From IMG/VR virus record IMGVR_UViG_3300012944_000025, positions 1 to 64,000 of that record: a DNA stretch of 64,000 bases. One strand, 5' to 3'. The notes below the pieces were generated by a model that saw nothing but the letters and a program-made list of their open reading frames with translations, did no database searches and was not told the origin of the DNA. This stretch comes from a virus. Below, in pieces: positions 1 to 64,000 of the stretch. The translations under genes and the position numbers were made by a program. Position 1 is the stretch's first letter, and every line of letters begins with the position of its first letter.

Positions 1-202
1 CCGAGGCGGTGGCGCTGTTCGAGCGCGCCCGGCCGTCGCTGTAGAAGTCGCATCTGCGTTGGATCTCCCCGTAGTTCGTCTTCGCGAGCCCGTGCGTGAT
101 GCCCGTGTTGACGACGACGCCACGGGGAAATACGCGGCCCTCGTCATCCTCCTCGTCGGGAAACGCGACCAGGCACGCCATGCAGTCCACGCGGCTATCC
201 AT
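1..202 (-). CDS. HCC family mini-protein, CxxC-first type, 3' truncated by window edge
   Basis: The visible 67 codons begin M-D-S-R-V-D-C-M-A-C-L-V (Cys7, Cys10), followed by T-G-I-T-H-G (His37) and Cys51. The four presumed metal ligands therefore occur in the order CxxC, H, C. The ATG overlaps the TAG of the preceding gene, which suggests translational coupling. The rest lies beyond the left edge, so the array continues there. Metal binding is inferred from ligand conservation across the family. Confidence 0.75.
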   Translation of the reverse strand, partial: MDSRVDCMACLVAFPDEEDDEGRVFPRGVVVNTGITHGLAKTNYGEIQRRCDFYSDGRARSNSATAS

Positions 203-665
203 CGCGCTCCGCCTCCGCCTCGTGTTTCTCCCATTCCCGACGCTGCCAGGCAATATGCTCCTCCTGATAGACCAAGAATCTTCGTGCCTCGGGCAGAAAC
301 GTCATCGTCTCCTCGGTCGGCGATTCGAGCCCCTCAAGCAGGCGGACGAGCCGCCTGGACACACGATGGATCACTTCGCCCGTCGTTGAGACACGAAAGC
401 CGCGCATCTGAGGCTTCTTGACCTTCTTAACCCTCGGTTGTTTCGGCGGAGCCTCCGCTGCCAAGCGCTGTTCCTCCACGACGATGTCGTGGTTGGTCTT
501 CTTGAGTCGAGCCTTGTCATTTGCGACGTCTGCGAGATGGGCCTCGCGCCGGGACCACTCCGCTTTGTCGTGGCACTTGCCCCACGTTTTGGCCTCCGTT
601 GCTCTGATTTCCAGGCGTGCTTGTAGTTCAGCTCTGAGCGCCTTGAGTCGTTCAAACTCTTCCAT
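195..665 (-). CDS. Hypothetical charged coiled-coil protein
   Basis: 156 residues with no recognised family. The first 80 residues are rich in Glu, Arg, Lys and Leu with heptad-like spacing, followed by a Lys/Pro-rich linker (about 85-100) and a C-terminal helical stretch ending in a very acidic/basic tail. The start at 665 is preceded by a GAGAGAGG-like ribosome site. Its stop overlaps the next gene's ATG. A DNA-binding or scaffolding role cannot be shown. Confidence 0.65.
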   Translation of the reverse strand: MEEFERLKALRAELQARLEIRATEAKTWGKCHDKAEWSRREAHLADVANDKARLKKTNHDIVVEEQRLAAEAPPKQPRVKKVKKPQMRGFRVSTTGEVIHRVSRRLVRLLEGLESPTEETMTFLPEARRFLVYQEEHIAWQRREWEKHEAEAERDG

Positions 666-683
666 CGGTGCTAGCCTCTCTCG

Positions 684-842
684 ATGATTGCCATCGTTCC
701 ACTTCTCGTCGCAGTCGTCGGCTTGCTCATCCACGCACTCGCGTCGAACACCAAGCTCGCGGAGGTCGGCCGCGCGCTCATGTGGTGCGGCATCCTGGTG
801 ACCTTGTGGGTCATGGCCGGCCGCACGGTGAAGGTGTTTTAG
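684..842 (+). CDS. Small phage-type membrane protein
   Basis: 52 residues with two hydrophobic segments (about 2-19 and 28-44) separated by a short polar loop containing A-S-N-T-K-L-A-E-V-G-R. This layout resembles the two-helix hypothetical membrane proteins common in tailed phages (from memory). It is divergent from the gene starting at 665 and its stop overlaps the end of the minus-strand gene at 839. No clear Shine-Dalgarno is visible, so start certainty is moderate. Confidence 0.6.
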   Translation: MIAIVPLLVAVVGLLIHALASNTKLAEVGRALMWCGILVTLWVMAGRTVKVF

Positions 843-1048
843 TCGCGCGCGATCGCCACCAGGCACGTCATGCAGTCGACGCGCCCTCCATGCCTAGGCG
901 CGCCTCGAACCCATCGCAGCATCAGTCCGATGTGCACCCAGTTCTCCGGCTCACAACCGAGCCGCGCGACATAGCTCCCCCCGCCCTCCTCGATAACCGC
1001 GTGGGTGACGTCGTTGGGCGTGGTGAGCGTCATGCCGTACCACGGCAT
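839..1048 (-). CDS. HCC family mini-protein
   Basis: 69 residues. Ligand set: His16 in N-D-V-T-H-A, Cys32 in L-G-C-E-P, and Cys59/Cys62 in V-D-C-M-T-C-L-V, close to the C terminus (H, C, CxxC order). The start codon overlaps the upstream TGA by one base (TGATG). It is the only CxxC-last member inside the otherwise CxxC-first block at the left edge. Confidence 0.75.
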   Translation of the reverse strand: MPWYGMTLTTPNDVTHAVIEEGGGSYVARLGCEPENWVHIGLMLRWVRGAPRHGGRVDCMTCLVAIARD

Positions 1049-1362
1049 CAGGACGGCGCCGCGCCGTTGACGAACAGGCGCCAGAGCAGCAGGGTGGTCG
1101 AGTCGACGAAGCCGTCGTGGAGTTTCTTGCCGAACACGTCTCTGGTGCACGTGTCGTCGATCTGGAACTCCATGTAGGCCTGGTCGCCATTGATAGCCAG
1201 GGCTGCGAAGCGGCCGTTGGGGCCGTCGACGCGGAACCCCGGACACAAGACGCCCGGCGGTTCGACCCACAACGAGCCGCGCGTGATGACGCAGTCATCG
1301 GGCAGGGTGTGGCGAGCCCAGCGCATCACGTCCTTCAGAGGCTTGGGCAGGTTGTTATTCAT
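1048..1362 (-). CDS. Hypothetical protein, 104 aa
   Basis: Not an HCC member and no family recognised. It is a mixed alpha/beta sequence with an acidic central part (E-F-Q-I-D-D-T) and a hydrophobic C-terminal T-T-L-L-L-W-R-L-F. The chosen ATG at 1362 is preceded by GAGG inside the palindrome at 1363-1377. An in-frame ATG at 1422 is an alternative. Its stop is coupled to the next HCC gene. Confidence 0.6.
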   Translation of the reverse strand: MNNNLPKPLKDVMRWARHTLPDDCVITRGSLWVEPPGVLCPGFRVDGPNGRFAALAINGDQAYMEFQIDDTCTRDVFGKKLHDGFVDSTTLLLWRLFVNGAAPS

Positions 1363-1377
1363 GTTTACCTCGTAAAC
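1363..1377 (-). promoter_or_regulatory. Palindromic element GTTTAC-N3-GTAAAC
   Basis: A perfect 6-bp inverted repeat with a 3-bp spacer that directly abuts the ATG at 1362 and contains its GAGG ribosome site. Related elements occur upstream of other transcription units in the window. It could be an operator, or part of a promoter for the genes to the left. Confidence 0.4.
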
Positions 1378-1383
1378 TTGTTC

Positions 1384-1417
1384 TGATGCACCAGGCAGGT
1401 CATGTTTCTCCCCGCCG
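1384..1417 (-). pseudogene. Relic of an HCC CxxC motif
   Basis: Between two intact genes the minus strand reads ATG then T-C-L-V-H-Q-N-K-F-T-R and a stop, a 12-codon frame preceded by GGGGAG. This matches the end of the family motif C-M-T-C-L-V without its first Cys or any His/Cys part. It lies out of frame with the upstream extension of the 1048 gene. I read it as the remains of a deleted family member. Confidence 0.45.
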
Positions 1418-1453
1418 GGCATTCCCGAGGACTCCCTCGAAAGGTGCCCGGGG

Positions 1454-1654
1454 CTACCTGGGAACCCGCTTAGTCCCGTCCGCAACAAGCCACCCGAAGC
1501 CATCCCACGCGAGCGTACACAGGGTGACGTGCATCTCACCGGCGAGCCAAAGCAGCGTGGCATGTGTGGTTCCCCTGCTGTCTCGGTAGGCACCCTCGCA
1601 TGGTAGGCCTTGGGCCTCGCGAACCAAGCATGTCATGCAGTCGATGTCGCTCAT
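1454..1654 (-). CDS. HCC family mini-protein, CxxC-first type
   Basis: 66 residues: Cys6/Cys9 in D-I-D-C-M-T-C-L-V, His31 in R-G-T-T-H-A and Cys46 in V-T-L-C-T. An extra Cys19 lies between the motifs. The C-terminal 20 residues are hydrophobic then basic and end in R-V-P-R, as in the two following members. The start overlaps the TGA of the gene upstream. Confidence 0.75.
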   Translation of the reverse strand: MSDIDCMTCLVREAQGLPCEGAYRDSRGTTHATLLWLAGEMHVTLCTLAWDGFGWLVADGTKRVPR

Positions 1655-1884
1655 CGGGGAACCGATCTGACCTCGTGGAGGGGTATCCCGCCTAGCCTCA
1701 CGTGCTGTGCGAGCGAGCAGGCCAGCACGCGAGCATCACGGTAGTCGACCGTGTAGTCCCCGACCTCCTGGCGCCGTATGATCAGGGTGCCATGCGTGAT
1801 GTGGTCGTAGTCCTGGTAGGTGGCGGAGCTGGGCATGCCCTGCCCCATTGCCACCAGGCAGGACATGCAGTCGACGTCGCTCAT
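1651..1884 (-). CDS. HCC family mini-protein, CxxC-first type
   Basis: 77 residues: Cys6/Cys9 (V-D-C-M-S-C-L-V), His31 (D-H-I-T-H-G) and Cys56 (V-L-A-C-S). The H-to-C spacing of 25 is longer than in its neighbours. It ends S-V-P-R. The start is coupled by ATGA to the gene at 1881-2078. Confidence 0.75.
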   Translation of the reverse strand: MSDVDCMSCLVAMGQGMPSSATYQDYDHITHGTLIIRRQEVGDYTVDYRDARVLACSLAQHVRLGGIPLHEVRSVPR

Positions 1885-2078
1885 CGCGGTACCCAGGTCG
1901 CCCCTGCGGTGCTCCACAGCTCCCGGTTGCGAGAGTCCCGGCGCATGGTGCACGCGAGCGCCGCTCTCGTCGGCGTGCGTAGTGTGGCGTGGGTGATCCC
2001 GTCGTCCCCGCGGTGAGTGCCGCCGGCGGGTACGCCTCGGGACAGCGCCACCAGGCAGGCCATGCAGTCGACGGTCAT
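1881..2078 (-). CDS. HCC family mini-protein, CxxC-first type
   Basis: 65 residues: Cys5/Cys8, His30 (D-G-I-T-H-A-T-L) and Cys43 (A-L-A-C-T). The C-terminal W-V-P-R matches the ends of the next two proteins in the array. Together with the shared region after the CxxC this suggests recent local duplication. One-base stop/start overlaps on both sides. Confidence 0.75.
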   Translation of the reverse strand: MTVDCMACLVALSRGVPAGGTHRGDDGITHATLRTPTRAALACTMRRDSRNRELWSTAGATWVPR

Positions 2079-2281
2079 TACCGCACCAACACGACACACC
2101 GCGTTGTCCAACCGGTTTGACCGTTTAGCTCGTACGTTCGTAGGCTGCAGGTGATGAAGTGGCTGGCTGTCCATGAGACTGTAGATACCGCGTGCACGAT
2201 GCCACCTCTCGAAGTTGTTGAGACGGCCTCTGGTGCGCCACGTCCCAGGTTGACCAAGCACGTCATGCAGTCGATGGTCAT
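2078..2281 (-). CDS. HCC family mini-protein, CxxC-first type
   Basis: 67 residues: Cys5/Cys8 (I-D-C-M-T-C-L-V), His30 (G-G-I-V-H-A) and Cys45 (F-I-T-C-S). A second Cys62 near the end is not shared by its neighbours. The ATG sits on the upstream TGA. Confidence 0.75.
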   Translation of the reverse strand: MTIDCMTCLVNLGRGAPEAVSTTSRGGIVHAVSTVSWTASHFITCSLRTYELNGQTGWTTRCVVLVR

Positions 2282-2583
2282 GGTCCGTACCTCACGGGAA
2301 ACTTCATCGGCTTCTTGGCGAGCTTGCGGAAGGCCATCTTGAAGCGCGCCCAAGACACAGAGGGCCGCGGTGCCTGCCGTGGCCGCAGCCCGCGCATCGC
2401 GCGAATCACCGCGTCGTACCAGAACATGCGGAAGTTGATCTTCCGGTCGAATCGGCACGTCAGTCGTTCCTGGCCCAGCCAGTCCGCGTACGTTGCGTGC
2501 GTGATGGCGCCGAGGATGAGGACGGGGCCATCGGCGGCGCGCATTTGCGCCTCGGCCACCAGGCAGGCCATGCAGTCGATCAT
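2278..2583 (-). CDS. HCC family mini-protein with basic C-terminal extension
   Basis: 101 residues. Cys4/Cys7, His29 (G-A-I-T-H-A-T) and Cys43 (R-L-T-C-R) lie in the first 45 residues. The remaining 55 are strongly basic (R-G-L-R-P-R-Q-A, F-R-K-L-A-K-K), suggesting nucleic-acid contact (inference). It has the longest tail among the CxxC-first members. Confidence 0.72.
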   Translation of the reverse strand: MIDCMACLVAEAQMRAADGPVLILGAITHATYADWLGQERLTCRFDRKINFRMFWYDAVIRAMRGLRPRQAPRPSVSWARFKMAFRKLAKKPMKFPVRYGP

Positions 2584-2804
2584 AGGCTAGCTCCCTTCCT
2601 CAACCGCCAGCGCAGGATTCTACCGCTCCCGCGGACGGGCTCGTATCGACACGCGGCCCGAATGATGCCGGGGCCCATCTCGTACATGGCTGCATGGCTG
2701 ACGCCCTTGTGCTTGATTCGATCGAGCATCACCGAGGTGTCGTAGTCGTCATCGAGCCCTCGCGCCAGGTTGACCAGGCACGTCATGCAGTCGACGTCCG
2801 TCAT
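2580..2804 (-). CDS. HCC family mini-protein, CxxC-first type
   Basis: 74 residues: Cys6/Cys9 (V-D-C-M-T-C-L-V), His37 (K-G-V-S-H-A) and Cys52 (R-A-A-C-R). An acidic insert D-D-D-Y-D lies between CxxC and His. The C-terminal 20 residues are basic. Coupled to both neighbours by 4-bp overlaps. Confidence 0.75.
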   Translation of the reverse strand: MTDVDCMTCLVNLARGLDDDYDTSVMLDRIKHKGVSHAAMYEMGPGIIRAACRYEPVRGSGRILRWRLRKGASL

Positions 2805-3043
2805 TGGTCCCTCAAGGCCCAGTACGACAGATGGCCCTTAAAGAACATCCAGCGCACGGCAATCTTGCTCCACGCGAAGACGTGAGCCGGAAGGCCGACG
2901 AAGTTGTCGGGGTCGCCAGGCAGGACGCTGGCGGTCACGGCGAGAGTCACGGCGCAGATGACGTGCCCGTGCACCATGGTTCTGCCGTCGGTCGGGCAGC
3001 CGCTCGCGAGCTTGACGAGACAGGACATGCAGTCGACACTCAT
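2801..3043 (-). CDS. HCC family member with His and Cys positions apparently exchanged
   Basis: 80 residues. Cys5/Cys8 are intact, but the usual His is replaced by Cys30 (G-H-V-I-C-A-V). The following ligand position, normally Cys, shows L-P-A-H-V-F with His54. This is a close paralogue of the gene at 3264-3515: both share K-L-A-x-G-C-P-T-x-G and L-P-A-H-V-F. A paired C/H exchange would keep a four-ligand metal site. Confidence 0.72.
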   Translation of the reverse strand: MSVDCMSCLVKLASGCPTDGRTMVHGHVICAVTLAVTASVLPGDPDNFVGLPAHVFAWSKIAVRWMFFKGHLSYWALRDQ

Positions 3044-3267
3044 GACCACACGCCGCCGCGGAGAACGAGCAGGTTTCGCCTTCCGTCTCTTGGAGATCCG
3101 CCCCAGCCCCCGCCTGCTCTCTTCATCCAACACGCCAACAGTCCCTTGTCCGCGTGGACGGTGAAGATCGCATGCGTGATTTGACCTTCGTCAGTGAGCC
3201 GCTCACCGGAGTCGTTGAGTCCCGTGGCAAGCGAGGTCAGGCACGTCATGCAGTCGACATCCGTCAC
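3040..3267 (-). CDS. HCC family mini-protein, CxxC-first type
   Basis: 75 residues beginning at a GTG that overlaps the upstream TGA (GTGA). Ligands: Cys6/Cys9 (V-D-C-M-T-C-L-T), His32 (G-Q-I-T-H-A) and Cys46 (L-L-A-C-W). A Gly-rich basic tail follows (A-G-G-G-W-G-G). It separates the two near-duplicate members on either side. Confidence 0.73.
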   Translation of the reverse strand: MTDVDCMTCLTSLATGLNDSGERLTDEGQITHAIFTVHADKGLLACWMKRAGGGWGGSPRDGRRNLLVLRGGVWS

Positions 3268-3515
3268 TGATTCCTCCGGGCCTTGCGAGGCACCCAATGC
3301 TCGAAAGACATCCATTGACCCAGGGTATTGCTATACGTAAAGACGTGTGCGGGCAAGACAATCAGACTGTCCGAGTCGTGCTGTGTGTCGGTTAGAACCG
3401 TGGCGCATACGATCCGCCCACGCATCATCGAGCCGCCGTTGGTCGGGCAACCTCGAGCGAGCTTGACGAGGCAGGACATGCAGTCGATGCCGTTCGCTAG
3501 GCGGTTCTCGGCCAC
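3264..3515 (-). CDS. HCC family member with His and Cys positions apparently exchanged
   Basis: About 83 residues from a GTG at 3515 (start uncertain; no ATG lies upstream of the motif). Cys12/Cys15 are present. The His position is Cys37 (G-R-I-V-C-A), and L-P-A-H-V-F supplies a His further on. Recent duplicate of the 2801-3043 gene: similarity extends over most of the length. Confidence 0.65.
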   Translation of the reverse strand: MAENRLANGIDCMSCLVKLARGCPTNGGSMMRGRIVCATVLTDTQHDSDSLIVLPAHVFTYSNTLGQWMSFEHWVPRKARRNQ

Positions 3516-4075
3516 GTCGGAAAGCCCTCGAGAATCTTGCCGTCCTGGCACAACACGATCCGGCTCTTGCCCTCGCCCCACCTGGACTGCATCAGGGCCC
3601 TCACGTCGTCAGGGAAGTCGTCGTATCGAGGCGGCGCGGACCAGTGATGCTTGAGCTTGGGCCGGTGAATCGCGACGCCACCATCGTCGAGCAGGTACAC
3701 GCGGTGCCCGAGCCCTGCGTGGTTCGCTGAGTCGCGGAGGAAGGCCTCGCTCGCCGGGGTGACGTGGCTGACCGAGACGCGGAAGTCCCCATACCTCTCC
3801 TCGCCCTTGGTCAACTCCTGATCCCTGTCGCTCATGCGACGCACGATCGAGCCCCACCGCCCGCCGAGTTCTCCCTTGGTCATCAGGTTGTTGACATGTC
3901 GAAGGCGATCTGTCTCGCCTGCACTCGACACGAAGGCCTTGAGCCAGGGTTTGATGCCCTCCGTGGGAACGGCTTCCAAGGTCTCGACTATCTTGGCCGC
4001 GACCTCGACGTCGGACGCCTCGCTGTTCAACAACAAGATCATGTCGTTCACGCTCTCGGTTTCGTTTTGCGTCAT
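3497..4075 (-). CDS. Hypothetical protein, 192 aa
   Basis: No family recognised and no HCC motif. It has a hydrophilic N terminus, a central H-V-N-N-L-M-T-K-G-E-L-G-G-R-W-G stretch and a C-terminal half rich in His and aromatic residues. A perfect AAGGAG stands before the ATG, unlike the coupled mini-genes, so it probably starts its own translation. It marks the border between the CxxC-first block to its left and CxxC-last members to its right. Confidence 0.7.
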   Translation of the reverse strand: MTQNETESVNDMILLLNSEASDVEVAAKIVETLEAVPTEGIKPWLKAFVSSAGETDRLRHVNNLMTKGELGGRWGSIVRRMSDRDQELTKGEERYGDFRVSVSHVTPASEAFLRDSANHAGLGHRVYLLDDGGVAIHRPKLKHHWSAPPRYDDFPDDVRALMQSRWGEGKSRIVLCQDGKILEGFPTWPRTA

Positions 4076-4097
4076 GTCCGTGTCTCCTTGTCTGCGT

Positions 4098-4271
4098 CTA
4101 TTCTCGCGCCATCAGGACCAGGCAGGTCATGCAGTCGACGGGGGCGTTGGTCACCGTAAAGTGCAAGCGCACGCGGTCCTCAGGCGTCATTCGTAAGCCG
4201 CACAGAGTCGCCAACCACAGTACGTACGGGTTCTCGTGGTGAACGATTGTATCCAAGCTTAGATGCCTCAT
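4098..4271 (-). CDS. HCC family mini-protein, minimal core
   Basis: 57 residues, close to the bare domain: His11 or His12 (T-I-V-H-H-E), Cys24 (A-T-L-C-G-L) and Cys47/Cys50 (P-V-D-C-M-T-C-L-V). The protein stops six residues after the motif. It has the compact H, C, CxxC order seen through most of the window. Its ATG shares a base with the upstream TAA. Confidence 0.75.
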   Translation of the reverse strand: MRHLSLDTIVHHENPYVLWLATLCGLRMTPEDRVRLHFTVTNAPVDCMTCLVLMARE

Positions 4272-4501
4272 TACAGCTCTGCCTCGCGGACCAGGCAGAT
4301 CATGCAGTCGACTGGACCCTCGGTCCTCCTGCTCCGAGGGTCTCCCTTGGGCACGAGGCCCTCTGCCTCGAGCGGATGCTCGCGCTCGACGAACCAGACC
4401 CGGCAGAGCGTGTGGGACATCCAAGCCGCCGTCCGATGCCTCTCGAGCCCCAGGACCATCTTGCGATGCGTGACGACGTCGCCGTCGATGACGACGTTCA
4501 C
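4271..4501 (-). CDS. HCC family mini-protein
   Basis: 76 residues from a GTG coupled by GTGA. Ligands: His12 (D-V-V-T-H-R), Cys33 (H-T-L-C-R) and Cys66/Cys69 (V-D-C-M-I-C-L-V). The loop between Cys33 and the CxxC is long and charged. Ile in place of the usual small residue inside CxxC is unique in the window. Confidence 0.74.
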   Translation of the reverse strand: MNVVIDGDVVTHRKMVLGLERHRTAAWMSHTLCRVWFVEREHPLEAEGLVPKGDPRSRRTEGPVDCMICLVREAEL

Positions 4502-4779
4502 GACCTCGCCTCCAGCACCAGGCAGGTCATGCAGTCGACCTCGACCTCGGTCGGCATCCCTTGCGGGAACGTCGGCGGGATCATGAGGTTGGGTACCCAG
4601 CGGATGCCGCACAGGGTGCGCGGCAGGCCCGTCCGGCCGTCGTGCCCGTGGGTGACCTCGCCGATCCGGACACGGAGCTTGCCCTGGCAGGCCAGGAGGA
4701 TTCGGTCGTAGGAGGGATCGAGGCCGGCGAGCTGGCGCTGCTGCTCCCGGATCTCCTGCAGCGTCGCCCGGCGCGTCAC
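4498..4779 (-). CDS. HCC family protein with N-terminal helical extension
   Basis: 93 residues. About 35 residues precede the domain, including a Gln/Glu/Arg-rich helix (Q-E-I-R-E-Q-Q-R-Q-L). His44 (G-E-V-T-H-G), Cys57 (R-T-L-C-G-I) and Cys83/Cys86 complete the set. GTG start, coupled by a 4-bp overlap. Confidence 0.74.
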   Translation of the reverse strand: MTRRATLQEIREQQRQLAGLDPSYDRILLACQGKLRVRIGEVTHGHDGRTGLPRTLCGIRWVPNLMIPPTFPQGMPTEVEVDCMTCLVLEARS

Positions 4780-5018
4780 GATCGCCCCGCTTTCACGAGA
4801 CACGACATGCAGTCGACGTCCCTCGACGTCCGCGTGGCCAGCTCGACGGGCCACAGCCTCCGGTGCTCCTTGTGCGTGTAGGAGATGCCGCATAGCGTCT
4901 GCGCCTTCACGTACCCGTTGTTGTACGCGTGGGTGATCACGCCGATGCGGACCTGGTTGCGGAACTTGCGGTGCTTGCGCAGCGGCACGCCGAGCGCGCG
5001 GACTCGCTCGTTCCTCAT
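4776..5018 (-). CDS. HCC family mini-protein with basic N terminus
   Basis: 80 residues: His30 (G-V-I-T-H-A), Cys43 (Q-T-L-C-G-I) and Cys70/Cys73 (V-D-C-M-S-C-L-V). The first 24 residues are strongly basic (R-K-H-R-K-F-R). It is most similar to the 4498-4779 member around R-I-G-x-[VI]-T-H and T-L-C-G-I, a local duplication pair. Confidence 0.75.
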   Translation of the reverse strand: MRNERVRALGVPLRKHRKFRNQVRIGVITHAYNNGYVKAQTLCGISYTHKEHRRLWPVELATRTSRDVDCMSCLVKAGRS

Positions 5019-5299
5019 GGCACCGCCCACATGCACATGCGCATGGTGCACTCGATCATCTCGCCTTCCGACGCTCGAGACGTCCTGCGGATCGCGCAGC
5101 CCATGCAGTCCACGTCGTCGGTGGTCTCCACGGCCATGCTCCTCAGGGCACGGGCACCGCACTCGAACAGAGCCTCTTCAAACATCTCGCCGCGGCGCGT
5201 GTACTCCACCACGCGGTGAACCATAGCGTCCCCGGCCCTGACGGCGGGAGGATCGGCTGGCATCATGCTCCAGTAAATCTCGCTGCCGATAGGCTTCAT
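5015..5299 (-). CDS. HCC family protein with extra C-terminal cysteines
   Basis: 94 residues: His28 (A-M-V-H-R), Cys47 (F-E-C-G-A) and Cys65/Cys68 (V-D-C-M-G-C-A-I). Unlike most members it runs 26 residues past the CxxC, with two further Cys in E-C-T-M-R-M-C-M-W. The L-V after CxxC is replaced by A-I. Confidence 0.72.
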   Translation of the reverse strand: MKPIGSEIYWSMMPADPPAVRAGDAMVHRVVEYTRRGEMFEEALFECGARALRSMAVETTDDVDCMGCAIRRTSRASEGEMIECTMRMCMWAVP

Positions 5300-5550
5300 A
5301 TGTTCGGTCCCTTCTTGATCGAGCCTACCAACGTGACGGCGGGCTCGCGCCCCTCGACGAAGAGCCACTCGGGCTTCACCAGGCAGGTCATGCAGTCGAC
5401 GTCTGCGTCGGATTGATGGCCCATTGGCCGGTCGCCCATGTCGCCGATCACGTACTGGCCGTTGCGAACGTACTGGATCCCGCATCGCGTGATCTGGCGC
5501 GTGCTGTACCGGGCGTGTGTGATGCCGGTGCTCGAGATGCAGACATTCAT
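5296..5550 (-). CDS. HCC family mini-protein with C-terminal extension
   Basis: 84 residues: His12 (T-G-I-T-H-A), Cys23 (I-T-R-C-G-I) and Cys53/Cys56 (V-D-C-M-T-C-L-V), followed by a 28-residue tail containing F-V-E-G-R-E-P. The H-to-C spacing of 11 is near the family minimum. Coupled to both neighbours. Confidence 0.75.
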   Translation of the reverse strand: MNVCISSTGITHARYSTRQITRCGIQYVRNGQYVIGDMGDRPMGHQSDADVDCMTCLVKPEWLFVEGREPAVTLVGSIKKGPNI

Positions 5551-5777
5551 GGCTCTCCCACCGAAATTAGGGTGTTGGTGTCGATGAATATGGCCCCTTT
5601 GCGCATCTCGTCGTTGCCTTCCCCGGACTGGAAGTCGCATAGCCGGTAGCACCCGCCACGCACGCGCCATCGCACGCGGTGGACGATGCCGGTGCCGGGG
5701 TCCCGCCAGCCGATGGGCGTGGTCACGCCGGTCACCAGGCAGGCCATGCAGTCGACGTCGACGGGCTTCGCGCTCAT
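5547..5777 (-). CDS. HCC family mini-protein, CxxC-first type, outlier position
   Basis: 76 residues: Cys10/Cys13 (V-D-C-M-A-C-L-V), His33 (T-G-I-V-H-R) and Cys47 (Y-R-L-C-D-F). It is CxxC-first although surrounded by CxxC-last genes. It heads the minus-strand run to its left; the plus-strand gene at 5811 is divergent, so a promoter should lie in 5778-5810. Confidence 0.74.
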   Translation of the reverse strand: MSAKPVDVDCMACLVTGVTTPIGWRDPGTGIVHRVRWRVRGGCYRLCDFQSGEGNDEMRKGAIFIDTNTLISVGEP

Positions 5778-5810
5778 GTTCTTATCCTATAAGCATGTTA
5801 CCCTGGTCTC
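5778..5810. promoter_or_regulatory. Divergent intergenic region with A/T-rich promoter-like sequence
   Basis: The 33 bp between the divergent starts at 5777 and 5811 contain TTCTTATCCTATAAG, A/T-rich against a high-GC background, with a TATAAG hexamer. It presumably drives one or both directions. No Shine-Dalgarno is obvious for the plus-strand gene. Confidence 0.35.
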
Positions 5811-6218
5811 ATGTTCAACCAGGTGATGATCGAGGCCGTGGCCATTCAAATGCGCGAGCGCCTGGGCCTCGAACCCTGGGAGCCGTTCGCGGCCAGGGCC
5901 CGCGTCAGGCTCCGTGCGTACGGCAACCCCCTCGAGCGTGATCCGGATAGAGGCACCGGCAGGTCGACGCGGGAGGCGTTGCGAGCGCTGGCGGAGTGCC
6001 GGGTGCGAAGCATCGGGACCATTCATGCAATGGGCGATCGGCACGACTTCCGGCGCGTCCGCGACTTGGCCTTCGGTCTCAACCTGCTCGTCCGCGTCGT
6101 CAACGGCGATCCGGATCATCTTCGGGGAACAGCTGGAGGAGTCCTGGTTCACTGGGACCATCACGCGGCGAGCATGGAGCGGAAGAGGCGACTTCAATCT
6201 CCCCACACGGGTTGGTGA
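5811..6218 (+). CDS. Hypothetical protein with P-loop-like motif
   Basis: 135 residues. The D-R-G-T-G-R-S-T-R-E-A-L segment near residue 50 resembles a nucleotide-binding loop seen in some phage accessory proteins (recalled, not verified), but no Walker B is clear. It is the only plus-strand gene between 843 and 18.4 kb. Its 3' end overlaps the tail of the minus-strand HCC gene ending at 6100. The antisense ORF has no recognisable features. Confidence 0.55.
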   Translation: MFNQVMIEAVAIQMRERLGLEPWEPFAARARVRLRAYGNPLERDPDRGTGRSTREALRALAECRVRSIGTIHAMGDRHDFRRVRDLAFGLNLLVRVVNGDPDHLRGTAGGVLVHWDHHAASMERKRRLQSPHTGW

Positions 6219-6441
6219 ACGCGAACGCGATGGGGTCCGGCCGGCGCGCCAGGCGAATCAGGCACGTCATGCAGTCGACAGGGTCGTCGACTACCTCGAC
6301 GATCTCCTTCGCGCGTCTGCTCGGGTCGTTCTTCCAGACGGTCCGAATACCGCAGGCGGTGTACGCGCGCAGCTCGTAGTTGAGGTCGACGTCGTTCGCG
6401 GAGTGCGTGAGGGCGTCGCCCATGAGGCGGACGTTGCTCAC
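6100..6441 (-). CDS. HCC family protein with long C-terminal tail
   Basis: 113 residues. The domain occupies the first 64: His13 (D-A-L-T-H-S), Cys30 (Y-T-A-C-G-I) and Cys57/Cys60 (V-D-C-M-T-C-L-I). The remaining 50 residues are Pro-rich and low-complexity and overlap antisense to the 5811-6218 gene. The tail may reflect read-through past an old stop (inference). Confidence 0.7.
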   Translation of the reverse strand: MSNVRLMGDALTHSANDVDLNYELRAYTACGIRTVWKNDPSRRAKEIVEVVDDPVDCMTCLIRLARRPDPIAFAFTNPCGEIEVASSAPCSPRDGPSEPGLLQLFPEDDPDRR

Positions 6442-6447
6442 GGTCCT

Positions 6448-6627
6448 TCACGACCGCCATTGGCGAGCCAGCCACAGCGCATCCACGATAGGCCACGCGA
6501 ACGCGAATACGGCGACTTCCTCAGGGTCATGGAAACGTTTACGCACGTGCCGGATGACGCCGATCGCAGCCAGATGAATGAGAGCGATCAAGCAATAGAC
6601 TACGCCGATGGCGGATTCTAGGTTCAT
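6448..6627 (-). CDS. Small two-helix membrane protein
   Basis: 59 residues with hydrophobic segments at about 5-26 (G-V-V-Y-C-L-I-A-L-I) and 40-54 (V-A-V-F-A-F-A-W-P-I), joined by a basic loop R-H-V-R-K-R-F. The topology would suit a phage inner-membrane protein, and a holin-like role is possible but unsupported. The ATG overlaps the upstream TAG/TGA region. Confidence 0.6.
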   Translation of the reverse strand: MNLESAIGVVYCLIALIHLAAIGVIRHVRKRFHDPEEVAVFAFAWPIVDALWLARQWRS

Positions 6628-6956
6628 AGCTTGTGGTAGTTGCACGGGTCTTCCGCATAGCAGCACTCGGTGATGTGATCGTAGGGCGGCCCGAACTTCT
6701 GCATCATCCAGCAGATATCACCGAAGTGGTTGAGGCTTGGTTTGCTCGTCCGGAGAGGAACCTCGAAGACCTCGGCCCGCGTCAGGCAGGTCATGCAGCT
6801 GACCGGCTCGTCAACTTTTGCGGCGTCGTCTTGAAATTCGATGCCGCACCGGGTCCTGCACAGCAGCGTGGACCACAGCGCGAGGTGCACCATGGCTCCG
6901 CTGCTCCGTAGCGTGGTCGGGGCGCTTTCGCCTTGGAGCCGGGGGACCCGCGTCAC
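6624..6956 (-). CDS. HCC family protein with second Cys/His cluster
   Basis: 110 residues: His24 (G-A-M-V-H-L), Cys37 (T-R-C-G-I-E) and Cys54/Cys57 (P-V-S-C-M-T-C-L-T). The C-terminal 50 residues end H-I-T-E-C-C-Y-A-E-D-P-C-N-Y-H, a second potential metal site. GTG start at 6956 overlaps the upstream TGA. Confidence 0.7.
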   Translation of the reverse strand: MTRVPRLQGESAPTTLRSSGAMVHLALWSTLLCRTRCGIEFQDDAAKVDEPVSCMTCLTRAEVFEVPLRTSKPSLNHFGDICWMMQKFGPPYDHITECCYAEDPCNYHKL

Positions 6957-7231
6957 AGGTAGCCCAGCCGCTTAGCGACGCGCTCGATCTCGTCTCTGGC
7001 CTCCTCCGGGGTAGCGCCGCGGTCCAGACAGGCCGTGACGATCTCGATCATCTTTCGCGCCCAATTTCGACCTTCTTGATTGCTGTAGATCAGCCACGAA
7101 ACCATTGTTTCGTGGAACGCCTTCTCGAATCGGTCCTTGACGTCTTTCGACAACAGGTCCGCGATCGCGGTTGAGGCACCGTATGCAATCGCCGCGCCCT
7201 CACCGTATACATCGTGCTTGATTTCGATCAT
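6953..7231 (-). CDS. Hypothetical helical protein, 92 aa
   Basis: No family recognised. Mostly helical, with alternating Ala/Glu/Lys stretches such as A-T-P-E-E-A-R-D-E-I-E-R-V-A. A single Cys gives no metal site. It interrupts the HCC array and is stop/start-coupled on both sides. Confidence 0.65.
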   Translation of the reverse strand: MIEIKHDVYGEGAAIAYGASTAIADLLSKDVKDRFEKAFHETMVSWLIYSNQEGRNWARKMIEIVTACLDRGATPEEARDEIERVAKRLGYL

Positions 7232-7554
7232 TTGATTTTCATCTCCTCGCTCACGAAGTTGATCTTGTTGACCGCGGCAACGTTGGCTACCGACACGCCG
7301 ATGCTCTGGCAGGAGTTGAAGATCACCTTACGCAAAGGACGCACCAGGCACGTCATGCAGTCGCACTCGTCCTCGACGACCACGGCGACGACGCAAGCGT
7401 TGGTCCGCTGGTCTTCTGCTCGCCATGCGAAGTCAGCCACGCACTCCGTGTAGCCGCCTACGTCGTCCGCCCAGACCACGTTGTGCGTCAGCACGTCGCC
7501 CGCCAGGCGCACGCGGCGGTCTTCCGATGTCCCGCCGATACGACTGATGTTCAC
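7228..7554 (-). CDS. HCC family protein, divergent
   Basis: 108 residues: His24 (D-V-L-T-H-N), Cys38 (Y-T-E-C-V) and Cys66/Cys69 in E-C-D-C-M-T-C-L-V, with additional Cys54 and Cys64. Thirty-five residues follow the CxxC. ATG coupled to the upstream gene by ATGA. Confidence 0.72.
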   Translation of the reverse strand: MNISRIGGTSEDRRVRLAGDVLTHNVVWADDVGGYTECVADFAWRAEDQRTNACVVAVVVEDECDCMTCLVRPLRKVIFNSCQSIGVSVANVAAVNKINFVSEEMKIK

Positions 7555-7808
7555 GGGTCAAACTCCAGCGTGTATAGTCCCGGCAGCGTCATGGTAAAAT
7601 TGACGGTGATCCTGTCGGCCGCGCCGCGCATCTCCTGGACCAGGCAGCTCATGCAGTCCACGGGGTCGGTGGATTCCGTGCCCCCGATGATGCGATAGAC
7701 CGCGGGCCACGGGACGACTTCGGTGCTGTACAAGATGCCGCACGTGGTGATGCCACCGATAGTGTCCGCGTGCGTGATCATGCCGGTGCTCTCGATGCGC
7801 ACGCTCAT
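7551..7808 (-). CDS. HCC family mini-protein
   Basis: 85 residues: His13 (G-M-I-T-H-A), Cys23 (I-T-T-C-G-I) and Cys52/Cys55 (P-V-D-C-M-S-C-L-V). It starts with a short strand-like V-R-I-E-S-T-G segment shared with the 5296-5550 protein (I-S-S-T-G-I-T-H-A). The tail after CxxC is 30 residues. Confidence 0.75.
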   Translation of the reverse strand: MSVRIESTGMITHADTIGGITTCGILYSTEVVPWPAVYRIIGGTESTDPVDCMSCLVQEMRGAADRITVNFTMTLPGLYTLEFDP

Positions 7809-8029
7809 CGCGGCCTCGACACCGAGACCAAGCAGGTCATGCACGTGGCGACGTCGTCGGTGTCCTCAGGGAGCGACATGACCGCGGGGCTCCACCACAA
7901 GGTGAGGTGCTTCCATCGCGCGGTGATGCCGCACTCGGTGATCAGTTCGCTAGGGCGGGTGGTGATTCCCCACGCCACGATGTGCACGATGCCGCGGCAG
8001 TCGACTGTGAGTTCCATCGGCTGCGTCAC
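7805..8029 (-). CDS. HCC family mini-protein
   Basis: 74 residues from a GTG (GTGA overlap): His16 (R-G-I-V-H-I), Cys33 (I-T-E-C-G-I) and Cys63/Cys66 (V-A-T-C-M-T-C-L-V). The usual Asp before the first Cys of CxxC is Thr here, as in the 9718 and 9912 members. Confidence 0.73.
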   Translation of the reverse strand: MTQPMELTVDCRGIVHIVAWGITTRPSELITECGITARWKHLTLWWSPAVMSLPEDTDDVATCMTCLVSVSRPR

Positions 8030-8412
8030 CGCCGACCTTGCATGGCCTTGCCCATCGCTACATGGAACGCCTTGGCCGCTGGCCATTCGAGCAGCGCACC
8101 CTCGTTGACCTTGCCAATGTTCCGTTCGCGATCTGGACTCTCGTCCTTGAGGGATATCCACAAGCCTCGCGCACGTCCGTCGGACATCAAGCGAACGTGC
8201 ATGTCGTATATCGTAACCGCGCATGTTTTGTCGAGGATGATCGATGGGTTCGGCACGTTAACGCCTGTGGCCTCGAGCATCCGTCGGCGAAGATCGTCGT
8301 CCAGTTTTTCCTGCAACCAGCGGTCGAGAAGGACGTCGGGCTCGACGTTCTCGCGTTCGGCGACCCTGGCTAGGCTCGCCAAAGTTCGTGACGTGATGTC
8401 AATCAGCGGCAT
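8026..8412 (-). CDS. Hypothetical protein, 128 aa, helical N terminus
   Basis: No family recognised. The first 50 residues (L-A-S-L-A-R-V-A-E-R-E-N-V, then D-V-L-L-D-R-W-L) resemble a short strand plus two helices, compatible with a ribbon-helix-helix-like fold (guess). The C-terminal half is mixed. Stop is coupled to the HCC gene downstream. Confidence 0.6.
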   Translation of the reverse strand: MPLIDITSRTLASLARVAERENVEPDVLLDRWLQEKLDDDLRRRMLEATGVNVPNPSIILDKTCAVTIYDMHVRLMSDGRARGLWISLKDESPDRERNIGKVNEGALLEWPAAKAFHVAMGKAMQGRR

Positions 8413-8635
8413 GGCGGACCTCCCAAACGATGCAGGTCATGCAGGTCAAATCTTTCTTGGTCCACGTCACGTTGGCCAGGGGCCATGTTCCCGAAGCGTG
8501 GCTCCAGCGGGCTTCAAATCCGCATCGTGCAGCGCACAGATTCATTGAGTTTGCATAGCTGAACACGTGATGCACGACGTCTTGAGCGTCGACCGCATTG
8601 TTCCAGCTGTTGGGCTTGAGCACGGTGATGGCCAT
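8399..8635 (-). CDS. HCC family mini-protein
   Basis: 78 residues: His22/His23 (D-V-V-H-H-V), Cys38 (A-A-R-C-G-F) with an extra Cys34, and Cys65/Cys68 (L-T-C-M-T-C-I-V). It starts four bases downstream of the neighbouring stop rather than overlapping it, and its own stop lies 13 bp inside the next gene. Confidence 0.72.
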   Translation of the reverse strand: MAITVLKPNSWNNAVDAQDVVHHVFSYANSMNLCAARCGFEARWSHASGTWPLANVTWTKKDLTCMTCIVWEVRHAAD

Positions 8636-8639
8636 CGAG

Positions 8640-9083
8640 CTACGCGGCGGCACGGCGGGCCTCCGCCACGAGGCACGACATGCAGTCGACGGGATTGTTG
8701 CGGTCCCCTTCGATGTCCTCAACTATGACCTCGCACAAGGTGAGCCAGCCGTCGAGGTAATTCCAGTCCTGGGGCTTCCCGTCGGCGTCGACGAAGGCCT
8801 CGTCGTCGAGCAGATGCCCGACCCCGTCGGGGCCTCGCCAGCAGCGGACGTTCCGCCGCACGGTGAGCGCGATGCACGTCATGCAGTCCATCGGCTCGTC
8901 GAGGTCCGGGACGCCGTGCTCGAGGTTGGCGCCGCAGGTCGTCGCCCATTCGGACGGAGTTGCTTCGCAACCACCACCCGAATAGGTGTCGTCGTCGAAT
9001 CGGTGGCCGACGCCGTCCGGCGTGCGCCAGCACAGGACGTCGTGTCCGCCTTGGGGGTCATCGTCGTTGCGGGAGTCGTCCAC
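8640..9083 (-). CDS. Two-domain HCC family protein
   Basis: 147 residues holding two full copies of the domain: His27, Cys50, Cys67/Cys70 and His90, Cys117, Cys134/Cys137. Both copies share C-W-R-x-P-D-G-V-G-H, so the protein arose by internal tandem duplication or by fusion of two adjacent genes after loss of a stop. GTG start at 9083 preceded by an AGGAAAG ribosome site. Very acidic overall. Confidence 0.75.
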   Translation of the reverse strand: MDDSRNDDDPQGGHDVLCWRTPDGVGHRFDDDTYSGGGCEATPSEWATTCGANLEHGVPDLDEPMDCMTCIALTVRRNVRCWRGPDGVGHLLDDEAFVDADGKPQDWNYLDGWLTLCEVIVEDIEGDRNNPVDCMSCLVAEARRAAA

Positions 9084-9651
9084 GGCTTTTTCTTTCCTGC
9101 GCGCGTTGCGCCTTGGTGATCGCAGCTCGGCAGTCTGGGCAGTTCGGCGGCTTTTTGACGACCTCGATCCCCATCATGAATCCCGCGCCGCATGGCGCAT
9201 GGCGTTCGAACCTCAGCATGTCGGGTCGTAGCGCATGTCGGATGCCGTCCGGGCCCTGCAGGCTTATGGTCTGGGGCATGGAGTCCGGCTTGCCGCCGCA
9301 GGGTACGCAGTTCGGTGGGTTCCCGCTGCCGTACGCCGTACGAAGGCTCGCGCCGCACACCGCTCGCCAGGGGTTGTTTTGGCTGAGCACGTGACGGTCT
9401 CCGCCCTTGGTCCACCAGCTTGGCGTGGCACGGTTTGGAGTCTTTCGGGGCATCAGGCGCGTCCGCCTGGCTACGCGGATGATGCAGGTCATGCAGTCGA
9501 CCGCATCGAACCGCGCGCGGGTTGCCACGGTCAGCGAGGCGCCGCAGGTCGCCGTTCGTGTGGTCGGATGGTAGGAGTTCACCCGACGCGTGCAGATGTG
9601 ATGCGTGACCCCGAAGGGATCGCGCCAGCCGTTCTCGCGAGGCTTACGCAT
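9058..9651 (-). CDS. Three-domain HCC family protein
   Basis: About 197 residues with three copies: His17, Cys36, Cys53/Cys56; His87, Cys99, Cys115/Cys118; His139, Cys154, Cys171/Cys174. C-G-A follows the single Cys in all three. The second and third CxxC have become C-V-P-C and C-P-D-C, nearer to ordinary zinc ribbons. The ATG at 9651 is inside a short leader ORF; an in-frame TTG at 9675 is an alternative start. Confidence 0.72.
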   Translation of the reverse strand: MRKPRENGWRDPFGVTHHICTRRVNSYHPTTRTATCGASLTVATRARFDAVDCMTCIIRVARRTRLMPRKTPNRATPSWWTKGGDRHVLSQNNPWRAVCGASLRTAYGSGNPPNCVPCGGKPDSMPQTISLQGPDGIRHALRPDMLRFERHAPCGAGFMMGIEVVKKPPNCPDCRAAITKAQRAQERKSRGRLPQRR

Positions 9652-9691
9652 CCCGACGAATTTCTCCGCAACCAAGTTTGGTTAACTTCAT
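9644..9691 (-). CDS. Possible 15-codon leader peptide
   Basis: ATG at 9691 follows AAGGAAG at good spacing and encodes M-K-L-T-K-L-G-C-G-E-I-R-R-D-A. Its TAA overlaps the first codons of the three-domain HCC gene (ATG at 9651). The arrangement would make translation of the large gene depend on the leader. It lies just downstream of the palindromic element at 9705-9719. Confidence 0.4.
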   Translation of the reverse strand: MKLTKLGCGEIRRDA

Positions 9692-9704
9692 CGAAGCTTC
9701 CTTA

Positions 9705-9719
9705 GTTTACCGCGTAATC
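9705..9719 (-). promoter_or_regulatory. Palindromic element GATTAC-N3-GTAAAC
   Basis: On the minus strand this reads GATTACGCGGTAAAC, a 15-bp inverted repeat with one mismatch. It sits 13 bp before the leader ORF in one of the few non-coding gaps of the array. It is a likely promoter or operator for the genes from 9651 leftwards. Confidence 0.4.
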
Positions 9720-9915
9720 ATTCGCGGGCCGCGGTCACGACGCATGTCATGCACGTCGCGGGGAGCCTGCGCAGCCGATGGTAAGTCAGGTAGAGCGCTA
9801 TCCCGCACCAGGTTGTTCCCGAGCGCGTCACCTTGTCGGCCCAGCGCTCGTACTCGCGGAGCCCGTGGGTCATTCCGCCGTGGTCGACCCAGACGAGGTC
9901 CTTGCGGCCCTTCAC
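9718..9915 (-). CDS. HCC family mini-protein
   Basis: 65 residues from GTG (GTGA): His17 (G-G-M-T-H-G), Cys37 (T-T-W-C-G-I) and Cys55/Cys58 (P-A-T-C-M-T-C-V-V). It is the last gene before the 66-bp break that separates two transcription segments of the array. Confidence 0.73.
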   Translation of the reverse strand: MKGRKDLVWVDHGGMTHGLREYERWADKVTRSGTTWCGIALYLTYHRLRRLPATCMTCVVTAARE

Positions 9916-10124
9916 GGCTTCCTCAGCATCAGGCACGCCATGCAGGTGACGTCCGTCCCCTCGGGGAGGTACTCGTAGTCGCCGGGCGCGAAGGCCTCTC
10001 CTAGTTTCGCACACGTCAGGGCTACCCACCCGTTGTCGAACCGAACCCAGCCGTGCGCGATCTTGGGGTCGAATCGACGATTCCTGACGACCACGGGCCT
10101 GTCGTCCCTGACCGCGGGCGTCAT
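9912..10124 (-). CDS. HCC family mini-protein
   Basis: 70 residues: His24 (P-K-I-A-H-G-W), Cys38 (A-L-T-C-A) and Cys61/Cys64 (V-T-C-M-A-C-L-M). The Gly before the His motif is lost and Cys38 lacks the following Gly, making it one of the more divergent members with all four ligands intact. Confidence 0.72.
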   Translation of the reverse strand: MTPAVRDDRPVVVRNRRFDPKIAHGWVRFDNGWVALTCAKLGEAFAPGDYEYLPEGTDVTCMACLMLRKP

Positions 10125-10333
10125 CGGGCCACGCGAACCAGGCAGGTCATGCAGTCGGGGTCGACCGTGTCCGAGATGGTCGACCCGTGCACGGCGTACT
10201 CGTGGCCGCACGCGGACTTGATGACGAAGACCCTTGGGCGCGCGTCCCTGACGTGCGACTCGATCAGGAAGGCGTCCTCTTGCGCGGCAAGGTGCCGCAC
10301 GCCGTTGCTGCCAGGAAACGTCGGCAGGGTCAT
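10121..10333 (-). CDS. HCC family mini-protein
   Basis: 70 residues: His14 (N-G-V-R-H-L), Cys42 (K-S-A-C-G-H) and Cys61/Cys64 (P-D-C-M-T-C-L-V-R-V-A-R). The H-to-C spacing of 28 is among the longest of the single-domain members. ATG overlaps the upstream stop. Confidence 0.73.
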   Translation of the reverse strand: MTLPTFPGSNGVRHLAAQEDAFLIESHVRDARPRVFVIKSACGHEYAVHGSTISDTVDPDCMTCLVRVAR

Positions 10334-10539
10334 CGGTCCTTGACTAGGCACACCATGCAGCTCACGTCCCCGCGCTTCCGTAGGCTGATCTTGGGTATCA
10401 CGTTGTACCGCAGGTCGCAGGCGGTCAGGATGTCGGCGCCGCCGACGTTCCGGTTCTCGGCGCCATGCTTCACGCGATGCATGACGTTGCGGCCGTCCTT
10501 GAACCTCAGGCCTTGAAATGTCTCCTTGCCGGTGATCAC
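10330..10539 (-). CDS. HCC family mini-protein
   Basis: 69 residues from GTG: His21 (N-V-M-H-R-V), Cys41 (L-T-A-C-D-L) and Cys61/Cys64 (V-S-C-M-V-C-L-V). Basic protein. Immediately precedes a run of five genes without the motif, apart from 11480. Confidence 0.73.
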   Translation of the reverse strand: MITGKETFQGLRFKDGRNVMHRVKHGAENRNVGGADILTACDLRYNVIPKISLRKRGDVSCMVCLVKDR

Positions 10540-10694
10540 AGCATCCTCGCGGCCTCGAGGTGCTGAATTGCCATCTCCACCTGTTTCATGCGGCGCAGTT
10601 CCTTACCTCGAAGCGGCTTGGTCTTGAGGCCCCGGTACAGCCGGTCGACCATCGCGTACGCGACGTCGAGGCGCTCCTTGTCGATGTCCTTCAC
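10536..10694 (-). CDS. Hypothetical 52-aa helical protein
   Basis: Begins at GTG 10694 overlapping the upstream TGA. Highly basic, predicted all-helical (A-Y-A-M-V-D-R-L-Y-R-G-L, M-K-Q-V-E-M-A-I-Q-H-L-E). No Cys and no HCC motif. Function unknown. Confidence 0.55.
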   Translation of the reverse strand: MKDIDKERLDVAYAMVDRLYRGLKTKPLRGKELRRMKQVEMAIQHLEAARML

Positions 10695-10957
10695 GGATTG
10701 TTTCCCTTTCGCGCCGCGTCCTCGGCGGCTTCTCGCTCCTTGCGTCTCCACACACTCTCCAACTCCCGTGTCGAAAGCGGCACCAGGATCAGTGAGCATG
10801 GCTGCGGCAAGGTCTGCGTCGCGGTGCCCTCCTCGTTGGCTGGCACCGCGATGTACGAGTGATGCGTGTCGTTCGTCGACACACGGTAGACAGCGATCCA
10901 ACGCGCGCCGTGGGCCTCGACCATGATGGGCATGCCGAAGCGTTCCATGTCGAACAT
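10691..10957 (-). CDS. Hypothetical protein, 88 aa
   Basis: Beta-rich first 60 residues followed by a basic helical tail (W-R-R-K-E-R-E-A-A-E-D-A). A T-H-H-S in the middle is not in the HCC context. No family recognised. Coupled to both neighbours. Confidence 0.6.
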   Translation of the reverse strand: MFDMERFGMPIMVEAHGARWIAVYRVSTNDTHHSYIAVPANEEGTATQTLPQPCSLILVPLSTRELESVWRRKEREAAEDAARKGNNP

Positions 10958-11166
10958 TACAGGGTTTTCTCCAATTCCTTGATGAGCAGCCGCAGCTCGT
11001 CCACGACGTCAGGCGCGTCGGCGTCGCATCCCTCGTAGACCAGCGCCTGGATCTTGTCCATGAACCGCCGGCCGCGCTCGATGGCCTTGCGCCGCGTGCG
11101 GTAGGTCGCGGTGGTCTTCTTGAGCCATGGACCCTCGGATGCGATGACTTCGCGCTGAAGCTTCAT
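10957..11166 (-). CDS. Hypothetical helical protein, 69 aa
   Basis: Basic N-terminal half (T-Y-R-T-R-R-K-A-I-E-R-G-R) and acidic C-terminal half (D-A-D-A-P-D-V-V-D-E-L). Likely two helices. No recognised family. Stop shares a base with the next ATG. Confidence 0.6.
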   Translation of the reverse strand: MKLQREVIASEGPWLKKTTATYRTRRKAIERGRRFMDKIQALVYEGCDADAPDVVDELRLLIKELEKTL

Positions 11167-11477
11167 GTAATGAACCACAGCACGCCCTCGGCGACCAAGC
11201 CCACGGTCTCCGGCGACGCCGCGCGGCGGACGTGGGTGCGCAGCAGGTTGGGATCCGTCGGGTGGTCGACGTACTCGCAGATGAGCCACCCACCGAACTC
11301 GAAGTCGAGCCGCTTCCACATCTTGTTGGGGAACGCTCCGGTCGGGTTGGACGTCGAGTACTCGAGCAGCCATGCCAGCCGCTCGTTCTCAATGACCGTG
11401 ACCGCGCCGAGCGTGGGCAGCTCGATCTTCTTGTAGACGAAGGTCCCATCGGGGCTTCTTGCGTATCGTTGTTCCAT
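11163..11477 (-). CDS. Hypothetical protein, 104 aa
   Basis: Mixed alpha/beta. The ATG at 11477 is preferred because AAGGAG stands 8 bp upstream; the ATG at 11483 is too close to it. Contains F-G-G-W-L-I-C-E-Y-V and ends in hydrophobic V-L-W-F-I-T. No family recognised. Confidence 0.6.
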   Translation of the reverse strand: MEQRYARSPDGTFVYKKIELPTLGAVTVIENERLAWLLEYSTSNPTGAFPNKMWKRLDFEFGGWLICEYVDHPTDPNLLRTHVRRAASPETVGLVAEGVLWFIT

Positions 11478-11479
11478 TG

Positions 11480-11662
11480 TCATTTCTCCTTGACCAGGCA
11501 GGTCATGCAGTCGGTCGGCTCCGACGACGTCTTCGCGCCGATGGGTCCGTACAAGCCGCACCAGGTCACCGCATTCCATCGGCGGCTGCAGGTCCCTGGT
11601 TGCAAGTAACCCTCCCGAGCAACCATCGCGTGCGTCACGCCGTTGCCGTCGGTCCACGTCAT
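11480..11662 (-). CDS. HCC family mini-protein, compact
   Basis: 60 residues: His11 (N-G-V-T-H-A), Cys35 (V-T-W-C-G-L) and Cys52/Cys55 (P-T-D-C-M-T-C-L-V), ending three residues later. The ATG overlaps the upstream TGA. With the 57-residue member at 4098 it defines the minimal domain length. Confidence 0.75.
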   Translation of the reverse strand: MTWTDGNGVTHAMVAREGYLQPGTCSRRWNAVTWCGLYGPIGAKTSSEPTDCMTCLVKEK

Positions 11663-12012
11663 CGCACGAGCTTCTGCTTGTACAGCCACTCCGATCCGAG
11701 CGCGTTGCGCAGTTGGCGAAGCTCGGGCCTGCAGTCTCCCCGGTCCCACTCCTTCTTGAGCCACATGCGCCAGTGGCAGCCGTGCCGCGAGCGCCAGTCG
11801 CGCAGGGCGGTCAGCTGATCGACCGAGATGATGAACGCGTAGGGTGTATTTTCAAATACGTCATCGCCCCACAGACCCATTGCCCACAGGCGCGCATCCT
11901 TCCACGTCGCGAACCTCTTCGCGGCCTCGACCGAGTTCGTGGTCTCGGGCGCACGCTGGCCCACGGGCTCATCGAGCACCAGATGCTCGCGCCACGCGAT
12001 CACCCAGCGCAT
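11659..12012 (-). CDS. Hypothetical protein, 117 aa
   Basis: Rich in Trp (nine) and Arg, with a W-K-D-A-R-L-W-A-M-G-L-W-G-D segment and a C-terminal R-L/W-rich helix pair. No family recognised. It overlaps the upstream HCC gene by 13 bp. Confidence 0.6.
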   Translation of the reverse strand: MRWVIAWREHLVLDEPVGQRAPETTNSVEAAKRFATWKDARLWAMGLWGDDVFENTPYAFIISVDQLTALRDWRSRHGCHWRMWLKKEWDRGDCRPELRQLRNALGSEWLYKQKLVR

Positions 12013-12230
12013 AACCTATTCAACCCGACGAGACATCCCATGCAATCGACCTTAGAAAGCCTTCGCTTGCTGGTGTTCCGCCACGGCACGTCCGTCTCCG
12101 CGTGGCACAGCGTAATAACGTGCCCGATCACCGGGCAGTTGGGTGTCGCTCGACACTCTTCACAGAACGCGCGCACCGCGTGCGTGATCCCGTGGAACTT
12201 CAATAGCCGGATTTCGCCTATAATGTTCAT
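12000..12230 (-). CDS. HCC family mini-protein, PW-subfamily
   Basis: 76 residues: His17 (H-G-I-T-H-A), Cys42 (I-T-L-C-H) and Cys63/Cys66 (V-D-C-M-G-C-L-V). Between Cys42 and the CxxC it carries D-V-P-W-R-N-T-S-K-R, shared with the two genes that follow and with the 14103 gene. This marks a subfamily that expanded by duplication here. Confidence 0.75.
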   Translation of the reverse strand: MNIIGEIRLLKFHGITHAVRAFCEECRATPNCPVIGHVITLCHAETDVPWRNTSKRRLSKVDCMGCLVGLNRLCAG

Positions 12231-12487
12231 AATTTGCTCAGGCGAACCTGGCACCCCATGCAGTTGACCTGGGTCTCCCGGAATCGTTTCGTGTGCTGCC
12301 ATGGCAGATTCGTCCTCCATCGACACAGGGTCTCGGTGATCCTGATCGGGTTGTTCACGTCCATGAAGTCAGGCACTGTTCGCCAGACGGCGTGCGTGAC
12401 CCCGCCGTGCTTCATCAGGCGCATGATGGCGACGCCTCTCTCGAGCACGAGCGGAGAGCCGTTCACGTAGGTTATGGACGTGACCAC
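12227..12487 (-). CDS. HCC family mini-protein, PW-subfamily
   Basis: 86 residues from GTG: His32 (G-G-V-T-H-A), Cys55 (T-E-T-L-C-R) and Cys76/Cys79 (V-N-C-M-G-C-Q-V). The subfamily signature reads N-L-P-W-Q-H-T-K-R. The N-terminal 28 residues contain S-P-L-V-L-E-R-G-V-A-I, alignable with the 12491 gene product. Confidence 0.73.
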   Translation of the reverse strand: MVTSITYVNGSPLVLERGVAIMRLMKHGGVTHAVWRTVPDFMDVNNPIRITETLCRWRTNLPWQHTKRFRETQVNCMGCQVRLSKL

Positions 12488-12490
12488 GGC

Positions 12491-12772
12491 CTACAACCGT
12501 CCCATCGCGACGAGGCAGCCTATGCAGTCGATCCTTGAGGGTTTGAATCGACTCGTACGGGACCACGGGACGTCGGACTCCCCTCGGCATGCCGTCACCG
12601 TCTTGGCTGCCGCCTCGGGCACCGGCGGACAGCACGCGACTACGTGAGTGACGCCGTGGTCCTTCAGCAGGCGAAGGGGAATCCGCTGGCCGCGGAGGAT
12701 GACCGCGTCGCCCGCGAGGTATCGGTTCTTGGCTAATCCGTGAGACTGGCTGCGCGGTGGCAGCGGTCTCAT
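12491..12772 (-). CDS. HCC family protein, PW-subfamily
   Basis: 93 residues: His43 (H-G-V-T-H-V), Cys62 (V-T-A-C-R) and Cys83/Cys86 in I-D-C-I-G-C-L-V, the only member with Ile instead of Met between the cysteines. Signature D-V-P-W-S-R-T-S-R is present. Extra Cys-Cys at 47-48. The longest of the three-gene PW cluster. Confidence 0.74.
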   Translation of the reverse strand: MRPLPPRSQSHGLAKNRYLAGDAVILRGQRIPLRLLKDHGVTHVVACCPPVPEAAAKTVTACRGESDVPWSRTSRFKPSRIDCIGCLVAMGRL

Positions 12773-13107
12773 GCCCACGGCGAGACCACAACGGGCGACG
12801 GGGTGGGCTGCCGTGGATCGCCGATCGACACCTCGACCCAGACCTCGCGCAGGTAGAGGCGCTCCCTCGCCGGCGCGCCGGGTTTCGCATCGTCGTACTC
12901 GACGCGCTTCTCGAACACCCAGCCGGCCTGCTCTCGGCCTCCGCCGGGCTTGTCGCGCCACATCGAGCGCACGCGGCCGAACTCCTTGGTCATGCTCTTG
13001 AGCAAGGGTCGAAGCTCGTTGTCGGCGAACTTGGTCTCGAACCAGCCGACCTCGCTGTAGCGGATCCCCTTGGTCATGTTGACGTAGTTCTCTTTGATCC
13101 AGAGCAT
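12769..13107 (-). CDS. Hypothetical protein, 112 aa
   Basis: Starts L-W-I-K-E-N-Y-V-N-M and has a central R-S-M-W-R-D-K-P-G-G-G-R segment and a beta-rich end (L-Y-L-R-E-V-W-V-E-V). No family recognised. Its start shares one base with the upstream stop. Confidence 0.6.
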   Translation of the reverse strand: MLWIKENYVNMTKGIRYSEVGWFETKFADNELRPLLKSMTKEFGRVRSMWRDKPGGGREQAGWVFEKRVEYDDAKPGAPARERLYLREVWVEVSIGDPRQPTPSPVVVSPWA

Positions 13108-13367
13108 CAGGTCTCCTCCTTCCAGTCTCGCATCGCAACGAGACGCGCCATGCAGTCGATGTCGACGTCCCCTGCGTGCTCCCGTTCGTGCAGCATGTGC
13201 GGCCCGTCGGGTCGGTTGGTCACGCGATGCCAGAAACGCAGCGACGAGCTGGAGTCTTCGTAGGTCAGCTGGTATTGCCTGAACTCAATGCCGCACGCGG
13301 TTCTCGCAACAGAGAATTCGACGTGTGAGAAGGCGTGGACGATGCCCTCGCCCACCAGCCGCCTCAC
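13107..13367 (-). CDS. HCC family protein with one lost cysteine
   Basis: 86 residues from GTG: His11 (E-G-I-V-H-A) and Cys25 (R-T-A-C-G-I) are normal, but the CxxC is I-D-C-M-A-R-L-V (Cys72, Arg75 in place of Cys). Either the site uses another ligand (His in H-M-L-H-E-R-E-H nearby) or this copy is decaying. A single TGC to CGC change explains it. Confidence 0.72.
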   Translation of the reverse strand: MRRLVGEGIVHAFSHVEFSVARTACGIEFRQYQLTYEDSSSSLRFWHRVTNRPDGPHMLHEREHAGDVDIDCMARLVAMRDWKEET

Positions 13368-13606
13368 GTCGAGTCTCGGACGATGCAGGTCATGCAGCTG
13401 ACGTCGGCGACGTGCCCAAGCACGATCATCTTGCGAGTCCCGCCATACGGAGCTTCAGCCGCGATCAGCAAGCCTTCCGAGGTGTAGCGCTGCCACTGGT
13501 TCTTGGGCGTCGCGAACTCGTAGCCGCAGTGGGTCTGTCCGATCCACTCGCCGTACGTCCAGTTCGCCGAGTGAACCACACCAGAAGCCTCCGTCAGCCG
13601 CAGCAA
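13364..13606 (-). CDS. HCC family protein
   Basis: About 80 residues from a TTG at 13606 with GGAGG seven bases upstream; a CTG overlapping the upstream TGA is an alternative. His12 (S-G-V-V-H-S), Cys27 (Q-T-H-C-G-Y) and Cys71/Cys74 (V-S-C-M-T-C-I-V). The loop between Cys27 and CxxC is long (44 residues). Confidence 0.68.
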   Translation of the reverse strand: MLRLTEASGVVHSANWTYGEWIGQTHCGYEFATPKNQWQRYTSEGLLIAAEAPYGGTRKMIVLGHVADVSCMTCIVRDST

Positions 13607-14103
13607 GCCGCCGCCTCCGCTTCCAGCTCGACCGCGGCCTGGACCAGCTCGCGGGTCTCCTGAGGGACCTTGGCCCACTGCGCAGGCGTCAGGTTTGCGG
13701 TGTCGGCCAGGAGGGAGCCGAGCCACTGCTGCAGCTCCTTGGTCCATGCCCTCCAGTCGACCCCGGCGCCAACCGGCTGAGCTTTGCGGTCCTTCTCGTT
13801 CAGCATCTCGACGGAGGTCTTCGGTGCTGACGACCAGTCTTGAGGGGTCACGACAGCCGCCAGCCGCCAGCCACGGCCTCCGATGTACTTGACGGTTCCG
13901 GCCCGCTTCAGTCGCGTCATCACGCGGCCCACCATGATGTAAGCCCGCGTCTTGGACAGACCTCTCACCTTGGCCGTGTTAACGACGTGGTCGACGATGT
14001 CCTGAAGCTTGACGTTCGTGCCCTTCGGTGCGGCAGCCAACTTCTTCAGGGCGTGCTCTTCGACCATCTTGTTGACGTATTGATTCACGTTCTTCTTGCT
14101 CAT
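13594..14103 (-). CDS. Hypothetical protein with winged-helix-like segment
   Basis: 169 residues. Residues about 38-85 (L-Q-D-I-V-D-H-V-V, then R-V-M-T-R-L-K-R-A-G-T-V and a Y-I-G-G-R-G-W-R-L wing) look like a winged-helix DNA-binding domain. The C-terminal half is Trp/Ala-rich and helical. It could regulate the operon it sits in (inference). ATG at 14103 shares a base with the upstream stop. Confidence 0.6.
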   Translation of the reverse strand: MSKKNVNQYVNKMVEEHALKKLAAAPKGTNVKLQDIVDHVVNTAKVRGLSKTRAYIMVGRVMTRLKRAGTVKYIGGRGWRLAAVVTPQDWSSAPKTSVEMLNEKDRKAQPVGAGVDWRAWTKELQQWLGSLLADTANLTPAQWAKVPQETRELVQAAVELEAEAAACCG

Positions 14104-14390
14104 CAGCTTGGGTCCTTCCACGTTGGTCTCGCCGCGTACGTCAGGCACGACATGCAGTTGACGTCCACGCCGGGCGTCCGCTTCCACGGCAGGTTGTCAT
14201 CCATCGTCCAGCACAGGCGGTACAGCTCCTCGTAGCCTGCCTGGTTCCTCGTAACCGCCATCCAGTGGATCATGCCGTCCACGCCCTCGTACCCCGCGGC
14301 GGTGAAGCCGAGCAGCTGGGTGTCGAGCCGGCTCCACCACTTGTTGACCTCGTCGTCGGTCGCGGGGACATCGACCTCGTCGAAGCTCAC
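14103..14390 (-). CDS. HCC family protein, PW-subfamily, N-terminal extension
   Basis: 95 residues from GTG: His42 (D-G-M-I-H-W), Cys60 (Y-R-L-C-W) and Cys79/Cys82 (V-N-C-M-S-C-L-T). N-L-P-W-K-R-T-P lies between them. A 35-residue helical extension (D-E-V-N-K-W-W-S-R-L) precedes the domain. Confidence 0.73.
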   Translation of the reverse strand: MSFDEVDVPATDDEVNKWWSRLDTQLLGFTAAGYEGVDGMIHWMAVTRNQAGYEELYRLCWTMDDNLPWKRTPGVDVNCMSCLTYAARPTWKDPS

Positions 14391-14701
14391 TGCTTCGCCG
14401 CGCCGGTCCCTCGAACCAGACCGGTTTGAACTCTCGCCTCGCGCTGCGCGACCAGACCCTCGAGGGTGCGCATGGTCGTGCGCAGGATCTGGCCTTCGGT
14501 CTCCCCGACAAGCTCGCACAGGATGATGTGCATCTGGTCGAGGATCATGCCGTCCCGAACTAGGGCATCGCGAGGGTTGTTGGTCGGAACCGCAGCGCGG
14601 GCGCGGGCCAGGGACTCGACCATGGCGTTCAGCAGCACGCTGCGAAGCTCTGTCCATGTCGCACGCTGGACCTTCTCGCTCTCGAAGTTGATGTCGCTCA
14701 C
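14387..14701 (-). CDS. Hypothetical helical protein, 104 aa
   Basis: All-helical composition (V-L-L-N-A-M-V-E-S-L-A-R-A-R-A, I-L-R-T-T-M-R-T-L-E-G-L-V). No Cys pair and no HCC motif. GTG start with GTGA overlap. No family recognised. Confidence 0.6.
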   Translation of the reverse strand: MSDINFESEKVQRATWTELRSVLLNAMVESLARARAAVPTNNPRDALVRDGMILDQMHIILCELVGETEGQILRTTMRTLEGLVAQREARVQTGLVRGTGAAKQ

Positions 14702-14916
14702 GATTCCCTCGAATTCCGGGCTTCGGCGACCAGGCACGCCATGCAGTCGACGTCCTTGCCGGAGCCCTCGGTGAACATTTTCATGATCGCGTCGAGCGTT
14801 CGCTCGAACACGATGAGCCCGCAGGCCATTCCTGCGGTACCATCCCCGGAACTTAGACCCGCGCAGTGTGTAATTCCGTCGACGAGGAGCGTCACACGCT
14901 TATCGATCGCGCTCAC
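14698..14916 (-). CDS. HCC family mini-protein
   Basis: 72 residues from GTG: His17 (D-G-I-T-H-C), Cys32 (G-M-A-C-G-L) and Cys58/Cys61 (V-D-C-M-A-C-L-V). An additional Cys18 directly follows the His. GTGA coupling to the gene at 14913. Confidence 0.74.
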   Translation of the reverse strand: MSAIDKRVTLLVDGITHCAGLSSGDGTAGMACGLIVFERTLDAIMKMFTEGSGKDVDCMACLVAEARNSRES

Positions 14917-15137
14917 GACGCCCGCCGGACCCGGCAGGTCATGCAGTTGACCTCGAACCCGGGCGTCACCACCGGACGTTCTCCGTCGCTGTCAGGGTCG
15001 CCGTCGCCGTACTTCATGCCCGCGTAGGTCCAGGACCCAAACTTTAGACCACAGGCCGTGTCGAGGCGGAACGCGCTCCCGCCCCAAAGAGACTCTGGCT
15101 GGCCGTGCGAGATGCCGTCGGAAGTCACGATGATCAC
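14913..15137 (-). CDS. HCC family mini-protein
   Basis: 74 residues from a GTG preceded by AAGGAG, so it can initiate independently: His11 (D-G-I-S-H-G), Cys29 (D-T-A-C-G-L) and Cys65/Cys68 (V-N-C-M-T-C-R-V). Arg replaces Leu after the CxxC. The loop before CxxC is acidic (D-G-D-P-D-S-D-G). Confidence 0.74.
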   Translation of the reverse strand: MIIVTSDGISHGQPESLWGGSAFRLDTACGLKFGSWTYAGMKYGDGDPDSDGERPVVTPGFEVNCMTCRVRRAS

Positions 15138-15146
15138 GCCGACTCC

Positions 15147-15392
15147 TTACCTGCCATACAGGAACTCCTTGGGCATCCCAAGCGCGGCTGCCATTCTTTC
15201 CTCGATGGACGGCCGGTTGGCACGTACCAGGCATGTCATGCAGTCGACGTCGTATCCCAATCCCGTGTTCCGAGAGCCCGGCGGATAGGGGATGCTGATG
15301 CCGCACAACGTCCAGGACGGAGCGACGTCGTTCACGAGGTGAACCACCAGACCGTCGTAGCTCTTCCAAGCCTCTAGGTCACGCGCGCTCAT
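15147..15392 (-). CDS. HCC family protein with C-terminal helix
   Basis: 81 residues taking ATG 15392, which overlaps the upstream gene's end (ATG at 15407 is an alternative). His18 (G-L-V-V-H-L), Cys30 (W-T-L-C-G-I) and Cys51/Cys54 (V-D-C-M-T-C-L-V), then a 27-residue helix (S-I-E-E-R-M-A-A-A-L-G-M-P). Spacing is close to the minimal core. Confidence 0.73.
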   Translation of the reverse strand: MSARDLEAWKSYDGLVVHLVNDVAPSWTLCGISIPYPPGSRNTGLGYDVDCMTCLVRANRPSIEERMAAALGMPKEFLYGR

Positions 15393-15615
15393 CGAGGTCC
15401 TGATCATACCGCTCGTGGTTGACCAGGCACGCCATGCAGTTGACGTCCGCCTCGGTCTCGTAGGCGCCTTCGGCCTCGACCCACACTCCGCACGCGGCCA
15501 CGACTATCTGCTCGCCCTCGTCGTTCTCCGCGTCGCCCAGCCAGCACGCGTGCGTCAGCGGACAGGGTGGCCACAGCCGCATGTCGATGGCCTGGCCTCG
15601 CGCGATCGGGGTCAT
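15379..15615 (-). CDS. HCC family mini-protein
   Basis: 78 residues: His22 (P-L-T-H-A-C), Cys42 (V-A-A-C-G-V) and Cys60/Cys63 (V-N-C-M-A-C-L-V). Extra Cys18 and Cys24 flank the His. Acidic loop E-N-D-E-G-E. Tail of 14 residues with D-Q-D-L-D-E. Confidence 0.73.
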   Translation of the reverse strand: MTPIARGQAIDMRLWPPCPLTHACWLGDAENDEGEQIVVAACGVWVEAEGAYETEADVNCMACLVNHERYDQDLDERA

Positions 15616-15806
15616 TGGCGGGCCTCGTGAACGAGGCAGGTCATGCAATCAATCACCGCGTCGTCCGAGGCGTACTCGGCCGTACGACGCCAGTCAACGC
15701 CGCACGCCGTGAAGCTCGCAAAGCCGCCGGTGGTCATCTGCGTGACGACGTGAACCATGCCGTCGCGGGTGCGAACCGGCTGGCCTCTTCCGCCAATCAG
15801 GTACAT
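15612..15806 (-). CDS. HCC family mini-protein
   Basis: 64 residues: His19 (D-G-M-V-H-V), Cys35 (F-T-A-C-G-V) and Cys54/Cys57 (I-D-C-M-T-C-L-V-H-E-A-R). Begins M-Y-L-I-G-G-R-G. A 9-bp gap to the upstream stop breaks the overlap chain here. Confidence 0.74.
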   Translation of the reverse strand: MYLIGGRGQPVRTRDGMVHVVTQMTTGGFASFTACGVDWRRTAEYASDDAVIDCMTCLVHEARQ

Positions 15807-15815
15807 GTGATTCTC

Positions 15816-16064
15816 CTAGTTTTGCAGGAATCTCTCCAGCACGCGCGCGAGCCACGCGCGAATGACAGGCGGCGTCAGCTCGACGGTGACGTCTCGCTCC
15901 TTGCTGGTGGCGAACCCGGCCGTTGAATCCCCGTGGGTAGAAAGCCAGATGCGCCACCCCGCGTGCTCGCCGACGATCACGTCGGCCTCCCTGTGCCACG
16001 TTCGACAGCCCAGATACGCCGCGATCAAGCTGTCCCGCTCTCCGGCGGTGACCCTTCGGTGCAT
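15816..16064 (-). CDS. Hypothetical protein, 82 aa
   Basis: Not an HCC member. Contains H-A-G-W-R-I-W-L-S-T-H-G-D-S and a C-terminal helix V-I-R-A-W-L-A-R-V-L. No family recognised. Its start overlaps the upstream HCC gene by 40 bp and has GAGG upstream. Confidence 0.55.
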   Translation of the reverse strand: MHRRVTAGERDSLIAAYLGCRTWHREADVIVGEHAGWRIWLSTHGDSTAGFATSKERDVTVELTPPVIRAWLARVLERFLQN

Positions 16065-16288
16065 GCCTCATCATAGGTCGGAAGCTTGACAAGGCAGGAC
16101 ATGCAGTCGACGAGGGCCTCGGTCTCGGCCTCAGCCATGCGGCGGGACCAGTACGAGGAGATCATGAGCGGATTGCCCCGTCGCACGGTCCAGAAGCGGA
16201 TGTCGCAGGCTGTGCACCCCGCGAGTTCGTGACTGGGCTCGAGTACCACCGCGTGGGTGACCCCATGAAAATCTTCGACCGCGTTCAT
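16025..16288 (-). CDS. HCC family protein
   Basis: 87 residues: His12 (H-G-V-T-H-A), Cys28 (C-T-A-C-D-I) with an extra Cys25, and Cys62/Cys65 (V-D-C-M-S-C-L-V). The 22-residue tail overlaps the next gene, consistent with a recent extension of the reading frame. Confidence 0.73.
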   Translation of the reverse strand: MNAVEDFHGVTHAVVLEPSHELAGCTACDIRFWTVRRGNPLMISSYWSRRMAEAETEALVDCMSCLVKLPTYDEACTEGSPPESGTA

Positions 16289-16512
16289 TGCCGGGCCTCG
16301 CGAACCAAGCACGTCATGCAGTCGACCTGCATGTCGACCTCGTCCATTGGAACCGTCCCTGACCACGAGCAGGAATCGGGACCTCGCACGCCGTAGTAGA
16401 AGTTCTTCACGCACAGGGTCTGGCCTGGAAGCCCACCCTCGCGCGTGGAGAACGTTGTGGGCGGGGTCCGGGCCCGATGTGTGATGCCGAGCAGGTCTTT
16501 TACGGCTGCCAC
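16285..16512 (-). CDS. HCC family mini-protein
   Basis: 75 residues from a GTG 12 bp inside the upstream gene: His12 (L-G-I-T-H-R), Cys34 (Q-T-L-C-V) and Cys65/Cys68 (V-D-C-M-T-C-L-V-R-E-A-R). An extra Cys48 occurs in the loop. The start is the first good codon before the His motif. Confidence 0.72.
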   Translation of the reverse strand: MAAVKDLLGITHRARTPPTTFSTREGGLPGQTLCVKNFYYGVRGPDSCSWSGTVPMDEVDMQVDCMTCLVREARQ

Positions 16513-16709
16513 GTTCTTGCCTTCGCCACAAGGCACGACATGCAGTCGACCGCTGGCACGCCCGCTATGCCCATGCCGATTTCGTAGATCTCCGCCAGCC
16601 CGCAAGGCTGCCCGCAGCTCGCGATTACGCTGCTGTTCATCCACTGGAGGGCCGTGTGCGTGATACCGTTCAGTGTGGCCCGGACGACGTTGTAGCCTCG
16701 CGTCGTCAC
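16500..16709 (-). CDS. HCC family mini-protein, first of the array after the AAA ATPase
   Basis: 69 residues from GTG: His18 (N-G-I-T-H-T), Cys36 (G-Q-P-C-G-L; Cys32 also present) and Cys56/Cys59 (V-D-C-M-S-C-L-V). Directly coupled (GTGA) to the Bcs1-like ATPase gene, so the ATPase and the array are very probably co-transcribed. Confidence 0.74.
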   Translation of the reverse strand: MTTRGYNVVRATLNGITHTALQWMNSSVIASCGQPCGLAEIYEIGMGIAGVPAVDCMSCLVAKARTWQP

Positions 16710-18022
16710 GGCGCCGACGTTCTCATCGGCCCGAGGTTGATCGGGGGTTCAACCTGAGACACGTAGCGCGCCCGGCGGGCGACGTCGCAGCAAGATGCCA
16801 CGAACGTGCTGGTGTGCTCATTCGAGTACGTGATCGCCAGACGCTCGGCTAGCTCGGGGTCCTCGACGATGCGGCGAGCCAGGGTCGCGCGGCTTGCGTG
16901 GTCGAGTGGTCCGAAGTGAACCACCTGGTCGATGCGCCCCTTGCGCGCCTTGATCGCGGGGTCGACCTTCTCGAGGTGGTTGGTGGTCACCACCAGCAGC
17001 ACGCCGTCGTGGCGCTCGATGCCGTCGATGGCATTGAGCAGCGCGTTGAACGTGAGCCCGCCCGACGTCAGCATCCCTGACGGCGGCGCGACGTTCTTGT
17101 CGCCGTTGAACACCCGGTCGATGTCCTCGATCAGGGCCATGCACGGCGCGTCGGTGGCCATCTGCAGCCACGCGTTCCGCAAGTCCTCGTTGTTCATGGT
17201 CGCGAGGTCGAAGACGTGAACCGGCAGGTCCAGCTCGACGGCGACACAGCGCGCGTGGCTGGTCTTGCCGCTGCCCGGGGCGCCCTCGTAGAGGAACCCA
17301 GCCCTCCACGGGATGCCGCGCCGGACGCACCATACGCGATCGGCGAACCATCGACGAATCGCCTCGGTGGCGCCTCGGACCGTGGTGGTCATGACCATGT
17401 CGTCGAGGCCTTCGAGGGTCGGCCGCGGCTCGATGTCCTCCGGGTCGTGGCACAGCAGGCGTCGGGCACTGCCTCGCACGGTGAGGTTCGATGATCCGCT
17501 TATCGCCTTCGGCGCTCGACCACCCTCGCGATCCATCGACAAGGACCGACCGTGATGGTGGGTGACGTGGTGCCGCTGGCGCACCTGACGAAGGTCCTCG
17601 CTCGCCCACGCGCACGCGTCGATGATCAGGCGCTCGGGATCGAGCATGCTGCGTAGCACCGAGAGGCGAAACGACATGTGGCCATCCAGGAGCGGCTTGT
17701 CCGCCTTGGTCACCCAGACTGGGCGTCGACGAAACCAGAACATGCTCGAGGCCCGGTCCTGCTCCTCGTAGGGTACGATCTCGCTGTGCCCGTGGGCGCG
17801 CATGTACTGGGTCTGCGCCGCGTACGCGCGCGGCCCGCCCCCACGCCTGCCCTGCGCGTGCAGGTACGACGTGACCGCCCGGACGACGTCATTCTCGATC
17901 CAGACGCTGACGACGGCGAACCCGCGGATCCAGGCGAGGATGGCCCTGACGTAGCCCGTAGCCGCGGCCACGAACCCGACCAGCACGGCGACGCCGCCGA
18001 GGATGGTGTCTCGCTGGGTCAC
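16706..18022 (-). CDS. Bcs1-like membrane AAA ATPase
   Basis: 438 residues. A hydrophobic segment at about 7-30 is a likely membrane anchor. The AAA core has Walker A G-A-P-G-S-G-K-T-S (248-256), Walker B A-L-I-E-D-I-D (296-302), sensor T-T-N-H (346-349) and K-G-R-I-D-Q-V-V-H-F (361-370), the layout of Bcs1-type AAA proteins. Bcs1 itself translocates a folded Fe-S protein in mitochondria. Bacterial and phage relatives have various roles. Coupled downstream to the HCC array and upstream to the 18019 gene, it may act on or with HCC proteins (speculation). Confidence 0.85.
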   Translation of the reverse strand: MTQRDTILGGVAVLVGFVAAATGYVRAILAWIRGFAVVSVWIENDVVRAVTSYLHAQGRRGGGPRAYAAQTQYMRAHGHSEIVPYEEQDRASSMFWFRRRPVWVTKADKPLLDGHMSFRLSVLRSMLDPERLIIDACAWASEDLRQVRQRHHVTHHHGRSLSMDREGGRAPKAISGSSNLTVRGSARRLLCHDPEDIEPRPTLEGLDDMVMTTTVRGATEAIRRWFADRVWCVRRGIPWRAGFLYEGAPGSGKTSHARCVAVELDLPVHVFDLATMNNEDLRNAWLQMATDAPCMALIEDIDRVFNGDKNVAPPSGMLTSGGLTFNALLNAIDGIERHDGVLLVVTTNHLEKVDPAIKARKGRIDQVVHFGPLDHASRATLARRIVEDPELAERLAITYSNEHTSTFVASCCDVARRARYVSQVEPPINLGPMRTSAP

Positions 18023-18378
18023 AGACGGACCTCGATCCACGCGTCCTGGAACGCAGACCACTCCTCGTCGCCGTCGTCATCGATTACCCCGGTTAACGCG
18101 ATGGGTTCGAGGCTGGCGAGCGGGAAGACGCGGAAGATGGTGGGAGGTACGCAGCCGAAGTCCTTGCGTTGTTTGGCGTATGCGCGTGCCGCGTCCTCCT
18201 GCGTAGTTGCTCCAACGATCATGCGGAAGGGGTTGTTGTTGTCGTCGTGATCGCGGCAACCGCCGTTAACCAGCCATACGCGCGCGGAGCGAGATGCATC
18301 AAGAGGGACGTCCACCTCGATGACCTTGTGTTTGTTGTTCTCATACACGCCTTGATGACCTTTAACGATGATGTTCAT
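18019..18378 (-). CDS. Hypothetical protein, 119 aa
   Basis: Promoter-proximal gene of the array operon. Begins N-I-I-V-K-G-H-Q-G-V-Y and has a D-H-D-D-N-N-N acidic/Asn stretch and an acidic D-D-D-G-D-E-E near the end. No family recognised. ATG preceded by a purine-rich GAAAGAGAG; its GTGA overlap couples it to the ATPase. Confidence 0.65.
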   Translation of the reverse strand: MNIIVKGHQGVYENNKHKVIEVDVPLDASRSARVWLVNGGCRDHDDNNNPFRMIVGATTQEDAARAYAKQRKDFGCVPPTIFRVFPLASLEPIALTGVIDDDGDEEWSAFQDAWIEVRL

Positions 18379-18428
18379 GATTTCTCTCTTTCTTTTTTCG
18401 TTGTATGGTTCGTGACCGGAGGTCCCAC
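18379..18428. promoter_or_regulatory. Divergent intergenic region at head of the HCC operon
   Basis: Fifty bases between divergent starts (18378 minus, 18429 plus), with a pyrimidine-rich run CTCTCTTTCTTTTTT and TTGTATGGT. It is the only place upstream of the ATPase where a promoter for the long minus-strand run could lie. No clear -35/-10 pair is assignable. Confidence 0.35.
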
Positions 18429-18902
18429 GTGAGAAAACTTTTCCGGATGAAGTACGAGTCGTGCAACGGGCAATGCTACAGCCATGACGACGTGGTTCAG
18501 ATCCACGATTTGGGGCTGGATGCTGTAGGAGCCGCGGAGTTCTTGCGGCGCCTGCTCGCGATGCACGAGCCAAGCTGCGGCAACCCCAACATCTCGTTTA
18601 GCCTCGACGTCGAGGACAATCTGTCCGACCAGCGGTCGTTGTACGTCGCGGCGATGCAACGCTATGGCGCATTGGATTTGCATGTAGATGTCACACCGCT
18701 AGGCGCCATGAACAAGCTGATTGATGGCGCGCTAGCCTGGTACGGTAGCGTCGAATACCAGGTTATCGCCTCGCAGGCGCCCGGCGCCGGTCGCGCCGTT
18801 TGCCTCCACGGGGAGGAGACCGCGCTGGTGGAGTTTGCGATCGCGCGCTCGGGGCTTCCGCCGCAGGAGCAGCAGGCTCTTCGGGCCCAGTTCGCGAGCT
18901 GA
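18429..18902 (+). CDS. Hypothetical protein, 157 aa
   Basis: Starts at GTG 18429 with GGAGG six bases upstream; ATGs at 18405 and 18447 are alternatives. Contains C-N-G-Q-C-Y near the N terminus and an acidic D-V-E-D-N-L region. No family recognised. Its 3' end overlaps the antisense gene ending at 18763. Confidence 0.6.
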   Translation: MRKLFRMKYESCNGQCYSHDDVVQIHDLGLDAVGAAEFLRRLLAMHEPSCGNPNISFSLDVEDNLSDQRSLYVAAMQRYGALDLHVDVTPLGAMNKLIDGALAWYGSVEYQVIASQAPGAGRAVCLHGEETALVEFAIARSGLPPQEQQALRAQFAS

Positions 18903-19188
18903 CCATCGCCGTCGTGATTGCCATCTTCAATGCACTAAGGGCGCGTAGCGTGGCTCGAGGGTCCACGAGACGCACCTTGATTTGACCATCTAACACCTGA
19001 CAAACCGCGGCGAGCAGGTCATCTTCGTCGGGTCCGTTCGGCGTGTTCCAGCCCGAGATGTCCCGGAGCGCGATGGCGACTCGGAGCCTTGGCAAGCGCG
19101 CCTGCCCAAGGGTCACGTCGATCACAGTTGCGACTGGGACCGCTGCAGAAGGATGGTCGTTGGCGCTCACAACATCACGCAGCGCCAT
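18763..19188 (-). CDS. Hypothetical protein, 141 aa
   Basis: ATG 19188 overlaps the end of the lipoprotein gene. Residues about 16-90 look globular (V-A-T-V-I-D-V-T-L-G-Q-A, V-C-Q-V-L-D-G-Q-I-K-V-R-L). The last 45 are Ala/Pro/Arg-rich low complexity and run antisense into the 18429-18902 gene, so the true end or reality of the 3' part is uncertain. Confidence 0.45.
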   Translation of the reverse strand: MALRDVVSANDHPSAAVPVATVIDVTLGQARLPRLRVAIALRDISGWNTPNGPDEDDLLAAVCQVLDGQIKVRLVDPRATLRALSALKMAITTAMVSSRTGPEEPAAPAAEAPSARSQTPPARSPPRGGKRRDRRRAPARR

Positions 19189-19379
19189 GCGTTCGCGTTC
19201 TTCTCCAGTCGGCAGATCCACGTCTGGCTCCGCCACCGGCATTCCTTGAAGGGGACGTCTGCGGCGCTTCCGTCGAACAAGTTGGGCGCTGCGCGGTCGA
19301 CGCACGCACCAGACATCGGTGCAGGCTCGCCTACGCCACAAGATGCGAGCAGAACGCAAACCAGGGTCATTTTTGCCAT
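19167..19379 (-). CDS. Small lipoprotein
   Basis: 70 residues with a signal peptide and lipobox L-L-A-S-C (lipidated Cys14). The mature part has four further Cys, possibly two disulphides. AAGGAG precedes the ATG. Divergent from the beta-helix lipoprotein 48 bp away. Phage lipoproteins often act at the outer membrane, for example in superinfection exclusion (family knowledge; no direct evidence here). Confidence 0.7.
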   Translation of the reverse strand: MAKMTLVCVLLASCGVGEPAPMSGACVDRAAPNLFDGSAADVPFKECRWRSQTWICRLEKNANAWRCVML

Positions 19380-19427
19380 GTCGTAATTCTCCTTCGGGTT
19401 GGATCGAGTTCGATATACCTTGGTGAC

Positions 19428-20927
19428 ATGTGCAACTATTTTCTCATCTTTGTATTTCTGGTGTCGGCCTGCACCGCGCGGCAACCATCCGTTCCCGTCG
19501 AACAGATCACACCTCGAACCGCGGCGGTTGCGTTGACGCAAGCCCCGTGCACTCGACTACCCTCCGAGTTCGGCGCATTGCCAAGCGATGGCGTAGACGA
19601 TCGCGTCGCGCTCCAGGCTTGGCTCAACGCCTGTGCAGGTCTTCGCGCGCAGCTGACAACCGGAACCTGGGACGTGGTGACTCCAATCGTTCCACGCGCG
19701 ATAACTATGTTGACGGTGCCTGCAGGCACGATGCTCGAGGGTTTCGGCTTGGACGTTGTGCTCCGATTCTCCGGCGACAACGGCAAGCGTGACTGGACAG
19801 GTCTCCTGCCTGGTGGTGATGGCGTGAGCATGTCTCGCATGCGGTTCGAGACCGCGTTCACGGCGGGAACCACGGTGGAACAAACCCACGTTGTCCGCGT
19901 GATCGGCCAACTTCGAGGGTTTCACCTGTCGCACTTTACGTGCGATCACCTCCCCGAGGGGTCCAAAAGCGGGGATTGCATTCAGCTTGTGGGGTACTCA
20001 CCTGATCGACTGATGTACGATATCGAAATCGACCACGGAATTTTCCTCCGCAGCGGGCGAAGCGGCATCGGCCTGCACTCCGGCCTGCGAGGAACGCTCG
20101 CAGGAGAGCACATGACATCGAGATTCCATGACAACGTGTTTGTTTCGATGCGGACTCCGGATATCGATGGTGAGGGCTCCGGTGACGTAGTCGGTCTGGA
20201 AATAGACCACAACGAGCATCGGATGCCGGCTGTACCAGGGAGCGCGATCTCGATAGAAATCCAGGGAGCGACCAACGTGTGGATGCACGACATCGTGTCT
20301 CATGGTCGTGGGTTTGGCCTGTATGGATGCGACGGATGTCGTTTTGACCACAATACGGTGGAGCAAATCGTGCCGGGCGTTTCCACCGTCACGCTGTGGC
20401 AGACGGGGTCAGGAACATCGTTCTCCGACGAACGGTATTCACGAACCGATGATGCAGGTGCCCTCCCCGTTTTGCAGGTTTCGCACAGGATCGGCGCCCC
20501 CAGGGACGTGTCTGTGCGTGACAGCGTGATGACTCACCACGCCGGGCCGTCTGCGCTGCAGTTTGTCGGGATACAGGGTGTTGCGATCAGCGACATTGTG
20601 GTGACTTACGATGGGCCCCCCGGGGTCGCTGACGCCGTGTCGGTGATTGGGTCTGGTCAAGCCGGCGGAATCCTCTGCGACGGTGTCGCAGGGATTCGGT
20701 CTACGAATGTCGAAGTGTCCGATCTTAGTGCAGTAGGCCCTCATCGCGCCGTGGTCAAGACCAGCGGGTCGTACTGCGGGGTCGGATCGCTTTCGGTTCG
20801 CCGCACGAAGTCAACTCAGGCCGCGCAGGGCCTTCGGTGCGAAGGGGTGAGCACGGGTGCAGGTATCACGGGCCCCATTGTTCTCGCGGGCAACGCGATG
20901 CCCGTGAACGCTTGCGCTGGTTACTGA
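19428..20927 (+). CDS. Lipoprotein with right-handed beta-helix repeats
   Basis: 499 residues. Signal peptide with lipobox L-V-S-A-C (Cys15), a Thr/Pro-rich linker, then from about residue 50 a pectate-lyase-like beta-helix: A-L-P-S-D-G-V-D-D start, followed by recurring N-V-x-x-H-D-I, D-I-V-V-T-Y, V-E-V-S-D-L strands. It is probably an exported polysaccharide-binding or -modifying protein, unusual as a phage-encoded lipoprotein. An attached depolymerase or a surface-altering factor are both possible. Only a weak GGTG ribosome site precedes the ATG. Confidence 0.75.
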   Translation: MCNYFLIFVFLVSACTARQPSVPVEQITPRTAAVALTQAPCTRLPSEFGALPSDGVDDRVALQAWLNACAGLRAQLTTGTWDVVTPIVPRAITMLTVPAGTMLEGFGLDVVLRFSGDNGKRDWTGLLPGGDGVSMSRMRFETAFTAGTTVEQTHVVRVIGQLRGFHLSHFTCDHLPEGSKSGDCIQLVGYSPDRLMYDIEIDHGIFLRSGRSGIGLHSGLRGTLAGEHMTSRFHDNVFVSMRTPDIDGEGSGDVVGLEIDHNEHRMPAVPGSAISIEIQGATNVWMHDIVSHGRGFGLYGCDGCRFDHNTVEQIVPGVSTVTLWQTGSGTSFSDERYSRTDDAGALPVLQVSHRIGAPRDVSVRDSVMTHHAGPSALQFVGIQGVAISDIVVTYDGPPGVADAVSVIGSGQAGGILCDGVAGIRSTNVEVSDLSAVGPHRAVVKTSGSYCGVGSLSVRRTKSTQAAQGLRCEGVSTGAGITGPIVLAGNAMPVNACAGY

Positions 20928-20928
20928 T

Positions 20929-20943
20929 GTTGACGAGATAAAC
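20929..20943 (+). promoter_or_regulatory. RTAAAC element upstream of 20967 gene
   Basis: Reads GTTGACGAGATAAAC, an imperfect match (two mismatches) to the GTTTAC-N3-GTAAAC palindrome, 23 bp before the ATG at 20967. TTGACG is also a good -35-like hexamer by itself. Confidence 0.35.
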
Positions 20944-20966
20944 ACCATGGGTTTAGGCTGTCGGTC

Positions 20967-21290
20967 ATGAGCCAAATCAACGACAAGGCCAAGACCGCGT
21001 TGTTCGCCTACGTGGGCGCGATTGCGAACGAGCAGGCGACCCGCGTGAACGCGCTGATGGAGAACGTCAAGCGCGCCTGCGAGGTCGGGGACGCGGCCGC
21101 CGCGCGAGAGGCCACGCGCCAGGCCGTGGAGGAGTTCATCACCCTCGGCAGGGCCGTGGATCACGCCAGCGCCACGCTGAGGCTGCCATCGCTGGGCTGG
21201 CAGCACGACCAGGGCGTGTCGAGGCCGCTCGACGGGCTCGAGGCCGACCTCGGGTCGGACCCCGCGACGTTGAAGATGAAGAGCACCTAG
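20967..21290 (+). CDS. Hypothetical helical protein, 107 aa
   Basis: Two long helices (A-N-E-Q-A-T-R-V-N-A-L-M-E-N-V-K-R-A, A-R-E-A-T-R-Q-A-V-E-E-F) and a flexible C terminus. No family recognised. It is a single-gene plus-strand unit with its own upstream element, ending tail-to-tail (4-bp overlap) with the next gene. Confidence 0.65.
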   Translation: MSQINDKAKTALFAYVGAIANEQATRVNALMENVKRACEVGDAAAAREATRQAVEEFITLGRAVDHASATLRLPSLGWQHDQGVSRPLDGLEADLGSDPATLKMKST

Positions 21291-22720
21291 TCGGGCTCGA
21301 CGATCCGCCGGCTGACGACGCGCACCGTCCTCGCCTCGGTGTCCACCTCCACGACGTCGCCCTCGCCCCAGCGCTGGAGGGCCCGCTCCGCTCGAACCAC
21401 CGGGATGGCCTGCTCGCGGGCCACCTGCACGAGGTGGGCAACCTCGCCGCCCTCCTCGCTGATCACCGCGGCCGCGGCCTGCACTGCCCACAGGTATCTC
21501 GAATGCAGATTCGGGACGACCACCACGAGCCCTGGAGCGGGCGTCTTGCCCGGAAGACCGTGGACGACCACGCCCGTGACCCTGGCCCCGGTCACCAGGG
21601 TCGTGACCTTCTCCTCCTCGGCGCGCACGCGGTCCTCGAACTCATCCTGCAGTCGGCTGTGCAGGCGACCGGCGGCCTCGGCCTTTGCGCCGCCCCAGTA
21701 GAGGTCGCGGTCCAGAGGGTCGAATCCGCCACCGATCACCCAATCGGTGTGGTTTGGCTCGTCCAGCGCCATCTTCATGCCCGACGGACTGATCGTCCTC
21801 CACTCGGGAAGGAATTGGTCGTAGTACTTCAGTCTCGCAAAGGCCCAGCGCAAGAACGGCGCGCGGGGGACCATCGCCTTTCCCGCGGGAACCTCGCCAC
21901 GGGCCTCCCACGCCAGCTCGATCAGATCGTCACCCGCCTGCGCGAGGATGAGCGCGCGAAGGTCCGCGACGCGCCGCAGGCGGGACTCCTCCTCGGCCTT
22001 CTCCCGCGCCTCCTGCTCCTGCTCCGCGAGCTTGCGGCGCATGGCTTTCTCGTTGGGCTGGCGCGGCTTGGCGATCGAGTACCCCGGCGGCCAGCGCTCT
22101 GGGTCGTGCCCGTACGACGTCGAGTGCCCGCGCTTCTCGAGCGTGCGCCCGGCGGCCAGGTACTCCTCGAGCGCCTCCTGCGGCCGCGCCGGCGGCTGGT
22201 GCCAGTGCGGGCGCTCCACGCACGCGCGGAAGATGACCTCGCGCTCGAAGTGCGGGCTCTCGGGGTCCTTGTACGAGACGTGGTCGACGACGATCTCGTC
22301 CTTGCCGCAGTAGTGCCAACCGCGGTTCTTGATGCCTCGACCGCCGGGCGGCGTGTACGTCAGCATCCCGTGGTCGTTCTTGAGGTCCATCGGCCCGACG
22401 TCTTGCACGTACGCGACCGGCTGCCACCAGCGGTCTCGCAGGCGGATGCGCCCGGCGTGCAGCCACGCGATCCGCGTCTGGTACTTCCGGTGCGCCTTCG
22501 ACACCACTTGCATCGAGCGCTCGTCGCCCTCGAGCGCGGCCTTGCCGTCGCATAGCCGTTGCGCGATCTTGGGGATGGTGTCGTCGACCGCCGGGTCGCC
22601 GGAGCCGATGCTGGTCGCTAGGCGGTAGGCCGCGTCCGGTGCGTCGTCCAGCATGCGCGCCTGGATCAGCCGCGTGAACGCCTGGCCCGTGATGCGAAAG
22701 TGCGCGACTTCCGCGGTCAC
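21287..22720 (-). CDS. Protein with C-terminal phosphohistidine swivel domain
   Basis: 477 residues. The last 95 form a PEP-utiliser mobile domain: G-G-E-V-A-H at 424-429 with the candidate phospho-His429, then A-R-E-Q-A-I-P-V-V and G-D-V-V-E-V-D. Such domains carry phosphate in PEP synthase, PPDK and enzyme I. Here neither the ATP-grasp nor the PEP-binding partner domain is recognisable. The N-terminal 380 residues (Trp/Arg-rich, a charged coil at about 225-255) are unknown. Possible phosphotransfer or drug-modification-type enzyme, or a domain reused structurally. Confidence 0.7.
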   Translation of the reverse strand: MTAEVAHFRITGQAFTRLIQARMLDDAPDAAYRLATSIGSGDPAVDDTIPKIAQRLCDGKAALEGDERSMQVVSKAHRKYQTRIAWLHAGRIRLRDRWWQPVAYVQDVGPMDLKNDHGMLTYTPPGGRGIKNRGWHYCGKDEIVVDHVSYKDPESPHFEREVIFRACVERPHWHQPPARPQEALEEYLAAGRTLEKRGHSTSYGHDPERWPPGYSIAKPRQPNEKAMRRKLAEQEQEAREKAEEESRLRRVADLRALILAQAGDDLIELAWEARGEVPAGKAMVPRAPFLRWAFARLKYYDQFLPEWRTISPSGMKMALDEPNHTDWVIGGGFDPLDRDLYWGGAKAEAAGRLHSRLQDEFEDRVRAEEEKVTTLVTGARVTGVVVHGLPGKTPAPGLVVVVPNLHSRYLWAVQAAAAVISEEGGEVAHLVQVAREQAIPVVRAERALQRWGEGDVVEVDTEARTVRVVSRRIVEPD

Positions 22721-23073
22721 CGTACGCTCTCAGGCCATGGCGAGTCGTAGTTCTCGTCGGGGTGTCGCCGCTGAAGCAGCTGGCGGATCGCCTCGACCTC
22801 CTCTGGTGTGACCTTGTTCTTCTTGATCTGCTTCCGAAGCACCTCGGGATTCATACGCGCGTTCTCCGCTTGTCGAAGGCGCGTCGCGAGGTCCTTGACT
22901 TCGGCATCCACGTCACATGTCGAACTCAGCTCCATGACCTTCACGCCGCTCAGCTGAGCCGTCGACATCTGTCCGTCGTTGATCCGTTCGGCGAGCATCT
23001 CCACGGGCGTTCGCGTGACACCGTGGGTTCTTCTGCCATGAACGTCGTCGAACAACACGATGTATGTCGTCAT
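22717..23073 (-). CDS. Hypothetical protein, 118 aa
   Basis: Starts T-T-Y-I-V-L-F-D-D-V-H-G-R and ends in a charged helical region (R-K-Q-I-K-K-N-K-V-T-P-E-E-V-E-A). No family recognised. ATGA overlap with the swivel-domain gene suggests linked function. Confidence 0.6.
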   Translation of the reverse strand: MTTYIVLFDDVHGRRTHGVTRTPVEMLAERINDGQMSTAQLSGVKVMELSSTCDVDAEVKDLATRLRQAENARMNPEVLRKQIKKNKVTPEEVEAIRQLLQRRHPDENYDSPWPESVR

Positions 23074-23576
23074 ACTGTTCTCCCTGTGACGATCTCGACC
23101 CGCAGGCCGCGGAGCATGTCGAACAGCGCCGGGTTCGGTGGTGGGACATACTTGCCCTCGTCGACCACGAGATGCCGCGTATCTTTGGTCCGGCAGTGCG
23201 TGTGCGTGCACTTGGTCGCGCCCTCGAGCTGTTTCCAGCCGGGCAGGGGCACGCGGAACGCGCCGGGATCGTCGGCGGCGATGAACGCGTCGATCCAGAG
23301 CCGACCATCACTAGCCATGCGGAACACGACGCCCGCGAGTCCGATGCGGAACAGGACGGCTGTGTCGTGCTCGAAATCAGTGGCGCCATGGTTCTTGGCT
23401 TCGATCATCCACGACCCCCGCTGGTTAGAGCGCTCGGTGATGTTGACGTCGCCGGCGTAGATCCACGCGTGGCCCTTGTAGTCGGCGTGCACCGTGATGA
23501 TGGTCGACAGCTCCCTGCGGTCGTCCCGGCGGAAGTCGAGCACCTCCGGCGGCTTGAAGTCAGTCCTCTTCGTCAT
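23070..23576 (-). CDS. Hypothetical protein, 168 aa
   Basis: Beta-rich with I-I-T-V-H-A-D-Y-K-G-H-A-W-I-Y and W-M-I-E-A-K-N-H-G-A-T. A C-T-H-T-H-C cluster at about 133-138 could bind metal. No family recognised. ATG 23576 lies 17 bp inside the upstream gene. Confidence 0.6.
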   Translation of the reverse strand: MTKRTDFKPPEVLDFRRDDRRELSTIITVHADYKGHAWIYAGDVNITERSNQRGSWMIEAKNHGATDFEHDTAVLFRIGLAGVVFRMASDGRLWIDAFIAADDPGAFRVPLPGWKQLEGATKCTHTHCRTKDTRHLVVDEGKYVPPPNPALFDMLRGLRVEIVTGRTV

Positions 23577-23760
23577 CCTCGTCCTCCTCTTCCTTGATTT
23601 CCTTCGCGCGCTTGATTGCTTCGTTGTTGAGCGCCTCACTGAACACCTCGTAGGCGCCGGGCGTGGCGAGGATCTGCGCGCCGCTCATCTCGTCGACAAG
23701 AATCTCGAGCGCCGCGTCGAACTCTTCGGTGGTCACTTCGTCTTTTTTGTCGTCGGTCAC
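23560..23760 (-). CDS. Small very acidic protein
   Basis: 66 residues from GTG, ending in a run of Glu/Asp (K-E-E-E-D-E-D-D-E-E-D). Helical (F-D-A-A-L-E-I-L-V-D-E-M). Could be a DNA mimic, chaperone-like or acidic linker protein. No family recognised. Confidence 0.6.
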   Translation of the reverse strand: MTDDKKDEVTTEEFDAALEILVDEMSGAQILATPGAYEVFSEALNNEAIKRAKEIKEEEDEDDEED

Positions 23761-24002
23761 CAGGGCTCCTGTCGGGCCTGTCTCGTCAGGCAGGTCATGC
23801 AGTCAACCAGCGCGTCGTCTTCGATCCGAAAGCAGAATCGTCGCGACCCCTCTCCGTTCAAGCCCTTGTCGAAATGAACGCGCTGGTCGCAATACGTGCG
23901 CGCGTATCGGGCCTCGAGGGGCCGCCACTCCGGGTACGCGGCGTGCGTGACTCTGTCGTCGGTCCGCACGCGCATCGGAACGTACCGGATCGGTTCAGAC
24001 AC
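23757..24002 (-). CDS. HCC family mini-protein, separate from main array
   Basis: 81 residues from GTG 24002 (ATG at 23975 is alternative): His20 (D-R-V-T-H-A), Cys38 (R-T-Y-C-D) and Cys68/Cys71 (V-D-C-M-T-C-L-T), with Cys57 extra. It lies 7 kb from the array, inside an unrelated gene set, so family members move as single genes. Confidence 0.7.
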   Translation of the reverse strand: MSEPIRYVPMRVRTDDRVTHAAYPEWRPLEARYARTYCDQRVHFDKGLNGEGSRRFCFRIEDDALVDCMTCLTRQARQEPW

Positions 24003-24012
24003 GCGGTGCGCG

Positions 24013-24417
24013 TCACCCGTAGACGATCTCCCCGAACAGCGCGCACTGCACGAGTACGTCCGCCGTAGTCGCGTCGCCGCTCTGCTCGATGATGTCCTTG
24101 AAGTGGTGCGGGTACTTGTCGGCGACGATCTGCAGCCCCGCCTTGAGCTTGTCGAGCGACAGCTCGTAGGTCTGGCCCTGCACGGCGCCGGCTTTCTCAT
24201 CGCTGATCTCGATGATCGTGTACTTCGCGGTGAAGTAGTTCCGCCAGCCCGGCTGGTGCTCGCCGACATCAATGCGTGCCCAGTAGTTGGACCCGCCCTC
24301 GATGGAAGTCGTCACCTGATCGTGAAACGTTCCCTCGCTGAGGGGGAAGGTCAGCGTCATCACGATGGGGTTGTTGTGAAACCCTAGGGATGCCTCGAGG
24401 TCCGTGTCTGTCGTCAA
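24013..24417 (-). CDS. Conserved phage-type hypothetical protein
   Basis: 134 residues from TTG 24417 overlapping the upstream TGA. The T-T-S-I-E-G-G-S-N-Y-W-A segment and the C-terminal A-T-T-A-D-V-L-V-Q-C-A resemble a hypothetical protein I recall from many tailed phages (E-G-G-x-x-Y-W core). Function unknown. Confidence 0.6.
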   Translation of the reverse strand: MTTDTDLEASLGFHNNPIVMTLTFPLSEGTFHDQVTTSIEGGSNYWARIDVGEHQPGWRNYFTAKYTIIEISDEKAGAVQGQTYELSLDKLKAGLQIVADKYPHHFKDIIEQSGDATTADVLVQCALFGEIVYG

Positions 24418-24710
24418 TGGGTCATTCCTGTCTCCCAGCACCGACTGCCGGGCGTTACGCGATCGCCGCACTCCTCGCATTCGTAAGACTTGCCGCCGCC
24501 GGTGCCGCGCGGAGGCGCATCCTTCTTCTCGATAGCGGCCAGCCAAACCTTGTTGTCGGTCCAGATGACCTTCTTGACCGTCTCGGTCTTGATCTGGCCT
24601 GCCTTGGCGCCGGTCTTGACGGTGACCGAGACAGATTCTCCTTCCTTGATCACCTGGTCGCTTCGGATGCCCCAGTCACCGGACTTGAGCTTCGTGTACG
24701 AGATTGTCAT
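24414..24710 (-). CDS. Hypothetical zinc-ribbon-like protein, 98 aa
   Basis: A small beta-rich N-terminal part (S-V-S-V-T-V-K-T-G-A-K-A-G-Q) and a C-terminal C-E-E-C-G-D-R-V-T-P-G-S-R-C ribbon (three Cys visible). AAAGGAAA precedes the ATG. The ribbon might contact nucleic acid (inference). Confidence 0.62.
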   Translation of the reverse strand: MTISYTKLKSGDWGIRSDQVIKEGESVSVTVKTGAKAGQIKTETVKKVIWTDNKVWLAAIEKKDAPPRGTGGGKSYECEECGDRVTPGSRCWETGMTH

Positions 24711-24737
24711 CGCGTTTCCTTTGTGTGATCGTTGGTC

Positions 24738-25490
24738 ATGTACATTCACGCTGACATGAGAGGGTCGGGGACTCTTCTGCTCGCGCTCGACGGCGTTCCC
24801 GTCGGGCTCGTGGTGGAGGCGGACACCTTGGAGGGTTGGGTCCGTCGGTTCGACACCCGGCAGCTCAACTACGACGTGCTGAGCGGGACCGTGATGGGCC
24901 CAACGACGAAGGGACCGCCTCCGACCGGCAGCGTCGCCGACCTGGGCGTCGAGGCCGTCAGCGACAGCCATGCTGAATACCGCCGCCGGGTCGCCGCGTG
25001 TCCGATCGTCCGCGTTGAGGGCAAAGTCGACTTCATCGGCGACACCGCCACGGATCCCGACTGGATGATCGCGCAGCGCCTGGCCGCGGTCCGCATCCGG
25101 CACGGTCTGTCCATCGACGTTTCGGTTGCGCACAGCACGGGCGGGATGATCGCCTCGGTGCTGGAGCGCCTGGCCGCGCAGCTGCGCACGGGGGCCCTGG
25201 TGGCGACCAACGTCGGTCAGAACAGGACGATTGACAGGTTTCCGATCCCCGACGACAAGTGGCGATTCCAGCCGACGGGCCGCATGCGCGTGTCCGTGGA
25301 CTACGAGTCGCCCGATGCTGTCCGTGCGCACGAGGACGTGAAGACCGCCTGGTCCCGTGAGCACCCAGGTCTAGTCCCCGAGTACGTCAGGCGCTGCACC
25401 GAGGGCGAGGCCAAGATCGTGGAGGAGGTCGAGACGAACATCGACCACCGGGTTCGATCCGCCCGACTGCGCAGTCAGATCCAAAAGTAG
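24738..25490 (+). CDS. Hypothetical protein, 250 aa
   Basis: Plus-strand singleton. N terminus R-G-S-G-T-L-L-L-A-L-D-G-V-P-V-G-L is beta-rich; the middle has V-A-H-S-T-G-G-M-I-A-S-V-L; the C terminus is charged and helical. ATG 24756 is an alternative start. No family recognised. The antisense ORFs are shorter and featureless. Confidence 0.55.
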   Translation: MYIHADMRGSGTLLLALDGVPVGLVVEADTLEGWVRRFDTRQLNYDVLSGTVMGPTTKGPPPTGSVADLGVEAVSDSHAEYRRRVAACPIVRVEGKVDFIGDTATDPDWMIAQRLAAVRIRHGLSIDVSVAHSTGGMIASVLERLAAQLRTGALVATNVGQNRTIDRFPIPDDKWRFQPTGRMRVSVDYESPDAVRAHEDVKTAWSREHPGLVPEYVRRCTEGEAKIVEEVETNIDHRVRSARLRSQIQK

Positions 25491-25496
25491 AAAGGG

Positions 25497-25519
25497 GTCG
25501 CCCGTTTTCGGCGGGCGGC
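25497..25519. terminator. GC-rich hairpin between convergent genes
   Basis: CGCCCG and CGGGCG form a 6-bp perfect stem, extendable by wobble, around a 7-nt loop TTTTCGG. It lies between the convergent stops at 25490 and 25530. No long T run follows, so it is a candidate bidirectional terminator only. Confidence 0.4.
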
Positions 25520-25529
25520 CCAGACCGAA

Positions 25530-25847
25530 CTACTTGTCCGCCGCGTCGCCGAACACCAGCTCGATCGTGGTCGGCGCGCTGGTCGTCACGGTGAGGTCGC
25601 CTCGCCCGATGATGGGGCGGCCGTCCGCGGTCGTGCCGTTGACCGTGATCTGCGCGTCACCCAGCTTGCCGGTCGTCGCGACGTCGGCGTTGCTGCCGTC
25701 GGTGCTCACCGACACGGTGACGATCGTGTCGTCCGAGGTGGTCCACACCGGCGGGGTGGGGAAGTCGAACGGGACAGTGTTGCCGGCGGCGTCCTTTTCG
25801 GCGAGGGTGACGGAGACGTGCTGGATGTCGGTGATGGTCTTGGCCAT
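25530..25847 (-). CDS. Ig-like (Big-type) domain protein
   Basis: 105 residues, beta-rich: P-V-W-T-T-S-D-D-T-I-V-T-V followed by T-G-K-L-G-D-A-Q-I-T-V-N-G-T resembles bacterial Ig-like domains found as virion decorations. ATG 25847 has AAGGA upstream. The frame is open to an ATG at 25985, which would add 46 residues and fill an otherwise empty 170-bp gap. Likely binds surfaces or capsids (inference). Confidence 0.6.
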   Translation of the reverse strand: MAKTITDIQHVSVTLAEKDAAGNTVPFDFPTPPVWTTSDDTIVTVSVSTDGSNADVATTGKLGDAQITVNGTTADGRPIIGRGDLTVTTSAPTTIELVFGDAADK

Positions 25848-26019
25848 GTTCGGTGTTCCTTGCGGTAGGTTGGTGCGGGTCTTCGGCAGCCCGAAGACCA
25901 GCAGGACCTCGCCGGGAACCAACGACAGCAACAACTTTACGTTGCGGTCGAGGCGCTCGAGTATGGTCCGCTTGGTCTCGGTCATCGCGGGGAACCTACC
26001 AGCACAGAGCGTCCTAGCG

Positions 26020-26625
26020 CTAGTCCTGGATGAACTCCTCCACGGGAATTTCATCCTCACCTTCGAACCGGCCGGGTGGGTTTCGCGGATGGCTGGCAAT
26101 GCTTCCTCCACCGCGAGACCAGATACCCGGATTGGGCATCCACTTTATCGACGCCGTCCATCCCATCGCCTCCAACTTCTCACGGCAGTGGTGCTTCGAG
26201 TCGCTGCGTCCGGTCGCCAGGCAGCTCATGCAGTCGACATCCCGGCCGCGGGACTCCAGCCACTTTTGGTCCTTCTTGGAAACGCGGTACGCCTTGCACC
26301 AGGATGGTGTCCGCTTGCCCCCGCTGTTCCGGTCCATCATGTGGGTGATGCCGTTGATCAGCAGCGGCCAGGAGGTCCGGCGCAGCAGCCCTCGGTTGAT
26401 GTACCCCTCACGTTCCCACGAGGTCATCCGTGCCTGGGCTAGCACGGTCTGGCCACCCTCCCACAGACGCAGCGTGAACCCCGGGCGGCTCATCAGGTGT
26501 CCGATGCCCAGGTTGGCGCGCTCCATGGCGAGCGGGAACCACGCCCAGGCTTCCTCGAGCGACAAGATGTCGGGCACGTGCCCACCCTGCGCGGCGGTCA
26601 GGTACTCCTCTCCACAGAAATTCAT
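26020..26625 (-). CDS. Large HCC family protein with novel N-terminal domain
   Basis: 201 residues. The HCC domain is at 92-138: His95 (N-G-I-T-H-M), Cys110 (P-S-W-C-K) and Cys132/Cys135 (V-D-C-M-S-C-L-A). Residues 20-85 (E-E-A-W-A-W-F-P-L-A-M-E, T-L-R-L-W-E-G-G-Q-T) are unlike other members, and 60 further residues follow. A domain fusion that may reveal what the family acts on. Confidence 0.7.
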   Translation of the reverse strand: MNFCGEEYLTAAQGGHVPDILSLEEAWAWFPLAMERANLGIGHLMSRPGFTLRLWEGGQTVLAQARMTSWEREGYINRGLLRRTSWPLLINGITHMMDRNSGGKRTPSWCKAYRVSKKDQKWLESRGRDVDCMSCLATGRSDSKHHCREKLEAMGWTASIKWMPNPGIWSRGGGSIASHPRNPPGRFEGEDEIPVEEFIQD

Positions 26626-26632
26626 AAATCCC

Positions 26633-27058
26633 CTATCGAAGTCGCCGAATGCGCGCGACCATCGCGCGGATCGCCGGCGTCCTCGTCAGCTGTTCGAGCA
26701 TTCTCGGCAACGTCTCGGGTCGCGGGATAAAGATTCCGAGGGACGACGCCGTCTCCATCCACATCGTGTTCGACCAGGCCGTCAGATCGTGCGGCACGTC
26801 GTGGGACACGCAGATCACGTGCTCGACCGCTCGGGCCTTCAGCTCGAAGCCGACCAATCGCTCGCGCTCGTGCTCCGGCTCGTTCTCGACGATATCGGTG
26901 ATTGCCTGGTGGATTCGCGTCCGCGTCCATGGCGGCTCGAGGTGAACGTCCAGCGCGTGACACGCCTCGTGGGCCGCGTCTCGAAGGTCTCGAGCGTCCG
27001 AGCCCCGGGCGCGGACCGCGGCGAGCAGGCCTACGCGTCCCGCCGGCGCAGTAGCCAC
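26633..27058 (-). CDS. HExxH metalloprotease-like protein
   Basis: About 141 residues, start uncertain (GTG 27058 within the Nudix gene). A-A-H-E-A-C-H-A-L gives a zinc-protease HExxH motif (H30, E31, H34), and an acidic E-N-E-P-E-H-E-R-E helix follows, as in ImmA/IrrE-like and other phage metallopeptidase-like proteins. The third ligand is not certain. Possible anti-repressor or cleavage factor (inference). Confidence 0.6.
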   Translation of the reverse strand: MATAPAGRVGLLAAVRARGSDARDLRDAAHEACHALDVHLEPPWTRTRIHQAITDIVENEPEHERERLVGFELKARAVEHVICVSHDVPHDLTAWSNTMWMETASSLGIFIPRPETLPRMLEQLTRTPAIRAMVARIRRLR

Positions 27059-27456
27059 GCTCGGATCGCCGGGTAATGGAGGTAGAACGCCGGCGAGCAG
27101 GGGAGCCGCTCGACCACGTAGGCCGGGTCCCACCACGCCACGTCGTCGTGGTCGAGCATCTCGAGCGAACCCGTGTCGAGATTGACGTGATACAGCTCGA
27201 CGACGAACTGCACCTCGAGGTCCAGGATCGGCGTCGTCGCGATCCAATCGCCGACGACGACGCCGAGGTTCAGCTCCTCCTTCCACTCCCTGGTGAGGGC
27301 ATCCTGCGACGTCTCGCCCTCCTCGACCTTTCCGCCGGGAAGCTCCCAGAGACCGGGCCGCTTCCCCACGCCCCGCCGCTTCCCCATCAAGACTCGGCCA
27401 TCCTTGTTGACAGCCATCCCGGAAACCACGCACATCGGTCTCGTTGCGATCTTCAT
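27031..27456 (-). CDS. Nudix hydrolase, MutT-like
   Basis: 141 residues with a perfect Nudix box: G42-x5-E48-x7-R56-E57-x2-E60-E61, preceded by L-W-E-L-P-G-G. The family hydrolyses nucleoside diphosphates linked to other groups. N-terminal V-V-S-G-M-A-V-N-K-D-G-R-V-L-M-G-K-R resembles MutT/CTP-type enzymes that sanitise nucleotides. ATG 27456 follows AGGG. Overlaps the downstream metalloprotease-like gene. Confidence 0.85.
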   Translation of the reverse strand: MKIATRPMCVVSGMAVNKDGRVLMGKRRGVGKRPGLWELPGGKVEEGETSQDALTREWKEELNLGVVVGDWIATTPILDLEVQFVVELYHVNLDTGSLEMLDHDDVAWWDPAYVVERLPCSPAFYLHYPAIRAWLLRRRDA

Positions 27457-27525
27457 GCCCTGCAGCCTTTCGCACGTTCGCTTTTGTTGACACACGAATC
27501 ACCCACGTGTGACCGTGGGCACCTC

Positions 27526-27894
27526 ATGAATCCACAGATCCACAAGGGAAACTACGCCATCATCGGCATCGTTCTCACCGACTACGATGGGAACGTCGAC
27601 AGCACGACGGCCATCACGATGTCGGCACCTGGTTCGCTTGTCGTCGAGCCTGCCGCACCGGGTGCTGCAAACCGTATTTTCTATGTCAGTGTTCCGGTGT
27701 CGGCTACGACAAGCTCCCCCGGACAGCAGGTCGGCTTGTTGGCCACGATCCCCGCCTCGGGGTCTGGCGCCGGGGCCCCGAACGTGATCAAGTCCGTGAC
27801 TTTCATTTTCGACACGGTGGTTCCGATCGACCACCGGGCAGCCGCAGCTGCGCCCGGCACCCCGGGTGCGGAGCAGCCCCTTCCGCACCCGTAG
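27526..27894 (+). CDS. Hypothetical beta-rich protein, 122 aa
   Basis: Plus-strand singleton. Composition of strands and Ser/Thr/Ala/Pro (Y-A-I-I-G-I-V-L-T-D-Y-D-G-N-V, F-Y-V-S-V-P-V-S-A-T) and a Pro/Ala tail suggest an Ig-like secreted or virion protein. No ribosome site stands out. A minus-strand ORF covers the same region but is featureless. Confidence 0.5.
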   Translation: MNPQIHKGNYAIIGIVLTDYDGNVDSTTAITMSAPGSLVVEPAAPGAANRIFYVSVPVSATTSSPGQQVGLLATIPASGSGAGAPNVIKSVTFIFDTVVPIDHRAAAAAPGTPGAEQPLPHP

Positions 27895-27897
27895 GCG

Positions 27898-28107
27898 CTA
27901 CCGGTCTGTGTCTTTGGCAAGCTGAGTTCTCCTGCGACGCGCCGCGTCCCCTGCACGGATAAGCGCGTCGAGGCAATCGAGGCAGTCCGTGTCGGCGACC
28001 GCGGTTCCGACCTTCAACGAGACCCGCCCGCACCAGGTCTCGTCGGACATTCGTCCAGTGTCGAGGCGCTTTCCGCGCGTCAGGTGGCGCACGCCGAGAG
28101 CGTACAC
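27898..28107 (-). CDS. HCC family mini-protein, divergent CxxC
   Basis: 69 residues from GTG 28107 (GGGAG 8 bp upstream): His8 (L-G-V-R-H-L), Cys26 (E-T-W-C-G-R) and Cys42/Cys45 in T-D-C-L-D-C-L-D, the only member without Met after the first Cys apart from 12491. A basic tail (A-A-R-R-R-R-T) follows. Confidence 0.66.
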   Translation of the reverse strand: MYALGVRHLTRGKRLDTGRMSDETWCGRVSLKVGTAVADTDCLDCLDALIRAGDAARRRRTQLAKDTDR

Positions 28108-28370
28108 CGGTGGCACTCCCGCCGCACTCTGCTGTAGTATTCCTGGTCGATACAAATCACCTCGCCGGAGCCGTGACCGCACCACGTCAACCGTGCGGCG
28201 CGTACCAGACAGCCCATGCAATCGACTTGTCGCCGCCAGCTTGCCGGCAACAGGTTCCGATAGCAAAGCCGGTCACCGTAGTCCTCGACGCCGCACAAGG
28301 TAACCAAGCTCGCGAAGCCGATTACGTTGTAGTGGACGACGCGCCTTCGGTCCGTGACCTTGTGAATCAC
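28080..28370 (-). CDS. HCC family protein with second Cys cluster
   Basis: 96 residues from GTG: His13 (R-V-V-H-Y), Cys26 (V-T-L-C-G-V) and Cys51/Cys54 (V-D-C-M-G-C-L-V). The C-terminal 40 residues carry W-C-G-H-G, V-I-C and E-C-H-R-C, a possible second metal site. Coupled by GTGA to the upstream member. Confidence 0.7.
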   Translation of the reverse strand: MIHKVTDRRRVVHYNVIGFASLVTLCGVEDYGDRLCYRNLLPASWRRQVDCMGCLVRAARLTWCGHGSGEVICIDQEYYSRVRRECHRCTLSACAT

Positions 28371-28603
28371 CCGACGCGCTCCGCCGCGAGGCACGTCATG
28401 CAGTCGACAAGATTCTCGGGCTTGCGCAGATGCGACAGCGCGCCACCGTGCTTGTCGATCAGCAGCCGACGACAGTGAAAGTGGAGCACGATGTCGTCGT
28501 ACGACCCGATGCGCAGCTGCGCCTTGTGCGTGACCCCGTCGTCGGTCGCCGCGTGCACCGCGTAGATGCCTGTGTTGACCGTTAGCACGAAGCCTTTACG
28601 CAT
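28367..28603 (-). CDS. HCC family mini-protein
   Basis: 78 residues: His26 (D-G-V-T-H-K), Cys44 (F-H-C-R-R) and Cys68/Cys71 (V-D-C-M-T-C-L-A). N-terminal strand G-F-V-L-T-V-N-T-G-I-Y-A-V. Forms a three-gene HCC block with 28080 and 27898. Confidence 0.72.
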   Translation of the reverse strand: MRKGFVLTVNTGIYAVHAATDDGVTHKAQLRIGSYDDIVLHFHCRRLLIDKHGGALSHLRKPENLVDCMTCLAAERVG

Positions 28604-28832
28604 CACGGTGCTTATTGAACGCGGCGACCAGCTCCTCGTTGCGCTCGGCGGCGCGCTTCTTCGCGCGCTGGAGAAGCTCGACCATCCGGTCGACATCGGC
28701 CTCCGATGCGAACAGCAGGCTGTCGTTGGTGTCGATCCGGACCTGCCACCGGGACATCCCGAGCGCGACGTCGACCATGAACGGCTTGCCGCCGACGAGC
28801 AGGCCGTCGATGTTCTCTTCGCCCCGGGGCAT
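28596..28832 (-). CDS. Hypothetical protein, 78 aa
   Basis: Beta strands (W-Q-V-R-I-D-T-N-D-S-L-L-F) followed by a basic helix (M-V-E-L-L-Q-R-A-K-K-R-A-A-E-R). No family recognised. Overlaps both neighbours slightly. Confidence 0.6.
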   Translation of the reverse strand: MPRGEENIDGLLVGGKPFMVDVALGMSRWQVRIDTNDSLLFASEADVDRMVELLQRAKKRAAERNEELVAAFNKHRDA

Positions 28833-29272
28833 CAGCGGGGCTCGGCCTGGTTGCGTTGCATGATGAACGCGGTCATCGCATCCCGTGCCTTCTCGGAGGC
28901 CTCCGCCCGGCGACGAGCGATGTCCTCGACGCGACGGATGACCTCCTCGCACAGCGACCACAATGCGGCCTCGAGGGTCTCACCCTGCGTGCTCGTCGTG
29001 TGGTCCTGACCGAGAATCTTTGTCGAGACCACGAAGCCCCATGTGCGGTCGCTCAGGTGCGAGTCGTCCTGGTCGTCGTAGATGCGCTGCCGCTTGAAGC
29101 CGACGTCCACGGACAGACTCTGATCGCCCCACCCGGTGAGCTGGCCGAGCAGGGTCAACAGCTCGGGCGTCGTCGGATGAACTCCGCCGTGCGCGGGACA
29201 ACGGCCTCTCCAGGTCGCGTTCTCCGCGCAAACCGAGGCGGGCGGAGCGCCCATCGAATGCGTGCATCTCAT
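28832..29272 (-). CDS. Hypothetical protein, 146 aa
   Basis: N-terminal Cys/His cluster (M-R-C-T-H, V-C-A-E-N, R-C-P-A-H-G) may bind zinc. The middle is beta-rich with D-D-Q-D-D-S-H-L-S-D. The C-terminal third is a long charged helix (V-I-R-R-V-E-D-I-A-R-R-R-A-E-A). No family recognised. Confidence 0.6.
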   Translation of the reverse strand: MRCTHSMGAPPASVCAENATWRGRCPAHGGVHPTTPELLTLLGQLTGWGDQSLSVDVGFKRQRIYDDQDDSHLSDRTWGFVVSTKILGQDHTTSTQGETLEAALWSLCEEVIRRVEDIARRRAEASEKARDAMTAFIMQRNQAEPR

Positions 29273-29565
29273 GGCATCACGTGCTTTCTCTCGGCTCGAC
29301 CGCGGAGCGGCTGCGTCTCCGGGACGTGCGCTCGAACCATCGCGAGCGCGTCCGCATCCCCGACGCCGGTCCGCTCCCGGATCATGTCGATGATGGTGTC
29401 GAACTGGAGCTTCTCGCCCGAGTCCAGCCCCTTGCGGATGGTGTCCCGCCGGGTCAGCTCCTCGGACAGGGCTTTCTCGAGAGCCTGCAGTAGGTCGCCA
29501 TCGAGACGCAATGCGTCCGCAACAAGTTGTCGGATTTCAGGATGATAGTAGGGGTCTTGGCTCAT
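29269..29565 (-). CDS. Hypothetical helical protein, 98 aa
   Basis: Predominantly helical (L-V-A-D-A-L-R-L-D-G-D-L-L-Q-A-L-E). First gene of the minus-strand run ending at 27898. A promoter should lie in 29566-29694, where AATTT-like A/T-rich sequence is limited. No family recognised. Confidence 0.62.
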   Translation of the reverse strand: MSQDPYYHPEIRQLVADALRLDGDLLQALEKALSEELTRRDTIRKGLDSGEKLQFDTIIDMIRERTGVGDADALAMVRAHVPETQPLRGRAERKHVMP

Positions 29566-29694
29566 TTTCCCTTTTGCTCATTACATAAGCGTGACGCAGG
29601 CGCCCGTCGAGCTTTCGCGGCCGTGCGGATTCGCTCGCGCTGAAAACGACGCGCCAGTCTTGTGTCAATAGCCGAGACAGGCGCAAAACAAGGC

Positions 29695-30054
29695 ATGTCC
29701 AACGTGCTTATCGTTGACGACGTCCCGGACATCACGCACACGATGTCCATTCTGCTCCAGCTTCGCGGGCATCGAACCGCCGAGGCGTTCACGGGCGCCC
29801 AGGCGATACAGCTGATGAGGACCCGCTGCTTCGACGCCTTTCTGCTCGACGTCAGCCTTCCTGACATCAGCGGGATCGAGGTCGCTCGCGCGGTCCGCCA
29901 AAGGTACGGTCAGAAGCCGAAGATACTCGCGGTTACCGGGTGGGGACACCGCGAGATGCGGACGCGCTGCCTCGGCGCGGGCTTCGACTATCATGTGACG
30001 AAGCCGGCGGACGGGCGCCGTATCATCGCGCTCATCGAGCGTGACAAGTCATAG
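29695..30054 (+). CDS. Single-domain response-regulator receiver
   Basis: 119 residues, a complete CheY-like receiver: acidic pair D8/D9 (I-V-D-D-V), phospho-acceptor D52 (F-L-L-D-V-S-L-P-D), T81 (A-V-T-G-W) and K103 (V-T-K-P-A-D). There is no output domain. Receivers are phosphorylated by histidine kinases; a phage copy may intercept a host signalling pathway (inference). AAGG before the ATG at 29695. Confidence 0.85.
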   Translation: MSNVLIVDDVPDITHTMSILLQLRGHRTAEAFTGAQAIQLMRTRCFDAFLLDVSLPDISGIEVARAVRQRYGQKPKILAVTGWGHREMRTRCLGAGFDYHVTKPADGRRIIALIERDKS

Positions 30055-30130
30055 CGACCAGGCAGGTCATGCAGTCGATCTCGCCGAACGCGAGGTCTCC
30101 ATCTCGCACTTGCCAGCGCCGATCAGGCAC
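30032..30130 (-). CDS. Truncated HCC micro-protein
   Basis: 32 codons from a GTG that overlaps the TGA of the 38-codon gene upstream. Contains G-E-I-D-C-M-T-C-L-V but has no G-x-x-H or C-G part, ending V-A-M-T-C-H-A-R. Its 3' end overlaps the receiver gene antisense. Either a decayed CxxC-first member or a functional micro-protein using the terminal C-H. Confidence 0.45.
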   Translation of the reverse strand: MPDRRWQVRDGDLAFGEIDCMTCLVAMTCHAR

Positions 30131-30239
30131 GACGCCTCTTGTACGCGCTCACCGCAACGGCGCCCCGACGCCGTGTGTGGGCCTGCACCCCGGCACCGAC
30201 GCGTAGCAGTCGGAGCAGGATCCGCAGAAGCGCCTTCAT
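30123..30239 (-). CDS. 38-aa basic micro-protein
   Basis: ATG 30239 overlaps the upstream TGA (ATGA), giving M-K-A-L-L-R-I-L-L-R-L-L-R followed by a very Arg-rich end. The alternating Leu/Arg N terminus could form an amphipathic helix. Supported mainly by the coupling pattern. Confidence 0.4.
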   Translation of the reverse strand: MKALLRILLRLLRVGAGVQAHTRRRGAVAVSAYKRRRA

Positions 30240-30628
30240 CGGCGCCTTCCACGGATCCAGAACTTCCGCCTCTTGTCGTCAAAGATCGCTGTCGACTTTC
30301 CCGTTGTTCGTGGCGTGCTGATCAGAATCGTGCCGCTCGACCGCGACGACATTCGCCCGGTGCTCGTGCGGAACGGTGGTAGCGGCGCGCCCGGCGGGCG
30401 AACCAAGCACGCCATGCAGTCCACCTCCTTGCCTGGCGCCGCCGGCGTGTTCGCGGGGATGTAGCTCCCCGTGCACCACCAGCTGCTGCCCTCCTGCGTG
30501 ACATAGTGGCCCCGTTTCGCGGGGTTGCGCCGACGCTTTTGCTTCGCGGTCTTGACGAACCTGACGGTGCCGCGGACGTGGTGGGTGACGCCGTGCTCGT
30601 CGGTCGCCTCGCTGATCCCCCTGGTCAC
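30236..30628 (-). CDS. HCC family protein with basic loop and tail
   Basis: 130 residues from GTG: His16 (H-G-V-T-H-H), Cys52 (S-W-W-C-T) and Cys71/Cys74 (V-D-C-M-A-C-L-V). The H-to-C loop is expanded and very basic (K-Q-K-R-R-R-N-P-A-K-R), and the 50-residue tail is also basic. Nucleic-acid contact is plausible (inference). Confidence 0.7.
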   Translation of the reverse strand: MTRGISEATDEHGVTHHVRGTVRFVKTAKQKRRRNPAKRGHYVTQEGSSWWCTGSYIPANTPAAPGKEVDCMACLVRPPGAPLPPFRTSTGRMSSRSSGTILISTPRTTGKSTAIFDDKRRKFWIRGRRR

Positions 30629-30813
30629 TTCTTGTTCTTGTAGAATATCGCGATCGTCACGCAGTGATACTCGTTGTCCGAGGACTGCGTGAGCCGCACG
30701 TCGGTGATGACGAACGTCGGGTTGCGCTTGCGCCACGCGGTCACGTCGTCACCCATCTTCTCGCGATCCACATGCTTCGATACGCTGAACATCGCCATTC
30801 CATCGAAATCCAT
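30625..30813 (-). CDS. Small protein resembling Cse60-type folds
   Basis: 62 residues: F-S-V-S-K-H-V-D-R-E-K-M, then helix, then F-V-I-T-D-V-R-L-T-Q-S and V-T-I-A-I-F-Y-K. The beta-alpha-beta-beta pattern resembles Cse60-family small proteins found in sporulating bacteria and phages (weak, from memory). ATG with AGGAGA upstream. Confidence 0.55.
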   Translation of the reverse strand: MDFDGMAMFSVSKHVDREKMGDDVTAWRKRNPTFVITDVRLTQSSDNEYHCVTIAIFYKNKK

Positions 30814-31025
30814 GTCTGTTCTCCTGTTGCCGTGTCCTGACGCTGCGTTGCGTCGCGCCCTCGTCCTCCGCGCGATGTCCCACCGGCCGTTGCCGGGCAG
30901 GGACGGAGCGACTGTGGAGGCCGCCGTTCGTCCTTGCCCGGGGCAGCCTGTCGGCTACTTCAGGGGTTTGACGTCCACGGCGGTCTCCTTTCCGAGGTGC
31001 TCAACGGGTGCTGCTTCGCGCGGAT
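30814..31025. other. Intergenic region with long stem-loop
   Basis: 212 bp without a substantial gene. It contains an inverted repeat CCGGGCAGGGACG (30893-30905) and CGTCCTTGCCCGG (30929-30941) that can form a 13-bp stem with one G-U pair and a 23-nt loop. On the minus strand an AAAGGAG precedes a 7-codon GTG frame (V-D-V-K-P-L-K, near 30982) of doubtful meaning. Terminator or structured RNA is possible. Confidence 0.4.
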
Positions 31026-31148
31026 CTACGGGATGGTCTTCAGGAAGCCCTCGAGGGTGATCGTGACCTCCGCCTTGTCGTAGGCGTACTTAGCCGAGGA
31101 GCGCTCGGCCGACCGCTGGATTCCGTAGGTCACTTGCGTGGTCTTCAT
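31026..31148 (-). CDS. Hypothetical 40-aa protein
   Basis: ATG 31148 to TAG: begins K-T-T-Q-V-T-Y-G-I-Q-R-S-A-E-R-S and ends E-V-T-I-T-L-E-G-F-L-K-T-I-P. The alternating pattern suggests strands. Supported by codon use and position in the minus-strand run; no family recognised. Confidence 0.5.
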   Translation of the reverse strand: MKTTQVTYGIQRSAERSSAKYAYDKAEVTITLEGFLKTIP

Positions 31149-31156
31149 CGTTGTCA

Positions 31157-31594
31157 CTACCTTCTCGGCGCCGGGCGCCGGGGTGTCATCAGCGGCCCCA
31201 CGATGGTATGGCCTCCGATGTCGTCGTCATCGTCGATTTCGTTGCGGATCTCGTCGGGCGTCGGCACGGGGTGCCGCGGCTTGATCGCGGGCCCCTTCAA
31301 CGTGGAGGTCCGCGCGGGCTTGAGCACCGGCGCCGGCCCCCTCGGGGAGAACAGCGGCCCGATGATCGTCTTGCCGTTCGGGTCGGTGTCCTCTTCGCCG
31401 CTGAAGTCGGTCCGTGCGAGCGGAACTTCCTGCTCGAAGCCCTCACGGTCCTCGAGCGCGCCGCGCATGATGATCTCGTCGTCGGCGTCCAGGTACACGT
31501 AGGTCCCTGGCACCAGCTCGGCCACGCCCAGCGTGATCGTCAGCCGCTCGCCGCCGTTGGCGAACAGCGTCTCGTCGTCCATATCCCAGTCCAT
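31157..31594 (-). CDS. Hypothetical acidic protein with repeated C-terminal motif
   Basis: 145 residues. The first 70 form a beta-rich domain (T-I-T-L-G-V-A-E-L-V-P-G-T-Y-V-Y). The second half has two copies of a motif, G-K-T-I-I-G-P-L-F-S-P-R-G-P-A-P and G-H-T-I-V-G-P-L-M-T-P-R-R-P-A-P, separated by an acidic linker. The repeats may be short binding peptides. No family recognised. Confidence 0.62.
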   Translation of the reverse strand: MDWDMDDETLFANGGERLTITLGVAELVPGTYVYLDADDEIIMRGALEDREGFEQEVPLARTDFSGEEDTDPNGKTIIGPLFSPRGPAPVLKPARTSTLKGPAIKPRHPVPTPDEIRNEIDDDDDIGGHTIVGPLMTPRRPAPRR

Positions 31595-31679
31595 GCGTCC
31601 TCCTCTCGGGCTTGCGATACCGATTGCCCTGACGCCAGTGGCGTCATCTCCTCCTCGCCTCTCGCCGCCTGCTCGCCCG

Positions 31680-31973
31680 CTACTCGACCGCGGGGGGCCA
31701 CTCTTCCGGCTTGGGCGCCGCGTGCATCGCCTGGATGGCTCCCTTGTACCCGTTGCGCTGAGCGATCACGACGTTGAACGCCGCGAACGCGTCCTTCGAG
31801 GTGCCCGACGGATCCACGCCCCGGGTTCCCGCGACGTACACGAACCGCCACATCTCGTCGGTACTCAGCTTCGCGATCTCGGGATCCATCCGGTCGGCGA
31901 GCCCCGGGTCGTTCCCCGGGGTTCCCTGCGCGAACGCCTCGAACAGCTGGTCTGCAAGCTCTTTTCCAGTCAT
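31680..31973 (-). CDS. Hypothetical helical protein, 97 aa
   Basis: Helical with L-A-D-Q-L-F-E-A-F-A-Q-G-T-P and T-D-E-M-W-R-F-V-Y-V-A-G. Pro-rich end. AAGGAG-like site upstream of ATG 31973. The 85 bp to the next stop contain no gene. Confidence 0.6.
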   Translation of the reverse strand: MTGKELADQLFEAFAQGTPGNDPGLADRMDPEIAKLSTDEMWRFVYVAGTRGVDPSGTSKDAFAAFNVVIAQRNGYKGAIQAMHAAPKPEEWPPAVE

Positions 31974-31999
31974 CGATTTCTCCTTCGTGGTTGTCTCGG

Positions 32000-32245
32000 T
32001 CACATTAGCCTGATGCAGGCCATGCACGTCACGCTGGTAATTAGCGTCGACACGCGCTTGACTTGGTTGACGTGTGGGTTTGGGCACTTCCAGCCTTCGC
32101 AGGCCAGGGAGAGCTTCGGCTTACCGGCTTTCTGCAGCTCGCGGACGATGTTGCGCCCGGAATCGTTCGCCTTGCCGTGCGTCTCGGAGTACGGCGCCCA
32201 GTGGGTGATGCCGACGCCGTCTCGGACTGCGATACCTACGGCCAT
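32000..32245 (-). CDS. HCC family protein
   Basis: 81 residues: His15 (V-G-I-T-H-W), Cys49 (S-L-A-C-E) with Cys54 extra, and Cys74/Cys77 (V-T-C-M-A-C-I-R). The H-to-C loop is long (34). CxxC lies at the very C terminus. Confidence 0.7.
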   Translation of the reverse strand: MAVGIAVRDGVGITHWAPYSETHGKANDSGRNIVRELQKAGKPKLSLACEGWKCPNPHVNQVKRVSTLITSVTCMACIRLM

Positions 32246-32484
32246 TATCGGATGCCTTCCATCTCAATCTCGATGGTCACGGCGCCGTCTGGGTGGACGG
32301 AGATGACCCTGCCGATCATGTTCTTGTTCGTGTCGAACAAACATCGACGAGCCTCGGCGACGAGGCACGACATGCAGTCCACGACCGCGTCGTCCGCCGG
32401 GCGAGGGTCCATCGGCTCGAGGTTGATCCCGCACCAGGTCCGGCGGAGGTCGTCCATGAACTCGTCGACGCCGTGAGTGATCAC
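32245..32484 (-). CDS. HCC family protein, domain at extreme N terminus
   Basis: 79 residues from a GTG that is itself part of V-I-T-H-G (His4): Cys18 (R-T-W-C-G-I) and Cys37/Cys40 (V-D-C-M-S-C-L-V). The next 38 residues form strands (G-R-V-I-S-V-H-P-D-G-A-V-T-I-E-I). The start directly at the His motif suggests the frame was trimmed at the gene border. Confidence 0.7.
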   Translation of the reverse strand: MITHGVDEFMDDLRRTWCGINLEPMDPRPADDAVVDCMSCLVAEARRCLFDTNKNMIGRVISVHPDGAVTIEIEMEGIR

Positions 32485-33044
32485 GGCCCCCTCCCGACGA
32501 GCGTCATGCACGTCATGCAGTCGACCATCGCACTCTCATAGGTCGCGCGGGCCTTGCTGAGCCTGTCGAAGTTGACGGCGCTCGCGCCCGCGAGCGGGTG
32601 TATCCCGAGCAGGTGCGCGCCACAGACCCCGCGCAGGCGCCTGCCGGCTGGCAGCCTCGCGTGCGTGATCCCCTGGTCGTCGACCCACGGCGTGGGCGTC
32701 CCGAGGTCCAGCGACAGCAGGAGACCGCGGGGCGTGATTACGCCGTTCGTCTCGATCAGGTCGCGGGTGAGCAGCGCGCTGCGCGAATTCGGCTGCGCCA
32801 TGCGCTCGTTGACCAGCACGTTCACCCACGTGTTGGGATCGAATGGCACCGCCCCCGTGGCGAACGGGTCATCGAGCTTGCGGCACCTGTCGCACGTTGC
32901 CTGGCGACCGTTCGCGGGGGTTACAGGCCTGTCGAACGGCTTGCTGCACAGCGCGATCACGGTGGTCGGACTCGACCGCGTCAGGTTCGCCACGTGAACC
33001 GCGGTGCCCTGCGAGGCCACGAAAGCCCAGCTCAGCACGGTCAC
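32481..33044 (-). CDS. Two-domain HCC family protein with linker
   Basis: 187 residues from GTG. Domain 1: His17 (T-A-V-H-V), Cys33 (A-L-C-S-K), Cys51/Cys54 (T-C-D-R-C). Domain 2: His128 (Q-G-I-T-H-A), Cys141 (G-V-C-G-A), Cys176/Cys179 (V-D-C-M-T-C-M-T). A 70-residue linker separates them. The first CxxC has drifted to a generic zinc-ribbon form, the second keeps the family signature. Confidence 0.7.
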   Translation of the reverse strand: MTVLSWAFVASQGTAVHVANLTRSSPTTVIALCSKPFDRPVTPANGRQATCDRCRKLDDPFATGAVPFDPNTWVNVLVNERMAQPNSRSALLTRDLIETNGVITPRGLLLSLDLGTPTPWVDDQGITHARLPAGRRLRGVCGAHLLGIHPLAGASAVNFDRLSKARATYESAMVDCMTCMTLVGRGP

Positions 33045-33307
33045 GATCGCCTTGCTGCTCGGACGAGGCACGCCATGCAGTCGATCGGCTTGTCGCTGAC
33101 GATCGGGTAGAGGGGGATGCCAAACAGCCTACAAGGCCAGCCCCAGTCGTGCGTCACGCCGTTCTCGTCGATGGTCGTCGCGCCGTGCGGCGCGCAGAGC
33201 CCGCAAGGAATGCCGTCGCTTCTCGGTGCCGTCCGATGACAGCGCGAGCAGCGGTCTCCTGTACAGGGGCGCCGTTCACCCGGACGGGCTGGCATCGTCT
33301 CGATCAC
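33041..33307 (-). CDS. HCC family protein fused to a Cys-rich ribbon
   Basis: 88 residues from GTG. An N-terminal ribbon (Cys15, Cys20, Cys23, then Cys35/Cys38 in P-C-G-L-C) precedes an HCC domain: His53 (N-G-V-T-H-D), Cys59 and Cys77/Cys80 (I-D-C-M-A-C-L-V). The H-to-C spacing of six is the shortest seen. Two metal sites likely. Confidence 0.7.
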   Translation of the reverse strand: MIETMPARPGERRPCTGDRCSRCHRTAPRSDGIPCGLCAPHGATTIDENGVTHDWGWPCRLFGIPLYPIVSDKPIDCMACLVRAARRS

Positions 33308-33621
33308 TCCGCGTCCGGCCCCGCGAGGAGCCAGTAGAGGGCAACGTCAATTTCGGTATCGCCTTGCTTGGCGAACGTTGTGACCAGGTCCCACTTTTCC
33401 ACTCCTCGGGCATCCTTCCCTCGCTTCTCTATAATCATGGGGCTGCTGTTGACAAAGAACCTGTTTCCCTTCTGTGTACCACCTGGCGCCACAACGCGGT
33501 AATCCCCCGTGCTCGATCGAATGCGATGGTCGACCGACCTCGTGAGAACGCAGTCCCCCGGCTCGGGCGCTTCGAGCATTCGTGGGACCCTGCGGTCGTT
33601 CGGGTCTTTGTTCTCAGGCAT
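33304..33621 (-). CDS. Hypothetical protein, 105 aa
   Basis: Beta-rich (D-Y-R-V-V-A-P-G-G-T-Q, W-D-L-V-T-T-F-A-K-Q-G-D-T-E-I) with an acidic end. No family recognised. ATG 33621 follows GGAGACAAC; stop coupled to the HCC gene. Confidence 0.6.
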   Translation of the reverse strand: MPENKDPNDRRVPRMLEAPEPGDCVLTRSVDHRIRSSTGDYRVVAPGGTQKGNRFFVNSSPMIIEKRGKDARGVEKWDLVTTFAKQGDTEIDVALYWLLAGPDAE

Positions 33622-33630
33622 GTTGTCTCC

Positions 33631-33981
33631 TTACTTCGAGGTTTGCATCGACCCCGGTTTGGTCAGCTCCACGATCTTGGCCCAGGCGCGGAGCAGGTTC
33701 ATGTCCGTGTAGTGACTATCGGCCATTCGCAGGACCTCGCCCATCGCGAAGACCTGGATATCCTCGACGGTGATGTGCGACTTGGCTGCGCTGACCTGGT
33801 CGAGAACGATGAGCCACACGTTCTCGGTGATGATGTCGGATGCGGCGCTTGCGAACCCGTCAGACCCCGTCGCGGCCCGGGTGTGCAGCAGCGCGAGGCG
33901 CTTCTTCGCCTTCTTGGTGACGTCGGCCAGCCGCGCGTCGAGACGCTTCCGGTCGACGCAGTCGTACATCGCCTGCGGCAC
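33631..33981 (-). CDS. Hypothetical helical protein, 116 aa
   Basis: Helical with a basic K-K-A-K-K-R-L-A-L-L stretch and V-W-L-I-V-L-D-Q-V-S-A-A. GTG 33981 lies right after the upstream stop; ATG at 33969 is an alternative. No family recognised. Confidence 0.58.
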   Translation of the reverse strand: MPQAMYDCVDRKRLDARLADVTKKAKKRLALLHTRAATGSDGFASAASDIITENVWLIVLDQVSAAKSHITVEDIQVFAMGEVLRMADSHYTDMNLLRAWAKIVELTKPGSMQTSK

Positions 33982-33982
33982 G

Positions 33983-34330
33983 TCAGGCCGCCTTGAGGGC
34001 CTTGAGCGTCATGCGGTGCGCCTTGCGCATCGACTTGTCGAGCACCGACCAGTCGGTGACGTGCAGGCCAACGTTGCGCGCGTACTCCTTGAGTCGCAGC
34101 ACGTCCCACGCTCCCCTGGTCAGCCGCATCCTGCGGCTGGTGAGGACCTTGGCCCCGTCGTCGAGCGGCGTGTAGCCGCTGACGAAGATCAGCTGGTCCT
34201 CGGTTTGGCTGAGCAACACGACGACCTCGTCGTGGCGCAACGAGAAGCGGGTGCCCTGCTTGACGATGTGATCGAACGACGTCTGTTCCGACAGGCGGAA
34301 CGAGACCTTCTCCAGCATCTTGAATTTCAT
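33983..34330 (-). CDS. Hypothetical protein, 115 aa
   Basis: Strand-rich first half (V-V-V-L-L-S-Q-T-E-D-Q-L-I-F-V-S-G) and basic helical second half (M-R-K-A-H-R-M-T-L-K-A-L-K). No family recognised. ATGA overlap with the upstream zinc-finger gene. Confidence 0.6.
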   Translation of the reverse strand: MKFKMLEKVSFRLSEQTSFDHIVKQGTRFSLRHDEVVVLLSQTEDQLIFVSGYTPLDDGAKVLTSRRMRLTRGAWDVLRLKEYARNVGLHVTDWSVLDKSMRKAHRMTLKALKAA

Positions 34331-34704
34331 TTGGAATCCTCCAACCATTTCATCCGACGTGTGAACAGCCTGTCCTTCGCAGCCGGCGACAGCCCCTCCA
34401 TGCAGGGTCCGCCGGCCCTCATGTCCGAGAAGAAGTTCTCCTCGATCTGCGACCACAGCTCGAGGTAGGTCCAGCCCTCCTCGCAGCCGAAGTGATTCCG
34501 GATCTCGACGCACGACAAGCACGTCTTGAACTCCGACCACGACCCGTCCCACAGGCCCTTGACGTGCTCGTACTTCGTACCCTTGGGGATCGTCTCGTTA
34601 CACTCGGTACAGCGATGGTCCTTGGCCGCCTTGCGCGTGTGCACGTTGCTCACCGACGGGTGGTCGCCGTGCTCGCTGCTGAGGGGGCAGCACGTGAATG
34701 TCAC
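34327..34704 (-). CDS. C4 zinc-finger protein
   Basis: 125 residues from GTG. A H-R-C-T-E-C-N-E-T-I-P-K-G-T-K-Y ribbon with the partner pair C-L-S-C gives a four-Cys zinc site of the kind in many phage small proteins. The C-terminal part is helical. Distinct from the HCC family because the pairs are CxxC...CxxC. Confidence 0.68.
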   Translation of the reverse strand: MTFTCCPLSSEHGDHPSVSNVHTRKAAKDHRCTECNETIPKGTKYEHVKGLWDGSWSEFKTCLSCVEIRNHFGCEEGWTYLELWSQIEENFFSDMRAGGPCMEGLSPAAKDRLFTRRMKWLEDSK

Positions 34705-35093
34705 GCGTCCTCGAGCGCGACGTCGTACTCGTCGTCGTCCCAGTGCGCGGATTCGCCGCAGCGCGGGCACGTCCAGAACCAGTCCGGACGGTTCAGCTGA
34801 CGCAAGTACTGCTCCTCGGTGAGGAACTGCTGGCCGTGATCGTCGCAGAGCACCGCGAACGGCGTGCGCCGGGCCACCAGGCACGACATGCAATCGACGG
34901 GATCGTCGGTGGTCGGTCCGGTTCCGTCGGGGGCGAGTCGCGCGCGGACCACGCGGAAGCCCATCGCGGCGAGGTTCACGCCCGGCGGCTCGTCGAACAC
35001 GATGACGCCGCACGCCGTGGTCGCCGTCCGCCAGACGCGGACGTCGTGCACCAGGCCGTCGACGCAGCGCACGTTCGCCCGGTGCGCCGTCAC
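34701..35093 (-). CDS. HCC family protein fused to zinc ribbon
   Basis: 130 residues from GTG. HCC domain: His16 (G-L-V-H-D), Cys28 (T-A-C-G-V), Cys68/Cys71 (V-D-C-M-S-C-L-V). Then L-C-D-D-H-G and W-T-C-P-R-C-G-E-S, a second ribbon, and a very acidic tail D-D-D-E-Y-D. Domain order HCC then ribbon is the reverse of the 33041 protein. Confidence 0.7.
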   Translation of the reverse strand: MTAHRANVRCVDGLVHDVRVWRTATTACGVIVFDEPPGVNLAAMGFRVVRARLAPDGTGPTTDDPVDCMSCLVARRTPFAVLCDDHGQQFLTEEQYLRQLNRPDWFWTCPRCGESAHWDDDEYDVALEDA

Positions 35094-35848
35094 TCGGTGA
35101 TCCCCTTGGCAGCGAGGTAGTCCTTCTGCGGGATGTACGCGCCGGTGGCCTTGTCCCGGAACCCCCACCCACCGGTCTTGCGTCCCGCCACGAACAGCGA
35201 CCAGCTGCCCACGGCGGGGTTCAGCAGGTCCACGCGGTGGAAGTCGTCCCCGCGGATGACGTTGACGGTTCCGGGCATCACCACCCGCGTCTCCCCGCCC
35301 CGCTCCTCGCGATACCCGCCGGCCAGGACGATCGCCACGGCCAGGTCCCATGGGTGGTTGTGCTGATCGCGATCGGCGTCCCCGCGGTGGAACTTGTGTA
35401 GGAACACAGCGAACGGGAGATCGCTGCCCTCGTCGTCGACGTCGCGCGGTCCCTCGGGCCACAGGTACCATCGCGTGAGGTACGGATCTCCGTTGGTCGA
35501 GATCGTCCGGTTGGGTAGCTTCTCGGTGACCGCCTCGAGCTTGCGAACCACGGTGATCTCGTCGTGCGCGATCAGCCCGAGTAGCCCTGCGACCCGGTTC
35601 GAGGCGAGGACCAGAAGCTCGGCGGCCGAGGACGGCATGGCCTCCTCGATGGCCGCGAGGCGCTGTTGCAGCGCGGGAACGTTGACCACGCCGTCCTCGA
35701 CCGAGCCGTTGGCGATTATCGTTTCAAGGTTGTCGATTCGGCGCTCGAGGACTCGGAGGTCTCGTTCGCGGTCGCTCTTGACGAGTTCAAACGCCAATTT
35801 CAGGCGCTCGTGGTCCCGTTTCAATGCGTCCATCTCATGCCAGCTCAC
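35090..35848 (-). CDS. Cupin-fold protein with N-terminal coiled coil
   Basis: 252 residues from GTG (AAGGA upstream). Residues 5-50 are a charged coiled coil. Residues about 120-235 form a cupin: D-Q-H-N-H-P-W (161-167), V-L-A-G-G-Y-R-E-E, M-P-G-T-V, F-H-R-V-D-L and G-G-W-G-F, a pattern seen in a family of phage cupin proteins (recall). Metal-dependent dioxygenase or sugar-binding activity is possible; none proven. Confidence 0.7.
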   Translation of the reverse strand: MSWHEMDALKRDHERLKLAFELVKSDRERDLRVLERRIDNLETIIANGSVEDGVVNVPALQQRLAAIEEAMPSSAAELLVLASNRVAGLLGLIAHDEITVVRKLEAVTEKLPNRTISTNGDPYLTRWYLWPEGPRDVDDEGSDLPFAVFLHKFHRGDADRDQHNHPWDLAVAIVLAGGYREERGGETRVVMPGTVNVIRGDDFHRVDLLNPAVGSWSLFVAGRKTGGWGFRDKATGAYIPQKDYLAAKGITE

Positions 35849-36014
35849 GTGTCCTTGCCTTTCTCGCGCGGTGCCGCGCGTATGAAATTCCTGCGATGAC
35901 AGGCCAGACGGGCCACGCCGCGCAGCCGAGCGCGACACGCCACCATGGGCCGGTCTTGCGCATCAGTCCGCCGAGCGCCGCGGTGATGGCCGCCCATACG
36001 ACCACGATCGTCAC
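35835..36014 (-). CDS. Small two-helix membrane protein
   Basis: 59 residues from GTG: hydrophobic segments at 2-16 (I-V-V-V-W-A-A-I-T-A-A) and 29-47 (V-A-L-G-C-A-A-W-P-V-W-P-V-I), then a basic tail R-H-R-A-R-K-A-R. Short loop and positive C terminus suggest an inner-membrane hairpin. Function unknown. Confidence 0.62.
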   Translation of the reverse strand: MTIVVVWAAITAALGGLMRKTGPWWRVALGCAAWPVWPVIAGISYARHRARKARTRELA

Positions 36015-36262
36015 CGCAACCTCACGTACAACCCCATCCTGTGGGCGCCATCGTGTCCCTTCGGCAGCTCGCAATACGAGTCCTCGCAGTGAGGTGGCTT
36101 GATGGTCTCGGCCAGGCCTGACCCGCCGCAAGCCTGACACGATTGCCAGCCATGCCCCCATCCGACGAAGGTCATCCCAACGGGATGATTCACCTCCTCA
36201 GTGTCCGGCGCGCACGATGGGCACAGCTCTCGTCCGGCGCCGTCGAGAGTGATCTTGCTCAT
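36011..36262 (-). CDS. Cys-rich ribbon protein, DnaJ-like CxxCxGxG
   Basis: 83 residues: C-P-S-C at 14-17, C-Q-A-C-G-G-S-G (DnaJ-type zinc knuckle) at about 42-49, and C-E-D-S-Y-C with G-H-D-G-A-H near the end. Likely two zinc sites. Small proteins with these motifs are common in tailed phages; function unknown. Confidence 0.65.
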   Translation of the reverse strand: MSKITLDGAGRELCPSCAPDTEEVNHPVGMTFVGWGHGWQSCQACGGSGLAETIKPPHCEDSYCELPKGHDGAHRMGLYVRLR

Positions 36263-36444
36263 GGGTCGATCTTCCAGTGCCCGACGGCAACGCCATCCTG
36301 GCCTCGAATGTCGCCCTCCTTGGTCTCGATCGAGATGAACTTGTTGTGCCCGACGGACAGCAGGTACAGGTACAGCGCGACGAGCTTGCGCCCCTTCTCG
36401 TCGTCGACGACATCAGGGATGTCGATAACCGCGGTCAGGCGCAC
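36259..36444 (-). CDS. Hypothetical beta-rich protein, 61 aa
   Basis: GTG start. R-L-T-A-V-I-D-I-P-D-V-V-D then K-L-V-A-L-Y-L-Y-L-L-S helix and strands. No Cys. No family recognised. Confidence 0.55.
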   Translation of the reverse strand: MRLTAVIDIPDVVDDEKGRKLVALYLYLLSVGHNKFISIETKEGDIRGQDGVAVGHWKIDP

Positions 36445-36848
36445 GTCTTCCTCGCCTTCTTGCGCCGGGGTGTCCGGGCGAGCGTCCGGGCCGTGGCCTC
36501 GGCTCGCTCCCGTTCCTCGGTCGCGAGCCGCTCCTGGTGGAGTTTGTGGTACTTCATGAAGTCACTCCTGACGCGGTTCAGGTCCTCCACCTGGCCGGTG
36601 AAGGTGCTGAGGACGTACCAAGACCGGCCGGGCATCAGCGGGTGACTGCCGTACTGCAGGCGGCAGAACCGGATCTGAATGGCCTTGGCCTCCTCGATGG
36701 TGTCGACGCTGAACACGGGCAGCGCCCTGCCGTTGAACACCTTCTCCTTGGTGACGGTGTCCCGATAGGTCACCGTGCCGTCCGCGCAGACGTGGATCAT
36801 GTAGCGCCGCTTGAACGCGGCGTTGATTTCCTCGTTGGTTATGGTCAT
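36435..36848 (-). CDS. Hypothetical protein, 137 aa
   Basis: N-terminal helix then Y-M-I-H-V-C-A-D-G-T-V-T-Y-R-D strands and a long basic C-terminal helix (L-A-T-E-E-R-E-R-A-E-A-T-A-R) ending R-R-K-K-A-R-K. No family recognised. Confidence 0.6.
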   Translation of the reverse strand: MTITNEEINAAFKRRYMIHVCADGTVTYRDTVTKEKVFNGRALPVFSVDTIEEAKAIQIRFCRLQYGSHPLMPGRSWYVLSTFTGQVEDLNRVRSDFMKYHKLHQERLATEERERAEATARTLARTPRRKKARKTCA

Positions 36849-37063
36849 TTGACCCCGCTGCATCGCGGGCATCGCAGCTTGTCCTTCGGGCGGGCGGTCA
36901 ACGTCCAGCCGTGAGGCAGCGCGTCCTCTTCGATGGTGAAGGTTGCCAGCGTACGCCCCAGTCCTTGGGATTCGTAGCTGTTGTACCGAGCCGTCGCCGG
37001 TAGGATCACCGACTGCGTCTCCTTGCACTCGTCGCAGCGCAGCGTGCACGGTATCTCGAGCAT
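36845..37063 (-). CDS. Two-CxxC zinc ribbon protein, 72 aa
   Basis: C-D-E-C near residue 10 and C-P-R-C near the C terminus bracket a beta-rich core, a classical ribbon. Not HCC (no His motif). ATG 37063 follows GAGGA. Confidence 0.65.
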   Translation of the reverse strand: MLEIPCTLRCDECKETQSVILPATARYNSYESQGLGRTLATFTIEEDALPHGWTLTARPKDKLRCPRCSGVK

Positions 37064-37098
37064 CCTCGTTCTCCTCCGGTCGACAGGTTACCCGACAG

Positions 37099-37290
37099 CT
37101 AGCCGTGCAGCCCGTTGCGCACGCGCTGGATGCGAACGAGCGCGTTGCTGTACGCTTTCTTGTCCGTCTCGTCCGCCTGCTTGTTTTGACCGAGCTTGTG
37201 GATTCGCTCCTCCGCCTGTGACAGCACCTCGCTGACCTTGGTTAGGCATTCGCTAAGCTCGATGTCGATGAAACCTTCAGCCCTGCTCAT
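37099..37290 (-). CDS. Hypothetical helical protein, 63 aa
   Basis: Helical (L-T-K-V-S-E-V-L-S-Q-A-E-E-R-I-H-K) with a basic end. Coupled to the HCC gene upstream by ATGA. No family recognised. Confidence 0.58.
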   Translation of the reverse strand: MSRAEGFIDIELSECLTKVSEVLSQAEERIHKLGQNKQADETDKKAYSNALVRIQRVRNGLHG

Positions 37291-37502
37291 GTGTTGTCGC
37301 TTTCTTGCCGTACGAGGCAGGTCATGCAATCGACATCGGCGCTGCGGGGACGGTCCTTGTCGTCCCAGCAGCTCCGCAACCGACGACTGGCCCCGCAGGG
37401 AGCCCGCGCCGTGTACCAGCCGGCGTGGCGGTTGTCGCGACGCTGGTCGGAAAGGGGTAACCAGGCATGCGTGATGCCCGTCTTGTCGCGCCACGCGCTC
37501 AC
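37287..37502 (-). CDS. HCC family mini-protein
   Basis: 71 residues from GTG: His12 (T-G-I-T-H-A), Cys36 (R-A-P-C-G-A) with Cys45 extra, and Cys59/Cys62 (V-D-C-M-T-C-L-V). Basic H-to-C loop (R-R-D-N-R-H). It is the last member before a 14-kb gap to the isolated copy at 51783. Confidence 0.73.
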   Translation of the reverse strand: MSAWRDKTGITHAWLPLSDQRRDNRHAGWYTARAPCGASRRLRSCWDDKDRPRSADVDCMTCLVRQESDNT

Positions 37503-37672
37503 GGCGGCCTCCGGCAGCTGACGACCATCGATCCGCCGATCGTGACTGGCCGCATATCACCACAAAGCGGGACGGACCTCGGTCTCGAAGGTCGCACGAT
37601 CGCCGCGCCACCCGCGATCGCAACCAACAGAAGGACTACTAGACCCGCGTTAGTCGGCGGCGGGGGTCTCAT
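37499..37672 (-). CDS. Small membrane or secreted protein
   Basis: 57 residues: Pro-rich start, a hydrophobic segment L-V-V-L-L-L-V-A-I-A-G-G-A at about 11-23, then a Cys-containing tail (P-L-C-G-D, V-V-S-C-R). ATG 37672 with GAGG upstream overlaps the upstream gene by 23 bp. Signal peptide or single anchor. Confidence 0.5.
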   Translation of the reverse strand: MRPPPPTNAGLVVLLLVAIAGGAAIVRPSRPRSVPLCGDMRPVTIGGSMVVSCRRPP

Positions 37673-38162
37673 TGGGCATGACCTCGACGCCGGCAATGAT
37701 CTCCGCGATGACGCCCATGATCGCCTCGAAGGCTTCACTGCCGGGCGTCTGCCACTCCTTGGCGTCCCAGACGGTGACCTCGACCCATGGCAGAGTCAGG
37801 TTCTTCCGATGAAGCAGGTTGACCTGCTCCATCAGCGGGCGCTCCTCTGTCGGCATCCAGTCGACCGACACGCGGTTTGTTTCGGTCTCGATGACAACGA
37901 ACGCAGTGCCGTCCTTGAAGTTCGCTCTGGTCGGCCCCGGCACCTTGGCGAACTTCGCTGTGCACTCGGTCACCATCGTGAGCGCCCGGTTGACCGCTTT
38001 GAGCACGATCTTCGCCTCGTTCCCTGGGATCTTGGTGAGGTGGTGCTTCGCGGGCACAAGGATGTTCGGCAGACTGTGGAACATGCCCACCGCGACCTCG
38101 TGCGCGGTCTTGGGGATCCACTCCTCGACGGTGCCGTCGGCGGGCTCTTCTTTCTTGCTCAT
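37650..38162 (-). CDS. Hypothetical protein, 170 aa
   Basis: Contains S-L-P-N-I-L-V-P-A-K-H-H-L-T-K-I-P and T-A-F-V-V-I-E-T-E-T-N-R-V-S-V-D-W-M-P. Mixed alpha/beta globular pattern. No family recognised. ATGA overlap with the upstream gene. Confidence 0.62.
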   Translation of the reverse strand: MSKKEEPADGTVEEWIPKTAHEVAVGMFHSLPNILVPAKHHLTKIPGNEAKIVLKAVNRALTMVTECTAKFAKVPGPTRANFKDGTAFVVIETETNRVSVDWMPTEERPLMEQVNLLHRKNLTLPWVEVTVWDAKEWQTPGSEAFEAIMGVIAEIIAGVEVMPNETPAAD

Positions 38163-38557
38163 GATTCTCCTTTCAGCGCGGCTATCAGAGCGTCCGCGCG
38201 GGCGAGCGCGCCCTCGCGCTGTGTGATGAGATCGTCGATCTGGCTCGCTACGCTGGCGAGCAGCCGCTCGACGCTCAGCTGCGCGAACACCTCCGTGCGT
38301 CGCTCGCGTGAGCACGACGCGAGCACCACTTCGCCCGCGTCGCTCTCGACGATCAGTCGCCACTGCCCTCCGGTCTTGCCGAACACCAGCTTCTCGTTGT
38401 CGGTCAGGCCGACGGAGACGCGCACGCTGATGTGCAGGCGGAGGGCCTCCTCGATCTCGCCGATCAGCGTCGAGAGCTTCGAGTCCAACTCCTGAATTCT
38501 CCTGTTCTTCGATCCGACCGCGGCCAACACGTCGGGAAGTTTGGCGTTATCTGGCAT
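38159..38557 (-). CDS. Hypothetical protein, 132 aa
   Basis: N-terminal coiled coil (R-I-Q-E-L-D-S-K-L-S-T-L-I), central beta strands (V-R-V-S-V-G-L-T, W-R-L-I-V-E-S) and C-terminal helix. No family recognised. First gene of a coupled set. Confidence 0.62.
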   Translation of the reverse strand: MPDNAKLPDVLAAVGSKNRRIQELDSKLSTLIGEIEEALRLHISVRVSVGLTDNEKLVFGKTGGQWRLIVESDAGEVVLASCSRERRTEVFAQLSVERLLASVASQIDDLITQREGALARADALIAALKGES

Positions 38558-38589
38558 GCTTATCCTTCGAGCGCCTCGCGCTCCGCGCC

Positions 38590-38811
38590 TTACGGAGTCT
38601 GTCCCGTCGGTGGGACGACGGTCGCGGTGCCGCAGGTGTCCGTGTCATTGCAGGTCGCGCTGGCGCAGCCGACCGTGCAGTTGCGCCGCGTCACGCAACC
38701 GATGCTTGCCGGGCAACCAGCGACGGAACCTCCGCCGACGCGGGCGAGCTGCACGCTCCCGAGGTGAAGAATCGTCTCACGCGCCAACACCAGACGTTTT
38801 GACTTGATCAT
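38590..38811 (-). CDS. Class-I-lanthipeptide-like RiPP precursor
   Basis: 73 residues. The leader, K-R-L-V-L-A-R-E-T-I-L-H-L-G-S-V-Q-L-A-R then V-G-G-G (to residue 28), matches the K-x-L-x-L-x-K-E-T-[IL]-x-x-L-x-x-x-x-L-x-x-V-x-G-G pattern of class I lanthipeptide-like precursors (recalled as common in myxobacteria and Bacteroidetes). The core has six Cys (33, 39, 45, 49, 54, 60) among many Ser/Thr (N-C-T-V-G-C-A-S-A-T-C). No LanB, LanC or protease is in the window, so the host would supply maturation. Confidence 0.65.
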   Translation of the reverse strand: MIKSKRLVLARETILHLGSVQLARVGGGSVAGCPASIGCVTRRNCTVGCASATCNDTDTCGTATVVPPTGQTP

Positions 38812-38823
38812 GTTGCTTCGTTC

Positions 38824-39210
38824 CTATCCTTCGAGCGCCTTGCGCTCCTCTTCCAGGTTGCGATTGAGGGCCTTGTGCGAGTCGAACTTGTCGCCGTACC
38901 GCACCTTGAGCTTCGCGATGTTCCGCTCGTGCGCCTCGGAGATGGAGCGCTTGATCGCGTGAAGCATCACGGCCTGGTACCAGGACAGGTCCCCGTTCTC
39001 CTCGAGGATGTTGACCTCGTCGAGCGCCTTGCCGTAGATGATGTGCTTCTTCAGCGCGTCGGCCAGCTCGCCGACCTCGCTCGACATGCCGAGCACGGCG
39101 TGGATCAGACGGGCGACGACGACGTCGTGATCATGATCCCCTCCGAGCCTGACGAAGTCCGGGGTACTTTCGGTGCGCAGGGCGTCCTCTTGGTACTGGT
39201 TGTCGTTCAT
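38824..39210 (-). CDS. MazG-like nucleotide pyrophosphohydrolase
   Basis: 128 residues: H-A-V-L-G-M-S-S-E-V-G-E-L-A-D-A-L-K-K gives the E-x2-E motif, and E-E-N-G-D-L-S-W-Y supplies the downstream acidic pair of the all-alpha NTP-PPase fold. It ends K-V-R-Y-G-D-K-F, as in phage MazG-like proteins. Likely hydrolyses (d)NTPs or alarmone-type nucleotides. ATG 39210, five bases from an RTAAAC element. Confidence 0.82.
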   Translation of the reverse strand: MNDNQYQEDALRTESTPDFVRLGGDHDHDVVVARLIHAVLGMSSEVGELADALKKHIIYGKALDEVNILEENGDLSWYQAVMLHAIKRSISEAHERNIAKLKVRYGDKFDSHKALNRNLEEERKALEG

Positions 39211-39215
39211 GCGAT

Positions 39216-39230
39216 GTTTATCCCATGAGC
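39216..39230 (-). promoter_or_regulatory. RTAAAC element upstream of MazG-like gene
   Basis: Minus strand GCTCATGGGATAAAC, five bases before the ATG at 39210. The right half-site matches the others; the left half is degenerate. It marks the start of the transcription unit running left to the precursor gene. Confidence 0.33.
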
Positions 39231-39258
39231 AAAGCACCCCGTCACATGCTTATGCCAA

Positions 39259-39657
39259 CTATTCGAGGTCGTCCTCGGGTCCGAGCGGGCCCTGGTTGTG
39301 GCGATGCGCAGCTCGCGTCGCGGCTGCCATCGCATCGTTGGTCTGCCGGGTCAGCTTGCTGACGTGCGCCTGCAGCTCGGACATGCTGGTTCTCGCGGCG
39401 TCGAGGTTTGCCTTGGCGATCGCGTTGCGCCGATCGTCGGCGTACCTCGCGTCCGTCCAGTCCCGGATTAGCTCGAGCATGCCGATCACCTGGACCTGAT
39501 CGAGCACGTGCCCGCCGCGGACGCGCTTGACCAGTCCGTCGATGAACTGGCTCCTGCCGGTGTTCAAGGCGATCGCGACCTCCCCAGGGACCGCATAGGT
39601 CACGGGGCTGTCGGACACGGTCGGCGTCTCAGTCTTCTCCTGCTTCTTCCTGCTCAT
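39259..39657 (-). CDS. Hypothetical protein, 132 aa
   Basis: Contains Y-A-V-P-G-E-V-A-I-A-L-N-T-G-R and a long helical region to the acidic end G-P-E-D-D-L-E. No family recognised. ATGA overlap with an 18-codon frame upstream (39654-39710) of uncertain reality. Confidence 0.6.
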   Translation of the reverse strand: MSRKKQEKTETPTVSDSPVTYAVPGEVAIALNTGRSQFIDGLVKRVRGGHVLDQVQVIGMLELIRDWTDARYADDRRNAIAKANLDAARTSMSELQAHVSKLTRQTNDAMAAATRAAHRHNQGPLGPEDDLE

Positions 39658-39694
39658 CTCTTGTCGTCGACTTTCCGCGGGGAACCCGCGTTGG

Positions 39695-40111
39695 TTATTT
39701 CGATGTCCATCGGGCGAGGATCAGCTGTTCGAACGCCTTGGCGGTCGCTGGGTCCGCGCCCGCGTCGCGCAACATGCGCTTGATCTCGGCACGCGGCACG
39801 CCGTTGGGGTTGTCGTAAAGCTGGTGGAATTTCTCGTTCCATCCGACGAGCGGCTCGTACGTCAGGCTTGCCTTCACGCGCTTCTCGCACTCGCCCTTGC
39901 ACTCGTCGCAGAGCGCCATCGCGCCCTTGCGGCCGTCGGGACCGGCTTCGACCTCGCGGGCGTACCAGGTCGGCTTCTTGGTGCAGCGGCCCCACTTCCC
40001 GCCGACGTCACCGCCCATGACCCAGGGGTTGTACGCTGACTTGATGTCGGCCTGGCACCGCTCGTGGTCGACGGGCTCGAGGGGCTTGGCCTTCTTGTCG
40101 TTCTTCGTCAC
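39695..40111 (-). CDS. Hypothetical Cys-containing protein, 138 aa
   Basis: GTG start with GTGA overlap. Cys residues in H-E-R-C-Q, G-R-C-T-K-K and L-C-D-E-C-K-G-E-C suggest a zinc ribbon; W-Y-A-R-E-V-E-A-G-P-D-G-R-K lies between them. C-terminal helical region. No family recognised. Confidence 0.62.
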   Translation of the reverse strand: MTKNDKKAKPLEPVDHERCQADIKSAYNPWVMGGDVGGKWGRCTKKPTWYAREVEAGPDGRKGAMALCDECKGECEKRVKASLTYEPLVGWNEKFHQLYDNPNGVPRAEIKRMLRDAGADPATAKAFEQLILARWTSK

Positions 40112-40266
40112 TTGGTCTCCTCGTACGCGCGAAGCGCGGTCCACGCCGCAGCCTCAACGCCCTCCTGCGAGCCACCCAGCCGGCTGAGGGCTCGGAAGAT
40201 CGCGAGCCATCGGCGGTTTCTCCGTGTGTTCTCCAGGCCCAGTTCCGGGACCAGCAGCTCAGGCAT
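40108..40266 (-). CDS. Hypothetical 52-aa protein
   Basis: Basic helical protein (N-T-R-R-N-R-R-W-L-A-I-F-R-A-L-S). ATG 40266 overlaps the upstream gene by 8 bp. No family recognised. Confidence 0.52.
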   Translation of the reverse strand: MPELLVPELGLENTRRNRRWLAIFRALSRLGGSQEGVEAAAWTALRAYEETK

Positions 40267-40714
40267 CGTCCATGTCCGACGCTCCGATCGTCTCCTCCAT
40301 CGTCCCCTCGTGCAGCTCATCGCCCTTGCCGCACTCGCAGGTCACCTTGTAGGTGAGGCTCGCGCCGAGGCGGGGCCGCTTGCCGCCCTCCTCGACCTGC
40401 TCGGGATCGTCACAGGTCGCGGTCAGCTCGCAGCCCTCCTTCCAGGTCCAGCCGCCGCCCTTCTTCTCGACGAGGTGCGCCTCGAGCTTGTCGTGATCAA
40501 GGGTGAACTCCTCCGACATCTCGAGCGACGCTTCCTTCATGGTCTCGCCGCAGCACTCGCTGTTCCGAGTAATCTGCACGGTCGCGTGGACGTTCCCAGT
40601 GACGGTTCCATCCTCCAGCACGAGGTCGAGGTGCTCGACCTCGAACGACTCCTCCTCGGGCTCCTGGAACTCCAGCGACGCGAACTTGTTGCAGCCGGGG
40701 CACTTGTTGGCCAT
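40259..40714 (-). CDS. Hypothetical Cys-rich acidic protein, 151 aa
   Basis: Starts A-N-K-C-P-G-C-N-K-F; further Cys in E-C-C-G-E, G-C-E-L-T-A-T-C and V-T-C-E-C-G-K-G. Between them are beta strands with strong acidity. Probably two zinc sites. The C-x-C-G end resembles translation-associated ribbons, but no family is assigned. Confidence 0.62.
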   Translation of the reverse strand: MANKCPGCNKFASLEFQEPEEESFEVEHLDLVLEDGTVTGNVHATVQITRNSECCGETMKEASLEMSEEFTLDHDKLEAHLVEKKGGGWTWKEGCELTATCDDPEQVEEGGKRPRLGASLTYKVTCECGKGDELHEGTMEETIGASDMDDA

Positions 40715-40992
40715 CAGGCTTCCTTGTCGGGCTCGGGGTTGACCGCCGCCTTGTACGCCTCGCGCTCCTCCTTGGTGAGCGCGCTGAATGCCGGCGCGGC
40801 GATGCCGCTTCGGGCTCCATGCTCCGCGGCGCACAACGCGAACACCAGTGCGGCCTTCTCGAGGTCGTCGACCGCGGCGTCGTGGTTGGGCTTGTTCTTC
40901 GGCGTGTTCTTGGTGTGCGCGTGCTTGTGCGACGCGGCGCGCAGGGCTCGCCGCGCTGCCTGCAGGCGGAAGTACGGATCATCGAGCTTCAT
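40714..40992 (-). CDS. Hypothetical helical protein, 92 aa
   Basis: Basic N-terminal half (A-A-R-R-A-L-R-A-A-S-H-K-H) and helical C terminus (L-T-K-E-E-R-E-A-Y-K-A-A-V). No family recognised. One-base overlaps on both sides. Confidence 0.6.
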   Translation of the reverse strand: MKLDDPYFRLQAARRALRAASHKHAHTKNTPKNKPNHDAAVDDLEKAALVFALCAAEHGARSGIAAPAFSALTKEEREAYKAAVNPEPDKEA

Positions 40993-41174
40993 GTCTTGCC
41001 CTTTCTGTGCTTGCTTCGGGCTCGAATCGCCGCGACGCGCTCTCCGATGTAGGCCACCGCGTTGAGTGAGCCGATCTTCGACGGGTCGCGGCCGTCGCTC
41101 CAGTCCGTGTCGAGATAGGTGTCTATCGCCTCGACGAGGTGCTTGGGCAGGCGAATGGTCACGGTGTTGGGCAT
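40989..41174 (-). CDS. Ribbon-helix-helix-like regulator
   Basis: 61 residues: N-T-V-T-I-R-L-P-K-H-L-V-E-A-I-D-T-Y-L is a typical ribbon-helix-helix N terminus (T-[VI]-R-[IL]-P strand, then helix). The second helix covers N-A-V-A-Y-I-G-E-R. Such proteins bind DNA as dimers and repress promoters. Possible antitoxin or phage regulator. Confidence 0.65.
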   Translation of the reverse strand: MPNTVTIRLPKHLVEAIDTYLDTDWSDGRDPSKIGSLNAVAYIGERVAAIRARSKHRKGKT

Positions 41175-41175
41175 G

Positions 41176-41550
41176 TCATTCCTCCATGTCCCGAATGAAC
41201 GGCCCGTGCTGCGCCTCGGTCCAGAAGCCGAGCCTTCGTCCGCCTTCGACGACGAACTCGACGCGTTGGCCCCTTCCGGACTTCCGTGCCTTGGCGCTTA
41301 CGACACGGGCCGCGAGCATCTCGGTTCTTCCGCCCACAGCGTCGATCTGGAACACGCGCAAGATGTACTCCCCGACGGTCTCCGCCCCCACCACCTCTAT
41401 GGTGATTGGCGCCAGGCCATCAAGCACGAACAAGCTTTCCTTCAGTTCGACACCGACAAACCACACGCAGGTCGCGACTGTCTCCTGAATGGCGTTGATG
41501 GTCATCGGCGGGCCGCCGCTCTTCAGACGTACGGAATCGCCGGGCTTCAC
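41176..41550 (-). CDS. YodC/DUF2158-like protein with C-terminal extension
   Basis: 124 residues. The first 32, with P-G-D-S-V-R-L-K-S-G-G-P-P-M-T-I and C-V-W-F, match the small YodC family (G-D-x-V-x-L-K-S-G-G-P-x-M-T-V ... C-x-W-F). The remaining 90 residues are beta-rich and not in the usual 60-residue family member. Function of the family unknown. Confidence 0.7.
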   Translation of the reverse strand: MKPGDSVRLKSGGPPMTINAIQETVATCVWFVGVELKESLFVLDGLAPITIEVVGAETVGEYILRVFQIDAVGGRTEMLAARVVSAKARKSGRGQRVEFVVEGGRRLGFWTEAQHGPFIRDMEE

Positions 41551-41759
41551 GAGGATGCCTTGTATTCGATCGTATCAGGAGCCACGACCATCGTGTATTC
41601 ACCCGGACCGAGGCTTGTCGGGCGAACACGAAGGTCGTGACCGACCTGCCCTTCGTCTTTTCGACGCGTCGGGCCGTAAACCCAGACTTCGACCAAGTCC
41701 CTAGTGTTGCCAGGGCCGATGCTACGAATCCAGTTTGCAAGTCTAGGTTTGTTGCTCAT
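41547..41759 (-). CDS. Hypothetical protein, 70 aa
   Basis: Strand-rich (L-V-E-V-W-V-Y-G-P-T-R-R, Y-T-M-V-V-A-P-D-T-I). No family recognised. ATGA overlap upstream and GTGA overlap downstream. Confidence 0.58.
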   Translation of the reverse strand: MSNKPRLANWIRSIGPGNTRDLVEVWVYGPTRRKDEGQVGHDLRVRPTSLGPGEYTMVVAPDTIEYKASS

Positions 41760-42526
41760 TGTCGCTTTCCTTGCAGCTGAATCAACGGAGGCCCCGCAAC
41801 TCTCTTCTCTGAAGAGAAGCAGAACCTGCACGCCGCGCACGCGCCTTCGTGCTCGGCGCCGTCGCGGGCGGTGGCCGGGCAGGCGCGCGGCTCAGGATCC
41901 CACTGCGCCCGCCTGGACATCTTGTGCTCCTCGAACACGACGGACACCCAGCGCGGGACCTTGTCCTCCGGGCTCCTGCGCGCCCACGCCGCATAGAACT
42001 GCGGCCTGTTCTTCAGGACGAGCAGCCGTGTGGCCTCGGTGTTCGTCCGTGTCGTCGTGGAGTCCAAGCTGAGCATGACGTGCAGGTTCGGTAGGTTTGG
42101 TAACAAACCTGCCAGCTCGAGCTTCCGGGTCGCCACCCACACGGCCAACTCCGGGAACTCGACGGCGATGCACGTCGTGAAGAACACCGATCCCGGTTGG
42201 AGGTCGCCGACGCCGAACATCCGTACGAAGTTCTGTTTTTTCAAAACAGCTCTGGCGATGCGCCGGGCCTCGTGCCGGAGTACGGCCTTGTCGGCGGACG
42301 CGAAGAACGCCGCGTTGCGCGCCTGCGACGCGAGGGCCGCGTCGTACGTCAGGCGACCGAGGAGGCCGTAGCAGTACTCGGCGCAACCCTTGGTCGGCCT
42401 GCACGTCCGCGCGATGGCGACGTTGATCGAGCAGCCGGTCTTGGAGTTGGTGGAGAGGGACACCTCGAACGCGTCGGCGAGACCGAGCCGCGGCGTTCGA
42501 CCGCGGATGACGGACAGACGGCTCAT
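41756..42526 (-). CDS. gp88-like phage protein (Cys-cluster)
   Basis: 256 residues. S-T-N-S-K-T-G-C-S-I, C42-x5-C48-x3-C52-Y-G and the C-terminal C-P-A-T-A-R-D-G-A-E-H, G-A-C-A-A-C-R-F-C-F match the phage 'gene product 88' family as I recall it, whose C-x5-C-x3-C is suspected to bind an Fe-S cluster as in radical-SAM-like folds. The biochemical role is unproven. Confidence 0.78.
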   Translation of the reverse strand: MSRLSVIRGRTPRLGLADAFEVSLSTNSKTGCSINVAIARTCRPTKGCAEYCYGLLGRLTYDAALASQARNAAFFASADKAVLRHEARRIARAVLKKQNFVRMFGVGDLQPGSVFFTTCIAVEFPELAVWVATRKLELAGLLPNLPNLHVMLSLDSTTTRTNTEATRLLVLKNRPQFYAAWARRSPEDKVPRWVSVVFEEHKMSRRAQWDPEPRACPATARDGAEHEGACAACRFCFSSEKRVAGPPLIQLQGKRQ

Positions 42527-42720
42527 TGCACCGGCTCCCGGGTCACGATGTACGCCGTGCAGCTGGACACGATGTTCACGGCGAAGATTTCCTCCTTCCC
42601 TGCCTCCTCGATGCTCGCGAGCTTCTCGGCGAGGTTGAGGTGCATGATGTTGCCACTGTCATAGCCGACGGTTCCAACGGGCTTGCCTGATACGTCGTAG
42701 GTTCGCCACTTGAATTTCAT
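42523..42720 (-). CDS. Hypothetical protein, 65 aa
   Basis: Beta-alpha-beta pattern (W-R-T-Y-D-V-S-G-K-P-V-G-T-V, A-E-K-L-A-S-I-E-E-A, A-V-N-I-V-S-S-C-T-A-Y-I-V). No family recognised. Coupled to gp88-like gene. Confidence 0.6.
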   Translation of the reverse strand: MKFKWRTYDVSGKPVGTVGYDSGNIMHLNLAEKLASIEEAGKEEIFAVNIVSSCTAYIVTREPVQ

Positions 42721-42917
42721 CGAAAGACCAATTGCCGGACCTGTCCTTTTTTGTTCTCAACCAAAACCGAACCGCCTGATTCCTTTACTTCCTGTAGGTA
42801 CATTTCTGTACCAATACCCTGACGAATTACTTCGGTCATGGTGATGCTCCGCTTGGAAGCCAATCGCTTCAGTGTCCTGAAGGTTTCAATATCGATGTTG
42901 AACGTAAGTTTGGTCAT
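42717..42917 (-). CDS. Ribbon-helix-helix (CopG-like) protein
   Basis: 66 residues: K-L-T-F-N-I-D-I-E-T-F-R-T-L-K-R-L-A-S then K-R-S-I-T-M-T-E-V-I-R-Q-G-I forms strand-helix-helix typical of CopG/Arc regulators. The C terminus is Lys/Gln-rich. Likely a DNA-binding repressor or antitoxin-type protein. Confidence 0.68.
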   Translation of the reverse strand: MTKLTFNIDIETFRTLKRLASKRSITMTEVIRQGIGTEMYLQEVKESGGSVLVENKKGQVRQLVFR

Positions 42918-43177
42918 AGTGGTTTTTGTCCGCGAGGCCCCCAGCGCGTGCCGGCCGCGCGAGACGCGGCCATTGAGCTGTCCAAGACGCGCCACGTCTC
43001 TTCCGGCGAGACCCCAGCAGCCTCGTTGGCTGTCAAGGCCGCCCTGCGCGCCGCCGTCCACGTACCGACGGGCTTGGCCTCGTCGATCGCATAGCCCGCC
43101 ACGCCCTCCTGCACCACCGCGACGCCCCACCGGTCCTGGGTCAGCGCGACCGGGACCCACGCCGCTGCGTTAGACAT
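42914..43177 (-). CDS. Hypothetical protein, 87 aa
   Basis: Ala/Val-rich N terminus (W-V-P-V-A-L-T-Q-D-R-W-G-V-A-V-V) and a helical basic C terminus. No family recognised. ATGA overlap with the regulator gene. Confidence 0.58.
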   Translation of the reverse strand: MSNAAAWVPVALTQDRWGVAVVQEGVAGYAIDEAKPVGTWTAARRAALTANEAAGVSPEETWRVLDSSMAASRAAGTRWGPRGQKPL

Positions 43178-43667
43178 TGCCGTCCCAGTACGCGTGCACG
43201 TCGTGTTTGCACGCGGCGCACTGCACCCTCGCCGTGCTCGCGACGCGCAGGTTGCTCGGCAGGCGCTGCTGGTCTCTCTCGCCCTTGATCTCGTCGCTGT
43301 CCTTGGTCAGGTGCCCGTTCCAGAAGTTGAGCAGCAGGTCCGCGCAGAGCAGCGCCTGCGGCTGCCGCAGGTCCGCCCGGCAGGACGGGCACCTTGCCGG
43401 CACGGCTATCCTCGTCTCCGTGATCGTGACGCGGGAGACGGTCACCGCGTGCTGGGGTCCTCTCAACGGCGTGATCTTCGTGTCCTCCTTGATGGCGTCG
43501 ATTCGACCGGGGAACACCGACAGCCCGATGACGACGCCCTCGGCCTCGCGATACGCGGCGGCCTTCGCGGCCACGCCGTCGATCGCATGCACCTGGGTCA
43601 CGTAGGCCTCCTTGGTGTCGGCGTACGCGCCCACGACGGTGAACCACTCGTGTGATTGGTCAGCCAA
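43170..43667 (-). CDS. Hypothetical protein with two CxxC ribbons, 165 aa
   Basis: TTG 43667 is the likely start, overlapping the upstream stop. N-terminal alpha/beta part (A-Y-R-E-A-E-G-V-V-I-G-L-S-V-F), then R-C-P-S-C-R-A-D at about 93-96 and V-Q-C-A-A-C-K-H near the C terminus, a split zinc ribbon. No family recognised. Confidence 0.6.
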   Translation of the reverse strand: MADQSHEWFTVVGAYADTKEAYVTQVHAIDGVAAKAAAYREAEGVVIGLSVFPGRIDAIKEDTKITPLRGPQHAVTVSRVTITETRIAVPARCPSCRADLRQPQALLCADLLLNFWNGHLTKDSDEIKGERDQQRLPSNLRVASTARVQCAACKHDVHAYWDGNV

Positions 43668-44424
43668 GCGCGTACGCTTTCTGCAGCATCCACCCGTTCC
43701 ACGGCAGGCGGACGAGCGCGGTCATGCGGACGAGCGGGACGCAGGCGCACTCCGGGCAGGCGGCCTTCCGCATCTGTGGGACGACCTCCGCGCCCTCGGG
43801 CGCGGCCTCCCTGATCTGCTCGAGTGCCGCGAACTGGCTGGTGTCGAGGTGATCCACGGGCAGCACGAACATCTGGACGCTGCCGGTGCAGCCCTTGTCG
43901 CAGTCGCACGCCTGGTACGCCTTGATCGTCGTGTACTCCTCCTCGGGAATGTTGAAGATTTGATCCATTGCCTCTTCGATGATTTCCTCGTCCTTGAGGA
44001 ACCCTTCTCGCCGCCGCTCGACCATGTCCGGGTCGCAAGTATCCTCGATCCACTTCGTGATGGCCTCGGCGTGTCGGGCCTTGGCCTGTCCTTCCTTGCG
44101 TCGACGGACGGCCTCTTCCTGGATGACCCGCGCGGCTGCGGCCTCGGCCTCGACGCGAGCCGCCTCCTCCGCGGCCAGCTCCACGCCTCGCCGCGCGGCT
44201 CGCGCCTCGAGACCACGGAGCACGGAGCCGAACGTCGCGTCGACCACGCCCGGACCCTCGAGGGTCTCGTCCGCCGCCACCACCTGCGCGATCTGGTCGA
44301 GCGCGTCCTCCGGGACGTCCACGAGGTCCTCGTCCGCCACGGAGACCTTCACGACGCCGACCGTCGTCTTCCGCGCCAGGATCGCGTCGCGTGCGGCTAT
44401 CCGAAGGCGGATCTCGACGCTCAC
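43660..44424 (-). CDS. Hypothetical protein, 254 aa, coiled coil plus Cys cluster
   Basis: GTG start. Residues about 80-125 are an Ala/Glu/Arg coiled coil (E-A-E-A-A-A-A-R-V-I-Q-E-E-A-V). C-D-C-D-K-G-C at about 176-182 and C-P-E-C-A-C near 230 form Cys clusters. V-S-V-A-D-E-D-L-V-D-V-P-E-D precedes the coil. No family recognised. Confidence 0.6.
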   Translation of the reverse strand: MSVEIRLRIAARDAILARKTTVGVVKVSVADEDLVDVPEDALDQIAQVVAADETLEGPGVVDATFGSVLRGLEARAARRGVELAAEEAARVEAEAAAARVIQEEAVRRRKEGQAKARHAEAITKWIEDTCDPDMVERRREGFLKDEEIIEEAMDQIFNIPEEEYTTIKAYQACDCDKGCTGSVQMFVLPVDHLDTSQFAALEQIREAAPEGAEVVPQMRKAACPECACVPLVRMTALVRLPWNGWMLQKAYALG

Positions 44425-44654
44425 GTTCGATGCTCCGCGCACGTCACCTCGTCGGTCGGCCTGGTGTCGCCATCGACCACGGCGGGCTTGTCGCAGTACG
44501 CACACGTGAGCGCGGCCTGCTTGACCCACGCGACGAGCTTCGCGGGCGTGGCCTTGTTGTACTCGGCAACCGCGGCCTCGATCGCGGCCTCGCTTCCCCC
44601 GCGCTCTATGATCGCGGTCTGGTGGTCCTCGTACGCGCTGAGGTATGTGGGCAT
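44421..44654 (-). CDS. Hypothetical CxxC protein, 77 aa
   Basis: Helical N-terminal two thirds (I-E-R-G-G-S-E-A-A-I-E-A-A-V-A-E) and a C-terminal ribbon L-T-C-A-Y-C-D-K-P ... V-T-C-A-E-H. Not HCC. No family recognised. Confidence 0.6.
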   Translation of the reverse strand: MPTYLSAYEDHQTAIIERGGSEAAIEAAVAEYNKATPAKLVAWVKQAALTCAYCDKPAVVDGDTRPTDEVTCAEHRT

Positions 44655-44658
44655 TCTG

Positions 44659-45081
44659 CTAGCCTTCCTCGTTTTCGATGCTCCAAGCAAGCGCTCTCGC
44701 GTCCTGCGCTTTTTGATGTCGCTTGCGGAGGTTCATCAGACGCTCCACGAGCGGGAACTTTGCGTGCACGGTGGGCAAGTAATAGTTGATCCCGACGGCG
44801 TCGTTAGTCTTGGCCAGCTCGACTTCCATGATCGCGCTGGAGCACAGCGGACAGAGACCGAATCCGTCAGAGGGCAGCCGCTCGTCTCTGAACTCGTTGA
44901 TTTGGCAGTCTACGATCACCGTGTCGTCACCGAGGCGCATGGCCGCCATGCCGCAGCAGTCGAACCGCCACCCCGTGCCCGACTTGCCCGTGAGGCACGA
45001 CATATTGATCGGGCACGTCGCGCAGTCCACGGGGGTGATGTCCGTGTCGGGCGTGTCGGGGATCTGGAGGAACGGAATCAC
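44659..45081 (-). CDS. Cys-cluster protein, CxxCPxxMSC type
   Basis: 140 residues from GTG. V-D-C-A-T-C-P-I-N-M-S-C-L (Cys19, 22, 28) is followed by F-D-C-C-G-M and L-C-P-L-C-S-S. The same C-x2-C-P-x-x-M-S-C cluster occurs in the adjacent 45083 gene. It could hold an Fe-S cluster or zinc. No family recognised. Confidence 0.62.
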   Translation of the reverse strand: MIPFLQIPDTPDTDITPVDCATCPINMSCLTGKSGTGWRFDCCGMAAMRLGDDTVIVDCQINEFRDERLPSDGFGLCPLCSSAIMEVELAKTNDAVGINYYLPTVHAKFPLVERLMNLRKRHQKAQDARALAWSIENEEG

Positions 45082-45082
45082 C

Positions 45083-45631
45083 TCAGTACTCCACGATGTC
45101 CGCGGGCACGTCGTGGTCCCCGAGGGGCTGCTGCGCCCGGACGGTCACGCGACCCGACGGCGTCACGCGGATCAGCGTGACCGTCTGCCTCTTGTCGACC
45201 CAGCCCTTGACGGGACCCGACAGGATGTCGACGCACTGCTCCGGGCTGCTCAGGCTCTCCGCGATGCAAGACATGCTGCGCGGGCACCCCTCGCAGATTC
45301 GACCGGGCTCGTCGACGGGGACCAGCGCCCGCGTCGGAACGAGCACCTGCTTGCCCTCGAGCTGGAGTTTGCGCAGGTAGACCCTCAGGGCCCCGGCGTT
45401 GACCTCCGTGCGGATGGCATCCCGGAGTTCCGGGTCCGGGATCAGCGCGTTCTGTTGGGCGGCCCCGAGACGCCACATCACGGGGTGCTTGATGGCGTCG
45501 ATCGCGTAGATGAGGCGGGCGACCGCCTGAATGGGCAGGTCGAACATGCGCGCCAGAACCTCGGCGAGGTCCTTCTCCACCCCCGCGACGTTGGTCTCGC
45601 GGAGGGCTTGCTTGAGTCTCTCGGTGGGCAT
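45083..45631 (-). CDS. Hypothetical protein with CxxCPxxMSC cluster, 182 aa
   Basis: Helical N-terminal half (L-A-E-V-L-A-R-M-F-D-L-P-I-Q-A), then R-I-C-E-G-C-P-R-S-M-S-C-I-A at about 118-129 with Cys141 downstream, and beta strands to the end. The cluster is shared with the neighbouring 44659 product, suggesting joint action. The long upstream antisense extension is rejected; ATG 45631 is the first good start. Confidence 0.62.
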   Translation of the reverse strand: MPTERLKQALRETNVAGVEKDLAEVLARMFDLPIQAVARLIYAIDAIKHPVMWRLGAAQQNALIPDPELRDAIRTEVNAGALRVYLRKLQLEGKQVLVPTRALVPVDEPGRICEGCPRSMSCIAESLSSPEQCVDILSGPVKGWVDKRQTVTLIRVTPSGRVTVRAQQPLGDHDVPADIVEY

Positions 45632-45649
45632 AGCGTCTCCTGGTCGGTT

Positions 45650-45664
45650 GATTATAAGATAAAC
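45650..45664 (+). promoter_or_regulatory. RTAAAC element upstream of thyX
   Basis: GATTATAAGATAAAC, 12 bp before the ATG at 45677. The right half-site is conserved; the left half is degenerate. TTGATTATAAGAT looks promoter-like on the high-GC background. Confidence 0.35.
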
Positions 45665-45676
45665 AGCGGAGGAAAC

Positions 45677-46510
45677 ATGTACTCGACACGCGTCTTGAAG
45701 GACTCGCTCGCACCCTGCGGCAAGCGGCTGACCACCTGGGAGCTTACCTACCCTCGGTTCGTTCACGCCGAGCTGATGACGCACCGGATGTTCAGCCGAA
45801 ACAGCGCGTCCAGCCGCGCGATCCCCACCGAGAAGCTGATGGCTCGGGTCCGGGAGGACCCCGCGCTGCCCCAGTGGTGGGGCAGGAACCAGTCTGGCAT
45901 GCAGGCGAACGAGGAGCTGGACGGCGCCTCGCGGGCCGAGGCCGAGCGCCTCTGGCTGGCCGCACGGGACCAGATGCTCGTGGCCGTCGAGCAGCTCGGC
46001 AAGGTCGGGCTTCACAAGCAGCTCGCGAACCGGCTCATCGAGCCGTGGATGTTCATCACGGTCCTCGTCTCCTCGACTGAGTACAGCAACTGGTTTCACC
46101 TGCGCAACCACCGCATGGCCCAGCCGGAGATTGCCTGGGTTGCCAGGGCCATGTGGCAGCACTACCAGGAGCACCGACCGACCGAGATTCCCGAGGGTGG
46201 GTGGCATCTTCCGCTGGTCCAGCCCGAGGAGGTCACCGCCCTCGGCGAAGTGATGGCGAAGAAGGTGTCCACCGGGCGCTGCGCCCGCGTGTCGTACCTG
46301 ACCCACGAGGGTGTTCGCGATCCGGACAAGGACGTCGAGCTGCACGACAGGCTGTGCTCGGGGCCGGCGACCGGCGAGCCCGGCCACTGGTCCCCGTTCG
46401 AGCACGTCGCAATGGCGCTCGTGGAACCCGTGCGCAGCGGCAACTTTTTGGGTTGGGCTCAGTACCGAAAAGCGTTCGACACGGAGCACTTCGGCGATCG
46501 GATGCCCTAA
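45677..46510 (+). CDS. thyX: Flavin-dependent thymidylate synthase ThyX
   Basis: 277 residues. The signature T-H-R-M-F-S-R-N-S-A-S-S-R-A-I-P (35-50) corresponds to the RHRxxSxNxxSxR motif that binds dUMP and FAD. Q-Y-R-K-A-F near the C terminus fits the family. Converts dUMP to dTMP with methylene-tetrahydrofolate and FAD/NADPH. A perfect GGAGG sits five bases before the ATG. It supplies dTTP for phage replication with the nearby dNMP kinase and MazG-like gene. Confidence 0.92.
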   Translation: MYSTRVLKDSLAPCGKRLTTWELTYPRFVHAELMTHRMFSRNSASSRAIPTEKLMARVREDPALPQWWGRNQSGMQANEELDGASRAEAERLWLAARDQMLVAVEQLGKVGLHKQLANRLIEPWMFITVLVSSTEYSNWFHLRNHRMAQPEIAWVARAMWQHYQEHRPTEIPEGGWHLPLVQPEEVTALGEVMAKKVSTGRCARVSYLTHEGVRDPDKDVELHDRLCSGPATGEPGHWSPFEHVAMALVEPVRSGNFLGWAQYRKAFDTEHFGDRMP

Positions 46511-46875
46511 CGCTCGGCTAGCGTGAAGTGGAACGGCCAGTCGACCTCGACACCTAGGCCGTCCCCGCAGGTCCCCCGATCCCCGATCCGCTCCCACTCC
46601 TCGAACGCGTGCGCCATGGTGTCGATTCGATACCGGGCGACGTTGGTCAGGTAGGCCTCGAGATCCCTGATTCGAGGCCCCGCCAGGGTCTTCACCGTGT
46701 GAACCGCGAGCACGCACGCCGCGCACGCAGGTGACCACGTCTCGATCCAGATCCTCCCGTGCGGGCACGTGCGGCATGGCAGGCAGTACGCGGACGCGCC
46801 CACCGTCTCGAGGTCCTCGACGTTGCCGCATCGGAGGCACTCAGGCTCCCTGGTCGGCCTCCGTCTTCGCGACAT
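46507..46875 (-). CDS. Hypothetical Cys-rich protein, 122 aa
   Basis: N-terminal Arg-rich segment, then E-C-L-R-C-G-N, Y-C-L-P-C-R-T-C-P-H-G and A-C-A-A-C give a multi-Cys zinc-binding region (about 12-55). The C-terminal half is helical. Convergent with thyX (4-bp overlap). Start overlaps the GHKL gene by 35 bp and is not certain. Confidence 0.58.
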   Translation of the reverse strand: MSRRRRPTREPECLRCGNVEDLETVGASAYCLPCRTCPHGRIWIETWSPACAACVLAVHTVKTLAGPRIRDLEAYLTNVARYRIDTMAHAFEEWERIGDRGTCGDGLGVEVDWPFHFTLAER

Positions 46876-48208
46876 TCGCCGAAGAATATCTTTCCGCGTC
46901 AGCTCGCGCCAGCGCCCCATCTTCGGTGTCGAGCAGCGCGCTGGCGAGCACCGCGGCCTCGCCGCGGGCGGTGCGCGCGGCCTCGCCCTTGGCCACGGCG
47001 AGGACCACCTGGAACGCCGCGAGGGTGAGCAGTCGACGGTCGATGCCGATCATCTTGTTGTCGTCGATAGGGCGGCACGCGGACTTTCCCGCGAACTCGA
47101 CGACAACGTACTCGCGCGTGACCAGATTGACGACCTTCAGGACGCCGCGCTCGACCTCCGTGAGCTGCGAGGGCAGGAACCGCGCTCGAACCTGACCCTC
47201 GAGCGACGCCTTGGCGTGCTCGGGCGACAATCCCGTCTTCGCCAGCAACTCCCGCAGCGTCGCGTTGACCATCGTGGGCTTGGCGCCGAGGCTGGTGATC
47301 TCGTCCGCCTCGGCCATGGTCGACACGGGCACCGCGTTGTCGCCGTGCTCGGCCACGAACTGCGCCTTCATGTGACCCACGAGACGCTCGTCGGTGCGCC
47401 AGCGGAAGTGGCGGGACTCGTCCGCGTTGCTCTTCGCGAGGTCGTACGCGCGGCGGGCCAGCGCCTCTCCGGCGTGCTGGACGTCCTTTCGCCCGCTCAG
47501 CACGCTGGCCCAGAGGTCGGACAGCGCGGTCCCCAGCGTCCACTCGTCGATCATCTGGCGATCTCGGTCGAGCTGGATGTCGCGCAGGTCGTACCCGCAG
47601 TCGAGCCGCTCGAACCTGCGGACGAACACCCCGCGGGCGTAGACCATTCCGCGCCGATCCTCCGAGAGGATCAGGGACCCCTGGTCCACCGCGACGACCT
47701 CGTCCGGGGGCGGCGGCGTCAGGAAGAGGAACAGCGGGCGCAGGGCGTCCCACACCTCCTTGGTGACGTTGTCGATGGTGACGACGAAGTCCGGGGTCGG
47801 CGTGATCGCGCGCGAGTAGAACGTCAGCAGCTCCTGCCCGGACAGCGGGCCGTCCTCGACCCGGTCGAACGTGCACTTCCAGCTCGTGTCCGCGTTGCGA
47901 AACGCCACGGGATGCCCGGCCCGGGTGAGCGCCATGCACCCGATCGCGAAGCCCTCGCCGAAGCGCCCGCGGACGTCGCGTCCCCGCTTGCCGCTCTTGC
48001 CGAGCACCAGCAGGGTGGCGGGGTCCACGATCGTCTCGCGCGTCTTGATGACGAGCTGCGACCTCTCCTTCGAGTGCTTGATCTCCATGGCGTTGCGCGG
48101 GTTCAGTTCCTCGGCGTCTTTGGCGTTGGAGATAAGCTCGCGGATCCCCTCCCACACGCCCCATGACCCGCAGTACTCGGTGTCGATCGTCAGCTGAATC
48201 TTCGACAT
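46841..48208 (-). CDS. GHKL-type ATPase (Hsp90/MutL-like N-terminal fold)
   Basis: 455 residues. N-box G-I-R-E-L-I-S-N-A-K-D-A (21-32, E24, N28, D31) and G-K-R-G-R-D-V-R-G-R-F-G-E-G-F (the G2-type lid region, about 73-87) define a histidine-kinase/Hsp90/MutL ATPase fold. The remaining 350 residues are unassigned and lack a Hsp90 middle or HisKA domain. Possibly a conformational ATPase in DNA repair or host takeover (inference). ATG 48208; the plus-strand unit lies beyond. Confidence 0.78.
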   Translation of the reverse strand: MSKIQLTIDTEYCGSWGVWEGIRELISNAKDAEELNPRNAMEIKHSKERSQLVIKTRETIVDPATLLVLGKSGKRGRDVRGRFGEGFAIGCMALTRAGHPVAFRNADTSWKCTFDRVEDGPLSGQELLTFYSRAITPTPDFVVTIDNVTKEVWDALRPLFLFLTPPPPDEVVAVDQGSLILSEDRRGMVYARGVFVRRFERLDCGYDLRDIQLDRDRQMIDEWTLGTALSDLWASVLSGRKDVQHAGEALARRAYDLAKSNADESRHFRWRTDERLVGHMKAQFVAEHGDNAVPVSTMAEADEITSLGAKPTMVNATLRELLAKTGLSPEHAKASLEGQVRARFLPSQLTEVERGVLKVVNLVTREYVVVEFAGKSACRPIDDNKMIGIDRRLLTLAAFQVVLAVAKGEAARTARGEAAVLASALLDTEDGALARADAERYSSANVAKTEADQGA

Positions 48209-48252
48209 TTGAATCTCCTGGTTTGCTTGATTGACTCAAGCTTCGGACTGTT

Positions 48253-48267
48253 GTTTGCTGGGTAAAC
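48253..48267 (+). promoter_or_regulatory. Palindromic element GTTTGC-N3-GTAAAC
   Basis: One mismatch from the perfect inverted repeat, 23 bp before the plus-strand ATG at 48291. Between divergent genes, so it could serve either. Confidence 0.4.
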
Positions 48268-48290
48268 ACCTCCAGGACGGAGGGCACCCG

Positions 48291-48488
48291 ATGGCACGAC
48301 CGATGAATGTCGACAAGAGAGTGGCCGCGATCGCTCAGATCACGCGGCGCACGCGGCTCAACGCCGCGAAGGCTCGGCGCATGGCGGACGAGCTGACTCG
48401 GTTCCCCCGCGGCGGCAAGGCGCAGCGCGCGGCCGAGCGCGCCAGGGTCCTCGCCGACGGTCTCGAGCAGGCCATCAAGGCCGCCTGA
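48291..48488 (+). CDS. Small basic helical protein, 65 aa
   Basis: Arg/Ala-rich helices (R-L-N-A-A-K-A-R-R-M-A-D-E-L-T-R, A-A-E-R-A-R-V-L-A-D-G). Good GGAGGG before the ATG. Its stop shares a base with the next ATG. Nucleic-acid binding plausible from charge; no family recognised. Confidence 0.62.
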   Translation: MARPMNVDKRVAAIAQITRRTRLNAAKARRMADELTRFPRGGKAQRAAERARVLADGLEQAIKAA

Positions 48489-48883
48489 TGTTCCGACCCG
48501 TCAGCGCGCTGCCGTATCGCCTGGTGTCGCGGAACGCCCAGGCGCTGCTCATCCGGAGGCCGCCGGGCGGCCTGCTGGCCGACGACCTGTCGGCCTGGGA
48601 CGGCCGCGTGGCCGCGTGCCTGGCCGACGTCGCCGCGCACGACCTTCGGGGCGTCGTGCGGGACGTCCTGAACAACCCCCAGATCCGGGCGATCGTGTTC
48701 GCCCACGCGCCCCGCTGCCGAGAGACCTACGCCGCGTTCTGGGCCGGGTCCGACGGGCTCGAGGGCATCGACGACGAGCACGTCACGACGGTCCGGCAGT
48801 TCGTGGATTTGTACGACGACGACTTCGCGCTGCGCGGACCGCAGCAGCCGTTCTCTCCCACCAGAGTCATGTACCTCCGTTGA
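48488..48883 (+). CDS. Hypothetical protein, 131 aa
   Basis: Contains N-P-Q-I-R-A-I-V-F-A-H-A-P-R-C-R, a G-I-D-D-E-H-V-T-T-V-R-Q-F-V-D-L turn-helix and a Pro-rich end. A faint resemblance to MtrA/DUF4346-type proteins found with thymidylate synthases is possible but unverified. Located between a small gene and the dNMP kinase in one operon. Confidence 0.55.
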   Translation: MFRPVSALPYRLVSRNAQALLIRRPPGGLLADDLSAWDGRVAACLADVAAHDLRGVVRDVLNNPQIRAIVFAHAPRCRETYAAFWAGSDGLEGIDDEHVTTVRQFVDLYDDDFALRGPQQPFSPTRVMYLR

Positions 48884-48894
48884 AAGGACGTCAG

Positions 48895-49638
48895 ATGCAG
48901 CGCAACGTCATCGGCATCTTCGGCAAGTCGAAGTCCGGCAAGAACACCGTCGGGGACATGATCGCGTCGACGTGCAAGGGCACGGTGCAGATCGCGTTCG
49001 CCGACAAGCTCAAGTCGGTGTGCATGGAGCTGTTCGGGCTCACGAGCCAGGACCTCAACACCGACGAGGGCAAGGCCAAGCCGACCTCGCTGCCCTGCCC
49101 GACCTGTCCGATGTGCAGGAGCATCAACGTGGTCGCCGCGCCGACGATGCTCGCGTTCGCATCGTTCTATGACCAGCCGGTGGTGAACCACAAGGGCCCG
49201 CGCCAGGCCGAGTGCAAGGCGTGCGGCGCGGTGGGGTCTCCCGATTCGTTCGTCGGGTTCTGGACCCCGCGGATGATCCTGCAGCACGTTGGCACGGAGG
49301 GCATCCGCCGCGTGGATCCCCTGGCCTGGGCCCGATTCACAATGAAGACCGCCGTGACCGCTCTCGACCGAGGCGTCGAACGTATCATGGTGGTTACCGA
49401 TGGGCGATTCCGATCCGAGCTGGACGCGGTTCGCGCGGCCGGCGGCATCGCGTGGCGGCTCCGCAGGCCGGAGACCGATGACGCGACGACGGGCATCGCG
49501 GGCCACGTCTCCGAGGTCGAGATCGACGGGATCCCGGACGGGGACTTCGACGAGGTGATCACGAACGACGGCTCGCTCGACGACCTGTTGCACGCGGTCA
49601 AGGCAGCGCTGGCGCCTGCTCCCCCGCGCGCGGCCTGA
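48895..49638 (+). CDS. Deoxynucleoside monophosphate kinase with Cys insertion
   Basis: 247 residues. P-loop G-K-S-K-S-G-K-N-T (10-18), F-A-D-K-L-K and V-T-D-G-R-F-R-S-E match phage dNMP kinases. Residues 68-74 (C-P-T-C-P-M-C) and 107-110 (C-K-A-C) form an inserted zinc-ribbon-like lid not usual in T4-type enzymes. Phosphorylates dNMPs after ThyX in the dTTP pathway. AAAGGA precedes ATG 48895. Confidence 0.8.
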   Translation: MQRNVIGIFGKSKSGKNTVGDMIASTCKGTVQIAFADKLKSVCMELFGLTSQDLNTDEGKAKPTSLPCPTCPMCRSINVVAAPTMLAFASFYDQPVVNHKGPRQAECKACGAVGSPDSFVGFWTPRMILQHVGTEGIRRVDPLAWARFTMKTAVTALDRGVERIMVVTDGRFRSELDAVRAAGGIAWRLRRPETDDATTGIAGHVSEVEIDGIPDGDFDEVITNDGSLDDLLHAVKAALAPAPPRAA

Positions 49639-49854
49639 CTATCTCAAGACGATCGTTACGATGCCCTTGCAGGGCTTGTTCTTGTCGTCTCGTCGCTGAA
49701 CAGTCCCGCAGCAGGCGCACGAGTTGAAGTCGTCGTCGCGGAACTTGAACCAGCAGTGCTGGCCGGGATATCGCGCTACCCACTCGGTTTGCGACGCGCA
49801 ATCCCCCGCCAGAAGGGCTTCGGCCATTCTGGCCTTCCAGACCTCGGAAGACAT
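49639..49854 (-). CDS. Hypothetical protein, 71 aa
   Basis: Contains W-F-K-F-R-D-D-D-F-N-S-C-A-C-C-G-T and a basic C terminus (K-N-K-P-C-K-G). Cys-x-Cys-Cys could bind metal. TAATG overlap at the start. Convergent with the dNMP kinase gene. Confidence 0.58.
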   Translation of the reverse strand: MSSEVWKARMAEALLAGDCASQTEWVARYPGQHCWFKFRDDDFNSCACCGTVQRRDDKNKPCKGIVTIVLR

Positions 49855-50177
49855 TACTTGTCGCTGTCGTAGTGAGCCTGGGCCTCGCGGCAAATCTCGT
49901 CAAACCGATCCACGCCGCCGGGGAACGTTCGCCGCATGTGGATGGTGGCGACGGCGACGGCGAACACCTGCTGCTCGACGGAGAGCCCGCGGTTCGCCCC
50001 GTCGGTTCCCACGCGCTCCAGCAGAGCGCGGCTGAATTCGTCAGCGTTGTCGAGGTGATCGACGCTGTTGAACACCTTGGCGGCCACTGCGAGGCCCCGC
50101 GCGATCTGTTCGGGCGAGGCCGTTTGGCCGTCGCTGTACTTGACGTACTCGGATGGGATTGGGTCGAACTTGTTCAC
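49854..50177 (-). CDS. Hypothetical protein, 107 aa
   Basis: GTG start with GTGA overlap. Helical, with E-Q-I-A-R-G-L-A-V-A-A-K-V-F-N-S and V-E-Q-Q-V-F-A-V-A-V-A-T. No family recognised. Confidence 0.58.
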   Translation of the reverse strand: MNKFDPIPSEYVKYSDGQTASPEQIARGLAVAAKVFNSVDHLDNADEFSRALLERVGTDGANRGLSVEQQVFAVAVATIHMRRTFPGGVDRFDEICREAQAHYDSDK

Positions 50178-50413
50178 GGCTTGTCCCTCCTCAGGGTGCA
50201 CAGCTTGACGACGCCGGCGCCGGTCACGATGTGTGGCTTGGCCAGCTCGCCAGGCTCGGCCCGGCGGACACCGTCGGGGAACGTCTGTCCCGGATGCTCG
50301 ACGTTGGGATAGATCGACTGGGCGGCGCACCATCCGTGGCGCCCTTCCTTTCGATTTCCGCCGACGACGATGGGGTCGTAGTGCGCGCACGTCGTGCAGG
50401 GCTTGTCGCTCAT
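50174..50413 (-). CDS. Small Cys-rich protein, 79 aa
   Basis: D-K-P-C-T-T-C-A-H-Y-D (Cys6, Cys9), W-C at about 29-30 and L-C near the end: three or four potential ligands in the C-x2-C-x-x-Y context of small phage ribbons. Not HCC (no G-x-T-H motif). ATG 50413, coupled upstream. Confidence 0.6.
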   Translation of the reverse strand: MSDKPCTTCAHYDPIVVGGNRKEGRHGWCAAQSIYPNVEHPGQTFPDGVRRAEPGELAKPHIVTGAGVVKLCTLRRDKP

Positions 50414-50880
50414 GTGGTCCTCAGCATGGGTGTGACTCCGTTGGCTCGCAGTATCGGCGCGAGCTTGGCGTCGCGTCCAGCGGTCATGAGGGCTCGAGCC
50501 AGCACCAGCGTCCCCTGGTTCAAAGTCATGCTGGCGAACGACACGGTGTACCGACCGCAGGACAGCGCGGCGGCCGGCTCGTCCTTGGGTAGCATGTCGT
50601 CCTGGGTGTACACCGCGCTGAGCAAGCGTTGTGCCCGGGGGAGCGAGGCCGTGGCCTTCTTGAGCGCGGTCACGCACCGGGCAAGGCGTCCGAGCGCGTC
50701 CTCCGGCTTGTTCACGTCGGTTCCGACGATCTCGATCGAGCACGAGCGGAACCGCAGGATGCAGGCCCGCGACGGACGCAGGTCCGCGTCCATGTCCTTG
50801 TCCGACAAGTCGATTCGACCCTTCGGGGGCTCGACGGGAACCGCCCGCAGTGGATCCACGATGCGCCACGGATCCTTCAC
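50410..50880 (-). CDS. Hypothetical protein, 156 aa
   Basis: GTG 50880 overlaps the upstream TGA. Alternating strands and helices (C-I-L-R-F-R-S-C-S-I-E-I-V-G-T, T-V-S-F-A-S-M-T-L). No family recognised. Confidence 0.58.
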   Translation of the reverse strand: MKDPWRIVDPLRAVPVEPPKGRIDLSDKDMDADLRPSRACILRFRSCSIEIVGTDVNKPEDALGRLARCVTALKKATASLPRAQRLLSAVYTQDDMLPKDEPAAALSCGRYTVSFASMTLNQGTLVLARALMTAGRDAKLAPILRANGVTPMLRTT

Positions 50881-51098
50881 GTCCTGATTAGCATACCGGA
50901 CAACGAGGTGTTTATGCAATCGATGTGGGCCAGCTCGAACTCATCGCCGATCAGGGCGTCGATGCTCTTGGTGCTCGGGTTGCGTCCGATGCCCTGCACG
51001 ATCATCGCCATCTGCACGCGGTCCCCCGGAGAAAGCAGCTTCCTGCATCGCGCACAGGTGGTGGCGGGGACGCGTTGCTTGAGGATGTCGAGGGTCAC
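50877..51098 (-). CDS. Cys ribbon protein, 73 aa
   Basis: T-T-C-A-R-C-R-K-L-L-S-P-G-D-R-V with H-I-D-C later: C-x2-C and H-x2-C ligands. C-x2-C before G-D-R-V resembles small ribbon proteins; unrelated to HCC in ligand order. GTG start two bases ahead of the RNase HII stop. Confidence 0.6.
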   Translation of the reverse strand: MTLDILKQRVPATTCARCRKLLSPGDRVQMAMIVQGIGRNPSTKSIDALIGDEFELAHIDCINTSLSGMLIRT

Positions 51099-51099
51099 G

Positions 51100-51786
51100 C
51101 TACTCCTCCATGCCAGGGATGGGACCACGCGAGGCTCGAACCGGCCCGAACGTCCTGCGATGAACCTGGTCGAGCAGGCCGTCGCGTTGCAGCTGGTCGA
51201 GGTGCTTCGGCGTGGGATACCCGCGATTCTTGTCGAATCCCCACCCCGGATACTCGCCCGCGATTCGCGTGACATGGCGGTCATGGCACGCCTTGGCCAC
51301 GATCGACGCCGCGCCGATGCGCCAGTCGAGCGCGTCGCCGCCGGGAACCATGCGAACGGGGCAGGGGACGTCTGGCCTCGCGAGGTCCCCGTCAACCAGA
51401 ACGAGAATCGCGTCCTTCTCGATATGGAACTTTCCGGGGTTGACCGTCATTACCAATTGCTCGACGCAGCGCTGGATGGCGAGTCGCAGAGCCTCGGGAA
51501 ACACCTCCCGCAGAAGCCTGGCGTCGATCTCCGCCGCGGAACGCTCGATGATCGCGTGCGCCACCGCGGCAGCCCGGATCGCGAGGTCGAGCGCCCCGCG
51601 CTGCTCGGGTACCTTGATCTTTTTCGAGTCGTCGGCCGCCAGCGTCTTGACGCCGCGCACGCCGCGCCACGCCGTTGTCACGCGGGGCGCGTCCGCGCGG
51701 AACGCGACCGCGGCGACCACGAGAGGGCCCGCGATCGCGCCGCACCCGACTTCGTCGACGCCAATTACATAGCGGGGTTCACTCAC
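51100..51786 (-). CDS. rnhB: Ribonuclease HII
   Basis: 228 residues. G-V-D-E-V-G-C-G-A-I-A-G-P (D11, E12 catalytic), D-S-K-K, a D in V-L-V-D-G-D and A-S-I-V-A-K-x-x-H-D-R match RNase HII. It cleaves RNA in RNA/DNA hybrids and single ribonucleotides, likely removing primers during phage replication. GTG start overlapping the upstream stop. Confidence 0.92.
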   Translation of the reverse strand: MSEPRYVIGVDEVGCGAIAGPLVVAAVAFRADAPRVTTAWRGVRGVKTLAADDSKKIKVPEQRGALDLAIRAAAVAHAIIERSAAEIDARLLREVFPEALRLAIQRCVEQLVMTVNPGKFHIEKDAILVLVDGDLARPDVPCPVRMVPGGDALDWRIGAASIVAKACHDRHVTRIAGEYPGWGFDKNRGYPTPKHLDQLQRDGLLDQVHRRTFGPVRASRGPIPGMEE

Positions 51787-52007
51787 TTGCGAAGCCCAAG
51801 GTGTTGCATTATTGCTGCATCCATTCCGTGCTTGAATGCGAGATTCTCGGCCTTGAGGGGACTAATACCGACAAGACATGTCATGCAATTTATTTCAGCG
51901 TCTGTTTCCACGCCTACCTTATAGGCACTACATACGGTTCCCCAGGGCGCCGCTTCGTGAACTATGCCGTCTTGCTCAATGTGTAAGCTACTTGTCGAGG
52001 TACCCAT
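51783..52007 (-). CDS. Isolated HCC family mini-protein
   Basis: 74 residues: His17 (D-G-I-V-H-E), Cys26 (T-V-C-S-A) and Cys41/Cys44 (I-N-C-M-T-C-L-V), then a 30-residue helical tail (L-K-A-E-N-L-A-F-K-H). It is 14 kb from its nearest relative and coupled to RNase HII (GTGA), which links one member to DNA metabolism. Confidence 0.7.
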   Translation of the reverse strand: MGTSTSSLHIEQDGIVHEAAPWGTVCSAYKVGVETDAEINCMTCLVGISPLKAENLAFKHGMDAAIMQHLGLRK

Positions 52008-52167
52008 TGAACACCTTCCTCGGAGGGCTTCGTCTGCTGGTTAGCTTGACGGTTTTTCCGCACGGGCACGTTGCCGTCTTCTGGCCGCGCTTGGCCGCGA
52101 CGCGGCGCCCGCAGGAGCAGGTGCGCACGCGCAGCCCCCGCGGCCGGCCCTGCCTGCGCGACGTCAC
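51988..52167 (-). CDS. Basic CxC ribbon protein, 59 aa
   Basis: GTG 52167 overlaps the regulator stop. Two C-x-C pairs (R-T-C-S-C-G, T-C-P-C-G) in a very Arg/Lys-rich chain: a small zinc knuckle with likely nucleic-acid contact. No family recognised. Confidence 0.58.
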   Translation of the reverse strand: MTSRRQGRPRGLRVRTCSCGRRVAAKRGQKTATCPCGKTVKLTSRRSPPRKVFNGYLDK

Positions 52168-52412
52168 GTGTCTTCTCGAACCACGCGATCCGCGCGCGGG
52201 CATCCCGGGTGGCCGATCACCCAGTGAACGTCGAGGGCGATCGCCAGGTTGTGCACGTGCCGAAAGCTTGCGGTCGACCTGCCGTGCTCGATCGCGGCGT
52301 ACTGCGGTCGGGACAATCGAATTCTCTTAGCGAGCTGCTCCTGCGAGAGCCCGCGCGCCTCCCGAACGGCCTTCAGCTGCTTGATGAAAGTCTCGTACGG
52401 GTTCGCGCTCAT
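52164..52412 (-). CDS. XRE-type helix-turn-helix regulator
   Basis: 82 residues. L-K-A-V-R-E-A-R-G-L-S-Q-E-Q-L-A-K-R-I-R-L-S-style HTH (about 13-34) followed by the second half Y-A-A-I-E-H-G-R-S. Cro/C1-type DNA binding. It could read the palindromic elements found in this window (inference). Confidence 0.8.
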   Translation of the reverse strand: MSANPYETFIKQLKAVREARGLSQEQLAKRIRLSRPQYAAIEHGRSTASFRHVHNLAIALDVHWVIGHPGCPRADRVVREDT

Positions 52413-52413
52413 G

Positions 52414-54477
52414 TCAGACCGCCTTGCGTGCGAAGTGCTTCGCGAAGAGAGGGAGATACCGCTCGCACATCTCGATGTCGGTAGTCACGAGCCCTCGAGA
52501 CCAGGGGAGAGCTTGGAGCACCATGCCGCCGTACCGCTTGGTCCAGATCCTGTTGTCGAGGATGGCCAGGCAGCCCCTGTCGCCCTTCGACCTAATCAGC
52601 CGGCCGCTGCCCTGCCGGAGGTCGATCAGCATGTCCGTCATCTGTACTTCGACGAACGGGTTCGTCGACAGCTTCTCTCGCGCCTTGACGATTGGATCGT
52701 TGAGCTGCGGGAACGGCAACTTCGCGATGATGACCAGACGCAGCGCGCCGCCGACGACGTCGACGCCCTCCCAGAACGACTTGCTTCCCACGAGGATCGA
52801 ATTATCCACGCTCCGGAACTTGTCCAACGCCGCCGGCGGGTCCCCGTCCCACTCGTTGTTCCGATGGCCCTGCGCGAACGTTCGCCCGGGGAAGCGGGCC
52901 TTCAGTGCGCGCGCGAACGCGTCCAGCTCCTCGTTGGCCGTGGTCAGCACGAACGCGCCGCCGTCGGACAGCTCGACCAGGCGGACGGCGCGCTCAACGC
53001 GAAGTTTGAGCGCGTCGAGGTAGGGTCGATTCTCGTCGTCGGTGGCGTTGCGCGCCGCGCGGTTCACCTGCGCCGCATCCTTGGGCACGTACACGAATCC
53101 CTGCGCGTCGTAGTCGAACGGGCTGGCGAGCACGTCTACGATGTCCGGCTTGATGCCCGTCATCTCCTCGAGGTGCTCGAACGACCCGTTGATCGCCAGG
53201 GTCGCGCTGGTCAGGATCTTGGTCTTCACGCCGCTGAAGAACGAGCCCATGATGCCCGCGAGGCTGACCGGCGAGCAGTACAGCTGGAAGCCGAAGCGCT
53301 CCTCGTTGCTGCCGTAGATCGCCGTAGACCTCAGGATCTTCGCCTTGCGTTGCTCGTACTCCGCATCCTCCTCGGTCTTCCTCCTCGGCACCCGGCCCTG
53401 CGCGAGCTGGAGCCCCCGCGTCAGGTCGTCGAGCTTGCGACGCGAGCGGATCATCACCGACAGGTCCTTCTGCAGGTCAGGGCTGTAGTCGTCGATCTCG
53501 GCCTCGTCCTGGTCCTCCCCGAGGCCGAACCGCTCGAGAGTCCCGTCGACCTCGGTCCGCGCCTCGTCGAGCGCAACGAACACCGCGTTGGTGGCCTCCT
53601 CGTCGTCGCCGAACACGGGGACCTCGCGGAGGTGCGGCTCGCGCCAGTGCGTGTTGGGGACCCGGTCGAACAGCTCGCCCCAGACGCGGACGAGCGCCGC
53701 GTTACGCGGGAACGTACTGAACGTTCCGTTCAGCTGCTCGCTGATCTGCTCGACCACCTTGCGGGACATTCGCGTGGTGAAGGCCCCGCGCACGCCGTCG
53801 GCGAGCTTGTGCGCCTCGTCAACGATCAGCACGTCGTAGGGTCCGCCCACGAGCCGGCCTTGGCCGAATCGCATCTCCACGCCGAGCACGTGGTGGTTGA
53901 TCACCACGATCTTCGACTGGGCCATCTCCTTCTTCATCCGCATGTAGCCGCAGTCCCCCGCCTGGGGGCACCTGCGCCCGACGCAATCCTCCGCGGAGGC
54001 CTCCGGCCACCACGTCGGCGTCGCGCCGTCGTAATCGGCTCGATCACCGTGTCGGCTGTCGGCCAGGAACCGCATGTAGCCCGGGCCAGGGTTGCGCTCC
54101 TGCGCGAGCACGCGGCACGCGTAGTTGCCGTTGCCCTTGCGCGAGGTCGACACGATTTGCGGGCGCCCCTCGGCGTCGATGAGCACCGTCTGAAGGTCCT
54201 GGCCGATCGCCTGGGCGAGCGCCGGGATGTCCTTGGTGACGATCTGGTCCTGCAACTGCTTCTTTGCCGTGGCGATGACGATGCGACGGCGAGGCTCGAG
54301 CAGCGCCGGCAGCATGTACGCGAAGGTCTTTCCCGTGGCCACGCCAGCCTCGACGAAATAGGCGAGGCCCTCCTGGAGGGCGCGGGTGACGTTGTTGGCC
54401 ATGTGGATCTGCGGGGGGCGGATCTCCCGCACGAGCCCCTGCGACGGATCCGACAGCAGGGCTATGGCGTCGCGCAT
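52414..54477 (-). CDS. DinG/XPD-like Fe-S DNA helicase
   Basis: 687 residues, superfamily 2. Walker A A-G-V-A-T-G-K-T (44-51), DEAH V-D-E-A-H-K (219-224), Fe-S cysteines 121, 165, 170 and 176 between them, S-F-W-E-G-V-D-V motif and Q-G-S-G-R-L-I-R motif VI. DinG family enzymes unwind DNA 5' to 3', including R-loops and G-quadruplexes. AAAGGAG before the ATG. Likely part of phage replication or recombination. Confidence 0.88.
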   Translation of the reverse strand: MRDAIALLSDPSQGLVREIRPPQIHMANNVTRALQEGLAYFVEAGVATGKTFAYMLPALLEPRRRIVIATAKKQLQDQIVTKDIPALAQAIGQDLQTVLIDAEGRPQIVSTSRKGNGNYACRVLAQERNPGPGYMRFLADSRHGDRADYDGATPTWWPEASAEDCVGRRCPQAGDCGYMRMKKEMAQSKIVVINHHVLGVEMRFGQGRLVGGPYDVLIVDEAHKLADGVRGAFTTRMSRKVVEQISEQLNGTFSTFPRNAALVRVWGELFDRVPNTHWREPHLREVPVFGDDEEATNAVFVALDEARTEVDGTLERFGLGEDQDEAEIDDYSPDLQKDLSVMIRSRRKLDDLTRGLQLAQGRVPRRKTEEDAEYEQRKAKILRSTAIYGSNEERFGFQLYCSPVSLAGIMGSFFSGVKTKILTSATLAINGSFEHLEEMTGIKPDIVDVLASPFDYDAQGFVYVPKDAAQVNRAARNATDDENRPYLDALKLRVERAVRLVELSDGGAFVLTTANEELDAFARALKARFPGRTFAQGHRNNEWDGDPPAALDKFRSVDNSILVGSKSFWEGVDVVGGALRLVIIAKLPFPQLNDPIVKAREKLSTNPFVEVQMTDMLIDLRQGSGRLIRSKGDRGCLAILDNRIWTKRYGGMVLQALPWSRGLVTTDIEMCERYLPLFAKHFARKAV

Positions 54478-54499
54478 CGCTGGCTCCTTTCTAGATCAT

Positions 54500-54514
54500 G
54501 TTTATTCGGTAAAC
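54500..54514. promoter_or_regulatory. Palindromic element GTTTAT-N3-GTAAAC between divergent genes
   Basis: One mismatch from the perfect inverted repeat. Lies 22 bp upstream of the minus-strand helicase start (54477) and 65 bp before the plus-strand tail gene (54580), so it is well placed as a shared operator or divergent promoter. Confidence 0.42.
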
Positions 54515-54579
54515 AAGCTGGGCGTCGTGATAGGATCCGGCTCACCGATGCTTCTACCAAAGGGGAGCGAGGATTCACG

Positions 54580-55206
54580 ATGGATGACCTGAAGATTGGC
54601 GACTTCTCCAAGCCCGTGACTCCTCAGCCATCTTCCGCGCCGCCGAGGCCCCCGACGCGGGTCGCCACGCCCCCGAGCACGAGGATCCCGAGCAGTCCCG
54701 ACGAAGCCGCGCTCAGCGCGGAGGCCTCCGCGGTCGAGGCCGAGCTTGCGCCGATGCGCACCTATGAGGACACGCTCCGCGAGGCGAAGATCTCGCGCGA
54801 GGAGGCGGCGAAAGTCGTCGACTCCGTCATGGAGAAAGGGTTCTGGTCCGAGACGGTCCAGATCACGAAGTCGACGATCGCGAGGCTCCGGACGAGATCG
54901 TCGAGGGACCGCACGCGCGCGATGGATCGGATCGAAACCGCGCGCCCCTCGTTCGACGCCCACTACTACGACCTGATGAACAAGCTACTACTCGCCGCGT
55001 CTCTCGAGTCGTTCGGCCGCATCAAGTTCGAGCACCCCGCGCCTGGTGCCAAGACTGAGGATGTGGAGAGGGCGTTCGAGGCCCGCTTCAACTACGTCGA
55101 CGCGGTGATGGCCGAGCCCGCTTACGCGCTCCTTCTCCGCGCGTTCCTCAAGTTTGACGAAAAAATCCGGGTCGTGACGGCGGAGGGCGTCGTCGAAAAT
55201 TTCTAG
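54580..55206 (+). CDS. Candidate tail-assembly chaperone (G-like)
   Basis: 208 residues: Pro/Ser/Thr-rich N terminus, then helical segments (E-A-K-I-S-R-E-E-A-A-K-V-V-D-S-V-M-E) and a globular end. Position directly before the tape-measure-like gene and a slippery AAATTTC at its stop are the hallmarks of chaperone G in lambda-type tails, where a -1 shift yields GT. Assignment by context; sequence similarity not recognised. Confidence 0.62.
   Translation: MDDLKIGDFSKPVTPQPSSAPPRPPTRVATPPSTRIPSSPDEAALSAEASAVEAELAPMRTYEDTLREAKISREEAAKVVDSVMEKGFWSETVQITKSTIARLRTRSSRDRTRAMDRIETARPSFDAHYYDLMNKLLLAASLESFGRIKFEHPAPGAKTEDVERAFEARFNYVDAVMAEPAYALLLRAFLKFDEKIRVVTAEGVVENF
55197..55203 (+). promoter_or_regulatory. 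Candidate programmed -1 frameshift heptamer A-AAT-TTC
   Basis: In the frame of the 54580 gene the codons GAA AAT TTC TAG contain A-AAT-TTC, an X-XXY-YYZ slippery site one codon before the stop. Slipping -1 gives AAA TTT then CTA GGT CAC..., open through to 55658. The product would be 208 plus 151 residues. The site is seen directly; use in vivo is inferred from the G/GT precedent. Confidence 0.55.
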
Positions 55207-55658
55207 GTCACCCGGGGGCCAACGCGCGGGCGGTCGCCTTCGCGCGCGGGCAGATGCTTCCCCCGATCGGCTCGGTCGAGGATCGCGTCATGCGCGAGAT
55301 GGTGTTCCGGGAGCGCTCCGAGCGCGTGGCGCACGTGCGCGCGATCGCGGCCATCGTAGCGCGGGTCGTGGGCCGGGACGCGGACAAACTCCTCGGAGAC
55401 GTCGTATCCGAGTACGCGTCGGAGGTATTCCAGGAATCCTACGATCCCGTCGCGCTCGCGCGGAAGGCCCAGCGTCTGCGCGACGCGCAGGCTCAAATCC
55501 GGCGCCGGCGCGTGGAGGACGAGAACACGCTCAGGCGTCTCGACCGCATGGAGTTGCTCGGTCAGGATTTCGATCGCGTGAAGGGCCGAGAATTTGATAG
55601 CAATTCCAAGCCGATACAGCATAGCCTAAGATCTGAACGTGGCCGACGGGACCAGTAA
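55203..55658 (+). CDS. -1 frame extension of tail chaperone (T-like part)
   Basis: Open frame from the slippery site to TAA at 55656-55658. After the G-H-P-G-A-N-A-R-A-V-A junction it has helical R-K-A-Q-R-L-R-D-A-Q-A-Q-I-R-R-R. If expressed alone its first ATG is 55254. As a -1 fusion it would be the GT-type chaperone tail domain. Ends 20 bp inside the tape-measure-like gene. Confidence 0.55.
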   Translation, partial: LGHPGANARAVAFARGQMLPPIGSVEDRVMREMVFRERSERVAHVRAIAAIVARVVGRDADKLLGDVVSEYASEVFQESYDPVALARKAQRLRDAQAQIRRRRVEDENTLRRLDRMELLGQDFDRVKGREFDSNSKPIQHSLRSERGRRDQ

Positions 55659-58600
55659 CGAGACCCTTCGCCAGATGCTGGCGGGGTTCAACAGCATGCA
55701 GTCGGCGCTGGGCTTGCTCCCGGTCGCGTCCGGATCACCGACGGTCGGAGTGGGCCAGCCCGTCGGCTCAGCCCCGATGCCGCCGCCTCCGCCGCACCCG
55801 TCCGAGGCCGCCATCGCGGCCATGCAGCGCCATAACGACATGACGCAGCAGACGCTGCAGGCGGCGCAGCAGACGCGCTACCAGCCGCCACCGTCCGCGC
55901 CGACACCCTCGAGCGGCGGGCTCGGACAGTTCAACCCGTTCGTCGCCAATGCCCTCGGCGGCGGGGGCTCGGGCTACGGCCTCCCGAGCCCGGCGACGAT
56001 GACGTCACCCGCTTACGGCATGTTCCGCCCGCCGCCGGCGATGGGCGGGATGCCGTTCGGCGGCCCGATGCGCCTGCCGTCCATCTTCAACCCGCTGGCC
56101 CCCGCCCTGTCGTCACCGCACTTCTCGACCCCGGGGATGCGATCGCTGCAGGTCATGCAGGGCCACGAATCGCAGGCGATGGGCACGCTCGCCGGCGCGA
56201 CAGAGTTCGGACTCGGGCTGGCGGGGTCCGTGGCGGGCGGCGCGCTGGGCTCACTGCTCGGGCCCGTCGGTGCGGTCGCGGGCTCGTGGCTGGGCGGGAA
56301 GCTCGGGCACGCCGCGAGCAACGTCATGGTGGGCACGACGGTGCAGGACGCGGCCCGCGCGAGGATGATCCAGAACACGACCGCTCCGTTCATGGTCACC
56401 GGGTCCAGCCTCGGCCCGACGGGCCAGGGCATGAGCACCGACTCGGCGCTCCGCACGGCCCGCGGCGTCCGGCACATGGCGCACGACCTGGACTTCGAGC
56501 GGACCGGGTTCAACACCCAGGACGCCATGCGGATCATGGGTGGCGCGGCGCAGCACGGCCTGTTGACTGGCGCCCAGTCGCCCGAGGAGATCGTTCGCCG
56601 CGTAAAGGACGTCAGCAAGACCGTCAAGCTGCTGATGCAGGTGACCGGGGACCCCGACGTGCGATCGGCCCTCGCGTCCCTGGGCCAGATGCGAGACCTC
56701 GGCTTCCAGGGCCTGGGGTCTCAGTCGGCGGCGGTTGCCAACCGCGCCGCGTTTGCTCGCATGGCCGGCGTGTCGCAGGCGGCGATGCACGAGTCCTTCG
56801 GTCTGCCGGGCGCCATGATGGCCCAGCAGGTCGGCCTCGCGGGGTCCACCGGCTACGCCGCGGGCATGTCGGGCGGCGCGCTCGCGAACATCGCTGCGTC
56901 GTCCGGCTCGCTCAACGATCTCCAACTCGCTCGCGCGGGCGGTCGGTCGGGGCTCGGCCAGATCAACGCGCTCGCCCAGATTTCCTCGATGCAGAGCGAC
57001 GTGTACCTCGCCGCATCCCTTCGCAAAGGTAGCAAGGGCCTCGAGGTCGACATGGACGCCTACCGCAAGGCGCAGAGCATGTCGGTGGGCGACGTCGCGC
57101 GCGAGGCGGCCGAGCGCATCCACAAAATGGGAGCGGAGGGCATCTTCGAGTGGCGGACGCGGCGCCAGGAGTTCAAGGATCAGGTCGCGCAGAAGCTCTC
57201 GCCCCTCGAGATGGGGATGAACGTGGTGCGCCAGGCGCAGGGCCTCCAGCGGCAGGTGCCGGGCATGAACCTCGGCTCCGCGCTGTTCGCCACCGTGCAG
57301 TCGACCGCCGTTGGCGCCGGGATGAGCGAGGAGCAGGCCGAGCAAACCGCGCGGTCCCTCGAGCTGCAGTTCACCGACCGGAAGTACTGGGAGGGTCAGA
57401 AGCAGCAGCTGAGAGCGCAACGACGGACCGCGATCGATGAGCAGCGCAGCCGCTTTGGGCAGTTCGCGACCCAGGACTTCGGGGACCGCGTGGACCGCCT
57501 GGGGCGGATGGGCATGCTTCGCGCCTCCGACAGGATCGCCTCGCCGTTCCAGCGCCTCGCCGACGGGTTCCGCAGGGTTCGCGAGGGCGAGGAGGCCGCG
57601 GGCTACGGCGAGCACATCTCGCGGCTCTCGGGCGTGGCGGTCATCGGCGACGACGCGGATCGGCGGATGATGCACGCGGCCGGCGGGCGTGGGTTCAGCG
57701 CGGCCTACGCGTCCGGCCTGGGTGACGACCCCCTCGGACGGGATCAGGGTCCGCTGGGCGCCTCCTGGTCGCGCCAGATGAATCGGATGGGCGGGGCCCT
57801 GGGGCTCACCGGAACCAGCGGGGCGAATCGCGTCGCCGCCCTGGCCAGCGAATCGAGGGGCATGTTCGCGACGCCGTTCGGCATCCACCCGTTCAAGTCG
57901 TTCGGCAACGTCGACGACGCGTTCGCGCGCGTGCAGGACGTGGCGGCCGCGGGCTCCGCGGTCCTGGCCTCCGACAGCTTCGACCTGGGCAAGCGCAAGG
58001 CGCTCATCGCGCGGATGGGCGCTCACTCAGGCGGCGTCAGCGCGGGCGCGGTGCTGCAGTCCGCGACCAGTGCGCTCGTTACGCGGATCGACGGCCTGGC
58101 CGCGAGCGTGGCAGGTCCCGAGACCGGCGCGGCGCTCTCACAGAGCGATCTCAAGAACGCGTTCATCAAGGGCGCCGCGGACCGCGGGATGAACGCCCAG
58201 GAGGCCGCGAAGATGTTTGACTCCAACCCGGGCATCGCCGCCGACATGGTCAAGGCCGTGATGTCGTCCGGGACCGCGAAGCAGAAGGAGGTGCTCGGCA
58301 AGTCGGTCGAGATCGGCACCAAGCTCGGTGCGGTCAACATGACGAGGACTCGTGAGGGCCTACGGGACGCGGTGAGGAATCGGCTGTCCGCGGCGGGGCT
58401 CAACGAGCAGTACGCCAGCTTCAACGAGCACGGATTCCGCGGCGGAGGATACGCCGCAAGCGACAAGACCCTGACGGAGCTGGGCTCGGTCGTCGCGCAC
58501 CACTCGCAGGAGGAGGTGGCCGTCGCCGCGGCGCTGGCGGCGCAGGCGTCGGGGGACCCCGCGCAGCGAAAGAAGGGCGACCAGGCGCTCACCGCCCTGC

Positions 58601-59253
58601 GCACCCAGCTCGGCGACAAGCGCGTGGACGAGCTGACCTCGACCGCGCAGGACACGATTCTCAAGGGCGCGTCGGGGGATCTGAAGACCGCGCTGGTGCG
58701 GGTCGCCGCGGAGGGCCAAGGCGGCAACGTGACCAAGCGTGTCGGCGCCGTGTACGAGGCGATCGGCATGAAGAAGCGCGGGGCGGCCACGGACGCGCTG
58801 ATGGACAGGCTGGGCTCCATCAGCTCGAACAAAGACGTCGCGGGGATGGCCGATCCGCTCGAGGCGATTCGTGCCCTGAGCGGCTCCGACCTCGACCGCC
58901 TCGAGGAGGATGACCCGGAGACGGCGAAGCTCCTCCGGGCCGCTGCGGGCGGGGACAAGAAGGCGTACGAGGCGCTGCTCGACAGGTCCGCGCCCTCGCA
59001 GCGCGAGCACCGCGCCGGCAGTCGCGTGTCGGCCATCGACAAGCAGGTCGCCAAGGTCGACGAGATGATCGCCGCAACGTCCCCCGGCGACGACACCGCG
59101 GGCCTGCAGGCCGAGACCGGCAAGCTGTTCGCAGACTCGGTCAAGACGTTCGCGGACGCGGTCAAGGACTTCAAGGGCGCCGGCCAGGCCGACAACCTGA
59201 GCAAGAGCAGCCCGTGGTTCCAGTCGATGATTCCGGGCGCGGGAGGTCGTTGA
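55639..59253 (+). CDS. Tape-measure-like virion protein
   Basis: 1204 residues from GTG 55639. Pro/Gly/Met-rich first 170 residues, a hydrophobic segment (F-G-L-G-L-A-G-S-V-A-G-G-A-L-G-S-L-L) at about 195-215, then Ala-rich helical sequence to the end. Its place after the frameshifted chaperone genes and before tail proteins fits a tape-measure protein that sets tail length. No fold motif confirms it; a minor virion protein is the alternative. Confidence 0.6.
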   Translation: MADGTSNETLRQMLAGFNSMQSALGLLPVASGSPTVGVGQPVGSAPMPPPPPHPSEAAIAAMQRHNDMTQQTLQAAQQTRYQPPPSAPTPSSGGLGQFNPFVANALGGGGSGYGLPSPATMTSPAYGMFRPPPAMGGMPFGGPMRLPSIFNPLAPALSSPHFSTPGMRSLQVMQGHESQAMGTLAGATEFGLGLAGSVAGGALGSLLGPVGAVAGSWLGGKLGHAASNVMVGTTVQDAARARMIQNTTAPFMVTGSSLGPTGQGMSTDSALRTARGVRHMAHDLDFERTGFNTQDAMRIMGGAAQHGLLTGAQSPEEIVRRVKDVSKTVKLLMQVTGDPDVRSALASLGQMRDLGFQGLGSQSAAVANRAAFARMAGVSQAAMHESFGLPGAMMAQQVGLAGSTGYAAGMSGGALANIAASSGSLNDLQLARAGGRSGLGQINALAQISSMQSDVYLAASLRKGSKGLEVDMDAYRKAQSMSVGDVAREAAERIHKMGAEGIFEWRTRRQEFKDQVAQKLSPLEMGMNVVRQAQGLQRQVPGMNLGSALFATVQSTAVGAGMSEEQAEQTARSLELQFTDRKYWEGQKQQLRAQRRTAIDEQRSRFGQFATQDFGDRVDRLGRMGMLRASDRIASPFQRLADGFRRVREGEEAAGYGEHISRLSGVAVIGDDADRRMMHAAGGRGFSAAYASGLGDDPLGRDQGPLGASWSRQMNRMGGALGLTGTSGANRVAALASESRGMFATPFGIHPFKSFGNVDDAFARVQDVAAAGSAVLASDSFDLGKRKALIARMGAHSGGVSAGAVLQSATSALVTRIDGLAASVAGPETGAALSQSDLKNAFIKGAADRGMNAQEAAKMFDSNPGIAADMVKAVMSSGTAKQKEVLGKSVEIGTKLGAVNMTRTREGLRDAVRNRLSAAGLNEQYASFNEHGFRGGGYAASDKTLTELGSVVAHHSQEEVAVAAALAAQASGDPAQRKKGDQALTALRTQLGDKRVDELTSTAQDTILKGASGDLKTALVRVAAEGQGGNVTKRVGAVYEAIGMKKRGAATDALMDRLGSISSNKDVAGMADPLEAIRALSGSDLDRLEEDDPETAKLLRAAAGGDKKAYEALLDRSAPSQREHRAGSRVSAIDKQVAKVDEMIAATSPGDDTAGLQAETGKLFADSVKTFADAVKDFKGAGQADNLSKSSPWFQSMIPGAGGR

Positions 59254-60212
59254 TGGCGGGACCCTACGGAAGCTACGTCAGCCAGAACAACGCGGCCGCG
59301 GATCCGGCGATCCGACGCCAGCAGGGCATCTTCGCGGACAACCCGCTGTCCACACCGAAGTACGCCCGCAACAGGGGTCCGCGCGACGCCGAGTTCCGCG
59401 ACACCATGGCGCGGATGTTCATCAGCCTGGCGGACGCGGATCCCACGACGCAGACCGCCTACCTGGCGAGCCTTCCACAGGAGGCCAAGGCGCTGGCCCA
59501 AGTTCTCCTGGGAAACAACAACCACGGCTCCTCGGGGTATGTGGACTTCATCCTGACGCAGGCGATCGAGCCCCGGCAGGAGGTCGTCCAGGTCGAGAAG
59601 ACCGTCGGCGACGGCTACGTCGCGTTCTTCTTCGGCGAGGCTCCGCCGACGTTCCAGTACTCCGGGTACCTGCTCAACTCACTGCAGGACGATCAGCGCG
59701 TCGGGTTCGCCATCGCGTACTCGCAGATCCTGCGCGGCACCCAGCTCGCGCGGCGCGGCGCCCTGGCCCGGCTCCGCTACGACTCGGTGATCGTTGAGGG
59801 CGCACTCACCGCGAAGCAGCAGACGCTCAACGCCGACAACGAGCTTGCGGTGCCGTTCGCGTTCAGCTTCCTCGTCAAGAGCTACGTGATCGTGCAGAAC
59901 CCGCTGTTCCAGCGGACCTCGGCGGCCGACTACGTCGCCCTCGCCGCCGACAGCGCCGTCTCGAACCTCGGGCCCGTGGGCCGTCCGTCGGACGTGCGCG
60001 TCAGGTCCTCGATGGTGCTGCCACCTGACCTCGCATCCGTGAGCACGGCCGGCCAGGAGGAGCCCGGCGCGGTCGATCGCACGCAAACCGCGCTCGCGCA
60101 GCTCATGTCCCGCGCGGTTGACTCCGTCCTCGGCTCGCGAACCAGCAACGTGCGGGGCGCGATAGACGGCACGCCGGTCAGCCCTCCGCCCGCGTTCGCA
60201 GGTGCGCTGTGA
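59253..60212 (+). CDS. Tail or baseplate structural protein
   Basis: 319 residues, ATG overlapping the upstream TGA (TGATG). Contains T-V-G-D-G-Y-V-A-F-F-F-G-E-A-P-P-T-F-Q-Y and Y-S-G-Y-L-L-N-S-L. Context assigns it to the tail. It ends in a Pro/Ala-rich stretch. No family recognised. Confidence 0.62.
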   Translation: MAGPYGSYVSQNNAAADPAIRRQQGIFADNPLSTPKYARNRGPRDAEFRDTMARMFISLADADPTTQTAYLASLPQEAKALAQVLLGNNNHGSSGYVDFILTQAIEPRQEVVQVEKTVGDGYVAFFFGEAPPTFQYSGYLLNSLQDDQRVGFAIAYSQILRGTQLARRGALARLRYDSVIVEGALTAKQQTLNADNELAVPFAFSFLVKSYVIVQNPLFQRTSAADYVALAADSAVSNLGPVGRPSDVRVRSSMVLPPDLASVSTAGQEEPGAVDRTQTALAQLMSRAVDSVLGSRTSNVRGAIDGTPVSPPPAFAGAL

Positions 60213-60619
60213 TCGCCCTCGAGGTCGCCCTGGCGCGGGTGCTCGGCCCATACGGCATCGAGCAGCTGCGGACCCGGTTCCTATTCTCCGTGGTGGACAG
60301 TCGCAACGTCTCCGATGGCGTGCTGGTCGCCGCGCAGATGGCTCTCGAGACGGAGATCGGCGTGATTCTGACAAAGGTGATCGCGCCGTCGCCGAGCGTC
60401 CGAGGTACCGTGATCACGTCTCGGCGCCGGTTTCTCGACGTCGACAACGACCTCCGTGCGAACAGGTTCCTCATCGAACCGGCTCTCGACGATCTCTCGG
60501 GCCTGGGTGCGCCCGATCCCTACGTGGGCCTCCTTCGACGGCACCTCGCCGGTGACTACCCGCGATACCGGGTGTGCGCCACGGCGGCCGTGCTCTCCCT
60601 CGCGGCGGCATTGTCATGA
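60209..60619 (+). CDS. Tail-module hypothetical protein, 136 aa
   Basis: GTG start (GTGA). Alternating helices and strands (L-E-V-A-L-A-R-V-L-G-P-Y-G, F-L-F-S-V-V-D-S-R). ATGA to the next gene. Position suggests a small baseplate or tail-completion protein. Confidence 0.6.
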   Translation: MIALEVALARVLGPYGIEQLRTRFLFSVVDSRNVSDGVLVAAQMALETEIGVILTKVIAPSPSVRGTVITSRRRFLDVDNDLRANRFLIEPALDDLSGLGAPDPYVGLLRRHLAGDYPRYRVCATAAVLSLAAALS

Positions 60620-63600
60620 GCGAGTTCTCGTCCAGCCTCCCGCACGGCGCCGCCGCGCTCGTATATATCAACGGGATCGAAGTGCCCGTGGTCCGCGTCT
60701 CGCGGAGGTACGGTGTCTGGCAGGTGCCCGAGGTCCAGGTCTCGATGGTGCCCGACCCCGTGCTCACGCGACTCGGCGCCGAAGACCGCGTGCAGCTCGA
60801 AGTGTTCTACCTCGACGACACCGCCGTCGACCCGAGCGTCGTCCCCCAGTTCCGCCTGTGGTTCGACGGTGAGATCACCGGATGGGGATATCAGAGCCTG
60901 TCCTCCGGTCGCGTCATCACCCTGACCGCGGTCGCTCAGATCGCGATCTTCACGCAGCTGTTCGTCCAGTTCCTGACGACGTTCGACGATCTGCTCGGAC
61001 ACAGCACGCTGCCCGGCGCGGACGCGACCGGCATCGGCGTCCCAACCAGCCAAATCGTGTTTCCGTTCTCGCTGTTCAAGCAGGGCTTGATCTCGGGAGG
61101 CGGGCTCGCGCAGGACGCCTCGTCCATCGTCCGCCCGTTCGACTTCCTGTACAACGTGATCCGCAACATGATCGGGGCTCAGGTCCCGCACGAGCAGCAG
61201 ACGATCCCGGCGGCGAACTTCTTCTCCCGGTGGTCGCGTCTCACCAACTTCCACAACCGATTTGTTGCTTCGCCGTTCTTCGATGAGATAGTCGACAACC
61301 CCAACATCTTCCCGGTCCTTCGCGCCCTACAAAACGTCTCGGCCGTCGACACCATCGCCAGGAACCTCATTCCTAACGTGCAGAACTCCGGGTCCATATG
61401 GGACATGCTCCAGCTGGTCTTTCAGACCATGCTGTTCGAGATCGCGATGGTCCCGTCGATGCCGCTGGTCGCGACGTCTCTTGCGAGCGGCCTGGTGCAG
61501 CAGACCAACTTCTCCGATCACGTCCTCGCGTTCGACCCCGCGCGGATCCCGAACGGCGCGTTCGTCGCGGCCCTGGCCGGCGAGAGCCGGAAGGCCACGC
61601 CGCGCAGGATACCGAGTTACTTCCCCAAGCCGCAGACCCTGTTCGGCATCGCACCGAGCTGCAACGTGATCTTCCCGTCGCAGCTGGTCGCGCTCGCGTA
61701 CGACGAGAACTACGCGACCCAACCGACAAGGCTCTACTTCAACGACGAGACGCTGCTCAACCTGCTCCGCATCCCGCGTGGCGGGTACAGGGAGACCGTG
61801 CACAACGCGCTGACGATCGCCTACCCGCCGGAGGCCGATGCGGCAATGCACGCGCGAGCGCGCGGGGGCGGCAAGCTCAACGGAAAGAACCTGCTGCTGT
61901 GGCCCGAGGAATTCTTCAAGGGCCCCGTGCTCGACCGCAGGGACGTCCCACCGTGGCTGTTCTTTCTCAAGCAGAGCGAGCTGATGAGCACGCCGCCCAC
62001 GGGTCGAACGGCGGACGGCGCGGTGGAGACGCCGCCGGCGCCCGCGCGCACGCCGCAGGTTCCAGCGCCGGCCGCGGTCTCCGTTCCCGCGGGCACGATG
62101 GTCACCGCGGGTCGCGTCGGCACGCAGGCACCCGACGGCACCCGCGTGTTCGGTCGCGCGGTCGAGAATCTTCGTCCCAAGGTCGCGCGGCTGAGCGTCG
62201 TGACCGGGATCCCCACCGACTTCCTGCTCGCCTGGATATCCCAGGAATCCGACGGGAGCATCCGCACCGTGACCCGCCTCAACGAGCGCGGCTTCTTCCA
62301 GATCATGGGTCCGCACGTCTCGGGCGGCACGGCGACGACGCTCAGGGAGTCCGAGGCGGGGATGATTGGGCTGGGGCTCGACGCGACGGGCACGGGCCCC
62401 GACGACACAAACGCGCGCCTGTCGACAGATGAGGACTTCTCGCTGCAGTCCGGTGTTAAGCTCGTGCAGTTCTACCGTCGGTTCGCGAACCGGATAGCGA
62501 TCGAGCAAGGCCTGTCCTGGACCGAGGCAGACATGTGGCGACTCACCAAGCTCGGCCACAACGGCGTCGGGTTCGCGAAGCAGACGGTTCAGGCCGCGAA
62601 GGCCGTGCTTGGCCGGGCCCCGATCTCGTGGGAGGAGATGTACAAAGCCGCGGTGCCGACCCTGTCGGCCGGCGTGGCCAACGTCGTGAACGGGGCCACG
62701 GCTGTGGGCGGCGTGGTCGCGGGCGCCTCCGGAGCGATGATCACCAAGAGCGATCCCCGCCCGACGAGGGCTCCCGTCGCGACGACGGCGCCGAGAACAT
62801 CGACGGACGTTGTGTCCACGCTCGTGGCGCCTCAGGTTCCCGCTGCGGCGCCGCAGGTCAGCGAATCCGTAACCGCGTCGCTCGAGAGCGCGGAGACGGT
62901 TTATCAGCTCTACGCCAAATACGAATTCTTTCGCGAGCGGTACGCCAAGCGGTCGGGCTCAGCGCAGATCGCGTGGAACCCGTACGTCGTCGCCGGCTTC
63001 CCCGCTGTTATCTTCGACCACCGATCGTCCCGCGTCGACATCGCGTGCTACGTGACGACCGTGCAGGACGTCATCGACCTCAGCGCGACCTCAGCGCGAA
63101 AGTCGACGACGATATCGTTCCTATACGGGCGCCAGCTGCAGGAGATGTTCGACCTCATGGCCCGGCAGTTCGCCGACGGCGAGGCGTCGGCGGGCTCGGC
63201 GCCGGCCGAGCCCATCCGGGACGTGCGCAAGGTCATCCAGTCATTCTCCCAGGCGGAGACCTACTACCAGCGGCTGTTCTACGGCGGGCAGCCCTTGTTC
63301 AATAAGGACGCGGCATTCGACTTCCGCAAGATCATCGGATACGCGCCCGACGTCGCCGGCGGCTCTCCGGTCACAATATTCGTGGATGGTCCCGAAGAGG
63401 CTGATCAGGACGACCTCGCGACGGCGCAGGTCCAGCTTGCGCAGCTGACCAGCGATCGAGCGGACAAGACCGCGCAGCTGGCGAGCGTCAGCGCCGGGCT
63501 CTCCACGGCGTCCGCGCAGGCCGCCGCCCTGAACGCGACCGCGTCCAACACCGCAGCGACGCAGCTGGCCGCGCTGGGCAGGCTGGTGTCCGACGGCGCG

Positions 63601-64000
63601 ACCATGGTCTCGCAGCTGCGCGCCGACCTGGTAGCCATCGACGCCAGGATCCAGAAGGCGCTCTCCGTGATTCAGTCCACCCAGGACGTCACGCGCACCG
63701 CGCAGGTCACGCACAACCTGGTCGGCAATCGCGAGCTGGTCCCGCTGGCCTCCGCAGCGCCCCTGTTCAGCGGATACGACGACGCGATGCGGTACGCGTG
63801 GCGACCGATATGCACACTCGACGAGTACGTCGTGTTCCACGACGCCGCGGGTGAGGGCTTGGTTTCCGCGGCCGGCGCCGCGGGTAGTCTCGGCGCGACC
63901 TACTACTCGAGGATTCGTCGGACGACCGCGCCGACGAGCGAGGAGCAAGCCTCGCTTCGCGCGCCCGGCGGCGCCGACGGCCTGACGCCGGCGCAGGCAG
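60616..64000 (+). CDS. Large tail protein with embedded lysozyme-like domain, 3' open
   Basis: At least 1128 residues, running off the window. The first 450 residues are a beta-rich tail/baseplate part. At about 525-575 V-A-R-L-S-V-V-T-G-I-P then I-S-Q-E-S-D-G (catalytic-like Glu544) and R-G-F-F-Q-I-M-G resemble a transglycosylase (SLT) fold, consistent with a tail-associated muralytic enzyme. A Pro/Ala linker, a further globular part and a C-terminal coiled coil (A-Q-V-Q-L-A-Q-L-T-S-D) follow. Probably helps DNA entry through peptidoglycan. Confidence 0.72.
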   Translation, partial: MSEFSSSLPHGAAALVYINGIEVPVVRVSRRYGVWQVPEVQVSMVPDPVLTRLGAEDRVQLEVFYLDDTAVDPSVVPQFRLWFDGEITGWGYQSLSSGRVITLTAVAQIAIFTQLFVQFLTTFDDLLGHSTLPGADATGIGVPTSQIVFPFSLFKQGLISGGGLAQDASSIVRPFDFLYNVIRNMIGAQVPHEQQTIPAANFFSRWSRLTNFHNRFVASPFFDEIVDNPNIFPVLRALQNVSAVDTIARNLIPNVQNSGSIWDMLQLVFQTMLFEIAMVPSMPLVATSLASGLVQQTNFSDHVLAFDPARIPNGAFVAALAGESRKATPRRIPSYFPKPQTLFGIAPSCNVIFPSQLVALAYDENYATQPTRLYFNDETLLNLLRIPRGGYRETVHNALTIAYPPEADAAMHARARGGGKLNGKNLLLWPEEFFKGPVLDRRDVPPWLFFLKQSELMSTPPTGRTADGAVETPPAPARTPQVPAPAAVSVPAGTMVTAGRVGTQAPDGTRVFGRAVENLRPKVARLSVVTGIPTDFLLAWISQESDGSIRTVTRLNERGFFQIMGPHVSGGTATTLRESEAGMIGLGLDATGTGPDDTNARLSTDEDFSLQSGVKLVQFYRRFANRIAIEQGLSWTEADMWRLTKLGHNGVGFAKQTVQAAKAVLGRAPISWEEMYKAAVPTLSAGVANVVNGATAVGGVVAGASGAMITKSDPRPTRAPVATTAPRTSTDVVSTLVAPQVPAAAPQVSESVTASLESAETVYQLYAKYEFFRERYAKRSGSAQIAWNPYVVAGFPAVIFDHRSSRVDIACYVTTVQDVIDLSATSARKSTTISFLYGRQLQEMFDLMARQFADGEASAGSAPAEPIRDVRKVIQSFSQAETYYQRLFYGGQPLFNKDAAFDFRKIIGYAPDVAGGSPVTIFVDGPEEADQDDLATAQVQLAQLTSDRADKTAQLASVSAGLSTASAQAAALNATASNTAATQLAALGRLVSDGATMVSQLRADLVAIDARIQKALSVIQSTQDVTRTAQVTHNLVGNRELVPLASAAPLFSGYDDAMRYAWRPICTLDEYVVFHDAAGEGLVSAAGAAGSLGATYYSRIRRTTAPTSEEQASLRAPGGADGLTPAQA

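What the first reader, a model, noticed from the sequence alone, without database searches (positions are those of the whole stretch)
1..37502. Massive expansion of a small H-C-CxxC (HCC) protein family in one phage-like genome
About 59 genes share G-[IV]-x-H, T-x-C-G and V-D-C-M-x-C-L-V with a fixed ligand order but little other similarity. Most are 57-100 aa, joined by stop-start overlaps. Dozens of divergent paralogues in one locus, plus scattered single copies, suggest diversifying selection, for example a set of host-factor or defence inhibitors or adaptable metal-binding adaptors. I recall superficially similar H-C-CxxC mini-proteins in actinobacteria and their phages but cannot confirm a link.
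Basis: partly seen in the sequence, partly recalled or inferred. Interest (0 to 1): 0.92.

Follow-up and report, generated by a model that had tools for sequence, protein, structure and literature searches.

The report
Phage clade packed with zinc mini-proteins
A group of large, uncultured bacterial viruses carries dozens of small, probably zinc-binding proteins per genome, built on one four-residue plan but otherwise very different, and in some of them the order of the parts is rotated; what they do is not known.

Summary
The window belongs to an 89,580-base uncultivated phage record. I extracted 58 ORFs of the family from it, 57 within 1-37502, all on the minus strand. The strict knuckle motif occurs there 50 times on minus, 0 on plus; shuffles average 0.04. 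Of 18 records found through the terminase, 11 carry the family (up to 59 matches in 188 kb). Eleven cultured phage records gave no convincing match.

Corrections: the ligand order is not fixed. 11 of 58 members are circularly permuted (CxxC first), and two of these seem to have exchanged His and Cys. A relative holds a CxxC-H-C-CxxC form, the expected intermediate. Orthologues are mostly under purifying selection, though looser than core genes. The residue after the first knuckle Cys follows the genome rather than the orthologue, which points to a shared partner or gene conversion.

No library tested gives an accepted match (zf-HC3 is below cut-off). The boldest lead is the zinc-binding, tRNA-binding N-domain of pyrrolysyl-tRNA synthetase: same ligand order, suggestive profile score, unproven. 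My preferred function, host-takeover adaptors sharing one docking face, is inference.

The parts
1..202 (-). permuted member (CxxC first), cut by the end of the record
839..1048 (-). normal-order member (H-C-CxxC)
1454..3515 (-). block of nine permuted members, CxxC then H then C: 1454-1654, 1651-1884, 1881-2078, 2078-2281, 2278-2583, 2580-2804, 2801-3043, 3040-3267, 3264-3515; chained mostly by 4-base overlaps
2801..3043 (-). permuted member with Cys where the others have the His, and a His (LPAHVF) near where they have the third Cys; 3264-3515 is its sister
   Evidence: the placing of the His is by eye
4098..5550 (-). six normal-order members: 4098-4271, 4271-4501, 4498-4779, 4776-5018, 5015-5299, 5296-5550; three have collinear orthologues in G002
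5547..5777 (-). permuted member with a collinear orthologue in G002
6100..8653 (-). six normal-order members: 6100-6441, 6624-6893, 7228-7554, 7551-7808, 7805-8029, 8399-8653
8640..9083 (-). two H-C-CxxC units in one ORF
9058..9675 (-). three H-C-CxxC units in one ORF (knuckles CMTC, CVPC, CPDC)
9718..12772 (-). eight normal-order members: 9718-9915, 9912-10124, 10121-10333, 10330-10539, 11480-11689, 12000-12230, 12227-12487, 12491-12772
13107..13367 (-). member with a lost knuckle Cys (CMAR), probably decaying
13364..16709 (-). ten normal-order members: 13364-13579 (start uncertain), 14103-14273 (start uncertain), 14698-14916, 14913-15137, 15147-15392, 15379-15615, 15612-15806, 16025-16288, 16285-16512, 16500-16709
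23757..30736 (-). scattered members: 23757-23975, 26020-26445, 28080-28370, 28367-28696, 30032-30130 (fragment), 30236-30736 (starts uncertain)
32000..33295 (-). four chained members: 32000-32245, 32245-32484, 32481-33044 (two units), 33041-33295
34701..37502 (-). single members 34701-35093 and 37287-37502
51783..52007 (-). single member outside the reported interval

Best explanation
A family of small zinc-type domains (H-C-CxxC), specific among the records I could search to one clade of large uncultivated tailed phages. It grew by tandem duplication, unit fusion and circular permutation in an array that is probably read as long polycistronic messages. Each copy is an individually kept gene. 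Mechanism I think most likely: early-expressed host-takeover or counter-defence adaptors in which the knuckle and the helix after it form a constant face that docks on one common partner, while the hairpins and loops between His, first Cys and CxxC vary from copy to copy and each engage a different target. Shown: the family, its spread, the arrays, neighbours more alike than chance, purifying selection on orthologues, the permutation, genome-specific knuckle residues. Inferred: zinc, early expression, a common partner, the targets.
For: 58 ORFs, one strand, chained; neighbours more alike than in 2000 of 2000 shuffled orders. No terminator-like site on the array's coding strand in 1-18200: all 7 found are on the plus strand. 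11 of 18 terminase-linked records carry the family. Columns H, C, C, C hold 202/202, 214/215, 217/217 and 214/215 of the residues present in 220 profile-aligned hits. The residue after the first knuckle Cys is genome-specific: M in 51/53 (G000) and 17/19 (G002), V or A in 39/40 (G012), L or F in 25/34 (G007) and 23/24 (G015). In 15 of 19 cross-clade reciprocal-best pairs both proteins carry their own genome's residue, and in the other four neither takes the partner genome's. 75 of 76 computable dN/dS values are below 1. The model places a helix directly after CxxC and strands around His and first Cys.
Against: No function, expression, metal or binding data. The genome-specific residue could be gene conversion: knuckle codons are somewhat more uniform than elsewhere (TGC 96% of 116 against 82% of 125). 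Several of the 19 pairs share a protein, and one V/V pair falls in overlapping sets. PADLOC gives no match, but it covers defence rather than counter-defence. No non-member gene of the dense array (1-18 kb) was found near the arrays of the other clades' fetched parts. Row choice by an H..C..CxxC pattern partly forces the invariant columns of A4-A6.
Confidence: 0.35

Rival explanations
1. RNA-binding set: the domain is a distant relative of the zinc-binding, tRNA-binding N-domain of pyrrolysyl-tRNA synthetase (PylSn), and the copies bind different tRNAs or other structured RNAs, for instance to redirect host translation or shield RNAs from host nucleases.
For: With A4 the top PDB sequence match is PylRS N-domain 5v6x, E 0.092, aligned over the whole motif with all four H/C positions matched. 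hhalign P 3.7e-5, probability 71% with A6, and P 6.6-6.7e-4, probability 27% with A4 and A5. Shuffles of PylSn with the four ligands held reach the score in 0/150 (A6) and 1/150 (A5). [quoted passage not shown]
Against: PylSn was picked as best of 177,635 PDB sequences, so the P values overstate. It is not listed with A2, A5 or A6, where a probably unrelated Man1 stretch scores E 0.24 and 0.0075. The PylS_Nterm model finds nothing in G000 and is not among the 11 families listed for 110 members. Neither PylRS entry is in the 50 rows shown by Foldseek or VIA. No tRNA gene in the window; a few in G002, G007, G009.
Confidence: 0.22
2. Phage-encoded transcription regulators: small zinc proteins that bind host or phage RNA polymerase, one per promoter class or phase of infection.
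For: Weak VIA matches of the model include Spt5/DSIF chains (Z up to 3.3) and Mfd; Foldseek lists NusG and DSIF at E above 1. A shared docking face would suit one hub.
Against: No match reaches significance (no E<=0.001; best Z 3.4, where the tool warns that middling Z is common). Dozens of regulators would be unusual.
Confidence: 0.15
3. Mostly selfish or near-neutral gene proliferation: units spread by recombination between the conserved knuckle sequences, with little function per copy.
For: Tandem likeness, decaying copies, a clean single-gene insertion between two genes at 68756 in G000 that G002 lacks, faster change than core genes.
Against: Orthologues kept with dN/dS below 1; ligands kept; arrays in many records.
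Confidence: 0.13

Closest known systems
Pfam zf-HC3 (PF16827)
   Same: A zinc-finger family; one member (4098-4271) aligns over its last two thirds (E 0.0058)
   Different: 17.3 bits against a cut-off of 25; 2 of 110 members listed at E<=1; no match over the cut-off in G000 or in 17 related records
[quoted passage not shown] PDB 5ud5, 5v6x)
   Same: H, C, CxxC in the same order, Gly three before the His, Thr before the knuckle; small zinc-binding domain (zinc from reviews; the identity of the ligands in PylRS is recalled)
   Different: No match by its own family model; profile score only suggestive; single copy in a tRNA synthetase
Pfam DUF3039 (PF11238)
   Same: Weak match in two relatives' multi-unit proteins
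   Different: 13 and 14.5 bits against a cut-off of 22.7
Early small-gene blocks of large lytic phages (recalled)
   Same: Strings of short overlapping genes on one strand, variable between close relatives
   Different: Those blocks are made of many unrelated genes; here one domain family fills 69% of 839-16709

Membership tests
zf-HC3 (PF16827) | score above Pfam's gathering cut-off (25 bits) | tested here: not met
   17.3 bits for the best member; 0 over the cut-off in G000 and in 17 related records
PylSn (TIGR03912) | score with the NCBIfam model | tested here: not met
   no match at E<=10 in G000; not listed for 110 members
PylSn (TIGR03912) | H-C-CxxC in that order within one small domain | tested here: met
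   alignment; met by normal-order members, not by the 11 permuted ones
PylSn (TIGR03912) | same fold | tested here: inconclusive
   neither PylRS entry in the rows shown
PylSn (TIGR03912) | binds one zinc and tRNA | not testable with these tools
   needs protein
DUF3039 (PF11238) | score above the gathering cut-off (22.7 bits) | tested here: not met
   13 and 14.5 bits
PHROGs families | E<=0.001 to any of 38,880 | tested here: not met
   34 members of A2: best E 0.012; 8 proteins including two permuted: best 0.0067
KOW/SH3-like barrels (Spt5, ribosomal proteins) | fold match | tested here: inconclusive
   Z up to 3.4; Foldseek no E<=0.001
Diversity-generating retroelement targets | reverse transcriptase and template repeat nearby | not tested
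   no search made for it

The most novel reading that the evidence does not exclude
The phage family and the N-domain of pyrrolysyl-tRNA synthetase descend from one zinc-binding, RNA-binding mini-domain. The phages keep a large library of it, each copy fitted to a different RNA, with the knuckle as a shared platform, and the orphan domain of the pyrrolysine system was recruited from such a pool.
Probability: 0.15. Interest if true: 0.93.

Novelty: new variant of a known kind. Interest (0 to 1): 0.75.

Why it matters
Dozens of divergent but individually kept copies of one mini-domain per phage, across a clade, would be an unusually large natural library of a minimal metal-site scaffold. The array also catches circular permutation in progress: normal, permuted and double-knuckle forms in close relatives. 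If the copies are host-takeover factors, they point to many host targets; if they bind RNA, they could bear on where the orphan tRNA-binding domain of the pyrrolysine system came from, since a review says that when discovered it bore no significant similarity to known RNA-binding families (passage of PMC11467909).

Tried and rejected
Fixed order: rejected, 11 permuted members. Diversifying selection: not supported. Bacterial source: the one scan of genome contigs with the knuckle DNA pattern gave 3 stretches, about what chance gives by my own estimate. Their ORFs score E 7e-6, 0.0017 and 0.0021 with the profile, but they were picked by that motif and show no His and first Cys before the knuckle. 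L003, from the viral scan with the same pattern, lies in a contig with one match and no family-like ORF at the place.

Cultured phages: 8 records with A6 gave one weak partial match, Xanthomonas phage LucasX, E 0.026, positions 4-31 only. Three Streptomyces phages with A5 gave none, and the tool warns that an empty answer shows nothing. tblastn of three members found nothing below E 0.6. In 43.5 kb of Streptomyces phage Hiyaa a motif scan gives 0 against 59 in the parts of G012 scanned; one shuffle of Hiyaa gives 1.

Fold: no Foldseek match at E<=0.001 in PDB or BFVD for the normal model, nor in PDB for the permuted one. The permuted model is of modest confidence (pLDDT 70.5), so I draw nothing from it beyond a helix at the knuckle.

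Pyrrolysine link by direct search: none in viral contigs, plasmids or phages. Non-member array genes: PADLOC was scanned only with members; no further follow-up.

Literature: ten searches; no listing described such a family, and subscription papers are mostly missing from the library.
Full report
What the window is. The window is bases 1-64000 of an 89,580-base virus record. Beyond it lie a large terminase subunit, a DNA polymerase and a baseplate protein by PHROGs, so this is a tailed phage. No tRNA gene is in the window. The other strand of the array holds no knuckle motif.

The observation. I extracted 58 ORFs of the family, all minus strand: 57 start within 1-37502, 44 lie in 839-16709, one is at 51783-52007. 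A profile of 34 members finds 56 ORFs at E<1e-3 and none in reversed ORFs. The strict knuckle is found 50 times on minus and 0 times on plus, against a shuffle mean of 0.04. Members fill 69% of 839-16709. Several ORFs hold two or three units: 8640-9083, 9058-9675, 32481-33044.

Anatomy. Consensus: G-x-[VIT]-H ... [T]-x-C-[G] ... V-[DT]-C-x-x-C-[LI]-[VA]. In a profile alignment of 220 hits from eight records the four ligand columns hold H 202 of 202, C 214 of 215, C 217 of 217 and C 214 of 215 residues present; the profile was built from such proteins, so this is partly by construction. The AlphaFold model of 15612-15806 has mean pLDDT 84.3 and pTM 0.69, with strands at 9-12, 18-24 and 31-33 and a helix at 55-63, directly after the CxxC. 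I could not read coordinates, so whether the four residues meet is untested.

Circular permutation. In 11 of 58 members the knuckle comes first, followed by G-x-x-H and a Cys: nine of them in a row at 1454-3515, one at 5547-5777 and one cut by the record's end. Most of the nine start four bases before the previous stop, so the short N-termini are well placed. In two sister members (2801-3043 and 3264-3515) the His position holds Cys, and by eye both have a His in LPAHVF near where the others have the third Cys: three Cys and one His would be kept with His and Cys exchanged, which is what metal binding predicts. In G002 the ORF at 26825-27100 has CxxC-H-C-CxxC, the intermediate expected if tandem units fuse and then lose one knuckle. 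A profile of the permuted members finds matches in G002 only, among 12 related records, so the permuted form looks derived in this lineage.

Relatives. One viral-collection scan with the knuckle DNA pattern gave G002, 156 kb, with 19 family ORFs at E<0.01. G000 from 41.7 to 89.6 kb is collinear with G002 at 82-93% nucleotide identity, but the collinear array genes are at 70-76%, and most of the array lies where the G002 record ends. The first 127 bases of G002 equal its bases 1468-1594 exactly, which looks like an assembly break inside the array, so absence from G002 cannot be read as loss. The terminase then gave 18 records in all, including G002. With a profile from the other clades (A6), 11 of 18 have matches at E<=0.001: G012 59, G007 41, G013 35, G015 29, G009 28, G011 24, G014 7, G006 4, G016 4, G002 3, G005 2. 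A6 was built from members of G007, G011, G012, G014 and G015, so those counts are partly by construction; the others are not. G009 repeats much of G007, and G013 of G012. Of the seven records without a match, six are under 32 kb; the seventh, G018, is 102 kb and has a terminase only 45% identical. With the window's own profile 7 of 17 had matches at E<=0.1.

Evolution. Neighbouring genes are more alike than in all of 2000 shuffled orders (mean 24.9 against 21.7 bits, sd 0.52; also 0 of 2000 for normal-order members alone), which fits tandem duplication. Of 90 reciprocal-best pairs between records (pairs above 98% identity dropped), 14 had saturated synonymous sites, and 75 of the other 76 have dN/dS below 1; the exception rests on 22 codons. 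Some pairs repeat because G009 and G007 are nearly the same. Three full-length G000-G002 orthologues have 0.34, 0.49 and 0.70, while nine core genes have 0.05-0.16: kept, but loosely. A clean insertion of a single permuted gene at 68756-68992 separates two genes that abut in G002.

The knuckle follows the genome. The residue after the first knuckle Cys is M in 51 of 53 G000 and 17 of 19 G002 proteins, V or A in 39 of 40 in G012, L or F in 25 of 34, 19 of 25, 12 of 17 and 23 of 24 in G007, G009, G011 and G015, and I or V in 6 of 6 in G014. In 15 of 19 cross-clade reciprocal-best pairs both proteins carry their own genome's residue; the four exceptions carry M or I, never the partner genome's residue. 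Some proteins recur among the 19. Either all copies track one partner, or the knuckle is homogenised by gene conversion; knuckle codons are somewhat more uniform than elsewhere, so conversion stays open.

What it may be. Pfam, PHROGs, NCBIfam and PADLOC give no accepted match. zf-HC3 reaches 17.3 bits against 25. Against PDB sequences the A4 profile puts the N-domain of pyrrolysyl-tRNA synthetase first at E 0.092, all four H/C positions aligned; A2, A5 and A6 do not list it. Pairwise hhalign gives P 3.7e-5 with A6 and about 6.6e-4 with A4 and A5, and shuffles holding the ligands in place reach the score in 0 and 1 of 150 (A6, A5). The family model of that domain finds nothing in G000. I treat this as a lead.

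How it most likely works (inference). A chained block on one strand without a terminator-like site on that strand, next to a conserved replication and structural region, fits early genes. One constant face and variable loops fit adaptors that share a partner and differ in target. I put 0.35 on host-takeover or counter-defence adaptors, 0.22 on an RNA-binding set, 0.15 on transcription regulators and 0.13 on mostly selfish spread.

Novelty. Ten paper searches brought no report of such a family, in a library that lacks most subscription journals. I read passages of four papers on the pyrrolysine system only. Expanded families of small zinc domains are a known kind; the scale in phages, the ongoing permutation and the genome-specific knuckle make this a new variant.

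Noticed in passing
L001:4756-4992 (record 68756-68992, + strand): A permuted family member sits exactly between two genes of the tail region; in G002 those two genes abut, so it looks like a clean single-gene insertion.
   Followed up: partly
L009:6825-7100 (G002 26825-27100): A double-knuckle member, CxxC-H-C-CxxC, the expected intermediate of the permutation.
   Followed up: partly
G002 1-127 and 1468-1594 (L008): An exact 127-base repeat at the record's start, probably an assembly break inside the array.
   Followed up: partly
13107-13367 and 30032-30130: Two members look broken: a lost knuckle Cys (CMAR) and a fragment without the His part.
   Followed up: no
32481-33044 and L071:5611-6200: Two-unit proteins that by eye share an architecture (unit, a stretch like LTxRG, unit) across distant clades, perhaps an ancestral member; the G007 one has reciprocal-best partners in G011, G012 and G015.
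   Followed up: partly
16706-18061: An AAA ATPase (Pfam AAA, 57.8 bits) directly upstream of the array on the same strand; no relative in the fetched parts of other records.
   Followed up: partly
21287-22720: A 477-aa protein whose C-terminus matches the mobile domain of PEP-utilising enzymes (37.3 bits), odd in a phage.
   Followed up: no
41756-54477: GP88 family, thymidylate synthase (Thy1) and deoxynucleotide monophosphate kinase by Pfam, and a helicase similar to phage DNA helicases: a nucleotide and DNA block conserved in G002.
   Followed up: partly
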